NCBI GenBank assembly: GCA_006503475.1
Contig: RSEH01000169.1
Span: forward strand, 43,469-107,468
Reading direction: 5' to 3'
From: Stentor roeselii
Lineage: Eukaryota > Ciliophora > Heterotrichea > Heterotrichida > Stentoridae
DNA length: 64,000 nt
This document shows, in pieces, positions 1-64,000 of this stretch; position 1 is the first letter of the stretch; each line of letters starts with the position of its first letter. The position numbers were made by a program, and so were the translations under genes. Below the pieces are notes generated by a model. That model was not told the DNA's origin and ran no database searches. It worked only from the letters and a program-made list of their open reading frames with translations.

Positions 1-663
1 CTTGTCGGAAAACATAAAGAATCAATTGAAAAGTTCTGTCAAAGAATCGACACCGAAAACAAAGAAACAATTCCACTTGAAGAGTTCTTTTCAGGCCTAG
101 AGTCCAATCAAATCACGATAACAAGTCGCCTTAAGGACTACCTGGTAGTTCTTTTTTATTCTCACAACATGGAACTAAACGCAGTTCCTTACAAGCAGTT
201 CCTTCAGGCCTATTCCAACTCAGAAGACTCACAAGAAGACCCAAAAACTTTAATGGTCCAAAAGCACTTAGACCAAATCGCGAATAAACTCATTCAATCC
301 AAGAAAAGTGTCAGAGAAATCTTTACTTTTGATGAAGGCGGCCTTATAGTAGCAGAGGACTTTATTGAAGCTTTGAAGAATATTGGAATTCCTGAGATTT
401 CAAAGGAAAACCTTTTGGTATTGCTTGAAGCTCTTCAGTATGACCCTGAACAACGCATTGTTTGTATTCATGTTGATGAACTTGAAGATATTTTAGAGAC
501 TTATGGAGTACCTGCTCATAGTAATGTCGATATCAGTGGAATTTTTAGTGATAGCGAAAATTTGGCTGATAGTTTTGAAGGACATGTGCAGAAAATTTCA
601 TTGCTGGACTCGGCGCAGTTGGAATTGACGGAATTTTCAGAACCTGGTCGAAGAAGTAGTTAA
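1..663 (+). CDS. EF-hand-like protein, 5'-truncated by window edge
   Basis: The reading frame is open from base 1, so this is the C-terminal 220 residues of a longer protein; the Met at 169 is probably internal. The visible part has alternating acidic helices and loops resembling degenerate EF-hand pairs, for example the segments KSVREIFTFDEGG and YDPEQRIVCIHVDELED. None has a full canonical DxDxDG calcium loop, so calcium binding is unproven. The stop (TAA at 661) lies only 15 nt before the ATG of the next gene on the same strand. A calcium-sensor or structural EF-hand role is inferred from the helix-loop pattern only; it could equally be a plain helical protein. Confidence 0.5.
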   Translation, partial: LVGKHKESIEKFCQRIDTENKETIPLEEFFSGLESNQITITSRLKDYLVVLFYSHNMELNAVPYKQFLQAYSNSEDSQEDPKTLMVQKHLDQIANKLIQSKKSVREIFTFDEGGLIVAEDFIEALKNIGIPEISKENLLVLLEALQYDPEQRIVCIHVDELEDILETYGVPAHSNVDISGIFSDSENLADSFEGHVQKISLLDSAQLELTEFSEPGRRSS

Positions 664-678
664 TTAATAAGAGTATAA

Positions 679-2805
679 ATGAAAGTTCTAATTAAAGTTC
701 CTAACTCTGTCGCGAGGACTAAAAAGATTTTTATTGATTTGTGTCTGGACTGGGAAGTTGCTCATGTAAGGAAAAGACTTTCGGCGGTTATTGGAGTGCC
801 TTTGAATTGTTTTCATTTGGCAACGAATCGATTTGGAATCACGATTTTACTTACTGACTCTTGGCCTCTGTCTTTTTTTATTTCTGAAGATAATCCGGTC
901 TTGAAACTCAAGCTTTTGGAAATGGTTAGGACTGTGAGAAAAGACAGTCTTATGAGCACAAGCATGGCCTTTCACAACTTCTCAGTTGCCAACTTTTTAT
1001 CTTCAGAAAACCCATCAGCAAGTATAATGAGTGCCTGCAAACTAGGAAACTTTCAGCTTCTTCAAGATGCAGCAGACCTAATCGAGCGAGAAAACCTCGA
1101 AGAAGACGTCTTTAACAGCGTTGAAGAAAACAAATGGAGTCCTCTTCACTACGCATGTGTATCAGGTGAAGTAAAACTCGTTCAATTATTACTAGAAAAG
1201 CGTGTGAACGTCAATAAAGTAACAATCGATGAATGGACTCCATTACAACTCGCTTCTTATTTCGGAAGAAATGAAATCGTTTCAGCCTTACTCGACTCAT
1301 TCAGTTTATTAATCAATAAAAAGACCAGATTCAGAGGAACTGCTCTTCATTTAGCTTGTGAAGCTGGAAACACTGAAGTAGTAAAAATGCTTTTATCAAA
1401 AGGAGCCTGTTTAAATATCGACGATCATCGTGGTCGCAAGCCGATAGAATTAGCGAAAAACGAGGAGATTTTCGAGTTTTGGGCTGTTTATTGTGGAAAA
1501 AACCAGCTTAAAAAATATAGCGATAATGAAATGCCTGCTCCTTTTTGCAGTGAGGTGTTGATGGTGAATTCTTTCAGTCTTAACGACAAGTTGGTTTTTT
1601 TATATCTTGATGTTGAAAACGGGATAATTAATCGATTTTCAAGTAAAGAACAGTTCATGGATAAGATGAAACCTGAGATCTTTATTAGAACTATTGATGT
1701 TCAAGATGTCCGTCTTGAGACCAGAAGAAAGAATCAATACGGCTTTAGCATTGAAACTTCAAAGGCTATCATGAAATTTTACACTAGGTTCGAAGCTCTT
1801 ACTGCTGAATGGGTTGACCGCATTAAGAAAGCTGTCGAGTTTTACATGGTCAATAAACAAAACGGCATTGTTGAACAAATTAATGAACCTGCTGAAGAAA
1901 CTAATGAAGACGAGTCAACTGACTCTACAAATCGCGTCGCGAATGAAAGTGAATCAGTCGACTTTTCCTCTTTTTCCATAATGGAAGAAATAGGCAGTGG
2001 GTCTTTTGGAATAGTTTACAAAGTTTCTAAACTCAACAATGGACAGATATTTGCAATGAAGTCTTTAAGTAAACCTGCTTTACAAAAGCAAAAACAACTG
2101 AAGTACGCGATAAGTGAATGTAAAATAATGAAACAATTAAATCACCCATTTATTGTTCCATTGTTCTACGCTTTTCAAACACCTAAGTACCTTTATTTGA
2201 TTTTAGAACTTTGTCCTAATGGTGACCTTCTTGGGCTTCTTGAGAAAAAAGGGCAGATTGAGGAGAATGTCGCACGTTTTTACTTGGCGGAAGTGATCTT
2301 GGCACTTGAGTACCTTCATGAAGCTGACATCATCTACCGTGATTTAAAACCTGCAAATGTCCTCATCGCTTCTGACTTTCACGTGAAACTCGCTGATTTT
2401 GGCCTTGCGAAGGAAAAGGTGAATAAAATCAACCCGGCCATGACAATGGCCGGCTCTCCTGCATATCTTCCTCCAGAGATAGTAGCGAAAAAAGGAGCCA
2501 CTGCCGCTTCTGATATTTATGGACTTGGACCTCTGCTTTATGAACTACTCACTGGAAAGACTCCTTATTATTCTGATGATATTGACTTGTTGTTTCAAAA
2601 TATCAAAATAGGGAAATTGTCTTTTCCTGAATTTGTTTCTGGACATGCTAGGGACTTTATTGGAAGTGTTATGAATAAAGAACCGGCGAAAAGACCTCAA
2701 ATTTCACAGATTAAAAGACACCCGTTTTTTAGGAAAATGGATTGGGAAGCTTTACTTGCTCGAAGGATTCGCCCGCCGAAGTTGGGGATTGAAGTTGATG
2801 GTTAA
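679..2805 (+). CDS. Ankyrin-PH-AGC family serine/threonine kinase
   Basis: 708 aa. Order of domains: a short N-terminal beta-rich region (1-90), three to four ankyrin repeats (about 115-275; WSPLHYACVSGEVKLVQLLL, WTPLQLASYFGR, GTALHLACEAGNTEVVKMLL), a PH-like domain (about 285-392), then a protein kinase (about 432-690). The kinase has the glycine loop GSGSFG, Lys in FAMKSL, the catalytic YRDLKPANVL, DFG, and the APE-region GSPAYLPPE, so it should be active. The C-terminal HPFFRKMDWEALLARRIRPP is typical of the AGC tail (Akt, SGK, PKC style). The usual DIWSLG is DIYGLG here. A phosphoinositide-recruited signalling kinase is the natural inference. The ATG at 679 is the first in frame, 15 nt after the preceding stop. 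Confidence 0.85.
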   Translation: MKVLIKVPNSVARTKKIFIDLCLDWEVAHVRKRLSAVIGVPLNCFHLATNRFGITILLTDSWPLSFFISEDNPVLKLKLLEMVRTVRKDSLMSTSMAFHNFSVANFLSSENPSASIMSACKLGNFQLLQDAADLIERENLEEDVFNSVEENKWSPLHYACVSGEVKLVQLLLEKRVNVNKVTIDEWTPLQLASYFGRNEIVSALLDSFSLLINKKTRFRGTALHLACEAGNTEVVKMLLSKGACLNIDDHRGRKPIELAKNEEIFEFWAVYCGKNQLKKYSDNEMPAPFCSEVLMVNSFSLNDKLVFLYLDVENGIINRFSSKEQFMDKMKPEIFIRTIDVQDVRLETRRKNQYGFSIETSKAIMKFYTRFEALTAEWVDRIKKAVEFYMVNKQNGIVEQINEPAEETNEDESTDSTNRVANESESVDFSSFSIMEEIGSGSFGIVYKVSKLNNGQIFAMKSLSKPALQKQKQLKYAISECKIMKQLNHPFIVPLFYAFQTPKYLYLILELCPNGDLLGLLEKKGQIEENVARFYLAEVILALEYLHEADIIYRDLKPANVLIASDFHVKLADFGLAKEKVNKINPAMTMAGSPAYLPPEIVAKKGATAASDIYGLGPLLYELLTGKTPYYSDDIDLLFQNIKIGKLSFPEFVSGHARDFIGSVMNKEPAKRPQISQIKRHPFFRKMDWEALLARRIRPPKLGIEVDG

Positions 2806-3058
2806 TAGTTTAATGGATTTATAGTATCTTGTAGGAAATGAGGATTTTTTGACTTGTGAAGAAATAAATTTTGTTATTTTTGGTTTAACAGGGTTTTTTA
2901 AGTATTTTGGAAAAAAGTTGAAAATGATGAGTTTTTTTAAAAGATGATAATTTTTCTTTAAACTACTCAAGAAAAATCTACATCATTAAAATTCTTGTTA
3001 ATATCCTTCTTGATATCATCAAATCATCACTCCTTAGAATAAGCATTCTTAAATAATA
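2806..3058. other. Intergenic spacer with strand-composition switch
   Basis: About 250 nt with no supported gene. The first half, after the kinase stop, is G/T-rich and nearly C-free; the second half, before the next ATG, is C/A-rich and G-poor. No repeats or RNA genes seen. Confidence 0.6.
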
Positions 3059-4579
3059 ATGAATTTAGACCTCCCTTGCTACAAAAACCCTTCAGCCCTT
3101 GTTTCTCTTCAAATCTCCAACCGTCGGAAAAGTGACTTGGCAGGTCTTGAGCGGTATAAAAACCTGGTACTTTTTACTTAGACAGAGTTGGACATTTCAG
3201 GTAATCTTCTGACATCAACAGTTTCTGAGTTATTCTCTTTAAAATTCCTAAAAAAACTGAACCTTTGTGATAATCAAATCTCTTCCCTTTACCCTCTTCC
3301 CCGTCAGTTAGAAAGTCTGAACCTCAGCGAAAACCTTCTTGACAACCTTGATGAAAACCTTGTGTCGCTAACCTCTCTTCATACTCTTGATATTTCTTTT
3401 AACCGGCTGGAATCTATTGAATCGCTTTCTAGTCTTTCAAAGCTGAAATGTCTTTATGTTAACAACAACAAACTAAGAACACTTTCTGGAATTGAGCATC
3501 TTCATAATTTGATTGAACTTGACCTGAGCGACAACCAGTTGAAAACCGCTGAAAACATTCAAGCACTGAACATAAACTCCAGTCTAGTAGTAATCAACAT
3601 CGAAAACAACCCAGTCACCCTTTTATTCCAGTCAACATTCGCATTTACCTCAGCCGAGGAGTTCCCAAAAGACTTTTTCGAGATCTCACTAGGTCTTTAC
3701 TTCCGCTCACCAGAGAAACTTCGAAAAATAAAATCAAGTCGTTATCGAAGTGTGATCAAAGAATACAAAAACAAGGAAAAATTGCACTACGCAAGTCCCG
3801 ACTGGGGCAACTCAAAAATCGAAGACGACCTAAACGAAGATGAAAGCTTTGACGAAAGGATTCAAGACGAAATGCTGAAAACTTCCCAAGATGCAGAAAA
3901 TGAAGAAATTTTCGGTAAAAGAGTTGTAAATATCGCAAAACTCGACTTGGAAAAAATTAGTGAAAAAAATTACTGTGGAAAGTCTTCAACTAAGCCTGAA
4001 AGCAGCCTCGAGGCTTTATTTGAAGAACTTATCAGCTACTGTCAACTTGAAGAAAATAAAGACTCTCATTTTTCTTGTGATAAATACGAAAACGCTATAA
4101 ATGTCTTGAAAGGAAGGGAAAATGAACGACTCGGTCTTGTGAAAAGTTATGAAAAAGGCCGAAATGAACTGGAAAGTATCAAAAGTCAGGTGATTAAAGT
4201 AAAAGAAGAAAATGAAGAGCTATTAAAAAATATTGAAAACTTAAAAAATGAACTAAATAAACAAGATTTAGCGATTTTTAATCTGATGAACCGTCAAATG
4301 ACTAACGTCGAGGTGCAGACTGAGCCATATGAAGAGCATTTTTTAAGTGATTCTACCTTGGAAAGTGGACTCAGCTCTTTCAGTCAACTTCCTGATTTTA
4401 ATGCAGAGTATTCCCGACATGTTGGAGGCACCGAGTACATGGTGCACAATCAAATCGGTCTTTACGTGCAGAAGTTACTTGACAAGATCTCTGATTTAGT
4501 TAAAAAGAAGAAAAAGTTAAGAGATGAGAATAAAAAATTGAGTAATATCCTCAGAATTCAAAGAAATCATGTAAGTTAA
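3059..4579 (+). CDS. Leucine-rich repeat plus coiled-coil protein (one 15-nt intron)
   Basis: 501 aa after removing the intron at 3167-3181. Splicing joins a 36-codon first exon ending in KNL to TELDISGNLL, which restores a perfect LRR and brings in the upstream ATG at 3059. Residues about 35-170 are SDS22-type LRRs (LKKLNLCDNQISSL, LHTLDISFNRLESI, LKCLYVNNNKLRTL, LIELDLSDNQLKTA) followed by an LRR-cap-like segment; residues about 300-500 are predicted coiled coil rich in E/K. LRR-then-coil architecture occurs in centriolar and axonemal proteins such as LRRCC1 or CEP97, so a cytoskeletal role is likely but the orthologue is unresolved. Confidence 0.85.
3167..3181 (+). other. 15-nt intron (phase 0)
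   Basis: GTACTTTTTACTTAG. Contains an in-frame TAG as its last three bases if retained. Removal joins an LRR across the exon boundary. A at position 10 is a candidate branch point. Confidence 0.9.
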
Positions 4580-4644
4580 TTAAGATAGAGTTTCTTGTAG
4601 TTTTAACCACTTTACATTAGATGATTTTTCTTTTCAAGTTATAA

Positions 4645-5136
4645 ATGTTAAACGATATTCAAGAACATAGAAAATCTCCAAACTTTCCGATGTTAGGGAA
4701 AAAGGCGAAAATCATTCATCATTCTTTGCTTTTCACTGAAAATCCTGAACTTAGATTTAACCCCAGGCTTAAAAAATCGACTCACAAGCTGAAAAACGTT
4801 GAAAGTCCTGAAGAAAACTTGGTTCAATCAAAGGATTTACCGAGTATTCCAGTTTATATGTCGAAATTACTTGCACGGACACCTTCGCCTCTTAAGTCGA
4901 CTCGATGTGCATTCAACAAAACTAAAAAAAACATGTTCATGCCTTTCAAGTTCTCGTCACCGGCGGAAGTCGCTTTGGAAAACACTAGAAAAACTAATAT
5001 TTTGATGACGAAAGTACTTTGTTCTACACTTAAGATTGAAAAAATCAACCAAAGAAGTGAAAGTCCTGTGGATAAAGTTAAGTTAACGCAATTTAACTTG
5101 AGGCTTTCGAAATTAATTACTCGTTTGGATAACTGA
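4645..5136 (+). CDS. Small basic hypothetical protein
   Basis: 163 aa, Lys/Arg/Ser/Pro rich, with several SP/TP sites (ARTPSPLKS, SPVDK) that could be proline-directed phosphorylation sites. No recognisable domain, signal peptide or membrane segment. It begins at an ATG 65 nt after the LRR gene stop and ends in TGA. Codon use resembles the neighbours and there is no competing ORF of similar quality, so it is probably a real ciliate-specific gene; function unknown. Confidence 0.6.
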   Translation: MLNDIQEHRKSPNFPMLGKKAKIIHHSLLFTENPELRFNPRLKKSTHKLKNVESPEENLVQSKDLPSIPVYMSKLLARTPSPLKSTRCAFNKTKKNMFMPFKFSSPAEVALENTRKTNILMTKVLCSTLKIEKINQRSESPVDKVKLTQFNLRLSKLITRLDN

Positions 5137-7734
5137 AGATTGGGAATAGGGGATAATCAAGGCTTTAGTTAAATATTTTGAAAATTTTGGAATGAGAAGA
5201 GTTTTAAGGATAAGCTTTTGAGGTTTGGAAGTTTATTAGTTGGGGTTTTGAGTAGGGATTTAGATATAGAGGCTTGCTTTGTTGAAATATTAGGTTTTAA
5301 TCACTAATATATTGATCATCCTTAAAAGCACCCAAATCAATGCTATTGAATAATATTAGAGATAGTAGTCTCAATATAAATTCAAATATTTTAGCTATTA
5401 TTTACGTTTCATCATTTTTTCAATCAGTGAACTTATATCTGCAGCTACTAAGCCAGAATAAAAACTGAAATTATATGCACCTATATAGAAGTCTAATGTA
5501 TTTTATAGATAATCATTTACAAGTCTCCAATCTAAAAAAAAAATAAATTAACATAAAGAGTTTCATTAATCATTAAACTTAATATGTATAATAAACCATT
5601 ATTCAATTCTCAGAATATTGATTTCTCAACCTGGTTTAGACTGAATTTAATCTATTCAGCTTCCAATCAATAAACGAAGAAAAACTAACCTTATAGTAAA
5701 TCAAAATTAATGATCGTATGATATTTTATAATATCTTATTGAATCCAAAGATATCAAATACTTTCAATCCAAACAGCGTAAAACTGAACATCTAGGATTG
5801 TATCAAGTTTAAAAATTAATAAAAATTCAAAATGTAAAAGTGAATTTATCTTAGTCTGAGTATCTTTAAGCTTGAAAGTTCCAGTAAAAGATTAAGACAA
5901 GTCTCTAGTCATTTTACTATCCAATCCCCATAAGGCTATAATTTAAATACCGATTTTTGATCCAATTGGATATTTAAATCTTTTTGACATTTGATTATAG
6001 TCTAACAAAACAAATGTAGAATGGAAAATCTTATCATTAATAAACTTTATCAAGTTTATCTTAGGTACCAACCAAATATGCAGGCGTATTGATGTTTTTT
6101 TTAGATTCTAGATTGCAGACTTAACAGAATTATTTCATATAAATAATTTAATATCATTTAGAGTTTCATCAACAAATAACAATTTCGATTATTACTAAAA
6201 AATTTGAAAGGAAGTATAGATTAAGATTTCTAAACTATTTTATCGGAAAACTTTTGATTGAATAATTTATATCATAGTGATTTAAATACTTATATCATTT
6301 TCTTAAAATAAATCAAGATTTCTCATTCTATAAAATTTTGCAAGTCGAGGTTCGATTTTAATTTCATATGATTAGTATTGAAGAAGCGGTTATTTTGTTA
6401 GGCCAGTTCAAATTTCCTAAAGCATATATAAATATTATTGAATATAAGAAAACCTTGAGTAGTTTTTTGATAAAATATAGCCTAATCAATAGGATGAATA
6501 TTTACAGATTGGTGTAGTTTTCATAATTATACATTGTGAAATTAGGTAATTTTATCTTTGATTCAATTTTTGTGGTATTGTTCTAAAGCGAATGTGATAT
6601 AGTAATCTTAGGTTGATTATAGCAAGATTTAAGGTAATATTATAATCTTTTCAAGTTTAGGCTTAAATCAGTTAAATAAATTTCTTGAGTAATTGAATGA
6701 ATACTGTGAGGATTTCATAATTTCCCGCTATTATTTATGAAGCATGATTTATTAATTATTAGATAAATGTTATAAGATATAAATGATTCCTGTTTAATGA
6801 TTAGTCTATTGTAAACTCATTTTTCATGATCAAGAGTTATTTTAGTAAAATATTTATTATAGATCGATGATTTTATACTATATTGCAGTAAATTTGGAAA
6901 GGTCATTAAACTAAACAACCTATGAACTTCGGAAGAAAAATCTTATGTCAACTAAAGTAATTAACAAGAAAGTTTTATACATAATAATGACTCTTAGATT
7001 TAGTAGCAAAATAATAATCAAGTATCTTAATTAATAATTTATATATTAAAACTATTAAGTGATTTAATTCTTGTAATTAAGCTTATGGTATAGACAAGAA
7101 AATAAATTAAATTCATTAGAGGATTTCATCAGCTAATTGAATCAATCACAAACATTTAAACATTCCTAAAATAAAGATTCTTTCATCATTGATTTTTATT
7201 CAAGGTATTTAATATCGTTTTGATTTTATCAAATAATCATGCATGGACCTTACAGTGCTGAAGTATTCATTATCAATGATATAAATTCATTGGTCCACAA
7301 AATAAAATTTACATTAGTGAAAAAATTTGATCCTATATAAATCTTTCCTCAAAAGTACAATTTTTTCTTCTATTAAAAACAAGCAGTAATATTTAAATAT
7401 CATAGTGATTAGAAATTAGTAAATAATTTTTTTATTTTGATTCATATCATTGAAGTTAGTTAATTAATTCTCTAATCTTTTCAATAACTAATCACTCATT
7501 AAACTTTAACCAAAATTTTCTCATTGAAATTAAAAGTTCAAATTATGATCATTTTCGAAGTTAGGCTCAGGTGTTAGGGTGTTAATTTCTAAGAATGTAA
7601 TAAGCCCTCAGAGTAGAAAAAATAACACCTGAAGCATTCCAGCTATAAACCCTCTTAAACCTTGTTTCATTCCAACACCCGGTTAATATTTTCCTGAAAT
7701 CGATACATTGAATAAGAAAGATTCAAATTTAAAA
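5137..7734. other. 2.6-kb AT-rich non-coding block
   Basis: No open frame of 60 codons on either strand, no convincing tRNA or snRNA. The first ~150 nt are the G-rich, C-poor trailer of the preceding gene; the bulk is near-random A/T-rich sequence. The last ~170 nt contain a short inverted repeat (7568-7576 with 7623-7631) and become C-richer before the ATG at 7735. Confidence 0.6.
7568..7680. repeat. Inverted repeat upstream of the Sfi1-like gene
   Basis: CAGGTGTTA (7568-7576) is complemented exactly by TAACACCTG (7623-7631). The adjoining GGGTGTTAA is partly complemented by CAACACCC near 7673-7680. Position is 55-170 nt before the ATG. It could form a hairpin or be a paired protein-binding site; no function can be assigned. 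Confidence 0.45.
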
Positions 7735-10700
7735 ATGAGAATTTATGAAAAACAGACCCAGAGTAGCAATTATTCACCTTTCAAAACAACCAGGTCATCA
7801 ATCGATTCAAATCTTGATGTGAATCAGGGAGGTTTCAAAGATGAGATAAGAAGACTGCAGGATCTGATAAGAAAATCGCAAATAGAAAAAGCTGAACTTG
7901 ACTTGAAACTCACTCAAGCTCAAAATCGAGAAATAGGCAAAGATAGTCCTTCAGTCACGAAAATGTTGTATCAAGAAAATCGAGACTTAAGAAAGCAAAT
8001 CAGAGAATTGAGAGAAATGATTGGAAATATAAAGGTTGACAAGAAAACAAGTGATGAAGTGATGAAAAGTATCAGTCCTATTAGAACTACAGGACAAGAT
8101 CTTAGGTTCAAGGAAAAGTTTCTTGAGTTGAAAGGAATTTTATTTAGGGAAAAAGTGAAATCAGCTAAAAAGATCTCGACTTTAATGTTTTTGAAAGTTG
8201 TTGCTCAGGCTGTTATTCCAGTTAAAAAAAATACTTTTGACAAAATCAAAGTTTTTAGAACTTCTGAAACCTTCAGAAAGCCTCAAACTTATAAAACCTT
8301 CCGAAATCGAATCACTTTTGAAGAGAAGCTAAACGAGTCCAAACAAAACTCCAAAAAATTTAAAGAAAATCAGAAGCTCCTAAAAAAAGTTATCAAAATT
8401 TCTTCGAGACTCTCACAGAAAAAGTTTTTCACATTCTGGAAATCTGTGAATCTTTCACAGAAATTCAACTTTTTATCCAATCTTTTGAGAAAAGTCTTTA
8501 ATTATCATTTGAAAAACAGTCTTTTTTCCACAGCTTTTAATTCATTAAAGCTTTTCTCACTTTCTCAACTAGTTTCAGAGAAAACTAATGAAATCTCTTC
8601 AAAAAATGAAAAAATCTTAAAATTTCAAATTAAAAGAAAGGAAATAAAAACTTTACAAAAACAGCTCATCACTTCAATATTTATAAAAAATCTGAGAAGA
8701 ATATTAGGAAACAAATGCCGAGATTTAATGAAGCTTCTTCAATCTTTTTCAAAATTTTCTATTAAAAAGGTAGAATCTTTCAAAAGAGTTGTTGGAAGAA
8801 AGTCAAAAATTTCACTTTTAACAAATTTCAATGCCTGGAAACATAAAATTCTAGACATGAATATCAATGATTTGTGCAAGCTGCATGAAGAACAGAGACT
8901 GGAAAAGGATTATTTAATTGAACAGTTCGAATTAATCCGTGAGGAAAATGGTGAAAATATCGAAAAAAAATTCAAATTATCTGCATTGAAAAGGTTAAAA
9001 ACAATAAAAAACTATTTAATCAGGCCTTTGAAACAAAAATCACTTTTCCACTGGTACAGGGTAACTAAATCACAGCAAAAAAAACAACAATTACTTAAAA
9101 ACCTCTGCAATAAACTTGTCTCACCTTTCTTTAAACTAAAGCTCCAGACATTTTTCCTTATCACCCAAGAACTCCCAACCGAAAACTCTAAAAATCACTT
9201 AAATCCAAAAATTCTCGAAAAAATCGCCTTCAACAAATTTTCTCTTCTCAAAAAAGCCTTCCAAATGCTTTCAGTAAGCAGACTTAAAAGTAAATTAAAA
9301 AGAAAATATCTTGAAAAATTCTTAAAAATGCGAAAAACAAAAGAAAAATTGTTATATTTCAGAGAATTTTATAAAAACTGTAGATTTCGGCTATTCAAAA
9401 GTGTGAAAGACGAGAGTTTACTTATGACAAAAACAAATCAATTCTTGGAAGAGAGTCTTTTCGCTGCTAACTCAATGATTCAAGAGTCCGGGCTTGTTTT
9501 AGGAGCTTTTGAGAGAAGAATGCTGAATAAATCTTTAAAACTTGCACTTGCCTTCAGCCAGAAAAAAATACTTGGGTTAAAAGGAGAGTTTTTCAATAAA
9601 TGGAAAAAATTTGGAAGATTTTCTAAAAAAAATATTTTTGGAAGGGTTCAGGACTTTTTTTTTCAGAAGGCCTTGATTAAAGCGAAGACTTTTTACAAGT
9701 GGAAATCGATTCAAATAGGAAAAAACACTGAAAGTTATCAAAATAATAAAGAAATTGTTGTAGGTTCACCTGTGGAGGTAAAAATAATAAAGAAAAATGA
9801 GAAATTTTCTAAGGATTCTTTGAAAATCATAAAAATGTTGAAAAGTAAAGGAAAAGAACTTACTGGGAAATGTTTCCAGTCATGGAAAATTTTTAGAGGA
9901 TTTTCAGAATTTGTTGAAATGATGGAAACTGAAAAATATGAAAATTTTTGTTATAAGGTTTCAGCTGTTCTCATGAAATGCAAAATGTCGAAATATAAAA
10001 CTTTTTTCAGTCACTGGATAAGACAAGTGAAAAAAAAGAGTCGAGCTCATGAAATTTTTTTTAGATTTTCTCGACTTCTGAAAGAAAAAGTGGCGAAAAA
10101 ACTTAAAACCTTCATCAAATCATCGAAAAAAATCGAAAATATGAAAAAAAAGAATCACTTAAAACGACTTTTTAAAGTTTTTAAAGGAACAACTCTGAAA
10201 AAATTAAAATTTTTCTTTGATTCAGTGAAAAAAACTAAAGTTTCATCAAAAGTTCGAATATTAGAAAGAATTTCAAATCTCATAAATAAAAAAACAAGGG
10301 AAAATTTAAAATCAAGTTTTTTTATTCTTAGTTTTTTTGGATTGTCTCACAAAAAACCGAAATGTTTTAAAAACCTCGAAAAACTCTCTAAATTGAAAAT
10401 TTTTTTAAAAGTTTCTTCTTATTTCAACCGATTAAAAATAAATTTTATGTCTTTAAAAACATCTTCATTACAAAATGACTGTGAAGAACTTTTAAGACTT
10501 GCAGACTATTCCGAACATTTAATCGACGAACAAGAGCAAAAACTTCAAAAATCTCTTAAAATAAAAAAATCTTATAAATCAACAGTCAAGGTTCTAATAG
10601 TCCAAAAACAATTTACTTCATTAAAATCCCGAATTTTTTCATTATGGAAATCACGAACACAAGTCTTAAAATCAAAACTAAAAAATTTATTCAAAATATT

Positions 10701-11328
10701 CAAGAAAAAAATCCTAAAAAATTCTTTTAAAAGCTTGAAAAAACCTAAAAATTCTGAAAATTTTCCAGAAACTTTAATAGTTGAAAGTCCGATCTTTCTA
10801 AGAATTCCTCAAGATTCAATTGAATTTGAAGTTTCAGACCCTTCAATCCTTCCATTCAACTACAAAAAATTGACTCCGAGCTTTGACCAGAAAGACTTTC
10901 CTTTAAAAGTTTTGAAGTTTCTCGTTCTTCAGAAGGAAAAAAGAGACAAACTATCAGCATGGTTTATTTGGAGTCGTCTTTCAAGCAAAATAGAAAAAAA
11001 ATCAATTAAAAACGATTTAAATGAATTTCATCAGTTTCTTCGGAAAAAAGCTATAAAAGTACTTCTCAACTCGCTTCTAACAACTAAAAGATTAACTCGT
11101 TTTTCTTTTATCATCTGGAAAAAATCTCTGATAAAAACTTGCCGAAAATCACAGAAAACTAAGAAAAACCCAGAGTACCAAGAAATTATCAAAAAACTTC
11201 TTCATGAAAATATGAACATGGCTTATAAGTTATCCAGTGCTCAAGTCGCTAGCAAGAACTTCATGAAAATAACAAATGATTTATGTTCTTCAAACAAAGA
11301 AAATAACCCGAAGATGAAACCTGTTTAA
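7735..11328 (+). CDS. Sfi1-like centrin-binding repeat protein
   Basis: 1,197 aa, very Lys/Phe/Leu rich. The N-terminal ~130 residues look coiled coil; most of the rest is a series of helices of the type Lx3Fx2WK, the Sfi1/centrin-binding pattern. Examples are FFTFWKSV, NFNAWKHK, SLFHWYRV, EFFNKWKKF, KTFYKWKS, KCFQSWKIF, TFFSHWIRQ, RIFSLWKS, AWFIWSRL and FSFIIWKKS; other copies have lost the Trp. The known family role is to align centrins along a long helix at basal bodies or, in contractile ciliates, in Ca2+-driven myonemes. I chose the ATG at 7735; an in-frame TTG lies 27 nt upstream. Alternative: a generic basal-body coiled-coil protein. Confidence 0.7.
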   Translation: MRIYEKQTQSSNYSPFKTTRSSIDSNLDVNQGGFKDEIRRLQDLIRKSQIEKAELDLKLTQAQNREIGKDSPSVTKMLYQENRDLRKQIRELREMIGNIKVDKKTSDEVMKSISPIRTTGQDLRFKEKFLELKGILFREKVKSAKKISTLMFLKVVAQAVIPVKKNTFDKIKVFRTSETFRKPQTYKTFRNRITFEEKLNESKQNSKKFKENQKLLKKVIKISSRLSQKKFFTFWKSVNLSQKFNFLSNLLRKVFNYHLKNSLFSTAFNSLKLFSLSQLVSEKTNEISSKNEKILKFQIKRKEIKTLQKQLITSIFIKNLRRILGNKCRDLMKLLQSFSKFSIKKVESFKRVVGRKSKISLLTNFNAWKHKILDMNINDLCKLHEEQRLEKDYLIEQFELIREENGENIEKKFKLSALKRLKTIKNYLIRPLKQKSLFHWYRVTKSQQKKQQLLKNLCNKLVSPFFKLKLQTFFLITQELPTENSKNHLNPKILEKIAFNKFSLLKKAFQMLSVSRLKSKLKRKYLEKFLKMRKTKEKLLYFREFYKNCRFRLFKSVKDESLLMTKTNQFLEESLFAANSMIQESGLVLGAFERRMLNKSLKLALAFSQKKILGLKGEFFNKWKKFGRFSKKNIFGRVQDFFFQKALIKAKTFYKWKSIQIGKNTESYQNNKEIVVGSPVEVKIIKKNEKFSKDSLKIIKMLKSKGKELTGKCFQSWKIFRGFSEFVEMMETEKYENFCYKVSAVLMKCKMSKYKTFFSHWIRQVKKKSRAHEIFFRFSRLLKEKVAKKLKTFIKSSKKIENMKKKNHLKRLFKVFKGTTLKKLKFFFDSVKKTKVSSKVRILERISNLINKKTRENLKSSFFILSFFGLSHKKPKCFKNLEKLSKLKIFLKVSSYFNRLKINFMSLKTSSLQNDCEELLRLADYSEHLIDEQEQKLQKSLKIKKSYKSTVKVLIVQKQFTSLKSRIFSLWKSRTQVLKSKLKNLFKIFKKKILKNSFKSLKKPKNSENFPETLIVESPIFLRIPQDSIEFEVSDPSILPFNYKKLTPSFDQKDFPLKVLKFLVLQKEKRDKLSAWFIWSRLSSKIEKKSIKNDLNEFHQFLRKKAIKVLLNSLLTTKRLTRFSFIIWKKSLIKTCRKSQKTKKNPEYQEIIKKLLHENMNMAYKLSSAQVASKNFMKITNDLCSSNKENNPKMKPV

Positions 11329-11603
11329 ATAACAAAATTATAATTTTTAAATAATGATAAAACCTGCTAAATAAAATATATCGACTAATAATTCCTCGAA
11401 AACTTCAGATATTAAATCTCGAACCTTTTCACATAAAATCCTCATAATTACTTAAACGAAATCACCTTATACCCAAATACTTAAACCCAATCCCCTAAAC
11501 CCTCTAAACCAAAATCCATAAACTCCAAAACCTTGAAACTTTCTAAATCTCTAAAAATCTTTCATAATCCCTTAAAATAAACCTCCCTAATAATCTTTCT
11601 CAA

Positions 11604-13094
11604 ATGGAGATCATTTTAAACCTCCTAAACGCTGAGTTCACAAAAGAGTCCCACTGGTTCATCCAAGCAGAAGTCGAGCAAACCAGTTACCCATCAAAGC
11701 AAAAGTCAAAAGAAAAGCAAAGAACAGACATTTTTTTCGGCTTCAGCAACAAGTTCCTGAAAAGTTATTTCAACTTCAAAGCAAGCCTTTCAAACCGAAT
11801 AATAATAAAACTAGGTGCAATCGAAGTGCAAGGACATAAAATGAGTTCAAAGCCAGACCCTTCCAAATGTGTATGTCAAGGACTTTACTCTTTAGTGATA
11901 ACCAGAAGACTACTCGCAGCCCTTCGAGACAATGCGTCAATCAGAGAGACCTACCACTTGACACATCCAACAACAAAGGCTGAGACCTGCTCAGTGACTC
12001 TTTTATTTTCATTGAATTTCTCGGGAACTGAGGAAAAAATCATTGAAAACGAAAGAAAGTTCTTAAAAGTTTCATTTGATCATTATGAAATAGATGAAAA
12101 TATCATTAAAAATAAAACTACTGCACTTGAAAGTCTTCTTCGTGAAAAAGCAGATGAACTTCAGGAATGGATGAAAAAAGTAGATGATCTTAGTAATGCC
12201 ATCAGGTCTTTAGGTGCAGAAGTTGCTTTACTTAAAAAGGAAAAAGATTTTCTTGAAGTGCAAAATAAGGAAATTGAAAAAAAAATAGGAAATTTGTCAA
12301 GTGTTGAAGATTTTCATATCAAAGTTGATATGTTGAGTAACTCGTCTCAAGGTTTGAGTATTTTAAGAGAAATGCTTGTGAAGACTGAGAGAAGACTTAA
12401 TCATCAGAGAGTGGTTTATGATGAACTTGCGAGAGATTGGGGGAAAATTGAGGGAAAGAAAAAGAAATTGGAATTGCTGAAGAATGAAGTGGAAAAGGTT
12501 AAAGAGGCACAGTCACAGCTTGAGTTTCACACATTAAGTCTCAAAGACCAACTCCCACAAGCCTTATCATTAAGAGAAAACGTGAAAAGTCTCGACGGTC
12601 TCATCAAAGAATTCGAAGTTCAAATCGCTAAATCCAGAACAATCCAAAAAGACAAAGCCTCAGAAGCAGAAGTCTACAGTCTAAAGCATCGAAAAGCCCT
12701 TCTTCACGAAAAACAAAAGCAAGTCCAAATCATATTAGAACTAAACCAAGGCTATCTTCCTCTAGAAGAACTCGAAAAGCTAAACCTGGACCATCTAGAA
12801 GACGACAACGAAAAATCGAATCTCCAAAAAAGAGGCGAAAAACTTTTAGCCGAAGTCGAAAGACTCGGAATTCAACTAAGTCGTGCAAGTGTTGCCTCCA
12901 CTTTTCGCCCTCAGTCAAAGAGCAACCTAATCGAGCTTCAAGTCAAGCTCCAAGCAGCTGAGGCCAGGGTAGACGCGATGCAAGAGCGAATGAACGACTC
13001 TGCAGCGAATCACGCAAGAGAAGTCGCGAAATACGAAGCGACCCTCGCGAAACTTGACGCAAAAATCGTGACTTTAAATAATTCTTTTAATTAA
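11604..13094 (+). CDS. C2-like N-terminal domain plus long coiled coil
   Basis: 496 aa. Residues 1-145 are beta-rich with the spacing of a C2-type sandwich (starts LNLLNAEFTKESHWFIQAEV, then TDIFFGF, RIIIKLGAIEV, TCSVTLLFSLNF). Residues about 150-495 are almost continuous coiled coil with E/K/Q/L heptads. This architecture is common in basal-body and ciliary proteins, but I do not recognise the orthologue. The stop TAA at 13092-13094 is followed by one base and then the ATG of POLD3, so the two genes must overlap in untranslated sequence. Confidence 0.7.
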   Translation: MEIILNLLNAEFTKESHWFIQAEVEQTSYPSKQKSKEKQRTDIFFGFSNKFLKSYFNFKASLSNRIIIKLGAIEVQGHKMSSKPDPSKCVCQGLYSLVITRRLLAALRDNASIRETYHLTHPTTKAETCSVTLLFSLNFSGTEEKIIENERKFLKVSFDHYEIDENIIKNKTTALESLLREKADELQEWMKKVDDLSNAIRSLGAEVALLKKEKDFLEVQNKEIEKKIGNLSSVEDFHIKVDMLSNSSQGLSILREMLVKTERRLNHQRVVYDELARDWGKIEGKKKKLELLKNEVEKVKEAQSQLEFHTLSLKDQLPQALSLRENVKSLDGLIKEFEVQIAKSRTIQKDKASEAEVYSLKHRKALLHEKQKQVQIILELNQGYLPLEELEKLNLDHLEDDNEKSNLQKRGEKLLAEVERLGIQLSRASVASTFRPQSKSNLIELQVKLQAAEARVDAMQERMNDSAANHAREVAKYEATLAKLDAKIVTLNNSFN

Positions 13095-13095
13095 A

Positions 13096-14007
13096 ATGGA
13101 CGAGCGGGAAACAGCTTTATTTGTTTTAAACAGCAAAGGATACCTTTCGAAAACAATGCTTTCAAGACGATTGAAGTGCTCTTTGAGTGAAGCTGCGAAG
13201 AAGATTGAAAGTCTTTTGCCTTTAGAAGGAGTTTTTGCCTTGTATTCTAGATTTTTTGGTAACAAAGTTGAAATTTTCAATGAAAAAGTGAATGGGTCTG
13301 TTCTTTATGCCCTTAGTAAAGTTAAGGATAAGAATGAAATGTATCGAAAAGAACTGGAGGATAAGGAAGAGTTTCATGTCACGGGTGAAATTGTTTATCC
13401 TCCTGCTGATAGTGGGGTTTATCTGCAGCAGAAAAGGAAAATCTTCACCGGCTCTGCTTTTAACTCGTCGACGGTGAAACAGGAAACAATATGTCCTAGA
13501 CCTTTAGTTGTTAGGAACTTGGAAGAAGGACTTGAAATGAAAATTTTTGAAAAATGTGAAAATGAAAAATGTGAAAATGAAAAAAATGAGGAAATGGAAA
13601 AAGGGACTCTTGAAGTTAATAATCGGGTGAAAATTGTGGAAAAGGAAAGTAATTGCAAGAAGGTCAGGTTTGGAGAAAATAATGAAAATACTCCTGCACA
13701 TGAAATTAAAATTAGGAGAAAAGGGACACCTTTTCCTGATCGAAAACACTTCAAAAGTGTGAAAAATAAGGAAGATGAAAAGGTTAAGGATTTGAAAAAA
13801 AATAAAAAAGATAAAGGAATTCAAGACTTTTATGTCCCCACGATTCCTGTTGTTTTAAGGAGAAAAGTCATGAAAACTAGGAATTTTGTTGAAGGAGGAA
13901 AAATCTTGACGGAGGATTATAGCTCTGAGGAAGAAATCGTCATTAATAGAACACCTATGCCTATCCCCAAAAAAAGTACTTCTCAAACCAAATTGACTTT
14001 TAAGTAA
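13096..14007 (+). CDS. POLD3: DNA polymerase delta subunit 3 (POLD3/Pol32-like)
   Basis: 303 aa. The N-terminal ~95 residues fit the POLD3 winged-helix domain that docks on the B-subunit (YLSKTMLSRRLKCSLSEAAK onward). The middle is a low-complexity, Lys/Glu-rich linker. The C-terminal block RRKVMKTRNFVEGGKILTED followed by YSSEEE matches the conserved POLD3 motif, and the protein ends in SQTKLTFK, a PIP-box-like PCNA-binding tail. Known role: processivity and translesion or break-induced synthesis by Pol delta. The motif order, spacing and terminal PIP-like box make this fairly secure despite low overall similarity. A small 15-bp duplication (KCENEKCENEK) sits in the linker. The start is 1 nt after the upstream stop. 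Confidence 0.75.
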   Translation: MDERETALFVLNSKGYLSKTMLSRRLKCSLSEAAKKIESLLPLEGVFALYSRFFGNKVEIFNEKVNGSVLYALSKVKDKNEMYRKELEDKEEFHVTGEIVYPPADSGVYLQQKRKIFTGSAFNSSTVKQETICPRPLVVRNLEEGLEMKIFEKCENEKCENEKNEEMEKGTLEVNNRVKIVEKESNCKKVRFGENNENTPAHEIKIRRKGTPFPDRKHFKSVKNKEDEKVKDLKKNKKDKGIQDFYVPTIPVVLRRKVMKTRNFVEGGKILTEDYSSEEEIVINRTPMPIPKKSTSQTKLTFK

Positions 14008-14073
14008 TAATGTTTGATATTGAGGGCTGTATAATCAACAAATAACTTTTTCTTAATACCCAGAGATAAACCT

Positions 14074-14628
14074 TTAAGTTTTATAAGCATTAAAAATCTT
14101 CGGAAGTTTCTTCAAAATACTTTCACGGTCCTTGCCTGGAATAGCTTGTCCGTCATTCAGTTCTTTTATTCGCTTCGAGTCGGTCAGAGCGACTTTAGCG
14201 AAGAATTTTTCCCAGTCATCTGCAATGAGTTTACCTTGTGATACAATGGTAAAAGTTCGATTTAGCTTTTCTGAGACTCCTTTGTCTTGCTTTGTCCCTA
14301 CGATTATAGTCGGAGCTCCTGATTCATTTACAAATGGACGGATCTCTTTTTCCCACTTTTTTAGGTTCTTGAAAGAGTTTCTATTGCTCATGTCAAAAAC
14401 TAGGACGTATCCGTGAAAGAACTTGTAAAACGAACGGCGTAAGTCAACATACTTCGGATTCCCTGAAAAGTCCCACCATTCAAAGTAGCGATTCTGATAC
14501 TCAGATACAAAGAGGTTCAAAGGACTTGGTTCATAAATCGTATCTTGAGTTAAGGTTTTCATTACAGTTGTCTTTCCTACACGACGATCTCCAAGTACAC
14601 AGATCGAAAATGTTTCGATATCTTGCAT
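14074..14628 (-). CDS. RABL3-like small GTPase
   Basis: 184 aa from the ATG at 14628 (an in-frame TTG lies seven codons upstream). P-loop GDRRVGKT, G3 WDFSG, and G4 GTKQD are present. The segment FYKFFHGYVLVFDMSNRNSF matches the Rab-like 3 subgroup, as does WDFSG in place of the usual WDTAGQ; there is no C-terminal prenylation cysteine, again as in RABL3. A role in vesicle or ciliary trafficking is inferred from the family. It is convergent with POLD3, whose stop lies 66 nt away. A more general Ras-like GTPase call is the fallback. Confidence 0.75.
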   Translation of the reverse strand: MQDIETFSICVLGDRRVGKTTVMKTLTQDTIYEPSPLNLFVSEYQNRYFEWWDFSGNPKYVDLRRSFYKFFHGYVLVFDMSNRNSFKNLKKWEKEIRPFVNESGAPTIIVGTKQDKGVSEKLNRTFTIVSQGKLIADDWEKFFAKVALTDSKRIKELNDGQAIPGKDRESILKKLPKIFNAYKT

Positions 14629-15724
14629 TTTATGATAAAAAATTATCAAGTTAGAGATTCTAAGACACTTTTTCCGTGAATCACGAATGAATTTAATTCA
14701 ATCAATTATTAAAAGATTAAAACACGAATTTTTTAGCTTATTTATATAAAAATCATCATTCACAAGAACAATGGCCTTCCAGGTTTCACGAAATTTATTT
14801 AATGTAGTTTATATAATTGCTAAAATTTATTAGGTTTCTGATATTATGTGATTATTATCTATTTAGAACTAAGCAGTTGAAGTTTCTATGTTTATCAAAT
14901 TCTGATGATCTTCTCTGTTGAATATTTTAATTTTCAGGTTATTATTCAATCTATATTTCTTCAATACATATAAATCCTAACTAAAAGTATCAATTTTATA
15001 TTTCCATGTTAATACCTCAAGATCTTTTGATACTAACATTTAAAGTACTTTATATTTTTATGACTTCAAATAACACTTTATATACTATTGAAAATTAACA
15101 AAAGTGTTAATAATCTTTAGGTTAAAAGCTATTAATAAAGATGCCTGTTATTGAAATGATGAAATTAAATTTTATATTTTGGTATTTAGGAATCAATTGA
15201 AATCTCATTAAAATCCTGCATCAGGAGAAATTCTAAACTATTCTATAAGTTTAGATCTTAATTTTGATATAAATTAAAATTTACTTATTTCTAACAATTC
15301 TAACTTACTTCATCAGAAATTTGGTGTTTATTGAGATTTTCTATTTAAGTATCAAAAATACTTAATGTGTTTCTAATCATCAATCAATTTCAATAATATT
15401 CTTTACTAAAGATTATCTAGAAAAACAATTACTTTGAGTAAGATTCTTCAATAACCTATTTAGTAATCAAGTGAAGGTTAAAAGGGTTGATCTAGATGAA
15501 ACTTTTGATGATAAAATTTAAAAGATCGGGATTGTGCTACTTTAAAACTTTTATTTATGAGTTATATAGAGCCTTTTTCTGTCATATAAGATTAACCACT
15601 AAATTACAGCATTATCAAAAAACATCTGATATTTTTTTCATAATTAACTCTATTAAATTCTTTACTAATCATATAAATTCATCTTTTATAAAAATCAATC
15701 TTAACTAAAAGAGTTTCTTAAAAC
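14629..15724. other. AT-rich intergenic region
   Basis: About 1.1 kb. One 70-codon frame at 15496-15708 has the Phe/Ile/Lys/Asn bias expected of random AT-rich DNA and no features; I do not call it a gene. No RNA genes or repeats seen. Confidence 0.6.
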
Positions 15725-17812
15725 TTACCCTTTCTTTACTATCAACTCATTCTTAGCCTTAGCCTTTCCAAGTCCTTTTTTCAGCCCTTCAAATTTTTCC
15801 TTAATCTGAATCAAATTTTCCAAGGATCTCTTTTTATTTTCCTCTTCCTCAACCAAAACATCTTCAAGCCTATAAAACCGATCCCCTCGAGATTCTTTCG
15901 AAATTTCAACATTTCCTTTCAATTCCTTTACTTCCTATTCCATACCTTTTTCTTCCATTTGTAAAATTTCCACTCTTATCTCTTCAATCATATTCAAGAA
16001 AACCTTCTCATCATGTTCTCCTAAATTATAAGTTTTCTGCATATTTTTTACAATTTTTTCAATTTCCAGTTCCTCTAAAGTCTTGCTAAGGAAAAAATTC
16101 TTACTTTTAAGGGATAAGTACTCAGAATGAAGTTCTTCGAATTTTGCATTTTCCACTTTTCGAACTTCTTCGAGTTTTTCACTTTGTTTTGAAACTTTCA
16201 TTAAAAGTTCTTCCTTTTCTTTAATAGTCTGAACTTTCATGGACTCCAGTTGTGCCAATGAACTTTTATTTAAATTTATTGAAGCAAGTTGCATTTTTAC
16301 TCTTTTAGGTTCAATTTTGGCTTGGTTATCTGCGTTATTTTTTAGGTTTTTACCGATCATTTGTAAGAATTTTGCCCCGACAAGGTTGAGTTCTAGTCCT
16401 AGCTTGATGATGTTTGAATGAACACGAGTTGCTTCACAGAGCTCTTCAGCAGCCGAGTCTTTAATTTCATTTTCTCTTAAATTCAACTCAACTAAACTTT
16501 GATTGGATGTCAAAGCCTCAGCCAGACTTTTCGCTCCAGGATTTTTGATCTTATTCCTAGAAAAGTTCAAACATCGAAGAATATGATTTTTTATCAAAAC
16601 CTTGCAAAAAGGAACAACTGATCGACAATCAAGAGAATTGCTCGAAAGGTTTAAAGATTCCAGTCCTTTATTTTTAAGAAGAATTTGGCACAAGGTGTTA
16701 ATCGACTGTTGTTTCAATGAGCAGTCACTTAAATTGAGTTCTTTTAAACAATAGTTATTTTCCAAGGCATAAGACGTTTCTTCAGAGATGTATTTCAATG
16801 GGTTACAAGACAAGTCCAGTCGTTTCAAGTGAAAGTTGCTGTAAAGTGACGCGAAAAGAGCCTTTGAACCTTTAAGGCTAATCGAGTTGTTTTTCAATGA
16901 GAGCTGTTCTAAGATACAGTCATTCGCCACCATATCTGAAATCGTCAAAGCTCCATCATTTCCAATAACATTATCTGAAAGGTTCAAAATAAGCAGATTC
17001 GATGAAAACACTGACCCAATCAACACTAAAACATCTTGAGGACTCAACATATTTCCTCCAATATTTAAACTTACAAGACTCTTGCAAACTTTTAACCCTT
17101 TTCCAAGCTCTGATACTGCTTCACTTAAAAAAGTTCCATAAAGGTTCAAAACTCCAATTATCGGGTTACAGGTCAAGTAAACTTCTAACTCAACACCTCC
17201 TTGCTTTCCCAGTTTATTCCGATTTAATGCAACTTCAGATGACAGGTTTAAACTTGCAATTGACTCATGAAGTCGAAGAGTTCTTAAGATGTAACTACAG
17301 CCTTCTGCTGAGATTCCATTATTTGAAAGATCGAGATGGACTATCGTAGTTGAAAAAATCAGACCTTTCAACAAGTTGATTGAACCTTCAATTCCCAAGT
17401 TATTTCTTCCAAGTTTAACATAAGCAAAAAACTTATTTTTCTTCAATATTTCAGCTAAAACTCTTCCAGAATTAACCCCAAGGCTAAATTCTGTAAGTTT
17501 TAATTCTCTGGCTAGAAAGTGAGTCGAACAAAAAGTCAAAAATTTTGACTTGTGGCCTTGTTGAGCTGATATTTGAAGATCTGAACATTTTGCTTGATAT
17601 AATTGTTCAAGTTGAGAGTTTGTTATGCCTGGTACCAGCTGGCTTGATATTGATATATTGCGAAATTTCGACCTTGAACGATTGATGCATCGAGAAAAGG
17701 ACTCGTTTGGTTTTGATGATTTCGGACGATTGGATGAAGAACGAGTCAGTTTGTTACTGAAAAAACTTTCAAGTTTGTCCCAGGACTTTTGAATAGATTT
17801 ATTAAGTTTCAT
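15725..17812 (-). CDS. RNI-type leucine-rich repeat plus coiled-coil protein (one 15-nt intron)
   Basis: 690 aa after removing the intron at 15931-15945. Residues about 75-480 are ribonuclease-inhibitor-type LRRs (LLILNLSDNVIGNDGA, LKRLDLSCNPL, LKELNLSDCSLKQQS, LESLNLSSNSLD, LRCLNFSRNKIKNPGA, LVELNLRENEIKDSAA). The remainder, continuing through the second exon, is coiled coil. LRR-RI followed by coil is the layout of LRRC45-like centrosome-linker proteins and some ciliary DRC5-like proteins; which one is not resolved. Without splicing the frame would stop at EEKGME; with splicing it continues EEKVKELKG. The N-terminus is Ser/Arg-rich and likely disordered. Confidence 0.85.
15931..15945 (-). 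other. 15-nt intron (phase 1)
   Basis: Coding-strand sequence GTATGGAATAGGAAG. Retention gives an in-frame TAG at intron positions 9-11, overlapping the conserved A10. Ends in AAG rather than TAG. Confidence 0.8.
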
Positions 17813-18591
17813 ATTGTAAGAATGGATTTTACAGATTAAGTATTTTTTCAGTTATTTTAATTGTTAGTAGGTTAGGGTTGAATTGTTGATTTGGATTTTT
17901 GGATTATTTGAGATGGAGTTTTAGAGTTATGAATCGAGTTTTTAGTTGTTGAAGTTGGATTTTAGAGGAATTTTGGGATGGAATAGGTATTAGTATAGTA
18001 ATAATAGAAATGTATTTAAAACATTGTATTTTTTATATATAATCATATTATAAGGTATTTTTTATTCAGGGTTCTAATGTTCGGCACTCGGAAAATTCAA
18101 GTGTAAATATAGGAAAAAAATTAATAAGCTTGGTTCAATAATTTTACAAATCTAGCCATTTGTTTAGCTTAAGAGCAAATTATTTAAAATTATGGAGTAT
18201 TTCCTAATTTAATATTTGAAATTTGACTAAGAATGGTGAATTATCAATTAAATTTCAATTCAACTAAGATTCAGGGGTATTTTCTAAATAGTTATAATCT
18301 CTGACTTATATCTTTAAACGTCTAAAAAATTAATAATTTCTCAGATTGATTGGCATTTTTGATCCAACTGATAAAAAAACCTATCAATCTTCCGTAATAA
18401 TAAAATTTTCTCCATATTAACCTCAAATAAACCCCAAAGATTTCATTCCAAAATGAATTAATTTAATTAAACTCCTGGACCTATTCGTAAAACAAAAAAA
18501 CTACAAGACTTATTCCACAAACTAAAAATAACCCACCAATAAAAACCTTAAATTATTCTCTATTCATTTACCAGTAACCGTTCACAATTCC
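17813..18591. other. Divergent intergenic region
   Basis: 780 nt between two divergent genes. The left ~170 nt are G-rich on the plus strand (thus C-rich on the coding strand of the minus gene), the middle is A/T, and the last ~170 nt before the plus-strand ATG are C/A-rich. Presumably holds both promoters; no recognisable motif. Confidence 0.55.
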
Positions 18592-21500
18592 ATGAATGTT
18601 ATCAAAAATGATTCAAACCCATCATCAGCCTTCCAGTCCAAAGTATCAGTGCACCCTGAAGTCCATCTCGATTCAGAGACATCAAATCTAACCAAAGTAT
18701 TAAAAGTGATCGAGTCAAACAAAATCGAGTCCTTCAACCAAAAGTTCAATCGAGTCTTTTCCCTTTCCGGTCACTCCGACTCAATAACAGGAGTTTACCT
18801 TTCCCAAGACTCATCCTTCGTGATATCTTCATCAAGTGACTTTAAAGTAAAATTCTGGGACCTTAAAAAACTTTCAGAAGAAGCTTCAATAGAGACTCAG
18901 ACCTCTTGCATCAATTGTCTGTCAGTTGACAGTACCGAAGACTACTTCGCGATTGGTTGTCAAGACAACTCGATTCGTGTCTTCAGCATCAAGTCGAAAA
19001 AAGAGAAGTTTTCACTTTTAGGACACACTTATTATGTTAAATGTTTGGCTTTCTGCCCTAATGACGAGTTTTTAGCAAGCTGCTCCGCTGAGACTATTGT
19101 TTACTTGTGGGATATTGAAAACAGGGCTATTTGTGTCAAGTTTGAAGGGCATAAGGGAAGTGTTAATTTTGTTTGCTTTCATCCAACTCGAGATTTTTTA
19201 ATCAGCTGCTCAGATGATCGACATGTGCATGTTTGGAATTTAGAAGAAAATGAAATGGAATTTAAGTTGAAAGGGGAGAATAAGAGAGTTCTTTGTGTTT
19301 CAATTAGTGATAAAGGTGAATTGTTGGCGGGAGCTGACGAGAGTTCAATAATCCTTTGGAATTTCAACCAAAAGACTGAATGTTTCCAATTATCCCAACC
19401 CCGAGTCAGTATTTTAAAGTTTATTCGTAACGACGAAATCCTAGTTGGTTCAAGTTATGACAATAACATTTATTTCTGGAGTCTCACCTACAAGGGTACC
19501 CTAATGTTCGCATTAGACGGTCACACAAAGGGAGTGACATCGATTTTCTTTTCAAGTGATTCAAAAAAACTAATAAGCGGCTCGAATGACGAGACTATCA
19601 AAGTCTGGGACCTTGACGAAGAGCTCGAATCTTATAACTTCAAAGGTCATTCCGACATCGTCTCTTCAATCGACTCAAACTCGGAAGGAACATTTTTAGT
19701 CAGTGGCTCCTTCGACCAAAGTGTGATAATTTGGAATTTAACTACAAACCAAAAAGAGATTTGCCTTGATTATCACTTCGGAGCTGTTTTCGACGTTTGC
19801 TTCAGTCCAAACTCGGAGTTTATCGCAAGTTGTTCTTATGACAAAGTGATAAAAATCTACAACTTCAAGCGAAGAGAACTATTTTTGAATATAAATGATG
19901 TGGAAGATGCCCCAATTCGAATTTGTTTCACTCCTGACGGTGAATCGATTATCGCAGCTTATGAAAACAAGACAATTCGAGCTTTTTCACTTCCTTCAGG
20001 TGGTGAAACTCAGCGTTTCACAGGTGCTTCCAAGAAGATAAATCGACTGAAAATCCCTCAACAGGGGGAGTTTTTAGCATGTTCCTTACAAGACGGTGAA
20101 ATTCTTCTGCTTAACCTTTCAGATCTTTCCCTGTACCACTCGTTTAAAGGAGAAAAGTCTTCATCAGAGTGCCTGGACTTCAGCAGTGATCTGAAGTTTT
20201 TAACTTCAGGATACTTGAACGGAAAAATTATTTTCTGGAATTTGAGAACTCTAAGACTGGAGTTTTTTTTTGCTTTGAAAGAAGACGCGGTTTATAGTTT
20301 GATTTATTCTAACAACTCGCGTTTTCTGGTCTCAGGTCATTATTCAGGGCTTATGGTTGTTTGGGATGTTTTCGCGAAGACTGAGGAGTTCAGATTAAAA
20401 TCTCACTTTTCTCAAGTCACTTCTTTAGTTTTCATAAAAAACTGCAAAACCTTGTTTTCAGCTTCAAAGGACAACTCAATAAAAAAGTGGCAGATAATGA
20501 CCTGTGAAACTTCAGACCTAGTTAAAAAACAATCAGAAATCATTGAAAAAATAATGAAAACTGAAGTCCTTAAAGAAGAAGACGAGTTGATCAAAGAAAA
20601 ATCCAATGAAATCTCTGAAAAATCCTTTATTTCACTAGAGACAAACTCAATCTTCCACATTTACCACATTGACTTCCTCTGGTACTTCAACGCATTATAC
20701 CAGATCCAAAGAGAAGACTACAAATCTCTAACAATTCCTGCATGGTGTGTGAAAATCAGCAACATTCAATTCACACCTCTTCATTTCGCAGCGTTTAAAG
20801 GCGTGACCACGCCTCTTATTCACCTAATTGAAAACTCATCACCTGTCAAAATCCGAGCAGATGAATTCGGCAGGTCACCTGTTTTTTACTCGATAATGGC
20901 AAAGCACCAAAGCACCACTGACCTTATCCTTAACCTTCTTGTTCTTATTTCAGAAAAATGCGAATTTATTAACTGGGCTTCAAGTTTCACTGCAATTAAA
21001 AATGACTTGCCTTTAGTTATCAAAAATTCCTCTTTGAACCTTCCGAGTTTCTTGGCAAGTTGCTTTTATTTTAAAGATGAACTTCCTATTACTGGAGTCG
21101 CTGTTGTCAGGGCAAAGTTTTTACCGACTATCAACCCGGATTTTCGTGATTTTATCAGAGATAGTCTTTCAGGAGAAAAGGAAAATCTTAAGATTAAGGC
21201 TTCGTTATTTGAAATTTCGGCTTCTCATGGGTCTAAAGCGAGTATTTATTTAATTCGGTGTATTTTAGGGTCTTCGAATAAAGAGATCTTTAGTACACAG
21301 TTTATCAAGTTTTTGGTTATTTCAAAATGGGATGATTTGATAAGGTTGATTTATATTTATGGAGCTTTTTTGTGGGTTAATTTGGTATTGCTTTGTCTTT
21401 TACTGGCGGAGGTTACACCTTTTTGGCTGTTTTCCACGTTGTATTTGAATGTTAATCTTATTTTTCTGGCTTGGGAGTTTTTTAGAATGAAAAATGACTG

Positions 21501-22380
21501 GTCTGAGTATTGGGTGCATTTTGTTAGCAATTTTATTACTATTGGAAAAAGCTTTATTTCGATTATCTGGGTTTGTCTTTTGATGGCTGGAAAGTCTTAC
21601 CAAGAACTGTCCTGGTTAAATGTTTTTCTAAACATGCTTCGAGGTATGGCAGGTTTTAGAACTTTTAGCCCAACTCGGTATTACCTGCAACTCCTAATCC
21701 AGTCAATCAAGTCTATTCGCTGGTTTCTCTTGATTTACGTTTACACAACTTTTAGTGCAGGCCTTCTTAGTGTGGTGATAAAAGACGACTTAGACTTTTC
21801 ATTCAAAACTCTGTGGATATCGCCTTACGGCCTGACTGCAGGTGAGACTGATGGAATGACAAGTGACTCAGCGGATTTTAAGTACTTCACCTTCTGCATC
21901 ACAGTATTTGTGAATATCATCCTCATGCTAAATATGATCATTTCCATCCTTGGAGACTCTTTCGACGAGTTTCAACTAAACGCGATGTATTATGACTTCA
22001 AAGAAAGGACTAATGTTATTTTTGAGATCGAACAAATTTTAGGAATTTTTAACAGGGAAGAACGATTCGACTTCCTTCATATTTGCGTTAATTCTGATGA
22101 AGCTGATGAAAATTCTTGGAGAGGAAAAGTTTTGGATATTCAAGTTGGCATCAAAGATATCGGAAAAAAAATCATTAAAAAAGTTGATGAAGTCAAGAGA
22201 AAGATTTCCATGAATGATGAAAGACTTGCTAGAGTTGAAAGTAAAAATTTGGCATTTGAAGAACGTATTAAGGAACAGAATAATTTGATTGATAAGAGAA
22301 TTGGAAATGTTGATGAAAAAGTAGATAAAATCAGTAAAGCGATTTTTAAAATTTTGAATTTAATGGAAAAGGCGAAATAG
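18592..22380 (+). CDS. WD40 double propeller fused to a TRP-like cation channel
   Basis: 1,262 aa. Residues about 55-640 hold 14 WD40 repeats, enough for two seven-bladed propellers (GHSDSITGVYLSQ, GHTYYVKCLAF, GHKGSVNFVCFHP, GHTKGVTSIFF, GHSDIVSSIDS, with WD/WN/WS closings). A linker with two ankyrin-like helices pairs follows (FTPLHFAAFKG, about 720-790). From about 915 there are six hydrophobic segments; a re-entrant pore-like stretch (KTLWISPYGLTAGETDG) lies before the last one (VNIILMLNMIISILGDSFD), which matches the TRP/polycystin S6 pattern. The C-terminus is coiled coil. Family knowledge supports a non-selective or Ca2+-permeable channel; the propellers probably bind partners or sense ligand. 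The ATG at 18592 is clear and the frame is uninterrupted. Confidence 0.85.
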   Translation: MNVIKNDSNPSSAFQSKVSVHPEVHLDSETSNLTKVLKVIESNKIESFNQKFNRVFSLSGHSDSITGVYLSQDSSFVISSSSDFKVKFWDLKKLSEEASIETQTSCINCLSVDSTEDYFAIGCQDNSIRVFSIKSKKEKFSLLGHTYYVKCLAFCPNDEFLASCSAETIVYLWDIENRAICVKFEGHKGSVNFVCFHPTRDFLISCSDDRHVHVWNLEENEMEFKLKGENKRVLCVSISDKGELLAGADESSIILWNFNQKTECFQLSQPRVSILKFIRNDEILVGSSYDNNIYFWSLTYKGTLMFALDGHTKGVTSIFFSSDSKKLISGSNDETIKVWDLDEELESYNFKGHSDIVSSIDSNSEGTFLVSGSFDQSVIIWNLTTNQKEICLDYHFGAVFDVCFSPNSEFIASCSYDKVIKIYNFKRRELFLNINDVEDAPIRICFTPDGESIIAAYENKTIRAFSLPSGGETQRFTGASKKINRLKIPQQGEFLACSLQDGEILLLNLSDLSLYHSFKGEKSSSECLDFSSDLKFLTSGYLNGKIIFWNLRTLRLEFFFALKEDAVYSLIYSNNSRFLVSGHYSGLMVVWDVFAKTEEFRLKSHFSQVTSLVFIKNCKTLFSASKDNSIKKWQIMTCETSDLVKKQSEIIEKIMKTEVLKEEDELIKEKSNEISEKSFISLETNSIFHIYHIDFLWYFNALYQIQREDYKSLTIPAWCVKISNIQFTPLHFAAFKGVTTPLIHLIENSSPVKIRADEFGRSPVFYSIMAKHQSTTDLILNLLVLISEKCEFINWASSFTAIKNDLPLVIKNSSLNLPSFLASCFYFKDELPITGVAVVRAKFLPTINPDFRDFIRDSLSGEKENLKIKASLFEISASHGSKASIYLIRCILGSSNKEIFSTQFIKFLVISKWDDLIRLIYIYGAFLWVNLVLLCLLLAEVTPFWLFSTLYLNVNLIFLAWEFFRMKNDWSEYWVHFVSNFITIGKSFISIIWVCLLMAGKSYQELSWLNVFLNMLRGMAGFRTFSPTRYYLQLLIQSIKSIRWFLLIYVYTTFSAGLLSVVIKDDLDFSFKTLWISPYGLTAGETDGMTSDSADFKYFTFCITVFVNIILMLNMIISILGDSFDEFQLNAMYYDFKERTNVIFEIEQILGIFNREERFDFLHICVNSDEADENSWRGKVLDIQVGIKDIGKKIIKKVDEVKRKISMNDERLARVESKNLAFEERIKEQNNLIDKRIGNVDEKVDKISKAIFKILNLMEKAK

Positions 22381-22891
22381 CTGAAAAATTTTAGGTTAAT
22401 ATTGGATAGGTCTTTATGTAATTTAGTAGATAAATAATCTGTAGTTTTATTAAGAATCTTATGTCTTAAGTTTAGCTTCAATTTTAGATAGGAATTAATA
22501 TAGGAAAATTGATAAGATTAGATAGAATGATTATGCTAAGATTAGCTTTACAAAATATCTTAAAGAATTCTTAACCTTTTAAAGATCCAAATTGTAATCT
22601 TTTATAATCTAGTTTTAGGGTTAATCATTGCTTTCTTTGAAAGTTTATAATCTCTAAAAGAATCTAGTTTTAGAGGTATCTTTGATTAAAATAACACCCG
22701 CTGAATAGAAAATTTTTTTAAATCCAAATAAATAATTTTCTCTACTATTAATTTCTAAGAAAACCACCTAACCCACTATTATAAGAGAACACTCAATCAA
22801 TAATCTTAAATCTTAAAATCCAATTCCTAAATAAACAATAATCTAAAAGCCCTCAAATCAAAGGTAAAAATTTCCATATCCCATAAATCTA
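22381..22891. other. Intergenic spacer
   Basis: 510 nt. G/T-rich trailer at first, then C/A-rich leader before the next ATG. The short string TCTAGTTTTAG(A/G)G recurs twice (about 22609 and 22664). No gene seen. Confidence 0.55.
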
Positions 22892-24466
22892 ATGTCAGAG
22901 GTTCTTTATAACTTACAACAATCTCTCAGTTCCAACACCGATCCAAAAGTGCCATTTCCAGGTACTTTAAAGCTTTCAAAGATCCACAAAGAGCTTCTAT
23001 TCCGCATCGAAAACCTAACCAGCTGGAAGTCCACAGTGAACCACTTCGAAAGCACTCCTCTAGAAATAAAGCAGATCACAGAAGAAATCGATTCCTTGAT
23101 AGCCTGTTACTCAACTTACCTGAAAATGCGATCATTTTCCCAAATCCAAATAGAAGAACTTGAAAAGCTAATGAAAACTTATCTTCACCTTTCACGTCCA
23201 ATTGACCTTGACCGAAAATTCCGTATTAAAACCTTTCCAAACAACTTAAACAAAGACACTCCAAAAGAAACCCTTCTCGAATCCCTTCCCAAAGAATTTA
23301 AATACCTGTTGTCAAGCCATGCATCAATTATTTACAATGGAATTTTAACCTCTAATCAAAATACAGTCATTTACAGCAATGCAGATAGTTTTATCAGGTT
23401 TTGGGACATCTCGTTGAATATAACTACAAAAGTCCTAATCGGGCATAAAGGCTTTGTGAATGGACTTGCTTTGACTTCTGATCAAAAAATACTTTTTTCT
23501 TGCTCTAGTGATTACTTGACTCTTGTTTGGGATCTTAGAAGCTGTGAAAAAATTTATAAAATTAGGGCTTTGAAAAGTCCTATTTTAAAAGTTGTTGTTT
23601 CTGAGAAGGATGAGTTTCTTGCTGTCTCGAATAGTGCTGGCGAGATTAGGGTTTATAAACTTGCTGAAGCTATTGATAGGTATGCACAAACTGGAGCGTT
23701 TTTTGTTTGGCTTTTGGTTAATGTGGAAACTAAGGATTCGGTTAGGAGCCTTGGATTTACTTTTGATAATCAAAAAATTGTGGCAAGTTGTAAGGGCAAT
23801 GGAATTTTTGTTAGGGATTTGGAAAGTGGTGTTGATACTCGGTTGATTGTAGAGCGTGGGGAAACCGTTCAAGAAACAAGTGACCTAAAAATCTATGACT
23901 CAGGAGTTAAAATGATAGCAGTAGGGATCAAACCAAATCTAACAATCTGGGATTTGGAAACTATGACTGAAATCTTCACATTCGATGCAGATGAAAGCGA
24001 ATTATTCAGTTCTGTTGTAGTAACTAAGAACAACTCTCTCGCATATACAACCGGAGTAAACAACTTTATTTACGAGGTCTGCCTAACAACCTTCCAAATG
24101 ACTAAAAAATTGAAAATCACAGAAAGTTCAATAAATTGTCTTCTTCTAAGAAACGAGAATGAACTGATAACATTAGGAAACCATGTCACTTCCTTCGACA
24201 TTGAAACAGGAAAAAAGAAATTCGAGGTAAGACAAGGAAGAAACATCGAACTTGTAAGCATTAACTACAAGAACGGGCACTTTTTAGATATGAACTCAAA
24301 AAATGAAATCTCAATTGTGAACATGAATACTTTTAAATTCCAAGTCGCTCCTTATAAGCCTCGGGACCCAGTCAAGACAGTTTCAGGAAGTTTAAGCTTT
24401 TGCGCAGTTTCTGATGGAGTCAAAGTCTTTGTTTACAAAAACAAAGAATCATATAAGTTTAGCTAG
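22892..24466 (+). CDS. WD40-repeat protein
   Basis: 524 aa. An N-terminal helical region (1-140) precedes about seven WD40-like blades (GHKGFVNGLALTSDQKILFS, SDYLTLVWDLRSCEK, LKIYDSGVKMIAVGIKPNLT, TIWDLETMTEIF and weaker ones). It lies head-to-tail behind the WD40-channel gene and shares its blade style, so the two may descend from an old local duplication, though similarity is at family level only. No enzymatic motif or membrane segment. Scaffold function inferred. Confidence 0.8.
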   Translation: MSEVLYNLQQSLSSNTDPKVPFPGTLKLSKIHKELLFRIENLTSWKSTVNHFESTPLEIKQITEEIDSLIACYSTYLKMRSFSQIQIEELEKLMKTYLHLSRPIDLDRKFRIKTFPNNLNKDTPKETLLESLPKEFKYLLSSHASIIYNGILTSNQNTVIYSNADSFIRFWDISLNITTKVLIGHKGFVNGLALTSDQKILFSCSSDYLTLVWDLRSCEKIYKIRALKSPILKVVVSEKDEFLAVSNSAGEIRVYKLAEAIDRYAQTGAFFVWLLVNVETKDSVRSLGFTFDNQKIVASCKGNGIFVRDLESGVDTRLIVERGETVQETSDLKIYDSGVKMIAVGIKPNLTIWDLETMTEIFTFDADESELFSSVVVTKNNSLAYTTGVNNFIYEVCLTTFQMTKKLKITESSINCLLLRNENELITLGNHVTSFDIETGKKKFEVRQGRNIELVSINYKNGHFLDMNSKNEISIVNMNTFKFQVAPYKPRDPVKTVSGSLSFCAVSDGVKVFVYKNKESYKFS

Positions 24467-24523
24467 AATAATCATTCTTTAAATATTATTGATTAATAAA
24501 ATATCAGAAAATGTCAACAGTTT

Positions 24524-24760
24524 ATCATGAAAATCCCCATAAATCAACCAGATAATCATTAAAACCCCAAAAATCAACAAAATAATCATGAAAATCCCCA
24601 TAAATCCCCCAAAAAATCATAAAAATCCCCATAAATCCCCAAAAAATCCATAAATCCCCAAAAAATCATGAAAATCCCCATAAATCCCCCAAAAAATCAT
24701 GAAAATCCCTATAAATCCCCCAAAAAATCATAAAAATCCTCATAAATCCGCATAAATCCT
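24524..24760. repeat. Degenerate ~30-bp tandem repeat
   Basis: Seven to eight imperfect copies of a unit close to AATCATGAAAATCCCCATAA followed by ATCCCCCAAAA. The plus strand is almost G-free. Sits between the WD40 gene stop and the next ATG, filling that intergenic region. Confidence 0.85.
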
Positions 24761-24798
24761 CTAAAACTCACTAAAAAATCCAAATCTTATCAAATATT

Positions 24799-25368
24799 AT
24801 GGAACCAAAAAGGTATTTTTTTTCAAAAGTCAGCAAAAGAGAAACTCTTATAAAAAACAAGCAGATTCCAATAAAAACCGTTAAAATTGGTTTAGTTTTA
24901 CCTCAAATGGCTAAAATCTATGGAATTTCTCGTAATATTTCTTTGAATTCCCCTCCTTTTCTAGTAAAAAAGCCAGTATCATTATCTCCAATCGCAAGTC
25001 GCAAAAACTCAGACCCCCGGTCCCAATCCTTAAAACAAGTGAAAACTCCGACCTTCTCCCAAATCCGAATGAATAAAAAATCAATTCCAACAACAAAATC
25101 AAACATTCGTTACCTAAAGCAAGACTTTGACGACCTCGAAGTACTAAACAACATAAAAACCCCTGAAGAAAGTTTGAAAAACACTAAAAATTTAGCCTTA
25201 AACGATTTACATATCCCTGATTTCGATGAAATTCTTACAAGGTGTAAAACCCAAGCAAGAAAATCAAGGAAAAATCTTCCAAGAGCCTTTGAATCTCCAA
25301 GATCTCCAAAAAAATCCTTAGAAAATCTCGAAGTTCACATCGCGAACCGAGACACATCAGAAGAATGA
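24799..25368 (+). CDS. Basic hypothetical protein with SP/TP sites
   Basis: 189 aa, Lys/Arg/Ser rich, with proline-directed sites (VKTPTFSQ, IKTPEES, ESPRSPKKS). No domain recognised. Begins at ATG immediately after the tandem repeat and stops with TGA 14 nt from the end of the convergent phosphodiesterase gene. Composition matches other small basic proteins in the window (4645-5136, 56073-56744). Likely real, function unknown. Confidence 0.6.
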   Translation: MEPKRYFFSKVSKRETLIKNKQIPIKTVKIGLVLPQMAKIYGISRNISLNSPPFLVKKPVSLSPIASRKNSDPRSQSLKQVKTPTFSQIRMNKKSIPTTKSNIRYLKQDFDDLEVLNNIKTPEESLKNTKNLALNDLHIPDFDEILTRCKTQARKSRKNLPRAFESPRSPKKSLENLEVHIANRDTSEE

Positions 25369-25382
25369 CTGTTTTATTAACA

Positions 25383-27575
25383 CTAAAAATGCGAATTCCT
25401 TTTTTTCGCTTGAAAAAAGTCGAAAGCTCCAAGATTTACAATTTCAGTGGCCTGTCTGTTTTTTTTCTTACTTTCCCAATAACTCAAGTTACGTTTTAGT
25501 TGGTTCAAAACAACGTCTTCAATGATTTCTGAATTGAGAAACCCGGACCAGATCTCAAAAAGTGGAAGGCAGATGTTTTTCAAGAAGCCAATTTGAGTCT
25601 TGCTGAAATCAGCGGTTTCCCTGTCGCAATACATGGAAACAGAGAAGTTGTTTTGCTTTTCCAGGTCTCCTTGAGTGAAGAATTCGTCCATGATGAGCTG
25701 GCTCCAAATAGTGTGTAACTCGACGTCTTTGGCGCAGTGAGAAACGTCTGCGCATTTTAAAGCCATTGCAAGTATGCAGGCCTTGTCGTCGATTATGTTG
25801 AAGTCTAAGTCTGATAAGAGGATTGCTCTTGTTTTGAATTTGGCTAGAACGTCAAAATGCTTCGACATGTCTGTTTCGAGGATCATTGAAATTATTAACT
25901 TTCTTAGAGTTAACCAGTCTTCTGACTTGAAACAGGAAAAAATGTCAGTTTTTGGCTTGGATCCTAATGTGAATGTTAAGGAACAGTGCATGTTTTCTAA
26001 TACGCTGGAATCGTTGTATTCTAGGGAAAATGGATGTCTTGTGTTTATTAGGTATCTGTTTGTTAGACCTGGATGGCCTACGTCGTGTCCTAGGGCTGAG
26101 ATTATTACGGAGAAGAAGTCAAGGGAGGTTAGATGCTTGTAGAGAGAGGAGTTTGAAAGGTAAAATATTAGAGAATGGAGCACGTCTGATGCGTGGCAGG
26201 CATTATGATAAGCATTGTTATGGTAAGACTATATGATATTTACCTTTTCCAGCTCAGCGAAATATTTTCCCGCATTTTTTGCACTGATACCAAGAAGGCC
26301 AGTAATATCCCACTTATTCAACAAATACTTGCTAATCGGCGGAATTGTCAATCCAACAGTTTCATGTAAAAAAAATATATTAAAAGACCAATTTTTTCCA
26401 AAAGTCGCTAATAAACTATCAAGTTCCGACAATTCCAACATACTCGGCTGGACAATCGTTTCAGAAATCAAAGAATATCTTCTTTCAGGGCCTTTTAAAT
26501 GTTCAATCTGCATGAAATTTTCACGAATAAAAGCTTGATCCTCAAAATCAATACCAGGGTTGAGTTCGACTTTATTATTATCAAAAGCTCCTAAAGCAAG
26601 TTTTTTCTTTATTTTATCAAGTTCAGTTAAACTTTCTTTCAACAATTTTTTCACGTCTTTGAAAATAACAACTCGACTAACTTTTTTCAAATTACTGGAA
26701 ATAATAGAGCAAGTGCTTAGAACATATTCAGCTTCTGTGTTGATTCCACTCATTAAAAAACTTTCATTTTTGCGAGTTTGGCTTAATTCATTACTTTCTT
26801 CTTTTTCCCTGCGAATGAAGATCTGTTTAATGCGGAGGTCGCATCGGTAACAGTCAGTGATTTGAATGATGTTGAATAGAAAAATGACTGCGCATTCACT
26901 GAAGATTTCATATGAGTTGTACCCTGATATTGCAAGATTAGAGGTGGTGAAAAGGATGGAATTTACCATCCCGATTATGAGAATGTATAAGAAATGGTCG
27001 AATAGAACGTAACGGATCATTACTATGCCTGAAAGTAAACCTAAAGAGAGGGGAAGATCGCTTGATGAGGCGGATTCACCTGTCATTTGATTTAGAATTC
27101 GATTTCTGCATAGGATTTCGTAGATACTCATTGAAAGACATAGACCTAGAAAGATTTCACGGGTTTTTGAACGGGTTTTGTGGGATTTACAGAGAATTAT
27201 TGCTGAGCATATGCTCAAGGTCAGTAGTGTTAGTAAAATGATTAGATGGATCTTCAGGTGGCTACTGGATAATGAACCTGAATGGAAAAAAAGGAGTGAA
27301 AATGTTAGGAGGATCAGAATGTAGCTAATGGTGAACACAAAGAAATATATCATATTCGATTTGAATTCTTCAGAAAGTTCATTCGAATCACTATCCAAAT
27401 ACAAAGCAGTTATCAATTTCTCTCTTTTCTGATATTCCGTGAATCTAAGTAGCGAGTAATCAACAGGCAAGCTTTTATATTCATACTTTTCATGTCCTCT
27501 TAACTGATAAACCGCAGATCTTGAATTAGCAACAAGATTATCACTTTCAATAGCAATAGACTTAAGTTTTTTCAT
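25383..27575 (-). CDS. Membrane-bound class I cyclic-nucleotide phosphodiesterase (one 15-nt intron)
   Basis: 725 aa after removal of the intron at 26229-26243. The N-terminal half has about six hydrophobic helices (residues about 70-230; MIYFFVFTISYILILLTFSL is the first), then a helical linker, then a PDEase catalytic domain. The splice restores the first metal-binding motif YHNNAYHNACHASDVLHSL, split by the intron just before it. Also visible: the HD motif ALGHDVGHPGLTN and the ALKCADVSHCAKD Asp. All metal ligands (H, H, D, D) appear present, so activity is expected. Multi-TM PDEs are typical of protists. cAMP or cGMP preference cannot be read from sequence. Confidence 0.9.
26229..26243 (-). 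other. 15-nt intron (phase 0) in PDE gene
   Basis: Coding strand GTAAATATCATATAG; final TAG is an in-frame stop if retained. Joins ELEK to SYHNNAYHNACHASD, rebuilding the catalytic HD motif. Confidence 0.95.
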
Positions 27576-27704
27576 ATTATTTCCTTAAACCTAAACATTA
27601 GAAACCCATTTATTCTAAAACCTTCAATTTTTAATTAAAATGCCAAAAATAACTCATTCCTCTAGTTTTCCCTTCTTAAAATATGAAGCCACGTGTGAAT
27701 ATAA

Positions 27705-28817
27705 ATGGCATCAGAGGAAGGTTCTCTCGACTACAGTGAACTAAGACAAAATGCAAGAAAAGGAGCTTTGAAGGCAAATAAAAAGGCAGGAAGCAGCAAC
27801 ACGACGACTTACATCGCAGTGGCTTTATTCGGCCTTGTCGTTGCTTTTGTGCTGGGTCTGCTGATATTCAACCCTGAACTGCCTCTGAACATGATTCCTG
27901 TCATTGACGCGGAGTACATCAAAGGTCAAAATGAACTCAATCTTGGATTCAATCTTGGAGAAAATGATTTTTTCAAAGACAAGTCACTTGAATATGCGAG
28001 ACTCGTCAGTCGAAGCGGAATTTCTAATACTGGGAAAAATATCAGTCCTTGCATCAGTTATCAGAATGAAGGAGAAATCGTACCTGCTGAGTATGACTTG
28101 AGGGTTGAAAGACCTGAATGTGTCAATGAGGTCCAGGATCAGGGAAATTGCTCTTCGAGTTATGCTTTTACTACTACCTCGGTTTTGTCTGAAAGGTTAT
28201 GCATGTTGAGTGCTGGACTTCATGATCAGAGACTTAGTGCTCAAGATATGATCTCTTGTGCTAGAAGAACGAAGAAGTGTGAATCAGGCAACTTAGACAA
28301 CGCTTTCAACCATTTAAGAGAAGAAGGAGTAGTTGACTCAGAGTGTTTCCCATACAAAAGTTCCAACGGTGAAGTCCCAGAGTGTAGCGAGCGATGCCAA
28401 AAGCTTCCATTTAAGTTAGCATCAGTATGTGCAACTGCAGGTGAAGGAGGTTTGATGCGAGAAATAAAGAACAACGGTCCAATAGCTGCCGTGATGTATC
28501 TTTACACTGACTTCTTGGTCTACAAAGGCGGAATTTACGAGCCTCACATCTCAGCGACTCGACTCAACGCGATTCAAGCTGTCGAAGTGCTTGGATGGGG
28601 AGTCACTGATAAAGAAGTCGGATATTGGATCGTTAAAAATAGCTGGGGAACTACTTGGGGAGACCAGGGATATGCTTATATCAAAAAGGGAATAAAAGAC
28701 TTGGGACTTGAAGACTATGCACTTACAGGAACACCGGTTGTACCTGAAGCTGAGAAAGCAAATGATGCTGAAGAGAATTTTGAAAATTTGGATGAGGAAT
28801 TCGATAGCACAATTTAA
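27705..28817 (+). CDS. Membrane-anchored papain-family pseudoprotease
   Basis: 370 aa. A 35-residue cytosolic tail is followed by one membrane helix (YIAVALFGLVVAFVLGLLIF, about 36-56), a type II signal-anchor arrangement, then a C1A papain fold. The segment VPAEYDLR marks the mature N-terminus. The active-site loop reads QGNCSSSYAF where papains have QGxCGSCWAF, so the nucleophile position is Ser152. The His position is Gln291 (IQAVEVLGWG instead of NHAVxxVGYG). The Asn motif WIVKNSWGTTWGDQGY is intact. Fold retained, catalytic dyad lost. A binding or structural role is inferred, as in other papain pseudoenzymes. There is almost no propeptide. Confidence 0.85.
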   Translation: MASEEGSLDYSELRQNARKGALKANKKAGSSNTTTYIAVALFGLVVAFVLGLLIFNPELPLNMIPVIDAEYIKGQNELNLGFNLGENDFFKDKSLEYARLVSRSGISNTGKNISPCISYQNEGEIVPAEYDLRVERPECVNEVQDQGNCSSSYAFTTTSVLSERLCMLSAGLHDQRLSAQDMISCARRTKKCESGNLDNAFNHLREEGVVDSECFPYKSSNGEVPECSERCQKLPFKLASVCATAGEGGLMREIKNNGPIAAVMYLYTDFLVYKGGIYEPHISATRLNAIQAVEVLGWGVTDKEVGYWIVKNSWGTTWGDQGYAYIKKGIKDLGLEDYALTGTPVVPEAEKANDAEENFENLDEEFDSTI

Positions 28818-29407
28818 TAAGTTAGTTATTCTTGAGTTTTATCTAATTTAGGGAGTGGATTTTAGGAATTTTTTTATTTGGTGTTGATATTAAAAAGAAT
28901 TGATGATTATGATGAAGATGTAAGAAGATTTGAGAGATTTTGTTGAATTTGGGAAAATAATTTAATTTTGTAGAGAAATCTTATTGAGGGAAGAGAAAAT
29001 ATAGACAATCGAGTCATGAGACAATAGAGGATATCACATTTAGAGACCTTGATATGAAAATTTAAGGAGGTGGTGAATTAATAACATAGATAAACGAAAA
29101 CTAACTGAAAAATTTGCTAAGATATTTCAATTTAGAAAAACTGAAATAAGTTCTCAACTTAAATCAATTGGGATTAATTAAGAAATAGCGACAATCTAAT
29201 ATTTAATTTATGAGTCAAGATCATTCACATCTAGAGATCCACCAAAAAAAAACAACACCCAGACCAATCCAGTCAACCCAATTAAATTTTCATAAAAATC
29301 TAAAATTAAAAAAACCAAAAAACCCTCCCAATTCAAATCAAAAAACATAAAATACACTAAAAAAATGCATTCAAAAATTCATTCTAAGCAAGACTAATCT
29401 CAATAAG
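28818..29407. other. Intergenic region between convergent genes
   Basis: 590 nt: G-rich/C-poor on the left (trailer of the plus gene), C-rich/G-poor on the right (trailer of the minus gene, thus G-rich on its own coding strand). No gene or RNA seen. Confidence 0.55.
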
Positions 29408-29809
29408 TTACTTATAAACATAATTTCCATGAATAAAGCTAAGACTGCAGCCGTTGATGCAATATCTAGACCCTTTCGGTCCATCTTCAAAAAAATGTCC
29501 TAAATGACTTCCACAATTGTAACAAGAAACTTCATTCCTGGTCATATTATGAGAATAATCAAGACTAAATTTCACAACATATCTTGAAACAGGCTGAAAA
29601 AAACTCGGCCATCCCGACCCAGAGTCAAACTTCGAATCTGATTCAAAAAGTACTTCTTTGCACACAAAACAACTGTAAAACCCAGTAGCCTTCTCATGAA
29701 GCAAAGGGGAAGAAAAAGGTGGTTCTGTTCCTTTTAACTGAGTGACTTGCACCTGTAGCGGGTTCAAATGAGAAATTGAGTACTTGGTGAAAAAGCGAGT
29801 TAAAATCAT
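29408..29809 (-). CDS. msrB: Peptide-methionine (R)-S-oxide reductase
   Basis: 133 aa. Near-complete MsrB signature: TGFYSCFVC, SKFDSGSGWPSFFQPV, NEVSCYNCGSHLGHFFEDGP and the catalytic RYCINGCSLSF. Two CxxC pairs (CFVC, CYNC) form the structural zinc site and the Cys in RYCIN is the catalytic nucleophile. Reduces methionine-R-sulfoxide in proteins using thioredoxin. The N-terminal ~35 residues, basic and hydroxylated (MILTRFFTKYSIS), could be a mitochondrial targeting peptide. The first codons lie inside a 60-bp tandem repeat whose upstream copies encode short uORFs. Confidence 0.95.
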   Translation of the reverse strand: MILTRFFTKYSISHLNPLQVQVTQLKGTEPPFSSPLLHEKATGFYSCFVCKEVLFESDSKFDSGSGWPSFFQPVSRYVVKFSLDYSHNMTRNEVSCYNCGSHLGHFFEDGPKGSRYCINGCSLSFIHGNYVYK

Positions 29810-29826
29810 TTATATAACTAAGAGGG

Positions 29827-29868
29827 TTAAATCTCAGAGTACTTCGTGAAAAAGCGAGATAAAATCAT
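29827..29868 (-). promoter_or_regulatory. uORF 3 (proximal) before msrB
   Basis: Encodes MILSRFFTKYSEI then TAA. Derived from a duplicated copy of the msrB start. Ends 17 nt before the msrB ATG. Confidence 0.6.
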
Positions 29869-29886
29869 TTATATATCTTAGAAGGG

Positions 29887-29928
29887 TTATATCTCAGAGT
29901 TCTTCGTGAAAAAGCAAGCTAAAATCAT
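29887..29928 (-). promoter_or_regulatory. uORF 2 before msrB
   Basis: Encodes MILACFFTKNSEI then TAA; second repeat copy. Confidence 0.6.
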
Positions 29929-29945
29929 TTATATATCTAGAAGGG

Positions 29946-29987
29946 TTAAATCTCAGAGTACTTGATGAAAAAGCAAGCTAAAATCAT
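29946..29987 (-). promoter_or_regulatory. uORF 1 (distal) before msrB
   Basis: Encodes MILACFFIKYSEI then TAA; third repeat copy, starting 8 nt after the upstream gene's stop. Whether it is transcribed with msrB depends on the start site, which is unknown. Confidence 0.5.
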
Positions 29988-29995
29988 TTATATAT

Positions 29996-31741
29996 CTAAG
30001 AAGGGTTAAATCTCAAGTCAAGAGCAACGCTTCTGATGATACGCTCGGATTGGGATATAAGACTTGAAAACTTCTCCTGGAGATCAACTTGTCCTGCCAT
30101 CTGCTCCTTTGCTTCTCGCACGGATTCAGTGAGTTCATTTAAAAAAGCACGAGAACTTTTAATGTTCATCGTGTTGTAACCAGTAATCATTTCTTGTATC
30201 TTCAGCATTAGCTCTTGAGTGGCATTTTCTTTTTCTGATTTAGATTTAGTGAAAATCATTTCGACTTCTAAGAGTTCCTGGTCAGTTAAAGGATGTAAAA
30301 AACAGGCTGGAATGCTGAATTCTTTTGGATTTTTTGAGAGACTTCCCTCTTGGATTAGAGTTTTTACGTCGACGTACCCTGGAAGGTCTTCTATGTATCT
30401 GGACATGCAGTGTCCTTCGGGTTTTTTTGAAGATTTTAGCTCTTCACAGTGGGATTTGGCCCCGAGCCAGTCACGAGTGAGGAGTCCATAAGGAACAGTC
30501 AAAACCTGCAAAATCGAATCATTATAAGCGACAAGCTGTCCAACTTTGAGTCTTCTTTCAACAAAGTGAATTCGTTCAGTGGTACTACCAGTATTATAAA
30601 GAATCGAGTCGACTTGTCCAGACCTGACAAGAATTTTATATCTAAGGTTTCTCCCAAGCGCATCTTGGCTCCAATCCTCATACTCACTGCTATTCTGATC
30701 AGGCAGCATATAAACCGCTTCTAAAGGTATCTCATCCTTCATATCATCAACATGCAAATGAACAATATTCAAAATATGCTCAGAGACTTCACTTGTAAAC
30801 ACTTCAATCATCGATGTCTGGAGCAATCCACAATCTTCACTAACAACAACAGTAGTAAAAAGAACCGCTCCGTCATTTTTATTAACCACTTCAGTGATTT
30901 CGCTTTGTGAATTGTTATATTTAATCTCATAGTCTTGCAGAGTAAGGAACTCCGGCGTGATATTGACAGGACAGCAGATTTTTTCATTATTTTCAATCTC
31001 GATAAGTTGATAATAAATATTCATCGTGCTTTTCAAAAGACCTGACATAATCTCCTCGCCTTCACTTTTGATAATCGCTCGATATTTCTTAAACTCAAAC
31101 AAACTTTCAGTCACTTGTTTCCTTTCCTTAAGCGCCAGACCATTAGAATCCTTGATCTGAGAAAGAGAAACTTGAAGAGTTTCACAGTTTAAACCTTCAA
31201 ATAAGAAGATCTTCTGAGTAACTGACTCAAGGATCAGTGAGCCTTTAAGTTCATTCGAGATAGATTCAACCAGCTTGTTATTTTCCTCAGCACTCAATGA
31301 AAGCACCTCAGTAAACGAGTCTCTATAAGCTTCAAGGTCTCTTTCAACTTGAGCATAACGTTCAGCTTTAAACTTCTCAATTTCACTCTCAATATTTTTT
31401 TTCTTATTCGAAATCGACTCAATTTCAGAGATCGCCTGTGAAATGTAAGAATTCGTCGAAAGTGCACGTGTTAACATCGGCTCATCTGAAGGTACTCGAA
31501 GCAAGGAACTTGGAAACTCGATTTTCATCATTCCTTTTTGAAAGGAAGATATGAAGCCTAACTTGTTTGAAACGAATGCTTTTGGACCTGAAAGTTTTGG
31601 GTTAAGTTCTTCGGATTGTCTTGGATTCGTCAAGGCTTCGATTTTTGATTCGAGTTCTGAAATTTTTTGGGATTTTGAAGAGACTTCGGACTCCAGTTGT
31701 TGAATACGCAGGAAGAGCTCGTCGAGGATGTTGGAATCCAT
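29996..31741 (-). CDS. Coiled-coil protein with a conserved-looking beta-rich middle
   Basis: 581 aa. Starts with a leucine-heptad coil (about 5-45), a second coil around 110-170, then a globular segment (about 250-470) with alternating hydrophobics, including YKILVRSGQVDSILYN and RLKVGQLVAYNDSILQVL, and a closing helical region (480-575). No catalytic motif or membrane segment recognised. The last codons form one edge of the 60-bp tandem repeat. The 5' side carries a 15-bp tandem repeat 18 nt from the ATG. Function unknown; a cytoskeletal scaffold is a guess. Confidence 0.75.
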   Translation of the reverse strand: MDSNILDELFLRIQQLESEVSSKSQKISELESKIEALTNPRQSEELNPKLSGPKAFVSNKLGFISSFQKGMMKIEFPSSLLRVPSDEPMLTRALSTNSYISQAISEIESISNKKKNIESEIEKFKAERYAQVERDLEAYRDSFTEVLSLSAEENNKLVESISNELKGSLILESVTQKIFLFEGLNCETLQVSLSQIKDSNGLALKERKQVTESLFEFKKYRAIIKSEGEEIMSGLLKSTMNIYYQLIEIENNEKICCPVNITPEFLTLQDYEIKYNNSQSEITEVVNKNDGAVLFTTVVVSEDCGLLQTSMIEVFTSEVSEHILNIVHLHVDDMKDEIPLEAVYMLPDQNSSEYEDWSQDALGRNLRYKILVRSGQVDSILYNTGSTTERIHFVERRLKVGQLVAYNDSILQVLTVPYGLLTRDWLGAKSHCEELKSSKKPEGHCMSRYIEDLPGYVDVKTLIQEGSLSKNPKEFSIPACFLHPLTDQELLEVEMIFTKSKSEKENATQELMLKIQEMITGYNTMNIKSSRAFLNELTESVREAKEQMAGQVDLQEKFSSLISQSERIIRSVALDLRFNPS

Positions 31742-31758
31742 GGTTTATGAGGTGGAAT

Positions 31759-31832
31759 GAAGGGAGTTATTCTGAAGGGAGTTATTCTGAAGGGAGTTAT
31801 TCTGAAGGGAGTTATTCTGAAGGGAGTTATTC
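31759..31832. repeat. Perfect 15-bp tandem repeat, five copies
   Basis: Unit GAAGGGAGTTATTCT repeated four times, with a fifth copy lacking the last base. It lies 17 nt upstream of the minus-strand ATG at 31741, in the presumed leader or promoter. Identity of copies implies recent expansion. Confidence 0.95.
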
Positions 31833-32424
31833 ATGAAGGATTTGGGGTAGTCAGTCTACGATTAATTCATCATTTTCAGATGACCGTCGTGATATTTTCA
31901 TCAGGGGATATGAATATTTCAGCCTAACTATGACAATAATCCTTTCATCGAGAATCCTCTTAGGACAAGTTTATCATCATTAAATTATAAATGGCTGATT
32001 TTGGATTAGGAATTTTTTTTATTTGAGAAATTATTTGGATAATGTTATGAGGGATTTTAGGTGATTAGGATTAAGAGGATTAAGAGAGTTTAGAGGTTTT
32101 ATTTATAGGTTAAGTAAGGAATGTGATTTGAATTCAGGGTTTAGGTAGTTAATGAGTTTAGGATTGGTAGAGGTGAAATTATTATTTTTATTGAATTGAA
32201 TCTGAGCTAGAGATGGATTTTATTTAATAATCCGATAATTTTTTTCTGTTTTCAACTGAGAAATTAATCAAAATAGTTATATCTATGATATTTTCTAATA
32301 ACCCACAAGGCAATGATATCTGATAAAAAAATCACATAATCAAAATCTCATAAAAATAATCCATCTATGCCAAATCAATAGAAATAAACCATCATATCAA
32401 TTAACCGCCCCATACCTCACAAAT
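31833..32424. other. Divergent intergenic region
   Basis: About 590 nt, G-rich on the left, A/T in the middle, C-rich on the right, as expected for two divergent leaders. No gene seen. Confidence 0.5.
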
Positions 32425-32568
32425 CTTCAAATGATCATCCGTTTCTTATTATTTCTAAGCCTCCAAACAATCAACGATATTGAATCCTTAATCATCCTTC
32501 AAATGATCATCCGTTTCTTATTATTTCTAAGCCTCCAAACAATCAACGATATTGAAACCTTAATCATC
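32425..32568. repeat. 72-bp tandem duplication before the tRNA ligase start
   Basis: 32425-32496 and 32497-32568 are identical except for one base (GAATCC versus GAAACC). The duplication ends 9 nt before the ATG at 32578, so both copies lie in the leader or promoter. Confidence 0.97.
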
Positions 32569-32577
32569 TAATAAACA

Positions 32578-34890
32578 ATGGAATCATCCCTCTTGCATCA
32601 GTTCCAAAAAGACTCCAGATTCAAAGTAATAAAATCTCAAATTCCATTCTTACCAGCCAAAACCTTCCTCGCCGACATCTCTCTAAAAGACCGAAACAAC
32701 GAAGAAAAGCACTACAAAAAAGACCCAAACCTTTGCACCCTACTCCGACGAGGAACCAGTTTCATCCTATTAAAAAACGAGGTGCTCTGGGCACGAAAAG
32801 GTCAAAAAAAGTTTTTCGAATTAAAGCCAGGTCACTATCCATCTCTCTCACCAGAGAACTATTCAAAAATCTGGAAAACATCGAAGGCAAATGGAGAAAA
32901 TGCTCAAATTTCTTACAATTCAAGAATATCCTGCTGGATAATCGGAAGTAAAAATGTTTCAATCGCTGCTCGATCAGAGGAAGACCTGTCTTTATACACT
33001 TCTCTTCGATTTAACTATGCAAAGTTAATAGCGTCTTCTTGGTTCTCCTTGATTTCCACTTTGCCCGACCCTTTCGGGCTTCAATCAGCATTGGACGGCT
33101 TTACATTAATCGGGGAATACGTCGGGAACCCTGACTGCCAACACATCATAAAATACGAAAAAATTTCAATTCAGTTCTTCAGCATCGTCAGTCATCAAGA
33201 CCTTCAAAGTTTCAGCTGCAGGACTGACTTCGCTTTGGACTTCTTTCAAAAGTTCAGACTTCCTCATGTTCAATGTGAAGAAATTCAAATTAATCATGAA
33301 AATTTCAATGAAAGTTTAGAGGAATTTGCTAAAGGCATTCAAGAAATTTCTATTCAAGATGGTCAGGAAGGATTTGTTCTTTATTTTTCTGATGAAATTG
33401 GCACATGCTGGATGAATAAAGTTAAAACTTTTGAGTATAAGTTTTTAAGAAAACTCAGAGAAAAAATCAGAAAAGATAAAAATAAAGGATTTGAAGATTT
33501 CTGCTTTTATTTGAAACAACAGGAAAAAAAAACTGGAAAAAATTTGGAAAAATTTTTGGAAAAAGCGAAAAATGTTGCTTTTGATGAGACTAACTCGAAA
33601 ATTGAAATTCAGAATAACTTTGCAAATGTTTTAAATGAGGAGAATGAACGAAAGGTGTTTATTTCTCTTGGAATTCCAGGAATTGGGAAGTCTTTTTTAG
33701 TTAATCATCTGAAACAACTGTATCCGAGTCTGTCAGTAGTGAGTTCAGATGAGATCCGTGATGAAGAAATGTCGAAACTGAAGAAAACTAATCCAGGTCT
33801 CTCTGAAGATGCACTTTTTAACAGAACTAAGAAGTCCAGTCAAGCCGCTTTTACCTCAAAGTTGAATTCTTCATCATTTCCGCTATACCTTGATAAAAAC
33901 TTCCCTCCGATGGGTTTTTCATGCAAATCTTTAGGACTAGTTGAGCCTTTTTCAGTCACTGCATTTTATCAGAAGTCATCCCTTTTCAGGATCAATAACA
34001 AGTTCTGGCCTTTCTCTTTAGAAGTACTTTATACCTGCATTCAACGAGCTATGAATAGAAAAAATCATTTCACTTTAAAAGATCCTCTCAAGTCAGCTGA
34101 AGTTTGCATTTTATTCTACAATTTGTTTCAAAATCATCAGATTTCTAATTATTTGAAAAATGGAGTTGCGAAAATTGTACCTGTTAGTTTTGTTAATGAA
34201 GAACTTGTCTCGGTTCCTGATGAGTTTCGAGAAATAATCACGGAAATTTTAAATGAGCTTAAGCCTGGAAAAAGTCCACCAGTTGAAAAGGTTAAAAAAC
34301 TTGTTTCAACAGTTAATCTTGAACAAGTTGTCTTTGGAGATATTAAAATTGGAGAAGAAATCCCGATTTTTCTTGGCATTAAAGTCGAAGTCAATCCTTC
34401 ACAGTTAGTTTCAGCAGGTTTAAAACTACTAAAGAAAAAATTCGATGAAAATGAAGAAATCAATGCAGATTTAAAGGATATCTCTAAGAAAAGTTTGAAA
34501 ACTGGAAAGTCTATTTGGAAGTTTGAAGAGAGTTTGTATATAAACGTCTTGTTTATTGGCCAGAATTCGAAAGTACTACATTCTAATCATTATAAAGAGT
34601 TTGAAGAAGGAAAAGAGTACAAATTTAGAGTTTCTCATATTGTATATTGTCCGAAGAAACTGGTTATTGCGGTTGTTAAATTTTTGAATGAAGCTCCTCT
34701 TATTTCGAACAAGGTTCCTCATTTAACTCTTTTTTCTAACAAGGTACCGAAAAAAATCAACAACGAGGTGCTGGAAAATATTGAATTTTTTGATGAAATT
34801 AGGAGTCAGTCTTGTGTTTTAGGAGAATGTTTTTGTATTCCTTTTGAATCGGAAGAATATTCAGGAACAAGTAAGAAGTTTTTTAGTTAA
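32578..34890 (+). CDS. Trl1-type tRNA ligase (ligase-kinase-phosphodiesterase)
   Basis: 770 aa. Ligase half: nucleotidyl-transfer motif I KANG with Lys103, motif Ia CWIIGSKN, motif III FTLIGEYVG, motif IV QEGFVLYF, motif V KVKTFEYKF. Kinase domain: P-loop GIPGIGKS at about 365-372 followed by VVSSDEIRDEE. C-terminal region (about 590-770) ends in a 2H-phosphoesterase-like VPHLTLF near residue 713. The order matches fungal Trl1 and plant RNL, which heal and seal tRNA exons and HAC1/bZIP60-type mRNAs. The first HxT motif of the phosphodiesterase is not evident; the matching strand reads SLYINVLFIG. The lineage may rely on another enzyme for that step. Confidence 0.75.
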   Translation: MESSLLHQFQKDSRFKVIKSQIPFLPAKTFLADISLKDRNNEEKHYKKDPNLCTLLRRGTSFILLKNEVLWARKGQKKFFELKPGHYPSLSPENYSKIWKTSKANGENAQISYNSRISCWIIGSKNVSIAARSEEDLSLYTSLRFNYAKLIASSWFSLISTLPDPFGLQSALDGFTLIGEYVGNPDCQHIIKYEKISIQFFSIVSHQDLQSFSCRTDFALDFFQKFRLPHVQCEEIQINHENFNESLEEFAKGIQEISIQDGQEGFVLYFSDEIGTCWMNKVKTFEYKFLRKLREKIRKDKNKGFEDFCFYLKQQEKKTGKNLEKFLEKAKNVAFDETNSKIEIQNNFANVLNEENERKVFISLGIPGIGKSFLVNHLKQLYPSLSVVSSDEIRDEEMSKLKKTNPGLSEDALFNRTKKSSQAAFTSKLNSSSFPLYLDKNFPPMGFSCKSLGLVEPFSVTAFYQKSSLFRINNKFWPFSLEVLYTCIQRAMNRKNHFTLKDPLKSAEVCILFYNLFQNHQISNYLKNGVAKIVPVSFVNEELVSVPDEFREIITEILNELKPGKSPPVEKVKKLVSTVNLEQVVFGDIKIGEEIPIFLGIKVEVNPSQLVSAGLKLLKKKFDENEEINADLKDISKKSLKTGKSIWKFEESLYINVLFIGQNSKVLHSNHYKEFEEGKEYKFRVSHIVYCPKKLVIAVVKFLNEAPLISNKVPHLTLFSNKVPKKINNEVLENIEFFDEIRSQSCVLGECFCIPFESEEYSGTSKKFFS

Positions 34891-36039
34891 TTATTTTATA
34901 TAAATTTTAGGTTTGATTAAGTTATTCAAGACTTTTATATAATGCTTGAAAAGATTGATTCAAGTTATCATTATTTACACTCTAATTGAGAAAAACTTTA
35001 TAGAATGAGGAAGTTCATTAGATAATATCACATGCTAATGAAAAATTACCTAATCATCAATTTGCCGAACAACGAAATAAAGAAATATTCAAATAGAAAT
35101 ATGATTTATATTTAATTACAAAGCCTTTAAGCTAAAAAGACTATTTTCCAGAGGCAGAAAAGCTACACTCAGGAGACCAAGACTAGTCGTACATTGGGAA
35201 ATCATTAGGCAAGAAAATAAATCTTTTTTCAAAGTTTACACAAGGTGAAAGGAAAAAAAGTGAATCAAAATTGGTTGAGTCAGTAAGATAATACAAATTA
35301 TTAGAAGATCAAGAAAGTTTCAGAGAATAGGTTTCGATGATGGAAAAATATATTTTGAATAAAGAAATAATAAAGATATGATAAATCAATATTGCATAGT
35401 TCTTTGTGTGAAAAGGCTTTTAAATATTGTCACTTTTCAAAAATTTCTCAGAATCATGGCATTATATTACTTGTTTCTCATGTCTGTTATATATGAGCCA
35501 AAATTATATTCCTTCAATTTACATGAGTGATATATAGAAAGGATAATTCTCAATTAAACATAAAATTAATTCAACTTTTGATTACAGATCTATAAATACA
35601 ATATCATTATTCATTCTATTTAAAACTAGAGAAAAATATGTCCTAAATTTCTTTAAATATAGATTCAAGGAAATTTGTAAAAATAGCTCAGAAATTAAAC
35701 CTAATTCAAATTTGAAGATAATACTAAAAAATTAAGGTCAATAAATTCAGATGGAATATATATTTTAATTTTTTTTATTAACTACAAAAAAACTAAGCGT
35801 TATTTCAAATTTAAATTTAAGTGACTCAATATTACTTCTAAGCGAGTTTCTATAAGTATTTCTTGAAAATATTAAAGAATAAACTTTGAAGAAGATTTTC
35901 TAACGAAATCAGTTATATATGATTATAATTTTCGACTATAATTTCATTTGGTTGGGTATTTAAATTATTGGAAATGTCTATAAATCATTATTTATCTGAA
36001 AAACTTATGATTTTCTTTAAGAATCATTAACTAATTTAT
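34891..36039. other. AT-rich intergenic region
   Basis: 1.15 kb. A slightly GC-richer patch at about 35125-35215 begins AAAGACTATTTTCCAGAGG, but I found no match to a known RNA family. Otherwise random-looking A/T. Confidence 0.5.
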
Positions 36040-37497
36040 ATGAACCGATCATCTAATCACACATATAATTTTTTCAATAATCCATCAAATATGAAAGATT
36101 CAGTCGAAGTGGCATGCCCATCCCACAATCAATGTATATTCGAGTCCAAATTTTTAGAAGCATTCGAAGAAAACCAGTACCTTCACCAGAAGTTAAAAGA
36201 AGACGAGGCTCTATTTACCGAAAAATTCGAAGAACTTGACTACCAGGTGAAATTTTTAACCGAGCGTAAAAACTCCCTCGAGCACAATTCATTCAAAGTA
36301 GAGCAAAAAAGATTAAAAATCCAATCACTTAAAAAGCTTCTCGAGGAAAAAGATTCCGAAATCGCGATGTTGAACACAACGATAAAAATCAACAAAGAAA
36401 AAATCAATTCACTTAGAAACAACCGTCAGCAGTCAGTCGACATGATAAAAGACTTAGAAGAAGAAATAATTCAAGTGAAAAAACAAAACAACACCCCGAC
36501 TCATAGCAGGGTGGCCAATCAAGGACCCCATAGTCATCGAAGCATTCCTAATAACAAATTATTCAAAACTCAAACATTTACATTCAACCTCAACGAAATC
36601 TCTGAATTCTCTGAAAGTCGGACCTGTGAACAAGAAAAGTACATCGAAAAACAGTCAAAATTACTGACTCAGGAGAGAAATTTTAACAAAGAACTGAAGA
36701 ATAAAAATCAGGAACTGAAAAATGAGAATTTGATTCAAGAATATGAACTTAATCAATTACATGAACAACTTGAAAACCTTGAAACTCAGTTTTTTCAAAA
36801 TAAAGCCTTTTGGATCGAAAGGATTGAAAAACTGAGAATTGAAAATGAAGATTTAAAAATACGTCTTAGGGAGTATCAGGAACGTGATAGCGGGTTTAAT
36901 ACTTCGGATTATGAAGGCGCTGGGAATCTTAAGGATGAGTTATCTGGACTTAATATTAGTCAGAAGTCGAAGTATTTTGATAGGAACTCACAGGATGATA
37001 TTTCATTTCTTGATTTAAAATATACTATTGATAGTACGTTTAGAGTTAAGGAGTTGACAAAAGAGAATCAAAAAATGAGGTTTGAAATTTCTGAACTTCA
37101 TTATGAGAACGAAAAACTAAAAAAAGACATCGAAAAAAGACAAAAAGCTTCAGCCGAACTAAACAAAATCCTAATCGACAACGAAAAATCAGTAAAATCC
37201 CTTCTAAGTAATTTCAGTTTCCAGTCCGTAAGCCAAGAAGTAAAAAAGCTAACCTCAGAGAAAGAAAAACTTCTTCGCGATATCGACGACTACCACCGTG
37301 AGCTCTTAAAGTTAACAGAACGAGTGATTCAAAAGAAGCTTCTATTAAAACGTCCCTACCTCGAAGACAAAATCGACGAAAGGCCTGAAGAATCCTCTCC
37401 AAGGAAAAACTCTTTCCGTAAAAAAAAGCCAGAAGGTTACAAAAGAAAGAGAAACATCGCCTCCTGGGGTTACGACTTATTCGGCTACAATAATTAA
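36040..37497 (+). CDS. Long coiled-coil protein
   Basis: 485 aa, predicted coiled coil at about 30-160, 195-285 and 335-440, separated by Ser/Asn-rich linkers; basic C-terminus (KKKPEGYKRKRN). An early CPSHNQC segment has two cysteines. Golgin-, BICD- or centrosomal-type scaffolds look like this; no specific family recognised. Start at the ATG after an AT-rich leader; stop 36 nt before the EMC4 gene. Confidence 0.75.
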   Translation: MNRSSNHTYNFFNNPSNMKDSVEVACPSHNQCIFESKFLEAFEENQYLHQKLKEDEALFTEKFEELDYQVKFLTERKNSLEHNSFKVEQKRLKIQSLKKLLEEKDSEIAMLNTTIKINKEKINSLRNNRQQSVDMIKDLEEEIIQVKKQNNTPTHSRVANQGPHSHRSIPNNKLFKTQTFTFNLNEISEFSESRTCEQEKYIEKQSKLLTQERNFNKELKNKNQELKNENLIQEYELNQLHEQLENLETQFFQNKAFWIERIEKLRIENEDLKIRLREYQERDSGFNTSDYEGAGNLKDELSGLNISQKSKYFDRNSQDDISFLDLKYTIDSTFRVKELTKENQKMRFEISELHYENEKLKKDIEKRQKASAELNKILIDNEKSVKSLLSNFSFQSVSQEVKKLTSEKEKLLRDIDDYHRELLKLTERVIQKKLLLKRPYLEDKIDERPEESSPRKNSFRKKKPEGYKRKRNIASWGYDLFGYNN

Positions 37498-37533
37498 TAT
37501 TTTTCGTTTTATTAACAAGATGTTATAATCTTC

Positions 37534-38013
37534 ATGTGGACACTGAACCTTGATCGATCCCGAGAAAACTGCGCAGAGCCTTTAGGATTCCGAGTCACTG
37601 GAAGTGAAAACGAAGAAGCTAAAAAAAGAGAAAAAACCATGAAAGAAATGAAACTTGCCAAAGCCTGGGAAGTGTCGAATCGTCCTTTTCAGTCACTCAT
37701 CTCGACAGTGCTTATGCTTTATATGAGTGGAAGTACGCTTAATATTTTTAGTATCATCATCGTGAGTATGGCTATGTGGTCACCTATTAAAGCTACTTTA
37801 ACTGTGAACTCGGTGTTCGCTCCTTATGAAGGCGATGGAATCTCTTTGTTGATGCCGAAGATGAAGTACCTCGCTATTTACTTTGTTGCACTTTTTGCTG
37901 GGCTTTATAAGTTCTCTGATATGGGACTTATTCCTACAAATGCTGAGGATTGGATTGGACTTATTCCTGTTTCTAATCCGATTGAGGAGTCAAGTGGCTT
38001 TTATTATGGATAA
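37534..38013 (+). CDS. EMC4: ER membrane protein complex subunit 4
   Basis: 159 aa. Recognised by KAWEVSNRPFQSLISTVLML, YMSGSTLNIFSIIIVSMAMW, the polar PIKATLTVNSVF segment, and the C-terminal LYKFSDMGLIPTNAEDWIGL, all diagnostic of EMC4 (TMEM85). Two to three membrane helices. Member of the conserved ER insertase that inserts tail-anchored and multipass proteins. Length is close to the usual 170-185 residues. Complete, with no odd features. Confidence 0.92.
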   Translation: MWTLNLDRSRENCAEPLGFRVTGSENEEAKKREKTMKEMKLAKAWEVSNRPFQSLISTVLMLYMSGSTLNIFSIIIVSMAMWSPIKATLTVNSVFAPYEGDGISLLMPKMKYLAIYFVALFAGLYKFSDMGLIPTNAEDWIGLIPVSNPIEESSGFYYG

Positions 38014-38622
38014 TTAGAGAGGATTAGTTTAGGAGTTTTGTTGAAAGTTGAGGATTTTAGATTGGCTTTAGATTGGAAGGATTGATCTTTTCTGGGATTT
38101 TTTATAGCTGAGATTAAGGGTATATATTTGGGAATAGTTTCTATTATTAAATGCTTTTGTATTCAATTTAATGATTTAAGCTTGTGCGGATTTTTGAATT
38201 GGTTTATTATTTAACAATAGAGCTTATTAGAGAGTTATATGAAACAATTCAATCGATAAATTAACATTAAAATATTGAAACTAAAACTTCAACCTAATTG
38301 AAATCAAGAATTATTAGTAAACTTGATGAAGTCCTAAGAACAATTTTAGTTCATCCTTAAAACTCAAACTCTATCAATATTACATAAGAGCTAAACTCAC
38401 TGTAACTCAGTTTTTACACAGAAATGTAACTAGAGTTATTTATTGTTTAAATTGAAGCCAATACTTCAATATATTTGATAACATTAGTCAAATTTTTAAT
38501 AAAGTTATGTATCAATTTTCAGTAATTAATATTCCAAGCTTTCAAAATTAATTCCTAAGGAATCTCCTATTTCCACATAATAAACATAATCAAAAAAACT
38601 CCAAGTGAATAAATCCACTATC
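38014..38622. other. Intergenic region
   Basis: About 600 nt, G-rich trailer then A/T-rich; no gene or RNA recognised. Confidence 0.5.
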
Positions 38623-38757
38623 TCTAAATTTATCAACCCTAAAAAACTACTCTAAATTTATCAACCCTAATAAACTACTCTAAATTTATCAACCTAATAA
38701 ACTACTCTAAATTTATCAACCCTAATAAACTACTCTAAATTTATCAACCCTAATAAA
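38623..38757. repeat. 28-bp tandem repeat, five copies
   Basis: Unit TCTAAATTTATCAACCCTAA plus TAAACTAC; copies start at about 38623, 38651, 38679, 38706 and 38734. One copy is 27 bp. The repeat is G-free on the plus strand and lies 150 nt upstream of the next ATG. Confidence 0.95.
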
Positions 38758-38911
38758 CCCAATCTCTAAAAATAAAATCCCATTAAAACTCATTCAAAAC
38801 CAAAAACTTCCTACTCCTCATCCACTCCACCCAAAATCCTAAAAATCCCAAACTTTAAAAATTTTAAAAATTTCTTATCGAACCCAATCAAATAATAAGC
38901 GGTATATTTAA

Positions 38912-39901
38912 ATGAATCAAAAAATCCAAAAGCAAAGCTACTGCAACAAGTCCTCCTTAGTCTCATCAGTCCAAGGTCGTTTCACTCCAGATTTCCGAGT
39001 AGACTCTCAAAGATCAAAATCCTTCGACAAGCACCAAGACCAAAGCACAAGCCGGCGAATATTAAACACTCCAAATTTCTCAAAAAGAGAAAACCTTGAA
39101 GAGTTTTCCGACCAACAAACAACATTCGGAAACGAAAAAAAACTTCTAATCCCAAAACTTCCTTTAGACACTCTTCTGGAAGAAGACTCCGTCAGTTTGA
39201 ACCTGTCAACGATTTGTTTGGAAACTGCAGAAAACTTCAAAAAACCGACGAATGAAAATAATGAACTTCTTCAATTACTTGAATGCCCTGAAGACTGGGA
39301 AGAGTCTTCTGCGAAGGACAGGAAAAAAAAGTACAGTTGTTTGGATGAGAGTTCTATTGTGGACTCTCATTGCAGGGTGTTAATTTCGAATAAGAATTTG
39401 CAGAATGTGCCCCCGGTTAATGAGATGCTTAGGAAACAAGCACAGAAATATGATAAGGCACTTATTTTACTTCAGGCACATTTTGTTACTTATAAGGATC
39501 AGGCTGATAAACAGATCATTGCTTTGACTCAGGAACTTGCTGAGGCTAAGGCTTTGATTAAGGAACAGAACTTTGAAAGGGATTCTTTGGTTTGTGGATT
39601 TAAGGAAAGGCTTAAAGAGGTTAAGAGAGAACTTGAGTCACAGTTTAGAAGTCATTTAAATGCTCTTGAGAGGAAGTTGAATGAAAAGGAGAAGTTTAAA
39701 AGGGAGAGTAATCAGGAAAGGATTCAGCAGCTTAGGAAGGATTTTGAGAAAAAGGCTTGTGATAGTGCAAGAGAATCAAGAAGCAGAAGCAACTCGAAAG
39801 GTTACACTTTCCTAGTAGAAGAAAACAAAAAACTAAGAGAAGATTTGACGAATCTCTGGAAAGACACAGATATCATCGCACATAAGCTCGGTAAAAAATA
39901 A
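38912..39901 (+). CDS. Coiled-coil protein
   Basis: 329 aa. The first ~165 residues are Ser/Asn-rich and probably disordered; about 180-325 is a continuous coiled coil with RESRSRSNSKG in the middle. No known domain. The stop lies 44 nt upstream of tRNA-Ser. Leader contains the 28-bp repeat. Function unknown. Confidence 0.7.
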   Translation: MNQKIQKQSYCNKSSLVSSVQGRFTPDFRVDSQRSKSFDKHQDQSTSRRILNTPNFSKRENLEEFSDQQTTFGNEKKLLIPKLPLDTLLEEDSVSLNLSTICLETAENFKKPTNENNELLQLLECPEDWEESSAKDRKKKYSCLDESSIVDSHCRVLISNKNLQNVPPVNEMLRKQAQKYDKALILLQAHFVTYKDQADKQIIALTQELAEAKALIKEQNFERDSLVCGFKERLKEVKRELESQFRSHLNALERKLNEKEKFKRESNQERIQQLRKDFEKKACDSARESRSRSNSKGYTFLVEENKKLREDLTNLWKDTDIIAHKLGKK

Positions 39902-39945
39902 TTAATCGAATATCTATTTAATGGAAAGTCTTGAATCTAGAGTAA

Positions 39946-40027
39946 GTCAGTTTGTCCGAGTGGTTAAGGAGTGAGACTCGAAATCTCATGGGCTTCGCCT
40001 GCACAGGTTCGAATCCTGTAGCTGACG
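39946..40027 (+). tRNA. tRNA-Ser (anticodon CGA)
   Basis: 82 nt. Acceptor stem GTCAGTT pairs with AGCTGAC (one G-U). D-arm TCCGAGTGGTTAAGGA, anticodon stem TGAGA/TCTCA with loop CTCGAAA (anticodon 39979-39981), long class II variable arm (GGGCTTCGCCTGC), T-arm CAGGTTCGAATCCTG. Box A and box B consensus are intact. A run of nine T follows directly, serving as the Pol III terminator. No intron. Confidence 0.97.
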
Positions 40028-40036
40028 TTTTTTTTT
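40028..40036 (+). terminator. Pol III T-tract terminator
   Basis: Uninterrupted T run immediately after the tRNA discriminator base. Confidence 0.85.
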
Positions 40037-40159
40037 AGGGTGAAGGAAAAGATTACTTTTTCTTAATTTTTCTTGCGTGAATCACCTGGTTTTATGGAAA
40101 TTGGACTATGTTAAGAACTTTTGTCAGTGGATGTCGTTTATCGAAGAATTATAAGTTGC

Positions 40160-40789
40160 ATGAAAAAATTTGATGGCTGTTATAAAACTCGAGCAGTCTG
40201 GGACCTAAAAACCGAAAAGCCTTCTGAAACTTCAGTCGATGAGGCGAATCGAGCCTACCACGAAGCAAATAAAAAACTAAACGCATTTAAAGAAAAGATC
40301 ATTCTTGACAATAACCCTAAAATCGAATTCCCTCCAATCCAGAATCGAGTAAGACACAAGCTGATCCGAACAGTCACCTTAAAAACACTAAAAAAAGCAG
40401 AAGTTCCATTAAAGGTAGACTTTGCAACAAGTCTTCACTTCAAAGAACTAGATAACAAATTTTTAAGTGCTTCTCAAGGCAAGATTAGTTTAAAAAATCT
40501 GAATTCAAGTAACAGAAACAATGAAAAAATCGAAGAAGATGATTTTTTTACTTTTGACTTGGATAACAAATTTTCAGAAAGCTTTAAAATTCAGATTTCT
40601 CAACTGAAGATTCGAGAAGAAAGCCTTAAGAAAAAGATTTGCTTGAAAAATTCGTTCAATGGGTCTCGAGTCGCGTCGCGACTTCATAATACTTGCACTG
40701 AAAACTCTGGGTTGGTGCCGAAAAGGAAAAAAGTCATTTCGATCACAGAACCTTTTTTGAGGAATAAGATGAGAAGTTTTGTTTTGTGA
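40160..40789 (+). CDS. Hypothetical basic protein
   Basis: 209 aa from the ATG at 40160; an in-frame TTG at 40121 and an out-of-frame ATG at 40108 leave the true start uncertain. The N-terminal MKKFDGCYKTRAVWDLKTE and helical EANRAYHEANKKLNAFKEK segments look structured; the rest is Lys/Ser-rich. No known domain. Its last codons (FLRNKMRSFVL, TGA) are the first copy of a three-fold 75-bp repeat that continues past the stop. Confidence 0.6.
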   Translation: MKKFDGCYKTRAVWDLKTEKPSETSVDEANRAYHEANKKLNAFKEKIILDNNPKIEFPPIQNRVRHKLIRTVTLKTLKKAEVPLKVDFATSLHFKELDNKFLSASQGKISLKNLNSSNRNNEKIEEDDFFTFDLDNKFSESFKIQISQLKIREESLKKKICLKNSFNGSRVASRLHNTCTENSGLVPKRKKVISITEPFLRNKMRSFVL

Positions 40790-40980
40790 GTTTAGGAAGG
40801 TAATGGTGTTTAATTATTAAGAGGGATATTTTTGAGGAATAAGATGAGAAGTTTTGTTTTGTGAGTTTTGGAGGTAATTGTGTAAATTATTAAGAGGATC
40901 TATTTTTGCGGAACAAGATGAGAACTTTTGTTTTGTTACTTTAGAAAGGGTTATTGTGTTAAATTATTAAGAGGGATATT
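40754..40980. repeat. ~75-bp tandem repeat, three copies, overlapping a gene's 3' end
   Basis: Copies begin at 40754, 40829 and 40903 with TTTTTG(A/C)GGAA(T/C)AAGATGA. The first encodes the C-terminus and stop of the upstream gene; the second is nearly identical and the third more diverged. It fills most of the 332-nt intergenic region. Confidence 0.92.
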
Positions 40981-41121
40981 TTGTTATCAGTTAATTTAAT
41001 TTAGACAGGAATTTTTTAACTTTTTACTTTAATTAGCTGATTTCATTAAAAATTTCTATCATTAACTGATTACCAAGTCTTACATTTTCATCTCGATTAA
41101 ATTATCTATAATTACTAAAAA

Positions 41122-42243
41122 ATGGATTTCGAAGAAAGAAACTCAAAATTATTTTCCCATGATTTCAGGAAATACTCAAAAAAACCAAAAACAAAGAAGC
41201 CAGCTCCTCAACTTCCAGAAAACTTAAAAAATTTATGCAACATCCTAATGAAAGAGAATTATTTAACCGATCTTGAACAGTTGATGACCTCCTTATTTCT
41301 GATAGCAGTAAAACCTAAAAGCGAGCTTAACCTTCTCGTAAGTCTTAAAGGCAAAGAATACCTTATCTCAAGTTCAGGTCGTTTTCTTGCAATGCTAAAC
41401 TCAGGCCTTCCAAAAGATGCAAATGAAGAGCCTAATACGATTATTGAATGCTACTTTGTAAATAATCAGCTTATTCTTCATGATTTGATTTTGTGGGATT
41501 TGCAGGACTTCAGAAGTAAACCGGTTGAAAAGAGAATCGAGTTTTTAAGTTATCAGAGCAGGTCGCTTTCGTCTAGGTCCGTTCAAGTCATAATGCAAGA
41601 ATATCTTTATTGTCATGTTGAAAATTTGCAGCACTGCTATAGTAGTAGCAAGAATTATATGAAAGATGGGATTTTCTTTTATAGGAAAGGAGAGAGGTAT
41701 CAGCATGGATTCTCCCCTCATAAACTACTCTGGAAAGACAAATTCTGTGCAGATATTGAAAACATTTCAAATAATTTCCTAGTATCTCCAACCGGTTCCC
41801 TGGTAACCGGAGACAATTTCAAAGTTTTCAAACTTGACAACGATGCCCAAATATCATCATTATCCTTAAAAATCGTAAAGACCCAAGCTCTAGAAATAGA
41901 AAATTTCCTCATAATCCGCTTATCTGATCTAGAAATAACTCAACAAGAACCCAGTCCCTGGAGTTCAGTTGTTTTTAACTGGAAGCTTCTAAATAACCAG
42001 ATAAGATTCGAGGACTTTTTAGATGTTTTGAATAAAAACGACCAGATGGACCTCGAGCCTCCTGCTTTTTTTGACTTCGAAACTGGTTTCGAGTACAACG
42101 ATTTCGAGTCTGCACTTCAACGAAAGGTAGAAAATGAAAGCCTGGCGAAATTTGATGATGTTCAAGAAAGTTCAGAGTTTTATACAAATGGAACTGTTGA
42201 AATTACTGAACGGTTTTTAGAAAACTTTGAAGATTTCAGTTAG
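41122..42243 (+). CDS. Snurportin-like m3G-cap-binding protein
   Basis: 373 aa. The central region (about 65-225) follows the snurportin-1 cap-binding fold: LVSLKGKEYLISSSGRFLAM, then TIIECYFVNNQLILHDLILW, then GIFFYRKGERYQHGFSPHKLLW, which parallels the DC..V..YYVLDVMCW and GLLFYHK..HY.PG..PLVGW blocks of snurportin. Snurportin imports trimethylguanosine-capped snRNPs via importin beta. The N-terminal 35 residues are basic but not a clear IBB helix. The C-terminal ~130 residues are acidic. Stop is 8 nt before the next gene. A guanylyltransferase-fold relative is the alternative. Confidence 0.65.
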   Translation: MDFEERNSKLFSHDFRKYSKKPKTKKPAPQLPENLKNLCNILMKENYLTDLEQLMTSLFLIAVKPKSELNLLVSLKGKEYLISSSGRFLAMLNSGLPKDANEEPNTIIECYFVNNQLILHDLILWDLQDFRSKPVEKRIEFLSYQSRSLSSRSVQVIMQEYLYCHVENLQHCYSSSKNYMKDGIFFYRKGERYQHGFSPHKLLWKDKFCADIENISNNFLVSPTGSLVTGDNFKVFKLDNDAQISSLSLKIVKTQALEIENFLIIRLSDLEITQQEPSPWSSVVFNWKLLNNQIRFEDFLDVLNKNDQMDLEPPAFFDFETGFEYNDFESALQRKVENESLAKFDDVQESSEFYTNGTVEITERFLENFEDFS

Positions 42244-42251
42244 TAATAATT

Positions 42252-42983
42252 ATGGGAGTTAATAAGTCGAAAATTCCTCCTCAGAAACCTGGACAGGTCT
42301 TGAAAAATACGGGAATTCTTGAATTTGATGAATTTTATGGAAAAATTGAACCTGATATTAAGGTTGTTACTCATCGGAAACATGATTTGGATTATCGGAC
42401 TACTGAGTTGATTGAGATTTTAAATGCGAGAGAAGTTTGGATGGTTATGCCGAAGACAGAGTTTTTGATTCAAGTTATATTGACTATATTGTCAGTTGCT
42501 GGAAGAGGCAATATTCATGCAATTTCCATCTTCCTCCAGCATCCTCCTTACATTCAGTTCAAGTCAAGGATTCCTTTAAAGTACAAAAAAGTTTTTCAAA
42601 AGTTTTCTTCTTTTGTTCAGTCAATCACTAAAATCACTATCCAGCTGACTGAGATCAAATTTTCAACTAAAACACTTTCGACATCACAAAGCATCCAAAA
42701 CAAGGTAGCCAAGGCAGTAATTGAAAATGGATTCACCATGAAGGACAAGATTGAATGCATTAAAAATACCAACGAAAATCATAAACTTTTAACTGATTTT
42801 CCTGAAGACTTAAAAAATCTTTTGCTTTTTGCCCAGGAATTTAAAGAAATAATTTTAAGGCTGACTAGTGAAGTACTTGTTTCTCCTTATTCAGATCTTT
42901 TACTTCAAAGAAGTATTCAGTGCATTTCAGCGAATGAAAGAGCTCCTTCAATTATTGTCCAAAAATTCTGGCCGGTTTGTTGA
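42252..42983 (+). CDS. Hypothetical protein with N-myristoylation signal
   Basis: 243 aa, starting MGVNKSKIP, a good myristoylation consensus (Gly2, Ser6, Lys7). The body is helical (VILTILSVAGRGNIHAISIF onward) without a recognised domain; no membrane helix. It begins 8 nt after the stop of the snurportin-like gene on the same strand, so its leader must lie within that gene's coding sequence or they share a transcript. Membrane-associated function inferred only from the acyl signal. Confidence 0.65.
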   Translation: MGVNKSKIPPQKPGQVLKNTGILEFDEFYGKIEPDIKVVTHRKHDLDYRTTELIEILNAREVWMVMPKTEFLIQVILTILSVAGRGNIHAISIFLQHPPYIQFKSRIPLKYKKVFQKFSSFVQSITKITIQLTEIKFSTKTLSTSQSIQNKVAKAVIENGFTMKDKIECIKNTNENHKLLTDFPEDLKNLLLFAQEFKEIILRLTSEVLVSPYSDLLLQRSIQCISANERAPSIIVQKFWPVC

Positions 42984-43295
42984 TAATTAACGTAATATTT
43001 ATGAGGTTTTAGATAATTTTTTAAGTCATTTTGTATTTAAATAGAAAACTTTGATAAAGATAGATAGAAAGAGATAAGATTAAGGTTTATATAATTCAGT
43101 TAGTTTATATGTTTTAAGTTGTAATAAGTTTATCAGGCAATATTTTATTGAAAATTATGTCGGCAATGATAACTATGACCATTGTAACTAAAATTTATTG
43201 TGATTAATAAACCCTTATTACTTAAATCATCTATCTACTTCAAAATTCATTTCAAATATGACTTATTGCCAAAAAATCAAATAAAGCTTAATAAA
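42984..43295. other. Intergenic spacer between convergent genes
   Basis: 312 nt, AT-rich, no gene or RNA seen. Confidence 0.5.
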
Positions 43296-44456
43296 TTAGC
43301 AGTTATGATGCTTGTTAAATGCAAAATAAGCTGTAAACATGCTTTCCCCGTGGTCTTCTTTGAACTCAGTAATCGAGCGATCCAGGTGAAGCTCTTTCAG
43401 AGAATTATACGACTTGGGCTCATCTTCACATTTCGAAAAAGCCTCATAACTTTGCTTGCTGAAGATTTGTTTAAATGATGTCAAGTGACTTTTGTCTTCT
43501 TGCTTCAAGTCAGTAATCAGTGAATTAGAGTTTGAATGCTCGTCCATCATTGTGAAAATTGAGTTTGACAAGTAGGAGTGGTCTGATGGCTCGTTGAATA
43601 TAGTACCGACTGGCTTCCAGATGTAGTACATTTGCCATGGTACTGGACATTCTAAACTTAGATGCACATCTCCAATAGTAATTTTCTCATGATTCCTGCT
43701 ATACTCAATAAGTTTCCCTTCCCACTGCGCAAGTAACGTAATAGTATACTCAGCCTGTGAATTTTCAATAAAAGCAGGGTTAAACTTATTCTTAAGATGT
43801 TCAATAATTTCAACCAACATTCGATTAGACCGAGTATAAAGTTCAATCCTCGGGTTAAACCCCTGCCTTACAAGCGCCTTATGAAAATAAGAATTCAAAG
43901 GCAAAAGTTGAACAACAAGTGAATCAGGTACGCCTCTAAGTATTTCTTACTTCAACATAAAAGTGCTTCCCCATTTCTTCCTAGCCTTTCCACAGAACTG
44001 ACAAGTGATTTCTCCTTCAGTGGCAGGCTTCAATAAGGACTGTATTCCTAAAAGACTTTTATTCTTAGGTCGAGAGTTCATCGCGATTTCCAAGGCTTTC
44101 ATGCAGTTCTAATTGAAACTTACTGTGAATAAAACTCGATTTTTTGACATGTTTCTGACTTCTTTCTTTAGTTGAGGAATGTTTGACCCTGAAATCATCT
44201 CAAAGTTGCCGTTTTCGAAGATCTTCTGCTCTGGGATGCCTTGTTCTAAGTTAAAACCTGCTGAATCACAGGCTTTCTTCACTGTGATTATTGCCTTGTA
44301 GTATAGGTTTTTTATCTTTTCAGTACTTTCTCTGCCTAACGTCTTCCTGAATTGGCTTAAAAGGGCCTGAAGAGCTTTCTGGTCGGATTCTGCTGCGATG
44401 CACGCGTAAAAACCTTGTTTTTCTTTTTCGCTCCAATTCCTCCAAATGTCCACCAT
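43296..44456 (-). CDS. Cramped-like chromatin protein (two 15-nt introns)
   Basis: 376 aa after removing introns 44109-44123 and 43936-43950. The N-terminal ~75 residues (WRNWSEKEKQGFYACI onward, with LYYKAIITVKKACDSAGF) resemble the SANT-like helix bundle of CRAMP1/cramped and plant TKI1. A CxxC (TCQFCGK, about 147-150) follows. The third block, VQLLPLNSYFHKALVRQGFNP with ELYTRSNRMLVEIIEHLKNKF, and the closing TIGDVHLSLECPVPWQMYYIW match the conserved C-terminal block of that family (xLxLxP, NPxLEL, ADVY). Animal family members regulate histone genes. Only splicing makes one continuous protein; each intron carries a stop. Confidence 0.65.
43936..43950 (-). other. 15-nt intron (phase 2)
   Basis: Coding strand GTAAGAAATACTTAG. 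Retention gives TAA at intron positions 2-4. Joins ..TFML(K) to GVPDSLVVQLLP. Confidence 0.88.
44109..44123 (-). other. 15-nt intron (phase 0)
   Basis: Coding strand GTAAGTTTCAATTAG. Retention gives the terminal TAG in frame. Joins RVLFT to NCMKALEIAM. Confidence 0.88.
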
Positions 44457-45219
44457 ATTGAGAGTAAAGGTTTATAAGTTTTAAACTATTGAAAAATTTT
44501 ATTGATTTTCGCGGGTTTGGGTATTTTTTGGATTTTTAGTTTTTGGGTTTTGTGGGAATTTTTTTGGGATAAGAGCTTTCATGGTTGAAACAAGTCTGCA
44601 TTTATAGGAATAATAAAGAATTTTAAGTAAAGATGGATGGATTAAGATTAATCCTACCAATAAATGAAAATTGAAATAGCTTGAATGATTGATAAATAAA
44701 CGTACTAGCTGGCTTCATTATTTAAGATAGTCAGCTAATCTATTACAAAGAAAGTAAAGTTTCTTGAAATATTCATAATAACTAGTATTAAACATTCTAA
44801 TATTTAATTAAAATTAGTTTCATATCCTATACTTATATGTCAAAGTTTAGCATTTCCTGCATTGAAGAAAACTTGAATTAACCTATCACTATTTATTACA
44901 CTCAAGATTTTAATCGTGAAATTGCAGTGATCTTGACCTTATATCAAATTTCCTACTATTTTATTATATAATCAATATCTTTACAATAAACAAGTAGCTT
45001 TGATATGATCAAAAAGTAAAATCTTTTGCTAGTATTATTATACAAATAGAAGAATATTTCTCCTACAAAGAAATCAAGATTTACTTCAAGTAGTTTTCAG
45101 GATAAATGATTTTTATTGAAAAAATTCAAAAAATAAGGTATTCAGAAATATTTCAAACCAAGTGCTTTTAATTACAGTTGATTATATCAAAGATAATATA
45201 TCATATTAAAACTTTGCAT
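44457..45219. other. Divergent intergenic region
   Basis: 760 nt. Left 120 nt are G-rich on plus (leader of the minus gene); the rest is AT-rich. No gene or RNA recognised. Confidence 0.5.
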
Positions 45220-45955
45220 ATGGGTGTTGTCTGCAGTTCAAGAACAGTAAAGGAAAAAGAAAGAGTATCAGTTATTTAGAAACTTGATAATTATGACTTA
45301 AGTGATAATCAATTTAGATCATTTGGAAAAAAAATATCTTGTAGGAGTTCTCAATTCTTCAAACATTTCTCAAAATGTCTTTACTCTTGATGAAAGAAAC
45401 CCACCTCATTTGCTAGCCATCACCGATCTGACTTGTATTCCAAAAATAGTCTACATGAGAAACAACATCATCAATGAATTCGAAATAGGAATGATAGTCG
45501 ACCATGAAAAATTTCGAATAGGCAAACGAAAAAAGCACGAGTCAACATCTCAATCAAGAATCATCTTCTCAAACGACGAGCACATCTTAAAAGTCGAGGT
45601 GGACTACGACGATCGCTCAATTCTAGGAGTAAGAATCAGTACAAACGAGCAAATAATCGCATTAGGACCCAATCACGAATCCGAATTTTTCACAGAGTAT
45701 TCAGTATCCGACAACTGCACAGCAATAATCGGCTTTCACATGGTTTACAGTCAAGACCGCATAGTCGAGATCTCTCTTTTAGAAGCCCCTTTAAAAAAAA
45801 AAACTCAAAATGAACCTCGGCCTTCAAGTCAATTCTTTGAAAGGTTTAACACCCACTTCGGACAAAAGTCTTCACAAAAGCCAAAAGGAGAAAAAGACGA
45901 GGTGAAGTCAACTTTTAAATTATATAAAAGACTGAAAAAAAACCAGTCATTTTAA
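45220..45955 (+). CDS. Dual-lipidated protein with lectin-like beta domain (two introns, second uncertain)
   Basis: 234 aa if introns 45265-45279 (15 nt) and 45302-45317 (16 nt) are removed. The N-terminus then reads MGVVCSSRTVKEKER: Gly2 for myristoylation and Cys5 for palmitoylation. Exon 3 is beta-rich: a repeated pattern of hydrophobic strands (LKVEVDYDDRSILGVRISTN, AIIGFHMVYSQDRIVEISLL) faintly resembles a jacalin-type fold, but this is weak. Basic C-terminus. Without the introns the longest frame starts at a GTG, which is why I prefer the spliced model. It precedes the Aurora-like kinase by 37 nt. Confidence 0.6.
45265..45279 (+). other. 15-nt intron (phase 0)
   Basis: GTATCAGTTATTTAG; terminal TAG is in frame if retained. 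Confidence 0.75.
45302..45317 (+). other. Probable 16-nt intron with GTG start
   Basis: GTGATAATCAATTTAG. Needed to bring the ATG exon into the frame of the main exon. Third base is G, unlike the other eleven introns, so this one is the least certain. Confidence 0.5.
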
Positions 45956-45992
45956 CAAAATATGAAAGTCTTCAATAATCTTTATATCTTTT

Positions 45993-48203
45993 ATGTCGCG
46001 AAAAAATTTTAGTAAAATTCTCTTCGAGTCGCCTTCGGTCTTATCGGGAGAAGAACAGGAAATCAAAAAAAGTGACTTTGAGTTTGAGAAAAAACTTGGG
46101 GATGGAGCGTTTGGACATGTTTGGAAAGTTTGTCACCGCGTCACGAAACAGGTGTTCGCATTGAAGCAGGTTGCAAAAGAGAAGGTTATGAAAATGCAGA
46201 ACCAGTTTAAACGTGAGGTTTATATTATGTACAACTTGAATCATCCGCATATTGCTAAACTATTCAATCACTTTGAAGACGAGAAGTCCTTTTATTTGAT
46301 TTTAGAATTCGCTGAAGGCGGCAACTTGTTTCACAGGCTTCATCGACAGAAACATTTTCTGGAATGCGAAGCTGCTCAATATTTTAGAGAAGTCATTTCA
46401 GCAGTTGATTACTTGCACAGTCATCAGCCGGCCATCATTCATCGAGATATCAAGCCTGAGAATATCTTGCTTGATAAGGATGGACGAGTCAAACTCACGG
46501 ACTTTGGATGGTCGAACTATTTTGGAGAAGAGGTCGAACCCAGGACTACTATTTGTGGAACGCCTGAGTACTTGCCACCTGAAATGGTGGAACATCGGAT
46601 TCATGACACTTCTGCTGATATTTGGTGTCTTGGGGTTCTGTTATACGAAATGCTTGTAGGTCATACCCCATTCAAATCCCAAGCAAAGAAAAACATGTTA
46701 ATCAACATCTCAATGTGCAAGCCTAAATTCCCTCTAAGCTTCCCTCCCCTAGCCCGAGACCTGATCAGTAAGATGTTATTAAAATCCACATCAGAAAGAT
46801 TAAAAATCTCAGAAATCACGAGCCACGCCTGGATATCATCAATATCTCCAATGAAAGAGACCTTTTCCTTAAAATACTCTCAAATCCCTCTTCCCTCCTA
46901 CCACGGTAAAGCCTAATCAGACAGTGTTCCAGTAGAATTTAAATGTTACAAAGTCATCGGTGAGAAAAAAGAAGCAGAAAAAATCAGTCTCATCATTTCT
47001 CCCGACAATAAAAGCACCAACAACACGACTGAAGTCAAATCCGGGCAAGAGTCCTCCAACATCTCCAACATTTCACTCACTGACTCCGATATCTCCCTTT
47101 CTTTCTCCGACTCCATCAAAGGCGCTGAAGAAAGCGCTTGTCGAGAGTCGTTAAGAAACCTTGTCGGCAATATCGAACAACATCAGGCAAACATCAGAGC
47201 AAATAAAAATAACATCAAAAGTGTCGAACATTGCATTAAAGAACAACTCGAAATCATTAAAAAACTTGAAAATTCTGCGAAAGTCAAACAAGACCAAATT
47301 GGAAAAATTGAAAATGACTCAAAAGTCATTCAAGACCAAATCGCGGACTCTGATTTAGAAATTCAAAATTTGTTTTTATTTGATGATAAAGATTCTTATA
47401 AAACAAAAATTAACTCTTTACAAGAAAATTTCAATAAAAACTCTATAGTTTCAAGGAAATTAAAAGAAAATCTGGAAATTTTAAAAGGAAAAATCAAGGA
47501 GTCTGAAAATATCTCTGCGCAAAAAATGAAAGAACTGAAAAATTTAAATGAATTTTTAAATGCGGTTAAAAGTGAAGTGCAAAAAGCTCATAAAATCATT
47601 CCGAAAGTACCTGTCAGGCCTGTTTCAAGTAAAAATTTTTCAGTTTCTTCAGAACTTCGAGAAGATATCAAGAAAAAAATAAAGGAAACTATTGGAAAAG
47701 TCATCACTTCTGATGAAGCTGAAGAAATTTTAGGAAAAATTAAGAACTCGATTAGAAATGTTAATTTAAAGCAGTCAGTCATTGAAAATCAAATGATTGA
47801 ATTAAAAACTAATTTTGAAGAGGAAAAATTTAGTCTGCTTGTCGAGGCGAAGATGAAAAAAGAAAAAATCATTCAAAAAATCAAGGAAAATAATGAAAAA
47901 ATCACTTCTGGGTTCTATGAAAGTTCGAAAGTGCTGAAAGATGAGTTAAGAGAAGATCTAAAACTTGCCCGGGTGTCGCAAATGAGATTTCCTTTTACCC
48001 AAGGCGAGTTTGACAGAGTATTCCAGAAGTTTTTCGTATTTTTTAAATAGACTTTGAAAAACATAAGGGTAAAGATTTACAACGACATCAAAAAGAAGAG
48101 AATCGAGCACTTTGAACTCCGAGACAAGAGACGAAAGAAGTACTCACAGATAAAAGGCCTTAAAGATGAAATCGCTATTTTAATTAATTTACTTGAACAT
48201 TAA
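45993..48203 (+). CDS. Aurora-like kinase with long coiled-coil tail (two 15-nt introns)
   Basis: 726 aa after removing introns 46906-46920 and 48036-48050. Kinase domain at about 27-285: GDGAFG, ALKQVAK, HRDIKPENILL, TDFGWS and TICGTPEYLPPE. DFGWS is the Aurora signature, and the activation-loop Thr is in RTTICGTPEY. From about 310 a Ser/Thr-rich linker leads to ~380 residues of coiled coil ending in a basic tail. Canonical Auroras end soon after the kinase domain, so the tail is unusual and probably a localisation module. Introns are proved by frame: each removes a stop and the downstream frame stays coding. Convergent with the USP-like gene, 17 nt apart. Confidence 0.85.
46906..46920 (+). 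other. 15-nt intron (phase 1)
   Basis: GTAAAGCCTAATCAG. Retention gives TAA at intron positions 9-11, over the conserved A10. Separates the kinase from its coiled-coil tail. Confidence 0.88.
48036..48050 (+). other. 15-nt intron (phase 0)
   Basis: GTATTTTTTAAATAG. Terminal TAG in frame if retained. The 50-residue exon after it is basic and coiled. Confidence 0.85.
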
Positions 48204-48220
48204 CTAGAAATTTGAAACTT

Positions 48221-51200
48221 TCACGATTTTCCTGTGATTTCATTGAAAAATCTAAGTTTTTCATTAGATTTAAAGTAAAGGGTTGACCCACTGTTGTAGA
48301 TTATTTGATGATCTTCAATGTTCTGATGTGGTTTTTTCAGGTGTTTCGAAGTCGGGTCTTTTAGGTATTTTTTTGACTTGTCTTTGATGATTTTCAGTTT
48401 TTTTTTCAAGGTTTTCAGGTCGAAACAACTGATAAAATTTTCAGATTTTTTCATTTTTCCTGTTGCTTTAAACAACTCTTTCACGACCTTTCCTTCCATC
48501 CTTAAGAAATCCAGACAGTCCTCATTTACCTCCACAGCCAAAACAACAACTTCTAGAACTGGGAAGAGGTCTTTATTGCTTTGTTTGCAAAAAAAGATGA
48601 AGTCTTTTAACTTGTTCATGACTGTTCTCATCAAAGCATCTCTTTTGGAAATCATGAGAATTCCGAGGATTTGAAGGAAAAAAGTGTCTTTTTGATCTTT
48701 TGTGATAGCTTCGAAGAGATATTCGATGAAAATGTCAGAGATTATCTCGTTTTTTAGTAATACAAATGTTTTTCCTAACTCAACTGCCGTCAAAAAATCG
48801 TGTTTTAAGTGAATTACAAGAGAAATAAAATCGTGGTCTGAAAGCAACTGAAGCATTTCTAAGGAAAAAGTCTTGTAAAATAAGAGAAATGATAGAAGCA
48901 GGTACTCTGGTAGTTCTTTTTTTGGGTAGCATTGAGAAATTGAATTAAAAAGAACTGCTTCTGCTCCTTGCTCTTGTGCAAGGGCTGGACTTAATTTACA
49001 GAGCTTAAAAATTACCTCAAAAATTAGGCAGGAATTGAATTTTTCATTTTTTTTCAACTCTTCGAGGATGTAACGAAGGTATCCTGTGCAAACTGAAGGT
49101 CGGGACTGTTGAATCGCAAGAGTGATCAAATCATTCGCCATCTGAGCCTTGATTTTATCATTTAAACCAGTCAAAACCTGAGTCATAACCAGATCCTTTA
49201 AAGTTTCGAGCAAAACCTCACTTTTCCTAAACTCATCCGATCGAACTTTTGGCATCAATCTCAAAAAAAACTTGAAAACATTTTGCAAATCATTAATTCT
49301 CAAAACACTACAAAAGAAATAAAAATAACAAAATTTCAAAATTTTCAAAGAATTCGAATCAATCAAGTTCAAAACGAATTCCTGAAACTCATAAGACATA
49401 TAAAAGTAACTTTTGACCAAATCAACATTCATCCAATTTTCTTCAATCCTCGAAATTCTATTATTACTTGATTTATTAAAAATCAAGACACAAGCAGTAT
49501 TAGTCTTTGTACAAATTTCACTCTGTTGACGAATTCCAAACAAATCTTTAACAAATTCATTATCTTTCATCATTTTCAGGTCTGAGTCCCTAGCCTGCAT
49601 CCAGGATCCTTCAACTTTGCAATAAGAAGCGAAAGAATTAATAGAACTATCAAAACTGATGATTCCAGTCAATTCATATTTCAAGTTTGTCTGACAATTC
49701 ACATGTTTGAACTTTTTCAAGTCGATGTTTAAGTCGAACTCGTATAAAACTCGATTAAAAATCGGGATTTGTGATGAAAGTTTCACTTGATTTAGTCTTT
49801 CTATTAAAATTGTAAGGATTTCAGGACTTTTATAGAGATATCTGTGACTTTGAATGAAATTCATTGTGCCACATTTTTCGCATTCTATTTGTTTTGTTTC
49901 TAACTGGAAGATATTCTCTAAACTTTCAAGTAAATCTTTATAACCAGGGCGAATGGAGAGGTACTTGAAAGGCAAAACTTCTCGACTTTCGATGTGTTCA
50001 CATCCTTTTGTTTTATGATTTTCATTTAAAATCTGACCGACCATTGGAAAGTTAGAACTTTCTCTTTTTAACTGCTGAACAACGACTTTGAAGTAAGAAC
50101 AAAGATCTGTTGGCTTATCAAGAGAAAATTCAGAGATTTTTTCAATTATTTCGTAAAAAGTGTCTGGTTTGAATAAAGATGTTGAGTTTTTTTCGAGTCT
50201 TCGGAAGATTTTTTGGACTTGGAATGAAAAAGAATCGGGTTGATAAAGATTTGAAAAAAGTAACTTTCGGATACTTGACTGGAAAAACAACTGATGGAGA
50301 ATCACGTTTAAATAAGGGTTTAAAAAGGACTTGCAAAAACGCACTAATGAAAAAGAACCGAAAAATAAGGAGTCTGAAGATGTTGAATAATTGTTTTGAA
50401 GGGATGAATGGCAGGAAATTTCTAAATGTGGTAAAATCATTAGTTTTTTTTGCTCTGATGTGAAAGTGAAAAGACTTTTCAAGTAGTTTAAAAGATTTTT
50501 CCTTGTTTTTTTGGATTTTAGGAAAAAAACTGAACTGAGGATTGAAGAAAGAATGAAGTTCAGGTCGTTTTCTGATAAAGAGAAATTTTTGGATTCTAGA
50601 AGGTTTAAAAGACCTGAAACAATTTTTTTTCTTTGAGAGATGAGCCCGTCTTTTAATATAGAAAGAAGGATTTGGTGGTAATCTGAAGACTCAGAAAGTT
50701 GAAGAAAACGTTTCAGGTAAATAAAAAGCTCGTTTTTTATACTGGGTGAACTTTTGTAATGAAGTAAATCTTGCAGAATATATCTAAGAGTTAAATCTAG
50801 GACTTTCTGACTTTTTTCAGCAAGTTCTACAAAATAATTTAACACCTGGACTGAAATCTTCGTATTTTGCCCTAAAAATCCGATATTTTCCCAAAACTTA
50901 AGAAAAAAAACAGAATCTTGGCAAAAATCTTCATAAAAATCGATTCGAAATTCTTTAATAATAAAAAAAATCTCAATCACAATTCCTTCAACATCCACTT
51001 CAGACAGTGAAACAAAACAAATCGCTAAAAAAATCCTTCGAATCAGTGACTCCGAAACTAAAAACTGAAATTTTTGCATTAATTTCAAGGAAATAACTAA
51101 AAAATCCTTGTTAAATTCCACATCATTCCAGGAATTTTCATTAAAAATACTAATCAAAAAAGTAACTCCTCCTTTTTCTAAGAACTTTTCCAGCCATTTT

Positions 51201-53743
51201 TCATCATTCATGAAATTTTCAATGATTTTTATCTGAAAAGCAAAAGTAAAAAAAGTCGATTTAACAATATCTCTGACATCATCATCTAAAACAAGTAGTT
51301 TATGAAAAGCGAATTCACTAAAAGGAATAGCAGTTAAAACATCAAAAGCGATTTTCGAGTACTCCTGTTCTTCATTCAAAACCTGAAGTAAAAACTTCTG
51401 AATCTCAAAAGAACCCGTGAAAAATTCTTCAATAGTTAAAAGTTGTTTAGTTTCATTTTCAAAGTCAATTAAAATCGTGTTCTGATTGAGAAACTTGACC
51501 CTAACATCATCTTCATACCTTCCATACCTTGAGTCATCACAAAGAAAAACCGTGTTCCAATAATTTCTGCCGTATTTACTCGCCACTTTCTTTTTAAGAC
51601 TTCTAACATCTGAGCACTGGTCAATATAAACCTCGTTAAACTGTTCTTCTTGAAACTTGTAAAGAAAAAACAAGAGTCCATATCCAGAGTCTTCAGCAGG
51701 TCTAATGAAACTTTTAATCATTTTTAACACCCTGGGTTTTGTCAGGGTGTTGCAGTTTCGAAGCACTAAAGAAAAAAAATCTTCCCAAATATTTTTCCTG
51801 CTGTTGTCAAGATTTTCTCCTAACTTCAAATGAAGATTAACCAGGATTTCACAGCCTTCTAAAAAAATCAAATCATTGCAGTTCAAAGTAAGTTCAACTA
51901 AAGTGTCAGTATTTCTAAGTAACTTCTGAAGCCTCATCAAAAAACAACTTTTTTTCAATTCAATGCAACGATCATAACTATTAATCAAAAGATAAATCCT
52001 CAAAAAGCACCTAAATGAAAAAATAGACCAACTCTGAAAATCACTGCAAGTTAAGAAATGCTTTACAAAGATCTTCTCAGTTACATCAGGTGCAAAAAAA
52101 ACGATGCACTTTTCCATCCAGTCTAAAAAAGCATCTTCATTTGCAGAGTTTTTAAGAAAAAGAAACAAATCAGAAAACATTTTTTTACTGATTTTTTTTG
52201 AATATTTTACATAAATTTCAAGGTACTTTAGAAGAAACTGGATTTTTTCTCGACTTTCATAAACTGAATCTTCTTGATTTTTGATGTAGCCGATGGTGGA
52301 CAATGCAGACTTTTCTGATAAGTGATGTTTGAAGTTTGTATTAAGTCTATCAAGGTCAACTAAAAGTCTCGCATTTTGAACGATGTTGACTCCTTTTTCT
52401 ATTTTATGAATATGGTCGATTATTTCATTTGTTACTTTCGGGTTTATTGAATACCTGTGATATAACTTGCTTAGTATCAAAATTCCTAAGTTATTATAAG
52501 TCACGTCATCGCAATTCAACAAGTCATCAAAGAAGTCACGGTTGAATTCATAGTAGTTAAACTCAAAAGACTCAAAAATATTTTCTGTGAACTGAGTCGC
52601 GAAAAGCACTTCTTCGAAAGAACCTCGAGAAAAAGAGTCGAAAATTGTTGTAATTCCGGATTTTGACAGCTTTTTACAGGTCATTAAAAGGTACTCGGCG
52701 ACGGAGGCGCCGATGATGTCAGAAGAAATTGCTTTGTAGATTTCTTTTACCTGGTCGCAGTTTAAACTTGAAGTCATTTGGATGAGGACTGGTTGGAAGA
52801 TGGAGAAGATTTCTAAGTCGTTTGAATGCAAAACGACGTTTAATGCTTGGCTTTCACAGATTTGCTTTATCAGGTCTTTGTTCTTGTCAACTAAGGATTT
52901 TAACTTGCTTAGGGCTTGCTTTATCATGAAAGTTGACCCTGATGAAAGTACTTCTTCTATCAGCTTCATACGTAACTTGCTGCAAGAGGAGAGAATTTCG
53001 ATTTCTTCGCTTTTTTCGTAGACCTCGTATACTGAGTCGAAGTTTATGCCGTCCATGTTTCTTTCACTGAAAACTGTGAGTTTCACTGAGAGCAGGTCAA
53101 GAAACTTCTCCATAAAATCATCAAGAAAGGGCTTTTGAACAAACTTCAGCATAGAAAACATATGAAAATCAAGAATCAGTTCCATACACGCTCTAATTAA
53201 AATTTACTCAGATAGCAAAATCTTATAAAACAATTCAAAACCTTTCATTTTTCCAAACAAGTTGATGAAAAATAAAGTCAAACCATTCGAAGTCGACTTC
53301 AAAATCGACCCTTCCCAAGGTTTAAACTCTTTTTTCGGAGAGAATTTTTTACATGTCTCATGAAACGTGAAGTGAAAATCATCCAATCCTGAAACCATCA
53401 AATTAACCTTCGCAAAGCACTGTAAAGTTGAATAGTTTAAAATATCAGAAACATTTGGAATAGAAACATTTTTTGCCCATTCTAAAAAATATTGAATGAC
53501 TTCTGAGAAGAATTTTATTATTTCCAGGTTTTCTTGCTTTTTATAGCTGCCTTGCAACACCTTGTATATAAAAAGTCGGATTTTTGAGAGGAACACGTCG
53601 GCTGACTCGTCGAGACGAGATAAGTGGAACTTTAACCTTGTTAGGTATAAGTCTAGGTCGTTTGAGTTGAATTTCCAGTTGTTTTGGCTACTGTTGTCTA
53701 AGATTTCTAAGGACTTGTTTGCTTCTCTTGAGGAATTTACCAT
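48221..53743 (-). CDS. Giant USP9X/USP34-type ubiquitin-hydrolase homologue, active site degenerate (one 15-nt intron)
   Basis: 1,835 aa after removing intron 53193-53207. The first ~950 residues are helical, armadillo/HEAT-like, as in USP9X, USP24 and USP34. The C19 domain follows: the Cys box reads LNPYLNVILHQLFFQ, aligning with NTCYMNSVLQQLF, so the nucleophile is Pro (codon 50315-50317). One zinc-finger Cys pair (CEKCG) remains of two. The LPFKYLSI, LTILIERLNQ and YELTGIISF strands are clear. The His box GHY is replaced by FASY. Fold recognisable, catalytic Cys and His lost. The C-terminal ~500 residues are again helical. A ubiquitin-binding or scaffold pseudoenzyme is inferred. Confidence 0.75.
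53193..53207 (-). other. 15-nt intron (phase 2)
   Basis: Coding strand GTAAATTTTAATTAG. Retention gives TAA at positions 2-4. Joins ..KILLSE to ACMELILDF. Confidence 0.9.
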
Positions 53744-53775
53744 TAAGACTTTATTGGAAGATTAGATTATAAAAA

Positions 53776-53973
53776 ATGCTTCGGGTTTTTCAGTATTTAT
53801 CTGCTTTTTGGGTTGGGTTTAAAGTCGTTCAGACGAAAATTATGGTTTCGGTTTTGACTGGAAGAGATGAGGATAAGTTCATGAAAATCGAAGATTTTTC
53901 TAGATTCCCAAGCGAAGAAGAAATCGAAAGGTTCGGTAAAAAAGCCGTGAAAAGTCACCTAAAACTTGATTAA
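53776..53973 (+). CDS. Possible small protein (65 aa)
   Basis: MLRVFQYLSAFWVGFKVVQT onward: a hydrophobic, amphipathic N-terminal helix that could be a mitochondrial targeting or membrane segment, then an acidic region and a basic end. Starts 32 nt from the divergent ATG of the USP-like gene. No homology recognised. Its placement between two long genes and a good coding-like composition favour a real small gene. Confidence 0.45.
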   Translation: MLRVFQYLSAFWVGFKVVQTKIMVSVLTGRDEDKFMKIEDFSRFPSEEEIERFGKKAVKSHLKLD

Positions 53974-54122
53974 CCCTAATTATAACCAGATCCCTCATGA
54001 ACCAATCTTTCAAATCCATCTCCATCAGACCCAAAAAAATTCCTAATTCTCCTAAAAACTCAATCAATTGAAAACAATGACGATTCTCAACCCTCCAAAC
54101 TTACTCTTGAATTATTCCTATT

Positions 54123-55235
54123 TTAATCATCATCTTCCTGAATCGCATCAAGTGGGTCATAAGGTTGGTATTCCTCGTCTTGTCCAATCATAGAAAGAGG
54201 ATCATCAGTCTTGGAGTTAGGTTTGTTCTCTGAAGAAACATTAAAGTCCCAGCTGTCTGACTCTGAATTAAGTCTTTCTCTGTTTGTGCAGAGTAAAGAG
54301 TTTCTGGGAATGTTTATCATGTGCTCCAGTGGCGGCAAACGGGTTACTAGATGCTCTCTGATGTAATCGCTTCCCCTCGCTTTATGAAAAAATCTTTTCT
54401 TAAGCAAGATTTCAGCTGTTGGACGCTTTTCTGGGTCTTTTTGAAGACAGGAGTTTACTAGGTCTTTGAAGGAATTGTCGAATGGCTCGTCTCGGCCTAG
54501 GACTGGAGGGTCCGAGTTCTTAACAAGTAAAATAATCTTCATAGGAGTATGATCAATAAAAGGCGGAACCCCTTTAGCAATTTCAATCCCAGTGATTCCA
54601 AAGCTCCAAATATCCGCTTTAAAATTATACCCACTTCCACTTCCACTTTCCATAACCTCCGGTGCCATCCAACACGGACTTCCAGTTAAAGTCTTCGCAG
54701 TTTTTCCAACCCTTAGACTAGAAGAAACTCCAAAATCCGCCAAATAAATATTTCCTTGTCCATCCATCAAAATATTCCCGGCTTTGACATCCCTATGAAT
54801 TTGCCCTTCTTGGTGAAAGTAAGCCAAAGCCATAAGGACTTCCTGCAAAATAGAAGCAATAAGTACTTCATCTTTCAGACCATCTCTAAACATGAACCTT
54901 AAAATGTTTCCAATGGATCCACAGTCCATAAGAGGCATGACCATCCAAAGCTGAGTTTTCGAAATGAAGCAGACATGATAATGAATGATATTCGGATGTG
55001 AAGAAAGTTTCATTATTTGGATTTCTTTTCGGATTTCTTCCAGGTTCTTGTCTTGGAAATGCTCCAACTCGATTATTTTTATTGCGACTTTTTCTTGGTT
55101 ATGTGGACCTTCCATCACGTAGGCCCAATGCACCTAGATAAAGCGTACGACTCCGAATGTGCCGTAACCGATTTGGCTACCCAGCTGGTAGGCTGATGAG
55201 GACAAAGGCCAATCTGTGTAGGTATGGCCGCTCAT
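54123..55235 (-). CDS. STE20/OSR1-SPAK-like kinase (one 15-nt intron)
   Basis: 365 aa after removing intron 55134-55148. Splicing joins IGYGTFGVV to HWAYVMEG, completing the glycine loop. Other motifs: VAIKIIEL, HRDVKAGNILM, ADFGVSSSL, TGSPCWMAPEVM and the acidic tail with SESDSWDFNV. The TGSPCWMAPE substrate-anchor motif and HRDVKAGNIL are characteristic of OSR1/SPAK/FRAY kinases, which control cation-chloride cotransport. A C-terminal CCT domain is not seen. The ATG at 55235 gives an N-terminus of MSGHTYTDWP, as expected before the kinase. Confidence 0.85.
55134..55148 (-). other. 15-nt intron (phase 0)
   Basis: Coding strand GTACGCTTTATCTAG. Terminal TAG in frame if retained; removal reconstructs the kinase glycine loop. 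Confidence 0.95.
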
Positions 55236-56072
55236 TATTTTATTTTGAAGGATTTGATTCGGGATCGAAGGTTTTTTTCGGTTTTAGAGGAATTCTGTTG
55301 ATTTTGGATTTTTGGAATTGCTTTCGGAAATGAGACTTTTTGCATGGGTTTAGTTTTTTTTATTTTAGAGGAATATTGATTGGAAGGAATGAGATTGTTT
55401 GAGGTTAAGTGGATTTAATTTTTTGGGGATTTTTTTGGTTGAAATTTAGGCTTTGTTGTTGGATGATTGGGAGAGTAAAACTTTTTTAAACATTTAGATT
55501 ATTTAGAAAGGGGTGGATTGGTTTTTTAGACGCTTGTGTTTGAAACTAGAGTTAAGGAATTATGAAGACTAATTTTTTAGAATGGAAGGTTTTTTATAGG
55601 TGAAAATATGTAAATTAAAATGATTTTGATAATAGATATAATATTTTTAGAGAGCATATAGTGATTTGTTTTTTTATGATGAATTTATAGATGCTTTGAT
55701 AGTTTTACTATTAAATATATAGGTGATTTTACTAGAGTAGTTGATATAATGTATTAGGCAATATTAGAAGAAAATAAATTATGTTTGAGTTGATAAAATC
55801 TAATAACAGTGGAATTTACAAAATAAATAGGCAATTTTGCTTATTTGGAATTAATAAGTAATTTGAATAATTTTGTAAATTTTTATTGCAGTTTTAATCC
55901 TTGTCGAATGTTTAATGAAATCCTAGTATAGGCTAAGAATTAAGTATTGTTTGAATTGAATTTGTGTAAAATCTGATAAATTATCTTAAGTATGATTTGC
56001 CAACTATTGCCTAATATATCATTGAAATTAAATTTCTATTCATAAAATCCATTTTATACTCTTTCCTTTATT
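55236..56072. other. Divergent intergenic region
   Basis: 840 nt. The left third is strongly G/T-rich on plus; the right is AT-rich. The word TTGCC(T)AATA recurs in both orientations (AGGCAATATTAG near 55754 and TATTGCCTAATA near 56005), a weak inverted repeat. No gene. Confidence 0.5.
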
Positions 56073-56744
56073 ATGCAAAAATGCTACCTAGAAGTATCCA
56101 AAGTGGAATCATCAAGATTCAGCCCAGAATTCAACCTATTTGAGAAAAATTCGAAAGAACTTGAAAAGCTGAAAAATCTTATTACTAAATCTTTTGAGTC
56201 GACAAGACCTTTAACTTCTAGTTCAGGGATAGCAAACCTTCAAAAAAAACAATATCCTCTTAATATTCGACTACGGTTCAAAAAACCACATTTGCGGAAG
56301 ATGAAATATTATTTGCACGATGTTCCCCCTTTCGCTGAAGAGTTTGTAAAAGAAGTCACTCCAAAGAAATATTTGGTAAAAGGTAAAATTGATAACCGAA
56401 AGACAGATGAAGTGTCGAGATCAACAACTGGATGGAAGACAATTACAGAAAAAAGCGTCGATATTAAAGGAAGTTCACTACTAACATTTAGAGACTTCAA
56501 ATATCGATTCAACTCAACTTTCAGGGCTTCGACCAGCTTATCAAAAAAGTCAAAGCTTTTAATTAAAACTCCCAAGAAAGAACTAAACGAAAAACCCTTA
56601 TTCCGAGTAATAGTCAACAGGCAGAAGCACGTTCGTTTTCGTAAAAAAGAGATAAAAACTCTAGACGGCGAAGAAAAGGTAAATGAAAAAATAAAGAAAT
56701 TGAAAGAGATAATCAAAGATCCTTTAATATACGGTATTGATTAA
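56073..56744 (+). CDS. Basic hypothetical protein
   Basis: 223 aa, highly basic (many KK/RK pairs, e.g. RLRFKKPHLRKMK), no recognised domain or membrane segment. Starts at ATG and ends in TAA, 107 nt from the 3' end of the convergent SH3 gene. A nucleic-acid or microtubule-binding protein would fit the charge, but nothing shows it. Confidence 0.6.
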   Translation: MQKCYLEVSKVESSRFSPEFNLFEKNSKELEKLKNLITKSFESTRPLTSSSGIANLQKKQYPLNIRLRFKKPHLRKMKYYLHDVPPFAEEFVKEVTPKKYLVKGKIDNRKTDEVSRSTTGWKTITEKSVDIKGSSLLTFRDFKYRFNSTFRASTSLSKKSKLLIKTPKKELNEKPLFRVIVNRQKHVRFRKKEIKTLDGEEKVNEKIKKLKEIIKDPLIYGID

Positions 56745-56851
56745 TTGAAAGTCATCAAACACAAATAAATAAATAGCACAATAGTTTTGAAAATATTCTT
56801 AGTATAAAGCTAAGACATAAAAACACTAGAAACTTTGAAACAAAGATTAAA

Positions 56852-57742
56852 TTAATCAAGCATCACACAAGTTTTAGGAAATCTGCCAATTTCATCTCCT
56901 ACTTTTCCAATCCACCATCCATTACCTTCATCATTATTGAAAACCATAACACGATCTCCAGGACTCAAGCTAATCTCTTCAGGACTATCAGCAACATGAG
57001 AATGCAAAGCAATAGCTTCCAAAAACCCATTACTAACAGCAGCCGGAGGAGTAACAACTTCAGGTTCCAAATAACTGAAACTAGCAGTATCCTTCAACTC
57101 AAGACTCCTAACAACACTATTCTCGACATTTAAAATATCAGCAACTTTCGCCAAAAGTTCTTCAACAGTTTCCCTCGGGTCTTTTCCAGGCGGATTTCTA
57201 AGAAAATTTAAAATTTCATAAGCCTTCAAATTAACCTGAACTTTACATTCTTCAAATTCTTTTCTAATCAAAAAATTATCTTCCATGATTTTTCCTTCTT
57301 GAAGAGTTTTTTCTTTTCGAATTTTTTTATTTTCAATTGAAAGACTTTCAAGTTCTTTTTTCATTCCAGCTTCTTGCAAGCGAAATTCGTGTTCTTGACT
57401 TTTAAGCTTGTCTTCGAGTTGTTGTCGTTTAATTTTTTGTTCAGTGATTTTTTCCATCAGTGAGTTGATGTGGGACATGTAGTGAGAGTCACTTGGGCCT
57501 TGGCTCAAGAAAGACTTTTGATCAGTGTCTTCTAGTTTTGGCTTTGGGGTCTCTGCTGATCTTTTGTTTAGAATTCCTTTGTTTTTTAGAATTCGCTGGC
57601 CGAGAGGACTCACGTTTTTTTTGAGATCTGTCAGTTTTGTTAGGCGAGATGCTGAGTGGGAATGGACTTCTTCTGGGGTTTTCTTTGGTTCTAGCTTGGA
57701 TTTTAAGATTCTTGCTTTGCTCATCGCTTTGCGCTTTTCCAT
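56852..57742 (-). CDS. Coiled-coil protein with C-terminal SH3 domain
   Basis: 296 aa from the ATG at 57742 (an in-frame TTG lies 21 nt upstream). Basic N-terminus, a coiled coil at about 100-165, then an SH3 domain at the extreme C-terminus: ALHSHVADSPEEISLSPGDR, VMVFNNDEGNGWWIGKV and GRFPKTCVMLD hold the ALYDY-like, WW and Px-Y-type positions. The first position ALYDY is ALHSH, so ligand preference may be altered. Endocytic and cytoskeletal adaptors have this layout. Divergent from the NHE gene with 34 nt between ATGs. Confidence 0.8.
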   Translation of the reverse strand: MEKRKAMSKARILKSKLEPKKTPEEVHSHSASRLTKLTDLKKNVSPLGQRILKNKGILNKRSAETPKPKLEDTDQKSFLSQGPSDSHYMSHINSLMEKITEQKIKRQQLEDKLKSQEHEFRLQEAGMKKELESLSIENKKIRKEKTLQEGKIMEDNFLIRKEFEECKVQVNLKAYEILNFLRNPPGKDPRETVEELLAKVADILNVENSVVRSLELKDTASFSYLEPEVVTPPAAVSNGFLEAIALHSHVADSPEEISLSPGDRVMVFNNDEGNGWWIGKVGDEIGRFPKTCVMLD

Positions 57743-57776
57743 TATAACAGTCGGGTGATTCAATAATTGGAGAATT

Positions 57777-59366
57777 ATGTCTAATCTTGCAGGAGAAACT
57801 TTAGCTGCGCTAGTGTTGGTGGTTCTTTACTTACTAATCTCAGTATACATAACCAAATTCAGCGAAAAGCACTACTTTCTACATATGATCCACGAATCAA
57901 GTCTCTGCATCATGCTAGGTATGTTAGTGGGTTGGGTGATCTACTGGACCTCGTCTCACCCTCCACACAAGTTCGAAAGTTCCTTATTTTTTCACTTCAT
58001 GCTTCCCTTCCTCTTCTTCGGAGTAGGCTACAACATGAAGCGAAGAAGATTTTTCAGAAACATTGGTCCAATCGTTTTAAACGGAGTAGTAGGAACCTTA
58101 ATCAACTTCATCCTACTAACAGCCTTAGCAGAGGCATTCGTGAGCATCACTCTGATAAAGGAAGAATTAATCGGAATCAACATTGACCTTCAAGACGCTC
58201 TTGCAATAGGCGCAGTGCTTTCAAGTCCTGAAACAGTCGTCACCTTGTCAGTCATAAAAGACTTGAGCAACCCGACATTGAACAGCGTGATTTTCGGTGA
58301 AAGTCTTTTAGGCAATGCGGTGTCGATTTTGCTGGTAAATTCGATAAAATTCGTTGATTTTGATGAATTTACTGGAAGGAACTTTTTTTGGTTTATTGGA
58401 GTTATTCTTTATAGTCTTGTTGGAAGTGTCGTACTTGGAGTGATTTTAGGATTTTTAAGTGCTTTGATGACGAAAAACTTTAAACAGATTAAGAAAAACC
58501 CGAGTAAACAAGTGGCTCTTCAGTTTTATATTGCTTGGACTGGGTATATTATTTCGACCATGATTGAGTGCTCTGGGGTTTTGACGATTTTGGTCTGTGC
58601 GATCATTACTAGTCATTATTCTTGGTATAACATGAAAAGGGAAAGCAAAGTTGTTGTTATTGAAACTTTTAGGTTCTTTGGAGAAGGGGCAAGAGCTTTG
58701 ATCTTCGGGTATCTTGGACTCACTTCGATGACTTATAGTGTTGGTGATGTCTCGCCGTTACTTTTGTTCTTGTTTATGTTGTCTATTTTAGTTACGAGGT
58801 TCTTTACCACTTTTGGACTCGCTTTCATTTTGAAGATGATTAAGAAGTCGTATGAGTTCTCGTTTAGACAACTTGCTATTTTGTGGGTTGGAGGACTTTT
58901 TAGAGGGTCTATTGCTTTTGCCTTGATTCTTTCGATTTCAACTCATCACAAAGACATGATAAGAGCAACAATCCTTTACATAATCATCTGTTCAATGATA
59001 GCCTACACCTTGATCCTTCCTTTCTGGTACCGATGGATGTCACCACTAGAGTACTACGAAAGACACCAAAGCATAATAGAAGCCCTTGCAGACGGGTACT
59101 ACCGAAACTCCTACATGATAACCGGCAAAGAAAACTACGAAAAAATCCAACTTTACAACACTAGAAGAAACTGGTTCCACTCCAAATGGCGAGACCTCGA
59201 CAACAAATACTTAAAACCATGTCTCATAAACCCAAAAGCTCTGCAAAAGCTTCAAGAAAACAAGAAAAAACTAGAAGATGAAAACCACGACCTCTTCAAA
59301 CCAAAAGAACCAAAAAATCCAGGAGAAGAAACCGAATTAAGCGACGCAAACCTGATCCTCAAATAG
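57777..59366 (+). CDS. Na+/H+ exchanger family protein with altered ion site
   Basis: 529 aa, about 11-12 hydrophobic segments then a ~100-residue charged cytosolic tail. NHE/CPA1 landmarks: FMLPFLFFGVGYNMKRRRFF, GAVLSSPETVVTLSVIKDL, VIFGESLLGNAVSILL, GALIF-like ARALIFGYLGLT, and WVGGLFRGSIAFALIL. In CPA1 exchangers the second reads TDPVTV and the third reads LLNDA; here they are PETVV and LLGNA (G179, N180), so the ion-binding Asp of the ND motif is absent. Either transport is altered or lost, or the carboxylate is supplied elsewhere. Plasma or vacuolar membrane location cannot be decided. Confidence 0.8.
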   Translation: MSNLAGETLAALVLVVLYLLISVYITKFSEKHYFLHMIHESSLCIMLGMLVGWVIYWTSSHPPHKFESSLFFHFMLPFLFFGVGYNMKRRRFFRNIGPIVLNGVVGTLINFILLTALAEAFVSITLIKEELIGINIDLQDALAIGAVLSSPETVVTLSVIKDLSNPTLNSVIFGESLLGNAVSILLVNSIKFVDFDEFTGRNFFWFIGVILYSLVGSVVLGVILGFLSALMTKNFKQIKKNPSKQVALQFYIAWTGYIISTMIECSGVLTILVCAIITSHYSWYNMKRESKVVVIETFRFFGEGARALIFGYLGLTSMTYSVGDVSPLLLFLFMLSILVTRFFTTFGLAFILKMIKKSYEFSFRQLAILWVGGLFRGSIAFALILSISTHHKDMIRATILYIIICSMIAYTLILPFWYRWMSPLEYYERHQSIIEALADGYYRNSYMITGKENYEKIQLYNTRRNWFHSKWRDLDNKYLKPCLINPKALQKLQENKKKLEDENHDLFKPKEPKNPGEETELSDANLILK

Positions 59367-59408
59367 AACTTTAATCTTAGAATTCATTAAAATCATCTTT
59401 TTACATTT

Positions 59409-60749
59409 ATGGACTGCTTCAGTTGCAAAACTCTTCTCTGTTGTCCTGAACACTGCTGTGATTGGGACACTTGTCGCTGTAAAGACTGTGAAAGTTGTGG
59501 AGGCGAAGGAAGTGAAAGACCTGCAAAGCCTGAAGAGCCTGAAAAGACTGAATCTCCAAAAGTCTCTAGTCCTCAACCGGTCAAGTCAAAAAGTTCGGCT
59601 TTGCAGGAGACGTCATTTGATGACTATATCAATCAAAAGGTTCAGGAAAAGTTAAAAGAAATGAGAGATGCTGAAGCGAAAGAACAAGAAGTATATGAAG
59701 CGAAAAAACGAGCAGAAAAGGCCAGACATGATGAAATACTTGCCGCGTCTAGAGAGACTCTTGCGAAAAATAAGATGATTTTGGAAAGTACACAAGGGAC
59801 CATCGAGAAGTTGCAGAATACTATACAAGGGATTAAAGATACTGAAAAAAAATTTCAAGAGTTCCAAGATGCCTTTGGACGGGTGATGACTACCGCCCTA
59901 GAAAAGTGTTTAGGTCCATCAGAAAACCCTGAAGAAATGAAAGAAAAATTCGGAACTCCCAGGCAATCTTCAATCGAAGAAATCGGTCAGGTGCTCTCCA
60001 CAAGTCCATCAGTCGTTTTCCTCCTGGGTGCAGGAGTATCATCAGAAAGTGGAGTCTTCACCTTCAAAGACAGCGAAGACACCTGGGAAGTCGAAGGCAC
60101 TCAGATGGACCTGCCAGACGTGCTTGACCTTCAAGTCCTTCAGTCAAGTCCTCTTGAATTCTGGCAGGCAGTTCAATTCTGTCGAATGCGAATCGTGTCT
60201 TGTTCTCCAAATCCTGTTCACTTCGCTTTGGATGAATTGTTAAAGGTTTTCAGGGCGAATAACAGAAAACTTTCAATTATTTCTGTGAATTTTGATGGAC
60301 TTGAAAGACAGGTCTTTGGATCTGACCCTGATTTTTATGAGATCAACGGAAATATTCATGAAATGAGGTGCTTGTTTGAATGTGGAGAAATGGTTTTCCC
60401 TTCTGTGGACCTGGATGATATGATTTATACAATTCCCCTTTGTCCTGCATGCTCAGCTATCGCCAGGCCGAATTTTTTCTTGAATGGAGACAGCTTCGGA
60501 GAATGTTTTTATCGTGCTGAAACAGCTGCTTCGATTATTGAGGGCGCTCAGGTCTTGGTTGTTGTTGGGACACAGCTTAGGAGAGAGTTTTTAGCTGATT
60601 TTGTTAGAAGTTTTGTACAGCAGGGAAAAACTGTTGTTGAAATTAATGTTGAACCTGTTATTCAGTATGGGAATGTCATGGTTATGCCTGCGAGATGCAC
60701 CGATGTAGTTCCGCTTATTGTTGAAGTTGTGAAAAGTTGTATTGGGTAA
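59409..60749 (+). CDS. Sirtuin-fold protein with Cys-rich N-terminus, catalytic His replaced
   Basis: 446 aa. Starts MDCFSCKTLLCCPEHCCDW: ten or more cysteines in 30 residues, a likely palmitoylation or metal-binding segment. A coiled coil follows (about 65-165). The sirtuin domain (about 190-445) has GAGVSSESGVFTFKD, SVNFDGLERQV, NGNIHEMRCLFEC with CPAC, and VLVVVGTQL. The NAD loop retains GAGxSxxSG but PDFR is TFKD. The catalytic His, in the motif ELHG, is Asn313 (EINGN; codon AAC). Two zinc Cys pairs are plausible (RCLFEC, CPAC). NAD-binding fold likely, deacylase activity doubtful. Confidence 0.8.
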   Translation: MDCFSCKTLLCCPEHCCDWDTCRCKDCESCGGEGSERPAKPEEPEKTESPKVSSPQPVKSKSSALQETSFDDYINQKVQEKLKEMRDAEAKEQEVYEAKKRAEKARHDEILAASRETLAKNKMILESTQGTIEKLQNTIQGIKDTEKKFQEFQDAFGRVMTTALEKCLGPSENPEEMKEKFGTPRQSSIEEIGQVLSTSPSVVFLLGAGVSSESGVFTFKDSEDTWEVEGTQMDLPDVLDLQVLQSSPLEFWQAVQFCRMRIVSCSPNPVHFALDELLKVFRANNRKLSIISVNFDGLERQVFGSDPDFYEINGNIHEMRCLFECGEMVFPSVDLDDMIYTIPLCPACSAIARPNFFLNGDSFGECFYRAETAASIIEGAQVLVVVGTQLRREFLADFVRSFVQQGKTVVEINVEPVIQYGNVMVMPARCTDVVPLIVEVVKSCIG

Positions 60750-62315
60750 GTGGTGCTTGGTTAGGTTATCAGAGTTTAGAGATAATTGATGAGTTTTAAT
60801 TGTGGAGATTTTTAGTGATTAGTTAATGTTGTTTAGTTGGGGAAAATAGTCGATTTTTATAATTTTGGTTTTTTGAAGTTTGTTTTAGTTGAACTTTCTA
60901 ATATTATCTTATTTTAATAGACCAAATTTATCACTGAAAATTTGATTTAGTTTTATTATTAATATTTTACAATCTTTAGCAAAGGAATTTTTTTAATTAT
61001 AATTATTATTAAAGTTATGAACTGAAAGTTAAGGAAATTAATATTGATATGTTTGATACACTTATTGATTTTTTAGTTACTTTTAAATATTTGTGATTTT
61101 ATTCTGATTTTATATATTATGCTTTTTAGCTCTGGAAAATCATGATGCTAAAATATAATTGGAAACTGATATTACTTTATAATTAATTCGCTTAATCTGG
61201 ATAATTATTTAAAGATAACTCTAAATACAACACCTAAATCATTTGATTTAATTGAAGATATTAGACAATTATTCACTTGTGACAATTAGATATATTCAGG
61301 GATATTATAATTCATTTATTAAAACTAATCTTTTCTTTTGATGCAAGATTATAAACATTACATTTCCGCACGTTGCCAAGTGGCCATAAATTTTCAATCT
61401 ATTTGCAGCGGATTGTTAAATGCTTGGTTTAAAAAACATTTGAACTGTGTTTCACTCAAAGTTGAAACTGATCAGCTTTTCTAGATGAGTTGCTAGTTTA
61501 TTGGGTACTCTGCTAGTCTTCTTTGTCTTGATCTTTTATATTATATTGATTTATGCAGGTTTATTAACCCTTGTAGAATTAATCCATGATTTTTTACGGT
61601 TATTAGTTTAATATGGAGAATTAAAATTTTAGTTGAATAGGTTTTTATTGTAGTTTATATGTTATTACAATTATTTTTAGTTGAAGGAATATTTTGATGT
61701 TTCTGCTTCTTTACAAAGTTCTGTTACAGAGATCATTTTTTTTCTTGAATTATTTAAGTTTTTTTCCATGTAGTTTAAAGTTTCCTGATCCAGGTATTCA
61801 ATTAGTGTTTTATCTAGACAGCCTTTTCCAATTTTCAACAAATTGGTTTGATCTAAAACAAATAAACCTTAAAACATGCCTCTATCACATACTTGAATAC
61901 TAATAAGGAAAATTCTTAAATACGAGTAAAAATAAGCACAATATTTTATTTATTAATGAAGAAAATTCCTGAATCCAGGGTTTACAAGTGACTGGGTTTC
62001 TTATAGAGAGGATTCAATGTATATATTTTAAGTTCATATAAGATTCCTATTTTTTTTTTATAAATTAATTTCCTCAAGCCATTAAACTAATAAAACTGCT
62101 ACTCAATAAATAAACACTTTAAAATTTTTAAAAGAACCAAGAAACAATAAATTATAATTCTTGATATTTTATAATATTCAACTAAAATTTATTCTTAAAG
62201 CCTTAATTACTAAAGTTAAAACTACTCTGCCCTTATTTTACTTAATCTTAATTACTCTGCATATCACCCTGTTAACAAATATAACCACAATCTAATTGAT
62301 TAAATTTATTCTATT
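60750..62315. other. AT-rich intergenic region
   Basis: 1.57 kb. The first ~130 nt are a G-rich trailer. A GC-richer island at 61367-61415 can fold with TCCGC pairing to GCGGA and an inner GCC/GGC hairpin. A 69-codon frame from 61694 is Phe/Leu-rich and unconvincing. Confidence 0.5.
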
Positions 62316-64000
62316 CTAAATATTCTTCATACTATCATAAACATTTGACAATGCCTTTTTAAAAGGAAGTTTTTTCCCAAACCAAATAACGACAGCTCCA
62401 ATTTTCATCATTTGTTCCTGAAACTTACCTCTAGTCAATTCATCTTCCTTAACCATCTCATCTTTCACATCACTCTTCAATTCATCATCATTTGCCAAGA
62501 CATAAAGTTTGATCTTATTTTCACGAATCAATACCAAGTCAGCAGGAGTGCAGCATCCATTTCCATTAAGTTCAGAAATAATAACAAGCATAATTCTTCT
62601 AGTTTGATCTTGTTCATCTTCAAAGCAATTAATTGAATTAATAATCAAATCATAAGTTGACTCATTTTTTTCAATTTCCTTCGCAGCCAAGATGAGATTT
62701 TCAAGGTCTCTATCAGGCATATCACGTGAAAAAGCTTTCATTTTAAGTCTAGGATTCAGATTTGAAGTAACAGCGCCGATTTTCCACTTTTTCTTGAGTT
62801 TCACTTCGATGAAGTTGATGAGGTCTTCTGAGAGTTTAATGTTGTTGGTTAAGTTGAATGCCAAGACGATGACTAAAGAATTTTCAATGGCTTTTAAACT
62901 GTTGTTCATTTCGATTAGCTCTGGATTTTCTTTTAAAAGTCCGAATTTTTCAAATAAGTTGAAAAGTGACTTGACTGCCAGTTTTCTGATGTTCGGGTCG
63001 AAGTACTGTCCTTTTTCCTATTTTTTTATTACTATTGCGAGAGTGAAGGCTATAGCGGCTTCATCGTTTTTTTCGTTTTCAAGAAGTAGAAGTCCTCGTC
63101 GATAGTGCATCATTTGGGAAAGGATGTCTTTTTCATATGTGATGTTTCTTACGTCGAAATGTAAGCTTTTTTTGTACTCTTCGTCGATTTTTATGTTGAC
63201 TCCTACTCGAGATAGTCTTGTTATGTCGATGTCGATTTGAGTACCGCTGTCGAGGTCTAGTTTACGGAGTTCATCGTGAACGATGTCTAAAAGCTCGATT
63301 CCTGAATGGTAATATTTTAGCTCTTGAAAGACACCTGCGATGTCTATCATTACTTTTAATAGTCTTAGATAATGCTTTCTGCTTGATGCGTAGTAGTTTA
63401 ATATCTCTTGTTGGTATTTGTATATTTCCTTTAGTCTTGCTCGCTTTTCAGTCATTTCGAAAGCGGATTCGTTTAGTTCTGCTTGGAGACCCATGCAGAG
63501 CTGTTGTTTGCGGTCAATTATGCTTTCCTGCAAAAACTGCTTCTCACTCTCCCAATTTAATGAATCCTTCCCTGCTATTTTCTTAAGGATAGACTTTTCT
63601 TTTTCACTCAATTTGCTTTCATTCTCCTCTTGTTCGCTCACTTCATTAGCCAGTATTTCCATTTCATCTAAAGAATCCTTGTAATATTTAACCGCTTGGT
63701 TATAATCTTTGTTTAAATAGCAGATATTTCCAAGAAGGTTGTTGATAATCGCTTTTCCCCTATGATTTTTTATTTCAACAAAAAGTTTCAGGGCTTCTTT
63801 CAAGTTATTTTCACGAATTTCTAACTTGGGGTTATTAAGAAAGCTGGGTTCAATCATTCTTTCTAAAGTTTCGAGGAGCCTGAGATAAGACAAGATTTGA
63901 TTAACTTCTTTATTGTACTTTCGGTCCATAGCTTGAAGACTGAGCTTGCCTCGAAGGTACTGTTCAAACAAGTAAATCGGGTGAGTGATTTTGTCAGTGA
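62316..64000 (-). CDS. TPR plus vWA-like protein, 5'-truncated by window edge (one 15-nt intron)
   Basis: The frame stays open to the right edge, so the start is missing; about 556 codons are visible. Intron 63018-63032 joins ..AFTLAI to EKGQYFDPNIRK. The first exon has TPR-like helices (AIINNLLGNICYLNKDYNQA VKYYKDSL region, and LKYYHSGIELLDIVHDELRK). The second exon, NNSLKAIENSLVIVLAFNLT onward with IMLVIISELNGNG, is reminiscent of a von Willebrand A fold, without a clear MIDAS DxSxS. Ends in TAG at 62316. A scaffold with repeats and a binding domain is inferred. Confidence 0.7.
63018..63032 (-). other. 15-nt intron (phase 0)
   Basis: Coding strand GTAATAAAAAAATAG. Terminal TAG in frame if retained. 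Confidence 0.88.

Follow-up and report, generated by a model that had tools for sequence, protein, structure and literature searches.

Fifteen-nucleotide introns in the window

The analysed window, a 64,000-nt stretch of a Stentor roeselii contig, contains genes for LRR-like proteins, a cyclic-nucleotide phosphodiesterase, protein kinases, and a TPR protein, interrupted by extremely short introns (Table 1). All eleven 15-nt introns described in an earlier sequence-only reading were re-found independently by a gene finder, and each has the GTA start, the A at position 10 (A10), and the AG end ascribed to it (11/11). Each also holds a stop codon in its own phase, as had been claimed (seven, two, and two introns in phases 0, 1, and 2, respectively), a count that is conditional on how the introns were discovered. 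When the gene finder was restricted to 15-nt introns, ten of the eleven were kept and the gene with the intron at 45265 was lost; this intron is viable only in combination with the 16-nt intron at 45302–45317.

Table 1. Introns in the window and the genes that contain them; all except those at 16037, 25369, and 45302 belong to the eleven
Positions	Strand	Intron	Gene	Basis
3167–3181	+	15 nt, phase 0, terminal TAG in frame	LRR-like, 3059–4579	gene finder
15931–15945	-	15 nt, phase 1, TAG at positions 9–11	LRR-like, 15725–17812	gene finder
16037–16051	-	probable stop-free 15 nt, GTAAAAAATATGCAG, phase 0, CAG end; no domain for homology test		gene finder, class excess
25369–25383	-	possible twelfth stop-bearing 15 nt, GTGTTAATAAAACAG, phase 2; weak	near gene's 3' end	gene finder
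26229–26243	-	15 nt, phase 0, TAG; site common to 12 sequenced paralogues	cyclic-nucleotide phosphodiesterase, 25335–27575	gene finder
43936–43950	-	15 nt, phase 2, TAA at positions 2–4	43296–44456	gene finder
44109–44123	-	15 nt, phase 0, TAG	43296–44456	gene finder
45265–45279	+	15 nt, phase 0, TAG	45220–45955	gene finder
45302–45317	+	16 nt, GTGATAATCAATTTAG; removal restores frame	45220–45955	gene finder
46906–46920	+	15 nt, phase 1, TAA at positions 9–11, CAG end	protein kinase, 45993–48203	gene finder
48036–48050	+	15 nt, phase 0, TAG	protein kinase, 45993–48203	gene finder
53193–53207	-	15 nt, phase 2, TAA at positions 2–4	48221–53743	gene finder
55134–55148	-	15 nt, phase 0, TAG, within kinase domain	54123–55235	gene finder, Pfam
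63018–63032	-	15 nt, phase 0, TAG	TPR, 62316–63929	gene finder

The bare motif GTAN6AN3AG occurs in the window at chance level (24 vs. 23.5 expected), and hence the evidence for the introns is their frame-bridging context. In 285 kb, stop-bearing frame bridges number 48 at 15 nt versus 2 to 16 per length at eighteen other lengths between 12 and 30 nt; five of the 48 lie in loci brought in by an intron pattern, leaving 43 without those. An initial flank filter, set strictly at 90 nt on each side, passed only five stop-bearing 15-nt introns and was then relaxed. The Pfam kinase score is 197.8 bits with the intron at 55134–55148 retained and 203.0 bits once it is removed, and splicing raises the score of an acyltransferase from 42.1 to 46.9 bits. 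The phosphodiesterase score barely moves (258.8 to 258.9 bits, the intron being at the domain edge), as does that of a PX candidate (44.7 to 45.1 bits, the domain beginning after the site), which gains against sorting nexin-24 (28.3 to 31.1 bits). Two more retained/spliced pairs had no Pfam family over its cut-off, and the gene at 43296–44456 had no Pfam match. A dual-specificity phosphatase candidate, falling from 81.1 to 78.0 bits when spliced, was rejected as coding.

The gene finder called 79 introns of 15 nt and three of 16 nt. A10 was present in 65 of 68 introns of the gene-finder set, where the scoring matrix itself favours A10; the same A is present in all phosphodiesterase introns found by homology at two sites (12/12 and 3/3). 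A similarity between intron sequences was noticed, as was a small deficit of AAG. Given a length of 15, rarely 16, nt and GT-AG ends with a branch A at position 10, we infer that these are ordinary spliceosomal introns of a Stentor-like heterotrich ciliate. In Stentor coeruleus, 8173 of 8806 introns are 15 nt long, and the introns there are alike in their 15/16-nt length, A10, GT-AG ends, AT-richness, and use with the standard code (PMC9505925); about 95% of heterotrich introns are reported to be 15 nt long (PMC11441545). The genetic code here is also standard, as reading TGA as sense barely extends long ORFs (from 27,135 to 28,533 and from 12,972 to 12,993 bases), and 25 long ORFs terminate in TAA (13), TAG (10), or TGA (2). 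A Blepharisma-type code (UGA = Trp) was dropped, TGA not being a sense codon.

Share of introns with a stop in their own phase

Because of its 15-nt length, an intron that is left uncut keeps the reading frame intact. For the eleven introns, the mean number of in-phase stops is 5.83 when interiors are randomized (P for 11 = 0.0012) and 7.55 when phases are shuffled (P = 0.0098), discovery bias being uncorrected in both figures. The share of stop-bearing introns was estimated in 304 kb using a gene finder that scores introns blind to stops, with wrong intron lengths as the control. Stop-bearing 15-nt calls numbered 49 versus a control-length mean of 5.2, and stop-free ones 30 versus 17.8. The corrected share is 0.78 (95% CI 0.62–0.97; 0.77–0.79 across four settings) and may run somewhat high, depending on the sensitivity for stop-free introns. 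About one-fifth of the introns thus have no stop in their own phase, and the impression that every intron has one is an ascertainment effect.

Stop-free calls were also considered by phase. Phase-0 calls with a CAG end, the class of the candidate at 16037–16051, numbered 11 versus a control mean of 2.2. Among phase-0 stop-free calls, 12 were observed versus a mean of 3.4 at the control lengths, and, above score 7, 12 versus a mean of 6.6 (maximum 9) in synonymous-codon shuffles. The shuffles topped the observed numbers in phases 1 (14.3 vs. 4) and 2 (4.5 vs. 2), and for this reason we relied on the control lengths instead. The proposal that the intron consensus would flag retention in any frame was not supported: stops in all three frames were observed in only 8 of the 49 stop-bearing introns and, among the eleven, only in that at 53193–53207.

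Phase dependence of the 3' splice site

Phase dependence was detected at position 13, where phase-0 introns favour T (T13) and so have a TAG 3' site in place of CAG or AAG. After correction, T13 is found in 24.9/32.6 phase-0 introns versus 9.0/23.4 introns of phases 1 and 2 (approximately 76% vs. 38%; difference 0.38, CI 0.03–0.71). The raw counts are 26/41 and 14/38 (Fisher p = 0.025; 0.015–0.044 across four settings), and stratification by the next exon base gives p = 0.018. With stop-free calls uncorrected, a phase-permutation test reaches only p = 0.040 (own-phase stops in 49/74 vs. a mean of 42.7).

The other two stops show no such dependence. The purine at position 4 is phase-independent (16/20 phase-2 calls vs. 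41/54 others, p = 1.0); whatever the phase, the 5' splice site supplies the phase-2 stop, GTAA, for free, and this stop is a by-product of that site. Nor does the phase-1 stop at positions 9–11 depend on phase in the gene-finder calls, a small sample (4/15 vs. 12/59, p = 0.73).

One might extend this explanation to all the stops: GTAA, the TA-rich branch region, and YAG hold stop-like triplets, and the introns were found via frame breaks, so that no selection would be involved. This is true for phase 2: of 39 phase-0 calls, 30 hold a stop when read in phase 2. The sequence-only reading had itself cautioned that discovery through broken frames would miss stop-free introns, and such introns indeed exist, as the paralogues described below confirm. 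As a general account, however, the by-product explanation seems unlikely. T13 varies with phase after correction, and under a phase-blind T13 frequency of 0.38, the approximately 25 phase-0 introns with TAG would be accompanied by about 40 without T13, while about 8 were found. It is also opposed by the exchange of phases between two phosphodiesterase sites.

These sites come from paralogues that were gathered by protein homology blind to stops, the family including the window intron at 26229–26243. At the phase-0 site (site 1), which is diverged, TAG closes the intron in 11 of the 12 paralogues sequenced, and the remaining one (C174) is stop-free, with CAG. At the phase-1 site (site 2), the end is CAG in 3/3 sequenced paralogues, C53 and C131 lying outside this count. 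The difference between the sites in TAG versus CAG is significant (Fisher p = 0.0088), and stops in the own phase, present in 13/15 introns, drop to 1/15 when phases 0 and 1 are swapped. Read in phase 2, 14/15 hold a stop, of which selection has no need. The 12 introns at site 1 have a single ancestral intron in common; leaving aside invariant positions, position 13 varies least in them (11 T, 1 C), positions 3, 4, and 8 also being fairly conserved. Among the best 33 of 56 phosphodiesterase matches, 17 exceed the aligned span by 12–18 nt, a stop being present in 14 of the 17; the other 23 matches, none with a stop, were excluded from the length count as too diverged. The gene-finder and paralogue samples are small and non-independent.

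Other families were less informative. In PP2C, picked as a phase-1 test, the intron site of C339 appeared by eye in 12 paralogues as uninterrupted coding sequence or without a visible intron, in a comparison read in pieces and not as a scripted alignment. In the CDPK family, 7 of 96 rows hold a stop, always TAG, natural length variation masking stop-free introns. Ste20 paralogues had diverged too far for the length test to be applied.

Probable selection for a frame-matched stop

The phase difference in T13 and the agreeing stop-blind paralogue test make selection for a frame-matched stop likely on the sequence evidence. In-frame stops exceed the expectation for phase and composition, moderately in the gene-finder set and with shared ancestry in the paralogue set. 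The reading that selection serves nonsense-mediated detection stands insofar as phase-matched stops go beyond a phase-blind pool in both sets and genes of nonsense-mediated decay (NMD) are encoded; its universality and its any-frame consensus are not supported. The NMD factors, all over the cut-off, comprise eight matches to the UPF1 domain and one each to UPF3, Mago, and UPF2, the last being partial (positions 81–132 of the 133 of the profile).

A retained 3n intron would be translated silently unless a stop were present. If retention is frequent enough to matter, the ribosome would halt in the retained intron and NMD would then destroy the mRNA. TAG would be kept in phase 0 on account of this decay; in phase 2, GTAA would give the stop at no extra cost, and in phase 1 either TAR spanning the branch-point A or an adjacent codon would have to provide it. 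We consider it probable that selection keeps a stop in the frame actually read in these silent 3n introns and so flags retained mRNA to a putative NMD pathway.

A different form of survival, without selection through decay, would be a ratchet in which stop-free introns drift to exon or vanish and a stop locks splicing. A related intronization model has 3n segments fixed on gaining a stop, there through NMD (PMC9612004). Such a ratchet would explain the stops as well as the 3n length, and the stop-free intron of C174 beside 11 stop-bearing ones at one site agrees with it. However, the tested introns, from only two families, are insertions into conserved protein and not former exon. Paralogues lack exactly the five intron codons inside YHxNPYHN and YNDxSVLEN and ahead of SYKKK; as these codons are absent within conserved motifs, exonization would break the motif. 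We therefore regard the ratchet as quite unlikely.

The principle of a frame-matched stop is known; the variant here is a nearly all-3n set with stops in the splice signals and a 3' site matched to phase. In Paramecium, 3n introns tend to have in-frame stops, read as visibility to NMD (PMC11334263, PMC2633312, describing Jaillon et al., 2008). Its introns are 20–34 nt long and depleted in 3n lengths, with TGA as the sole stop, whereas here nearly all are 15 nt, with TAA or TAG inside the splice signals; the stop-based half of the Paramecium model applies, and the 3n depletion is absent. In Nyctotherus ovalis, in-frame stops are enriched in 3n introns, a 3n length being found in just 3 of 40 introns that lack a stop (PMC2633312); Nyctotherus introns are 21–29 nt long, with stops not built into a 15-nt consensus, and phase does not enter the passages considered. 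In Yarrowia lipolytica, the 5' site GTGAGT gives a phase-2 stop, and the branch-point motif and the TAG 3' site yield stops by phase and length, with NMD as the argument (PMC2911113). Unlike the fixed 15-nt introns here, those of Yarrowia are longer and of mixed lengths, with TAG in about 10.5%, and a dependence of the 3' site on phase is not treated in the passages considered. For Stentor, the available text of PMC9505925 lacks "stop codon", "nonsense-mediated", "retention", and "frame" (Slabodnick 2017 may say more), and in-phase stops were not found in the titles and abstract openings searched, a set outside Slabodnick 2017 and Jaillon 2008.

Introns of 3n length are avoided in Paramecium, oligohymenophoreans, spirotrichs, and Loxodes (PMC5014332, PMC11334263, PMC11441545), which raises the puzzle of how the nearly all-3n introns of heterotrichs stay visible to mRNA surveillance. 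A phase-matched stop within the splice signals would be an answer. The balance tips slightly towards a broader view, namely that the heterotrich 3' splice site is chosen by phase, TAG in phase 0 and CAG or AAG elsewhere, so that translation shapes the splice-site code; fixed 15-nt introns would then escape the usual 3n ban, since the bases of the splice signal would double as the alarm. If this is true, the identity of the 3' splice site should vary with intron phase over thousands of mapped introns.

Reality of the 15-nt intron class

All eleven 15-nt introns that the sequence-only reading had placed in the window are recovered by a gene finder whose intron matrix was set by hand (T 0.37, C 0.30, and A 0.30 at position 13), seven, two, and two of them in phases 0, 1, and 2, and every one carries the claimed internal stop in its own phase (11/11). 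Over 285 kb, stop-bearing GT..AG candidates that bridge reading frames number 48 at 15 nt, five of these from loci selected via an intron pattern, versus 2–16 at any other length in the 12–30 nt range. A control run over 264 kb gave 26, 5, and 18 stop-bearing calls at 15 nt in phases 0, 1, and 2, and 0–7 calls each, phases pooled, at the wrong lengths of 12, 14, 16, 17, 18, 21, 24, 27, and 30 nt. Without the 15 bases of intron 55134, the kinase domain of that gene scores 203.0 rather than 197.8 bits. Internal stops occur in 12 of 135 scored kinase-domain matches (10 TAG, 3 TAA, 0 TGA), as expected from introns with these stops, in a table that is blind to stop-free introns. Introns of 16 nt constitute 3/82 calls, seemingly a smaller share than in S. 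coeruleus, for which 7% has been reported.

The window corresponds to C81:43469-107468 in the searched genome (522 contigs; 44,391,514 bases in total). GC is 33.4%, and TGA does not serve as a sense codon. In-frame TGA plus TAA was seen in rare matches on two contigs (C264 and C127), TGA being otherwise absent among stops inside domain matches. The code and the 15-nt GT-AG introns with A at position 10 agree with the published account of Stentor coeruleus (PMC9505925) and suggest a Stentor-type heterotrich, whereas in Blepharisma UGA encodes tryptophan (PMC9942806).

Coordinates of introns, genes, and matches discussed in the text
Feature	Location	Strand	Remark
Phosphodiesterase intron	window 26229-26243		phase 0, TAG end
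15-nt intron 45265	window 45265-45279	+	
16-nt intron GTGATAATCAATTTAG	window 45302-45317	+	begins 22 nt past intron 45265
Coiled-coil gene (L013-L014)	C339:48214-56565		seven 15-nt introns
Acyltransferase-family intron GTAACATCAAATAAG	C339:152189-152203		
Acyltransferase-family intron GTAACATCAAATTAG	L036, C94		
Match with in-frame TGA plus TAA	G000:C264:23975-24967		
Match with in-frame TGA plus TAA	G000:C127:22111-22866		

Introns without an internal stop

The eleven introns had been found via broken frames, and the caveat originally attached to them was thus correct. Stop-blind scoring of 304 kb (the window, 40 kb adjoining it, and 200 kb of contig C339), with identical searches at nine wrong lengths as control, yielded 49 stop-bearing calls versus a control mean of 5.2, and 30 stop-free calls versus 17.8 (range 12–24). 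The corrected stop-bearing share, which may be somewhat overestimated, is 0.78 (bootstrap CI 0.62–0.97), or 0.77 and 0.79 with a looser and a stricter intron prior, respectively. Net counts (stop-bearing/stop-free) are 25.2/7.3, 2.9/3.1, and 15.7/1.8 in phases 0, 1, and 2, respectively, with CAG-ending stop-free calls in phase 0 being conspicuous (11 vs. a control mean of 2.2).

An acyltransferase gene on C339 holds the stop-free intron GTAAGTCTTAAACAG. The C46 paralogue, 64% identical, lacks it to the codon, and at the corresponding alignment position a distant C94 paralogue carries GTAACATCAAATTAG. Stop-free 15-nt introns are thus real. Near-identical introns of this family, GTAACATCAAATAAG and GTAACATCAAATTAG, lie at different places and in different phases, reflecting either chance or copying of introns. 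Separately, seven stop-bearing introns of one long coiled-coil gene are all in phase 2 and have perhaps spread with its internal repeats.

Phase dependence of the internal stop

The phase-2 stop is a by-product of the splice sites, since GTAA supplies TAA at positions 2–4 and the purine at position 4 is independent of phase. The purine is present in 16/20 phase-2 and 41/54 other calls (p = 1.0), and phase-0 calls hypothetically read in phase 2 contain a stop in 30 of 39 cases. Nor does TAR at positions 9–11 differ significantly, in this small sample, between phase 1 (4/15) and the other phases (12/59; p = 0.73). Stops in all three frames occur in only 8 of the 49 stop-bearing introns, and hence the suggested consensus flagging retention in any frame does not hold.

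Phase 0, however, has a phase effect at position 13. T is found there in 26/41 calls in phase 0 vs. 14/38 elsewhere (Fisher p = 0.025; 0.015–0.044 across a neutral matrix and three priors; 0.018 when stratified by the next exon base), and after correction in 0.76 of 32.6 vs. 0.38 of 23.4 introns (difference CI 0.03–0.71). Permuting phases over all 74 calls from an earlier run, which includes stop-free false positives, gives a weaker result: 49 calls with an in-phase stop, versus 42.7 on average under permutation (p = 0.040). As a side observation, AAG-ending strong intron-like 15-mers (score >5) seem scarce in coding phase 1 within coding sequence from the window and C339, with one seen versus an average of 7.6 at control lengths, possibly through avoidance of cryptic 15-nt introns; this was one cell among many in the comparison.

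In a homology test blind to stops, the spliced window phosphodiesterase, searched as a protein against the whole genome, gave 56 matches, 14 of them with an internal stop (11 TAG, 3 TAA). Among the best 33 of the 56, the excess of match length over three times the aligned span separates into two clusters: one of 16 matches at -15 to +6, none containing a stop, and one of 17 matches at +12 to +18, of which 14 contain a stop. In 90-base pieces read at the site of the window intron in 16 paralogues, a 15-nt phase-0 intron is present in 11 and absent in five. With the window copy the introns total 12, of which 11 have a TAG end and the remaining one (C174) lacks a stop and has a CAG end. The 12 agree on average at 3.5 of eight free positions and are therefore widely diverged; T13 is kept in 11/12, and positions 3, 4, and 8 are likewise fairly conserved. 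A second site, where a 15-nt phase-1 intron splits the tyrosine codon in the conserved motif YNDxSVLEN, is found in three further paralogues. All three introns end in CAG; one has TAA at 9–11, one has TAA at 6–8, and one is stop-free. T13 thus occurs in 11/12 phase-0 vs. 0/3 phase-1 introns (Fisher p = 0.0088, uncorrected for shared ancestry). Of the 15 introns, 13 carry a stop in their own phase, compared with 1/15 when phases are swapped between the sites; read in phase 2, 14/15 would contain a stop. In the two acyltransferase paralogues that share a second phase-0 site of that family, the intron likewise has a TAG end.

Surveillance genes and comparison with other systems

If retained, a 15-nt intron would lengthen the message by five codons without shifting the frame; an in-phase stop would make the ribosome terminate within it, and NMD could then clear the unspliced message. 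We infer this course of retention, termination, and decay from the observed sequence and phase pattern and from gene presence: the genome encodes UPF1 (8 matches above cut-off), UPF3, UPF2 (a partial match), and Mago. The UPF1-like family is expanded: C52 holds the clear UPF1, and seven more proteins have above-cut-off matches to its zinc-binding domain (contigs given: C515, C90, C49, C505, and C1).

That 3n introns carry in-frame stops serving as an NMD alarm is established for Paramecium and has been reported for Nyctotherus and other ciliates (PMC11334263, PMC2633312, PMC5014332); in Yarrowia, phase-dependent stops are made by the splice signals themselves (PMC2911113). Other ciliates avoid 3n lengths (PMC11441545), whereas here intron length is nearly uniform and 3n. 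Beside this uniform length, an apparent choice of a TAG or CAG 3' site by phase distinguishes the Stentor roeselii introns.
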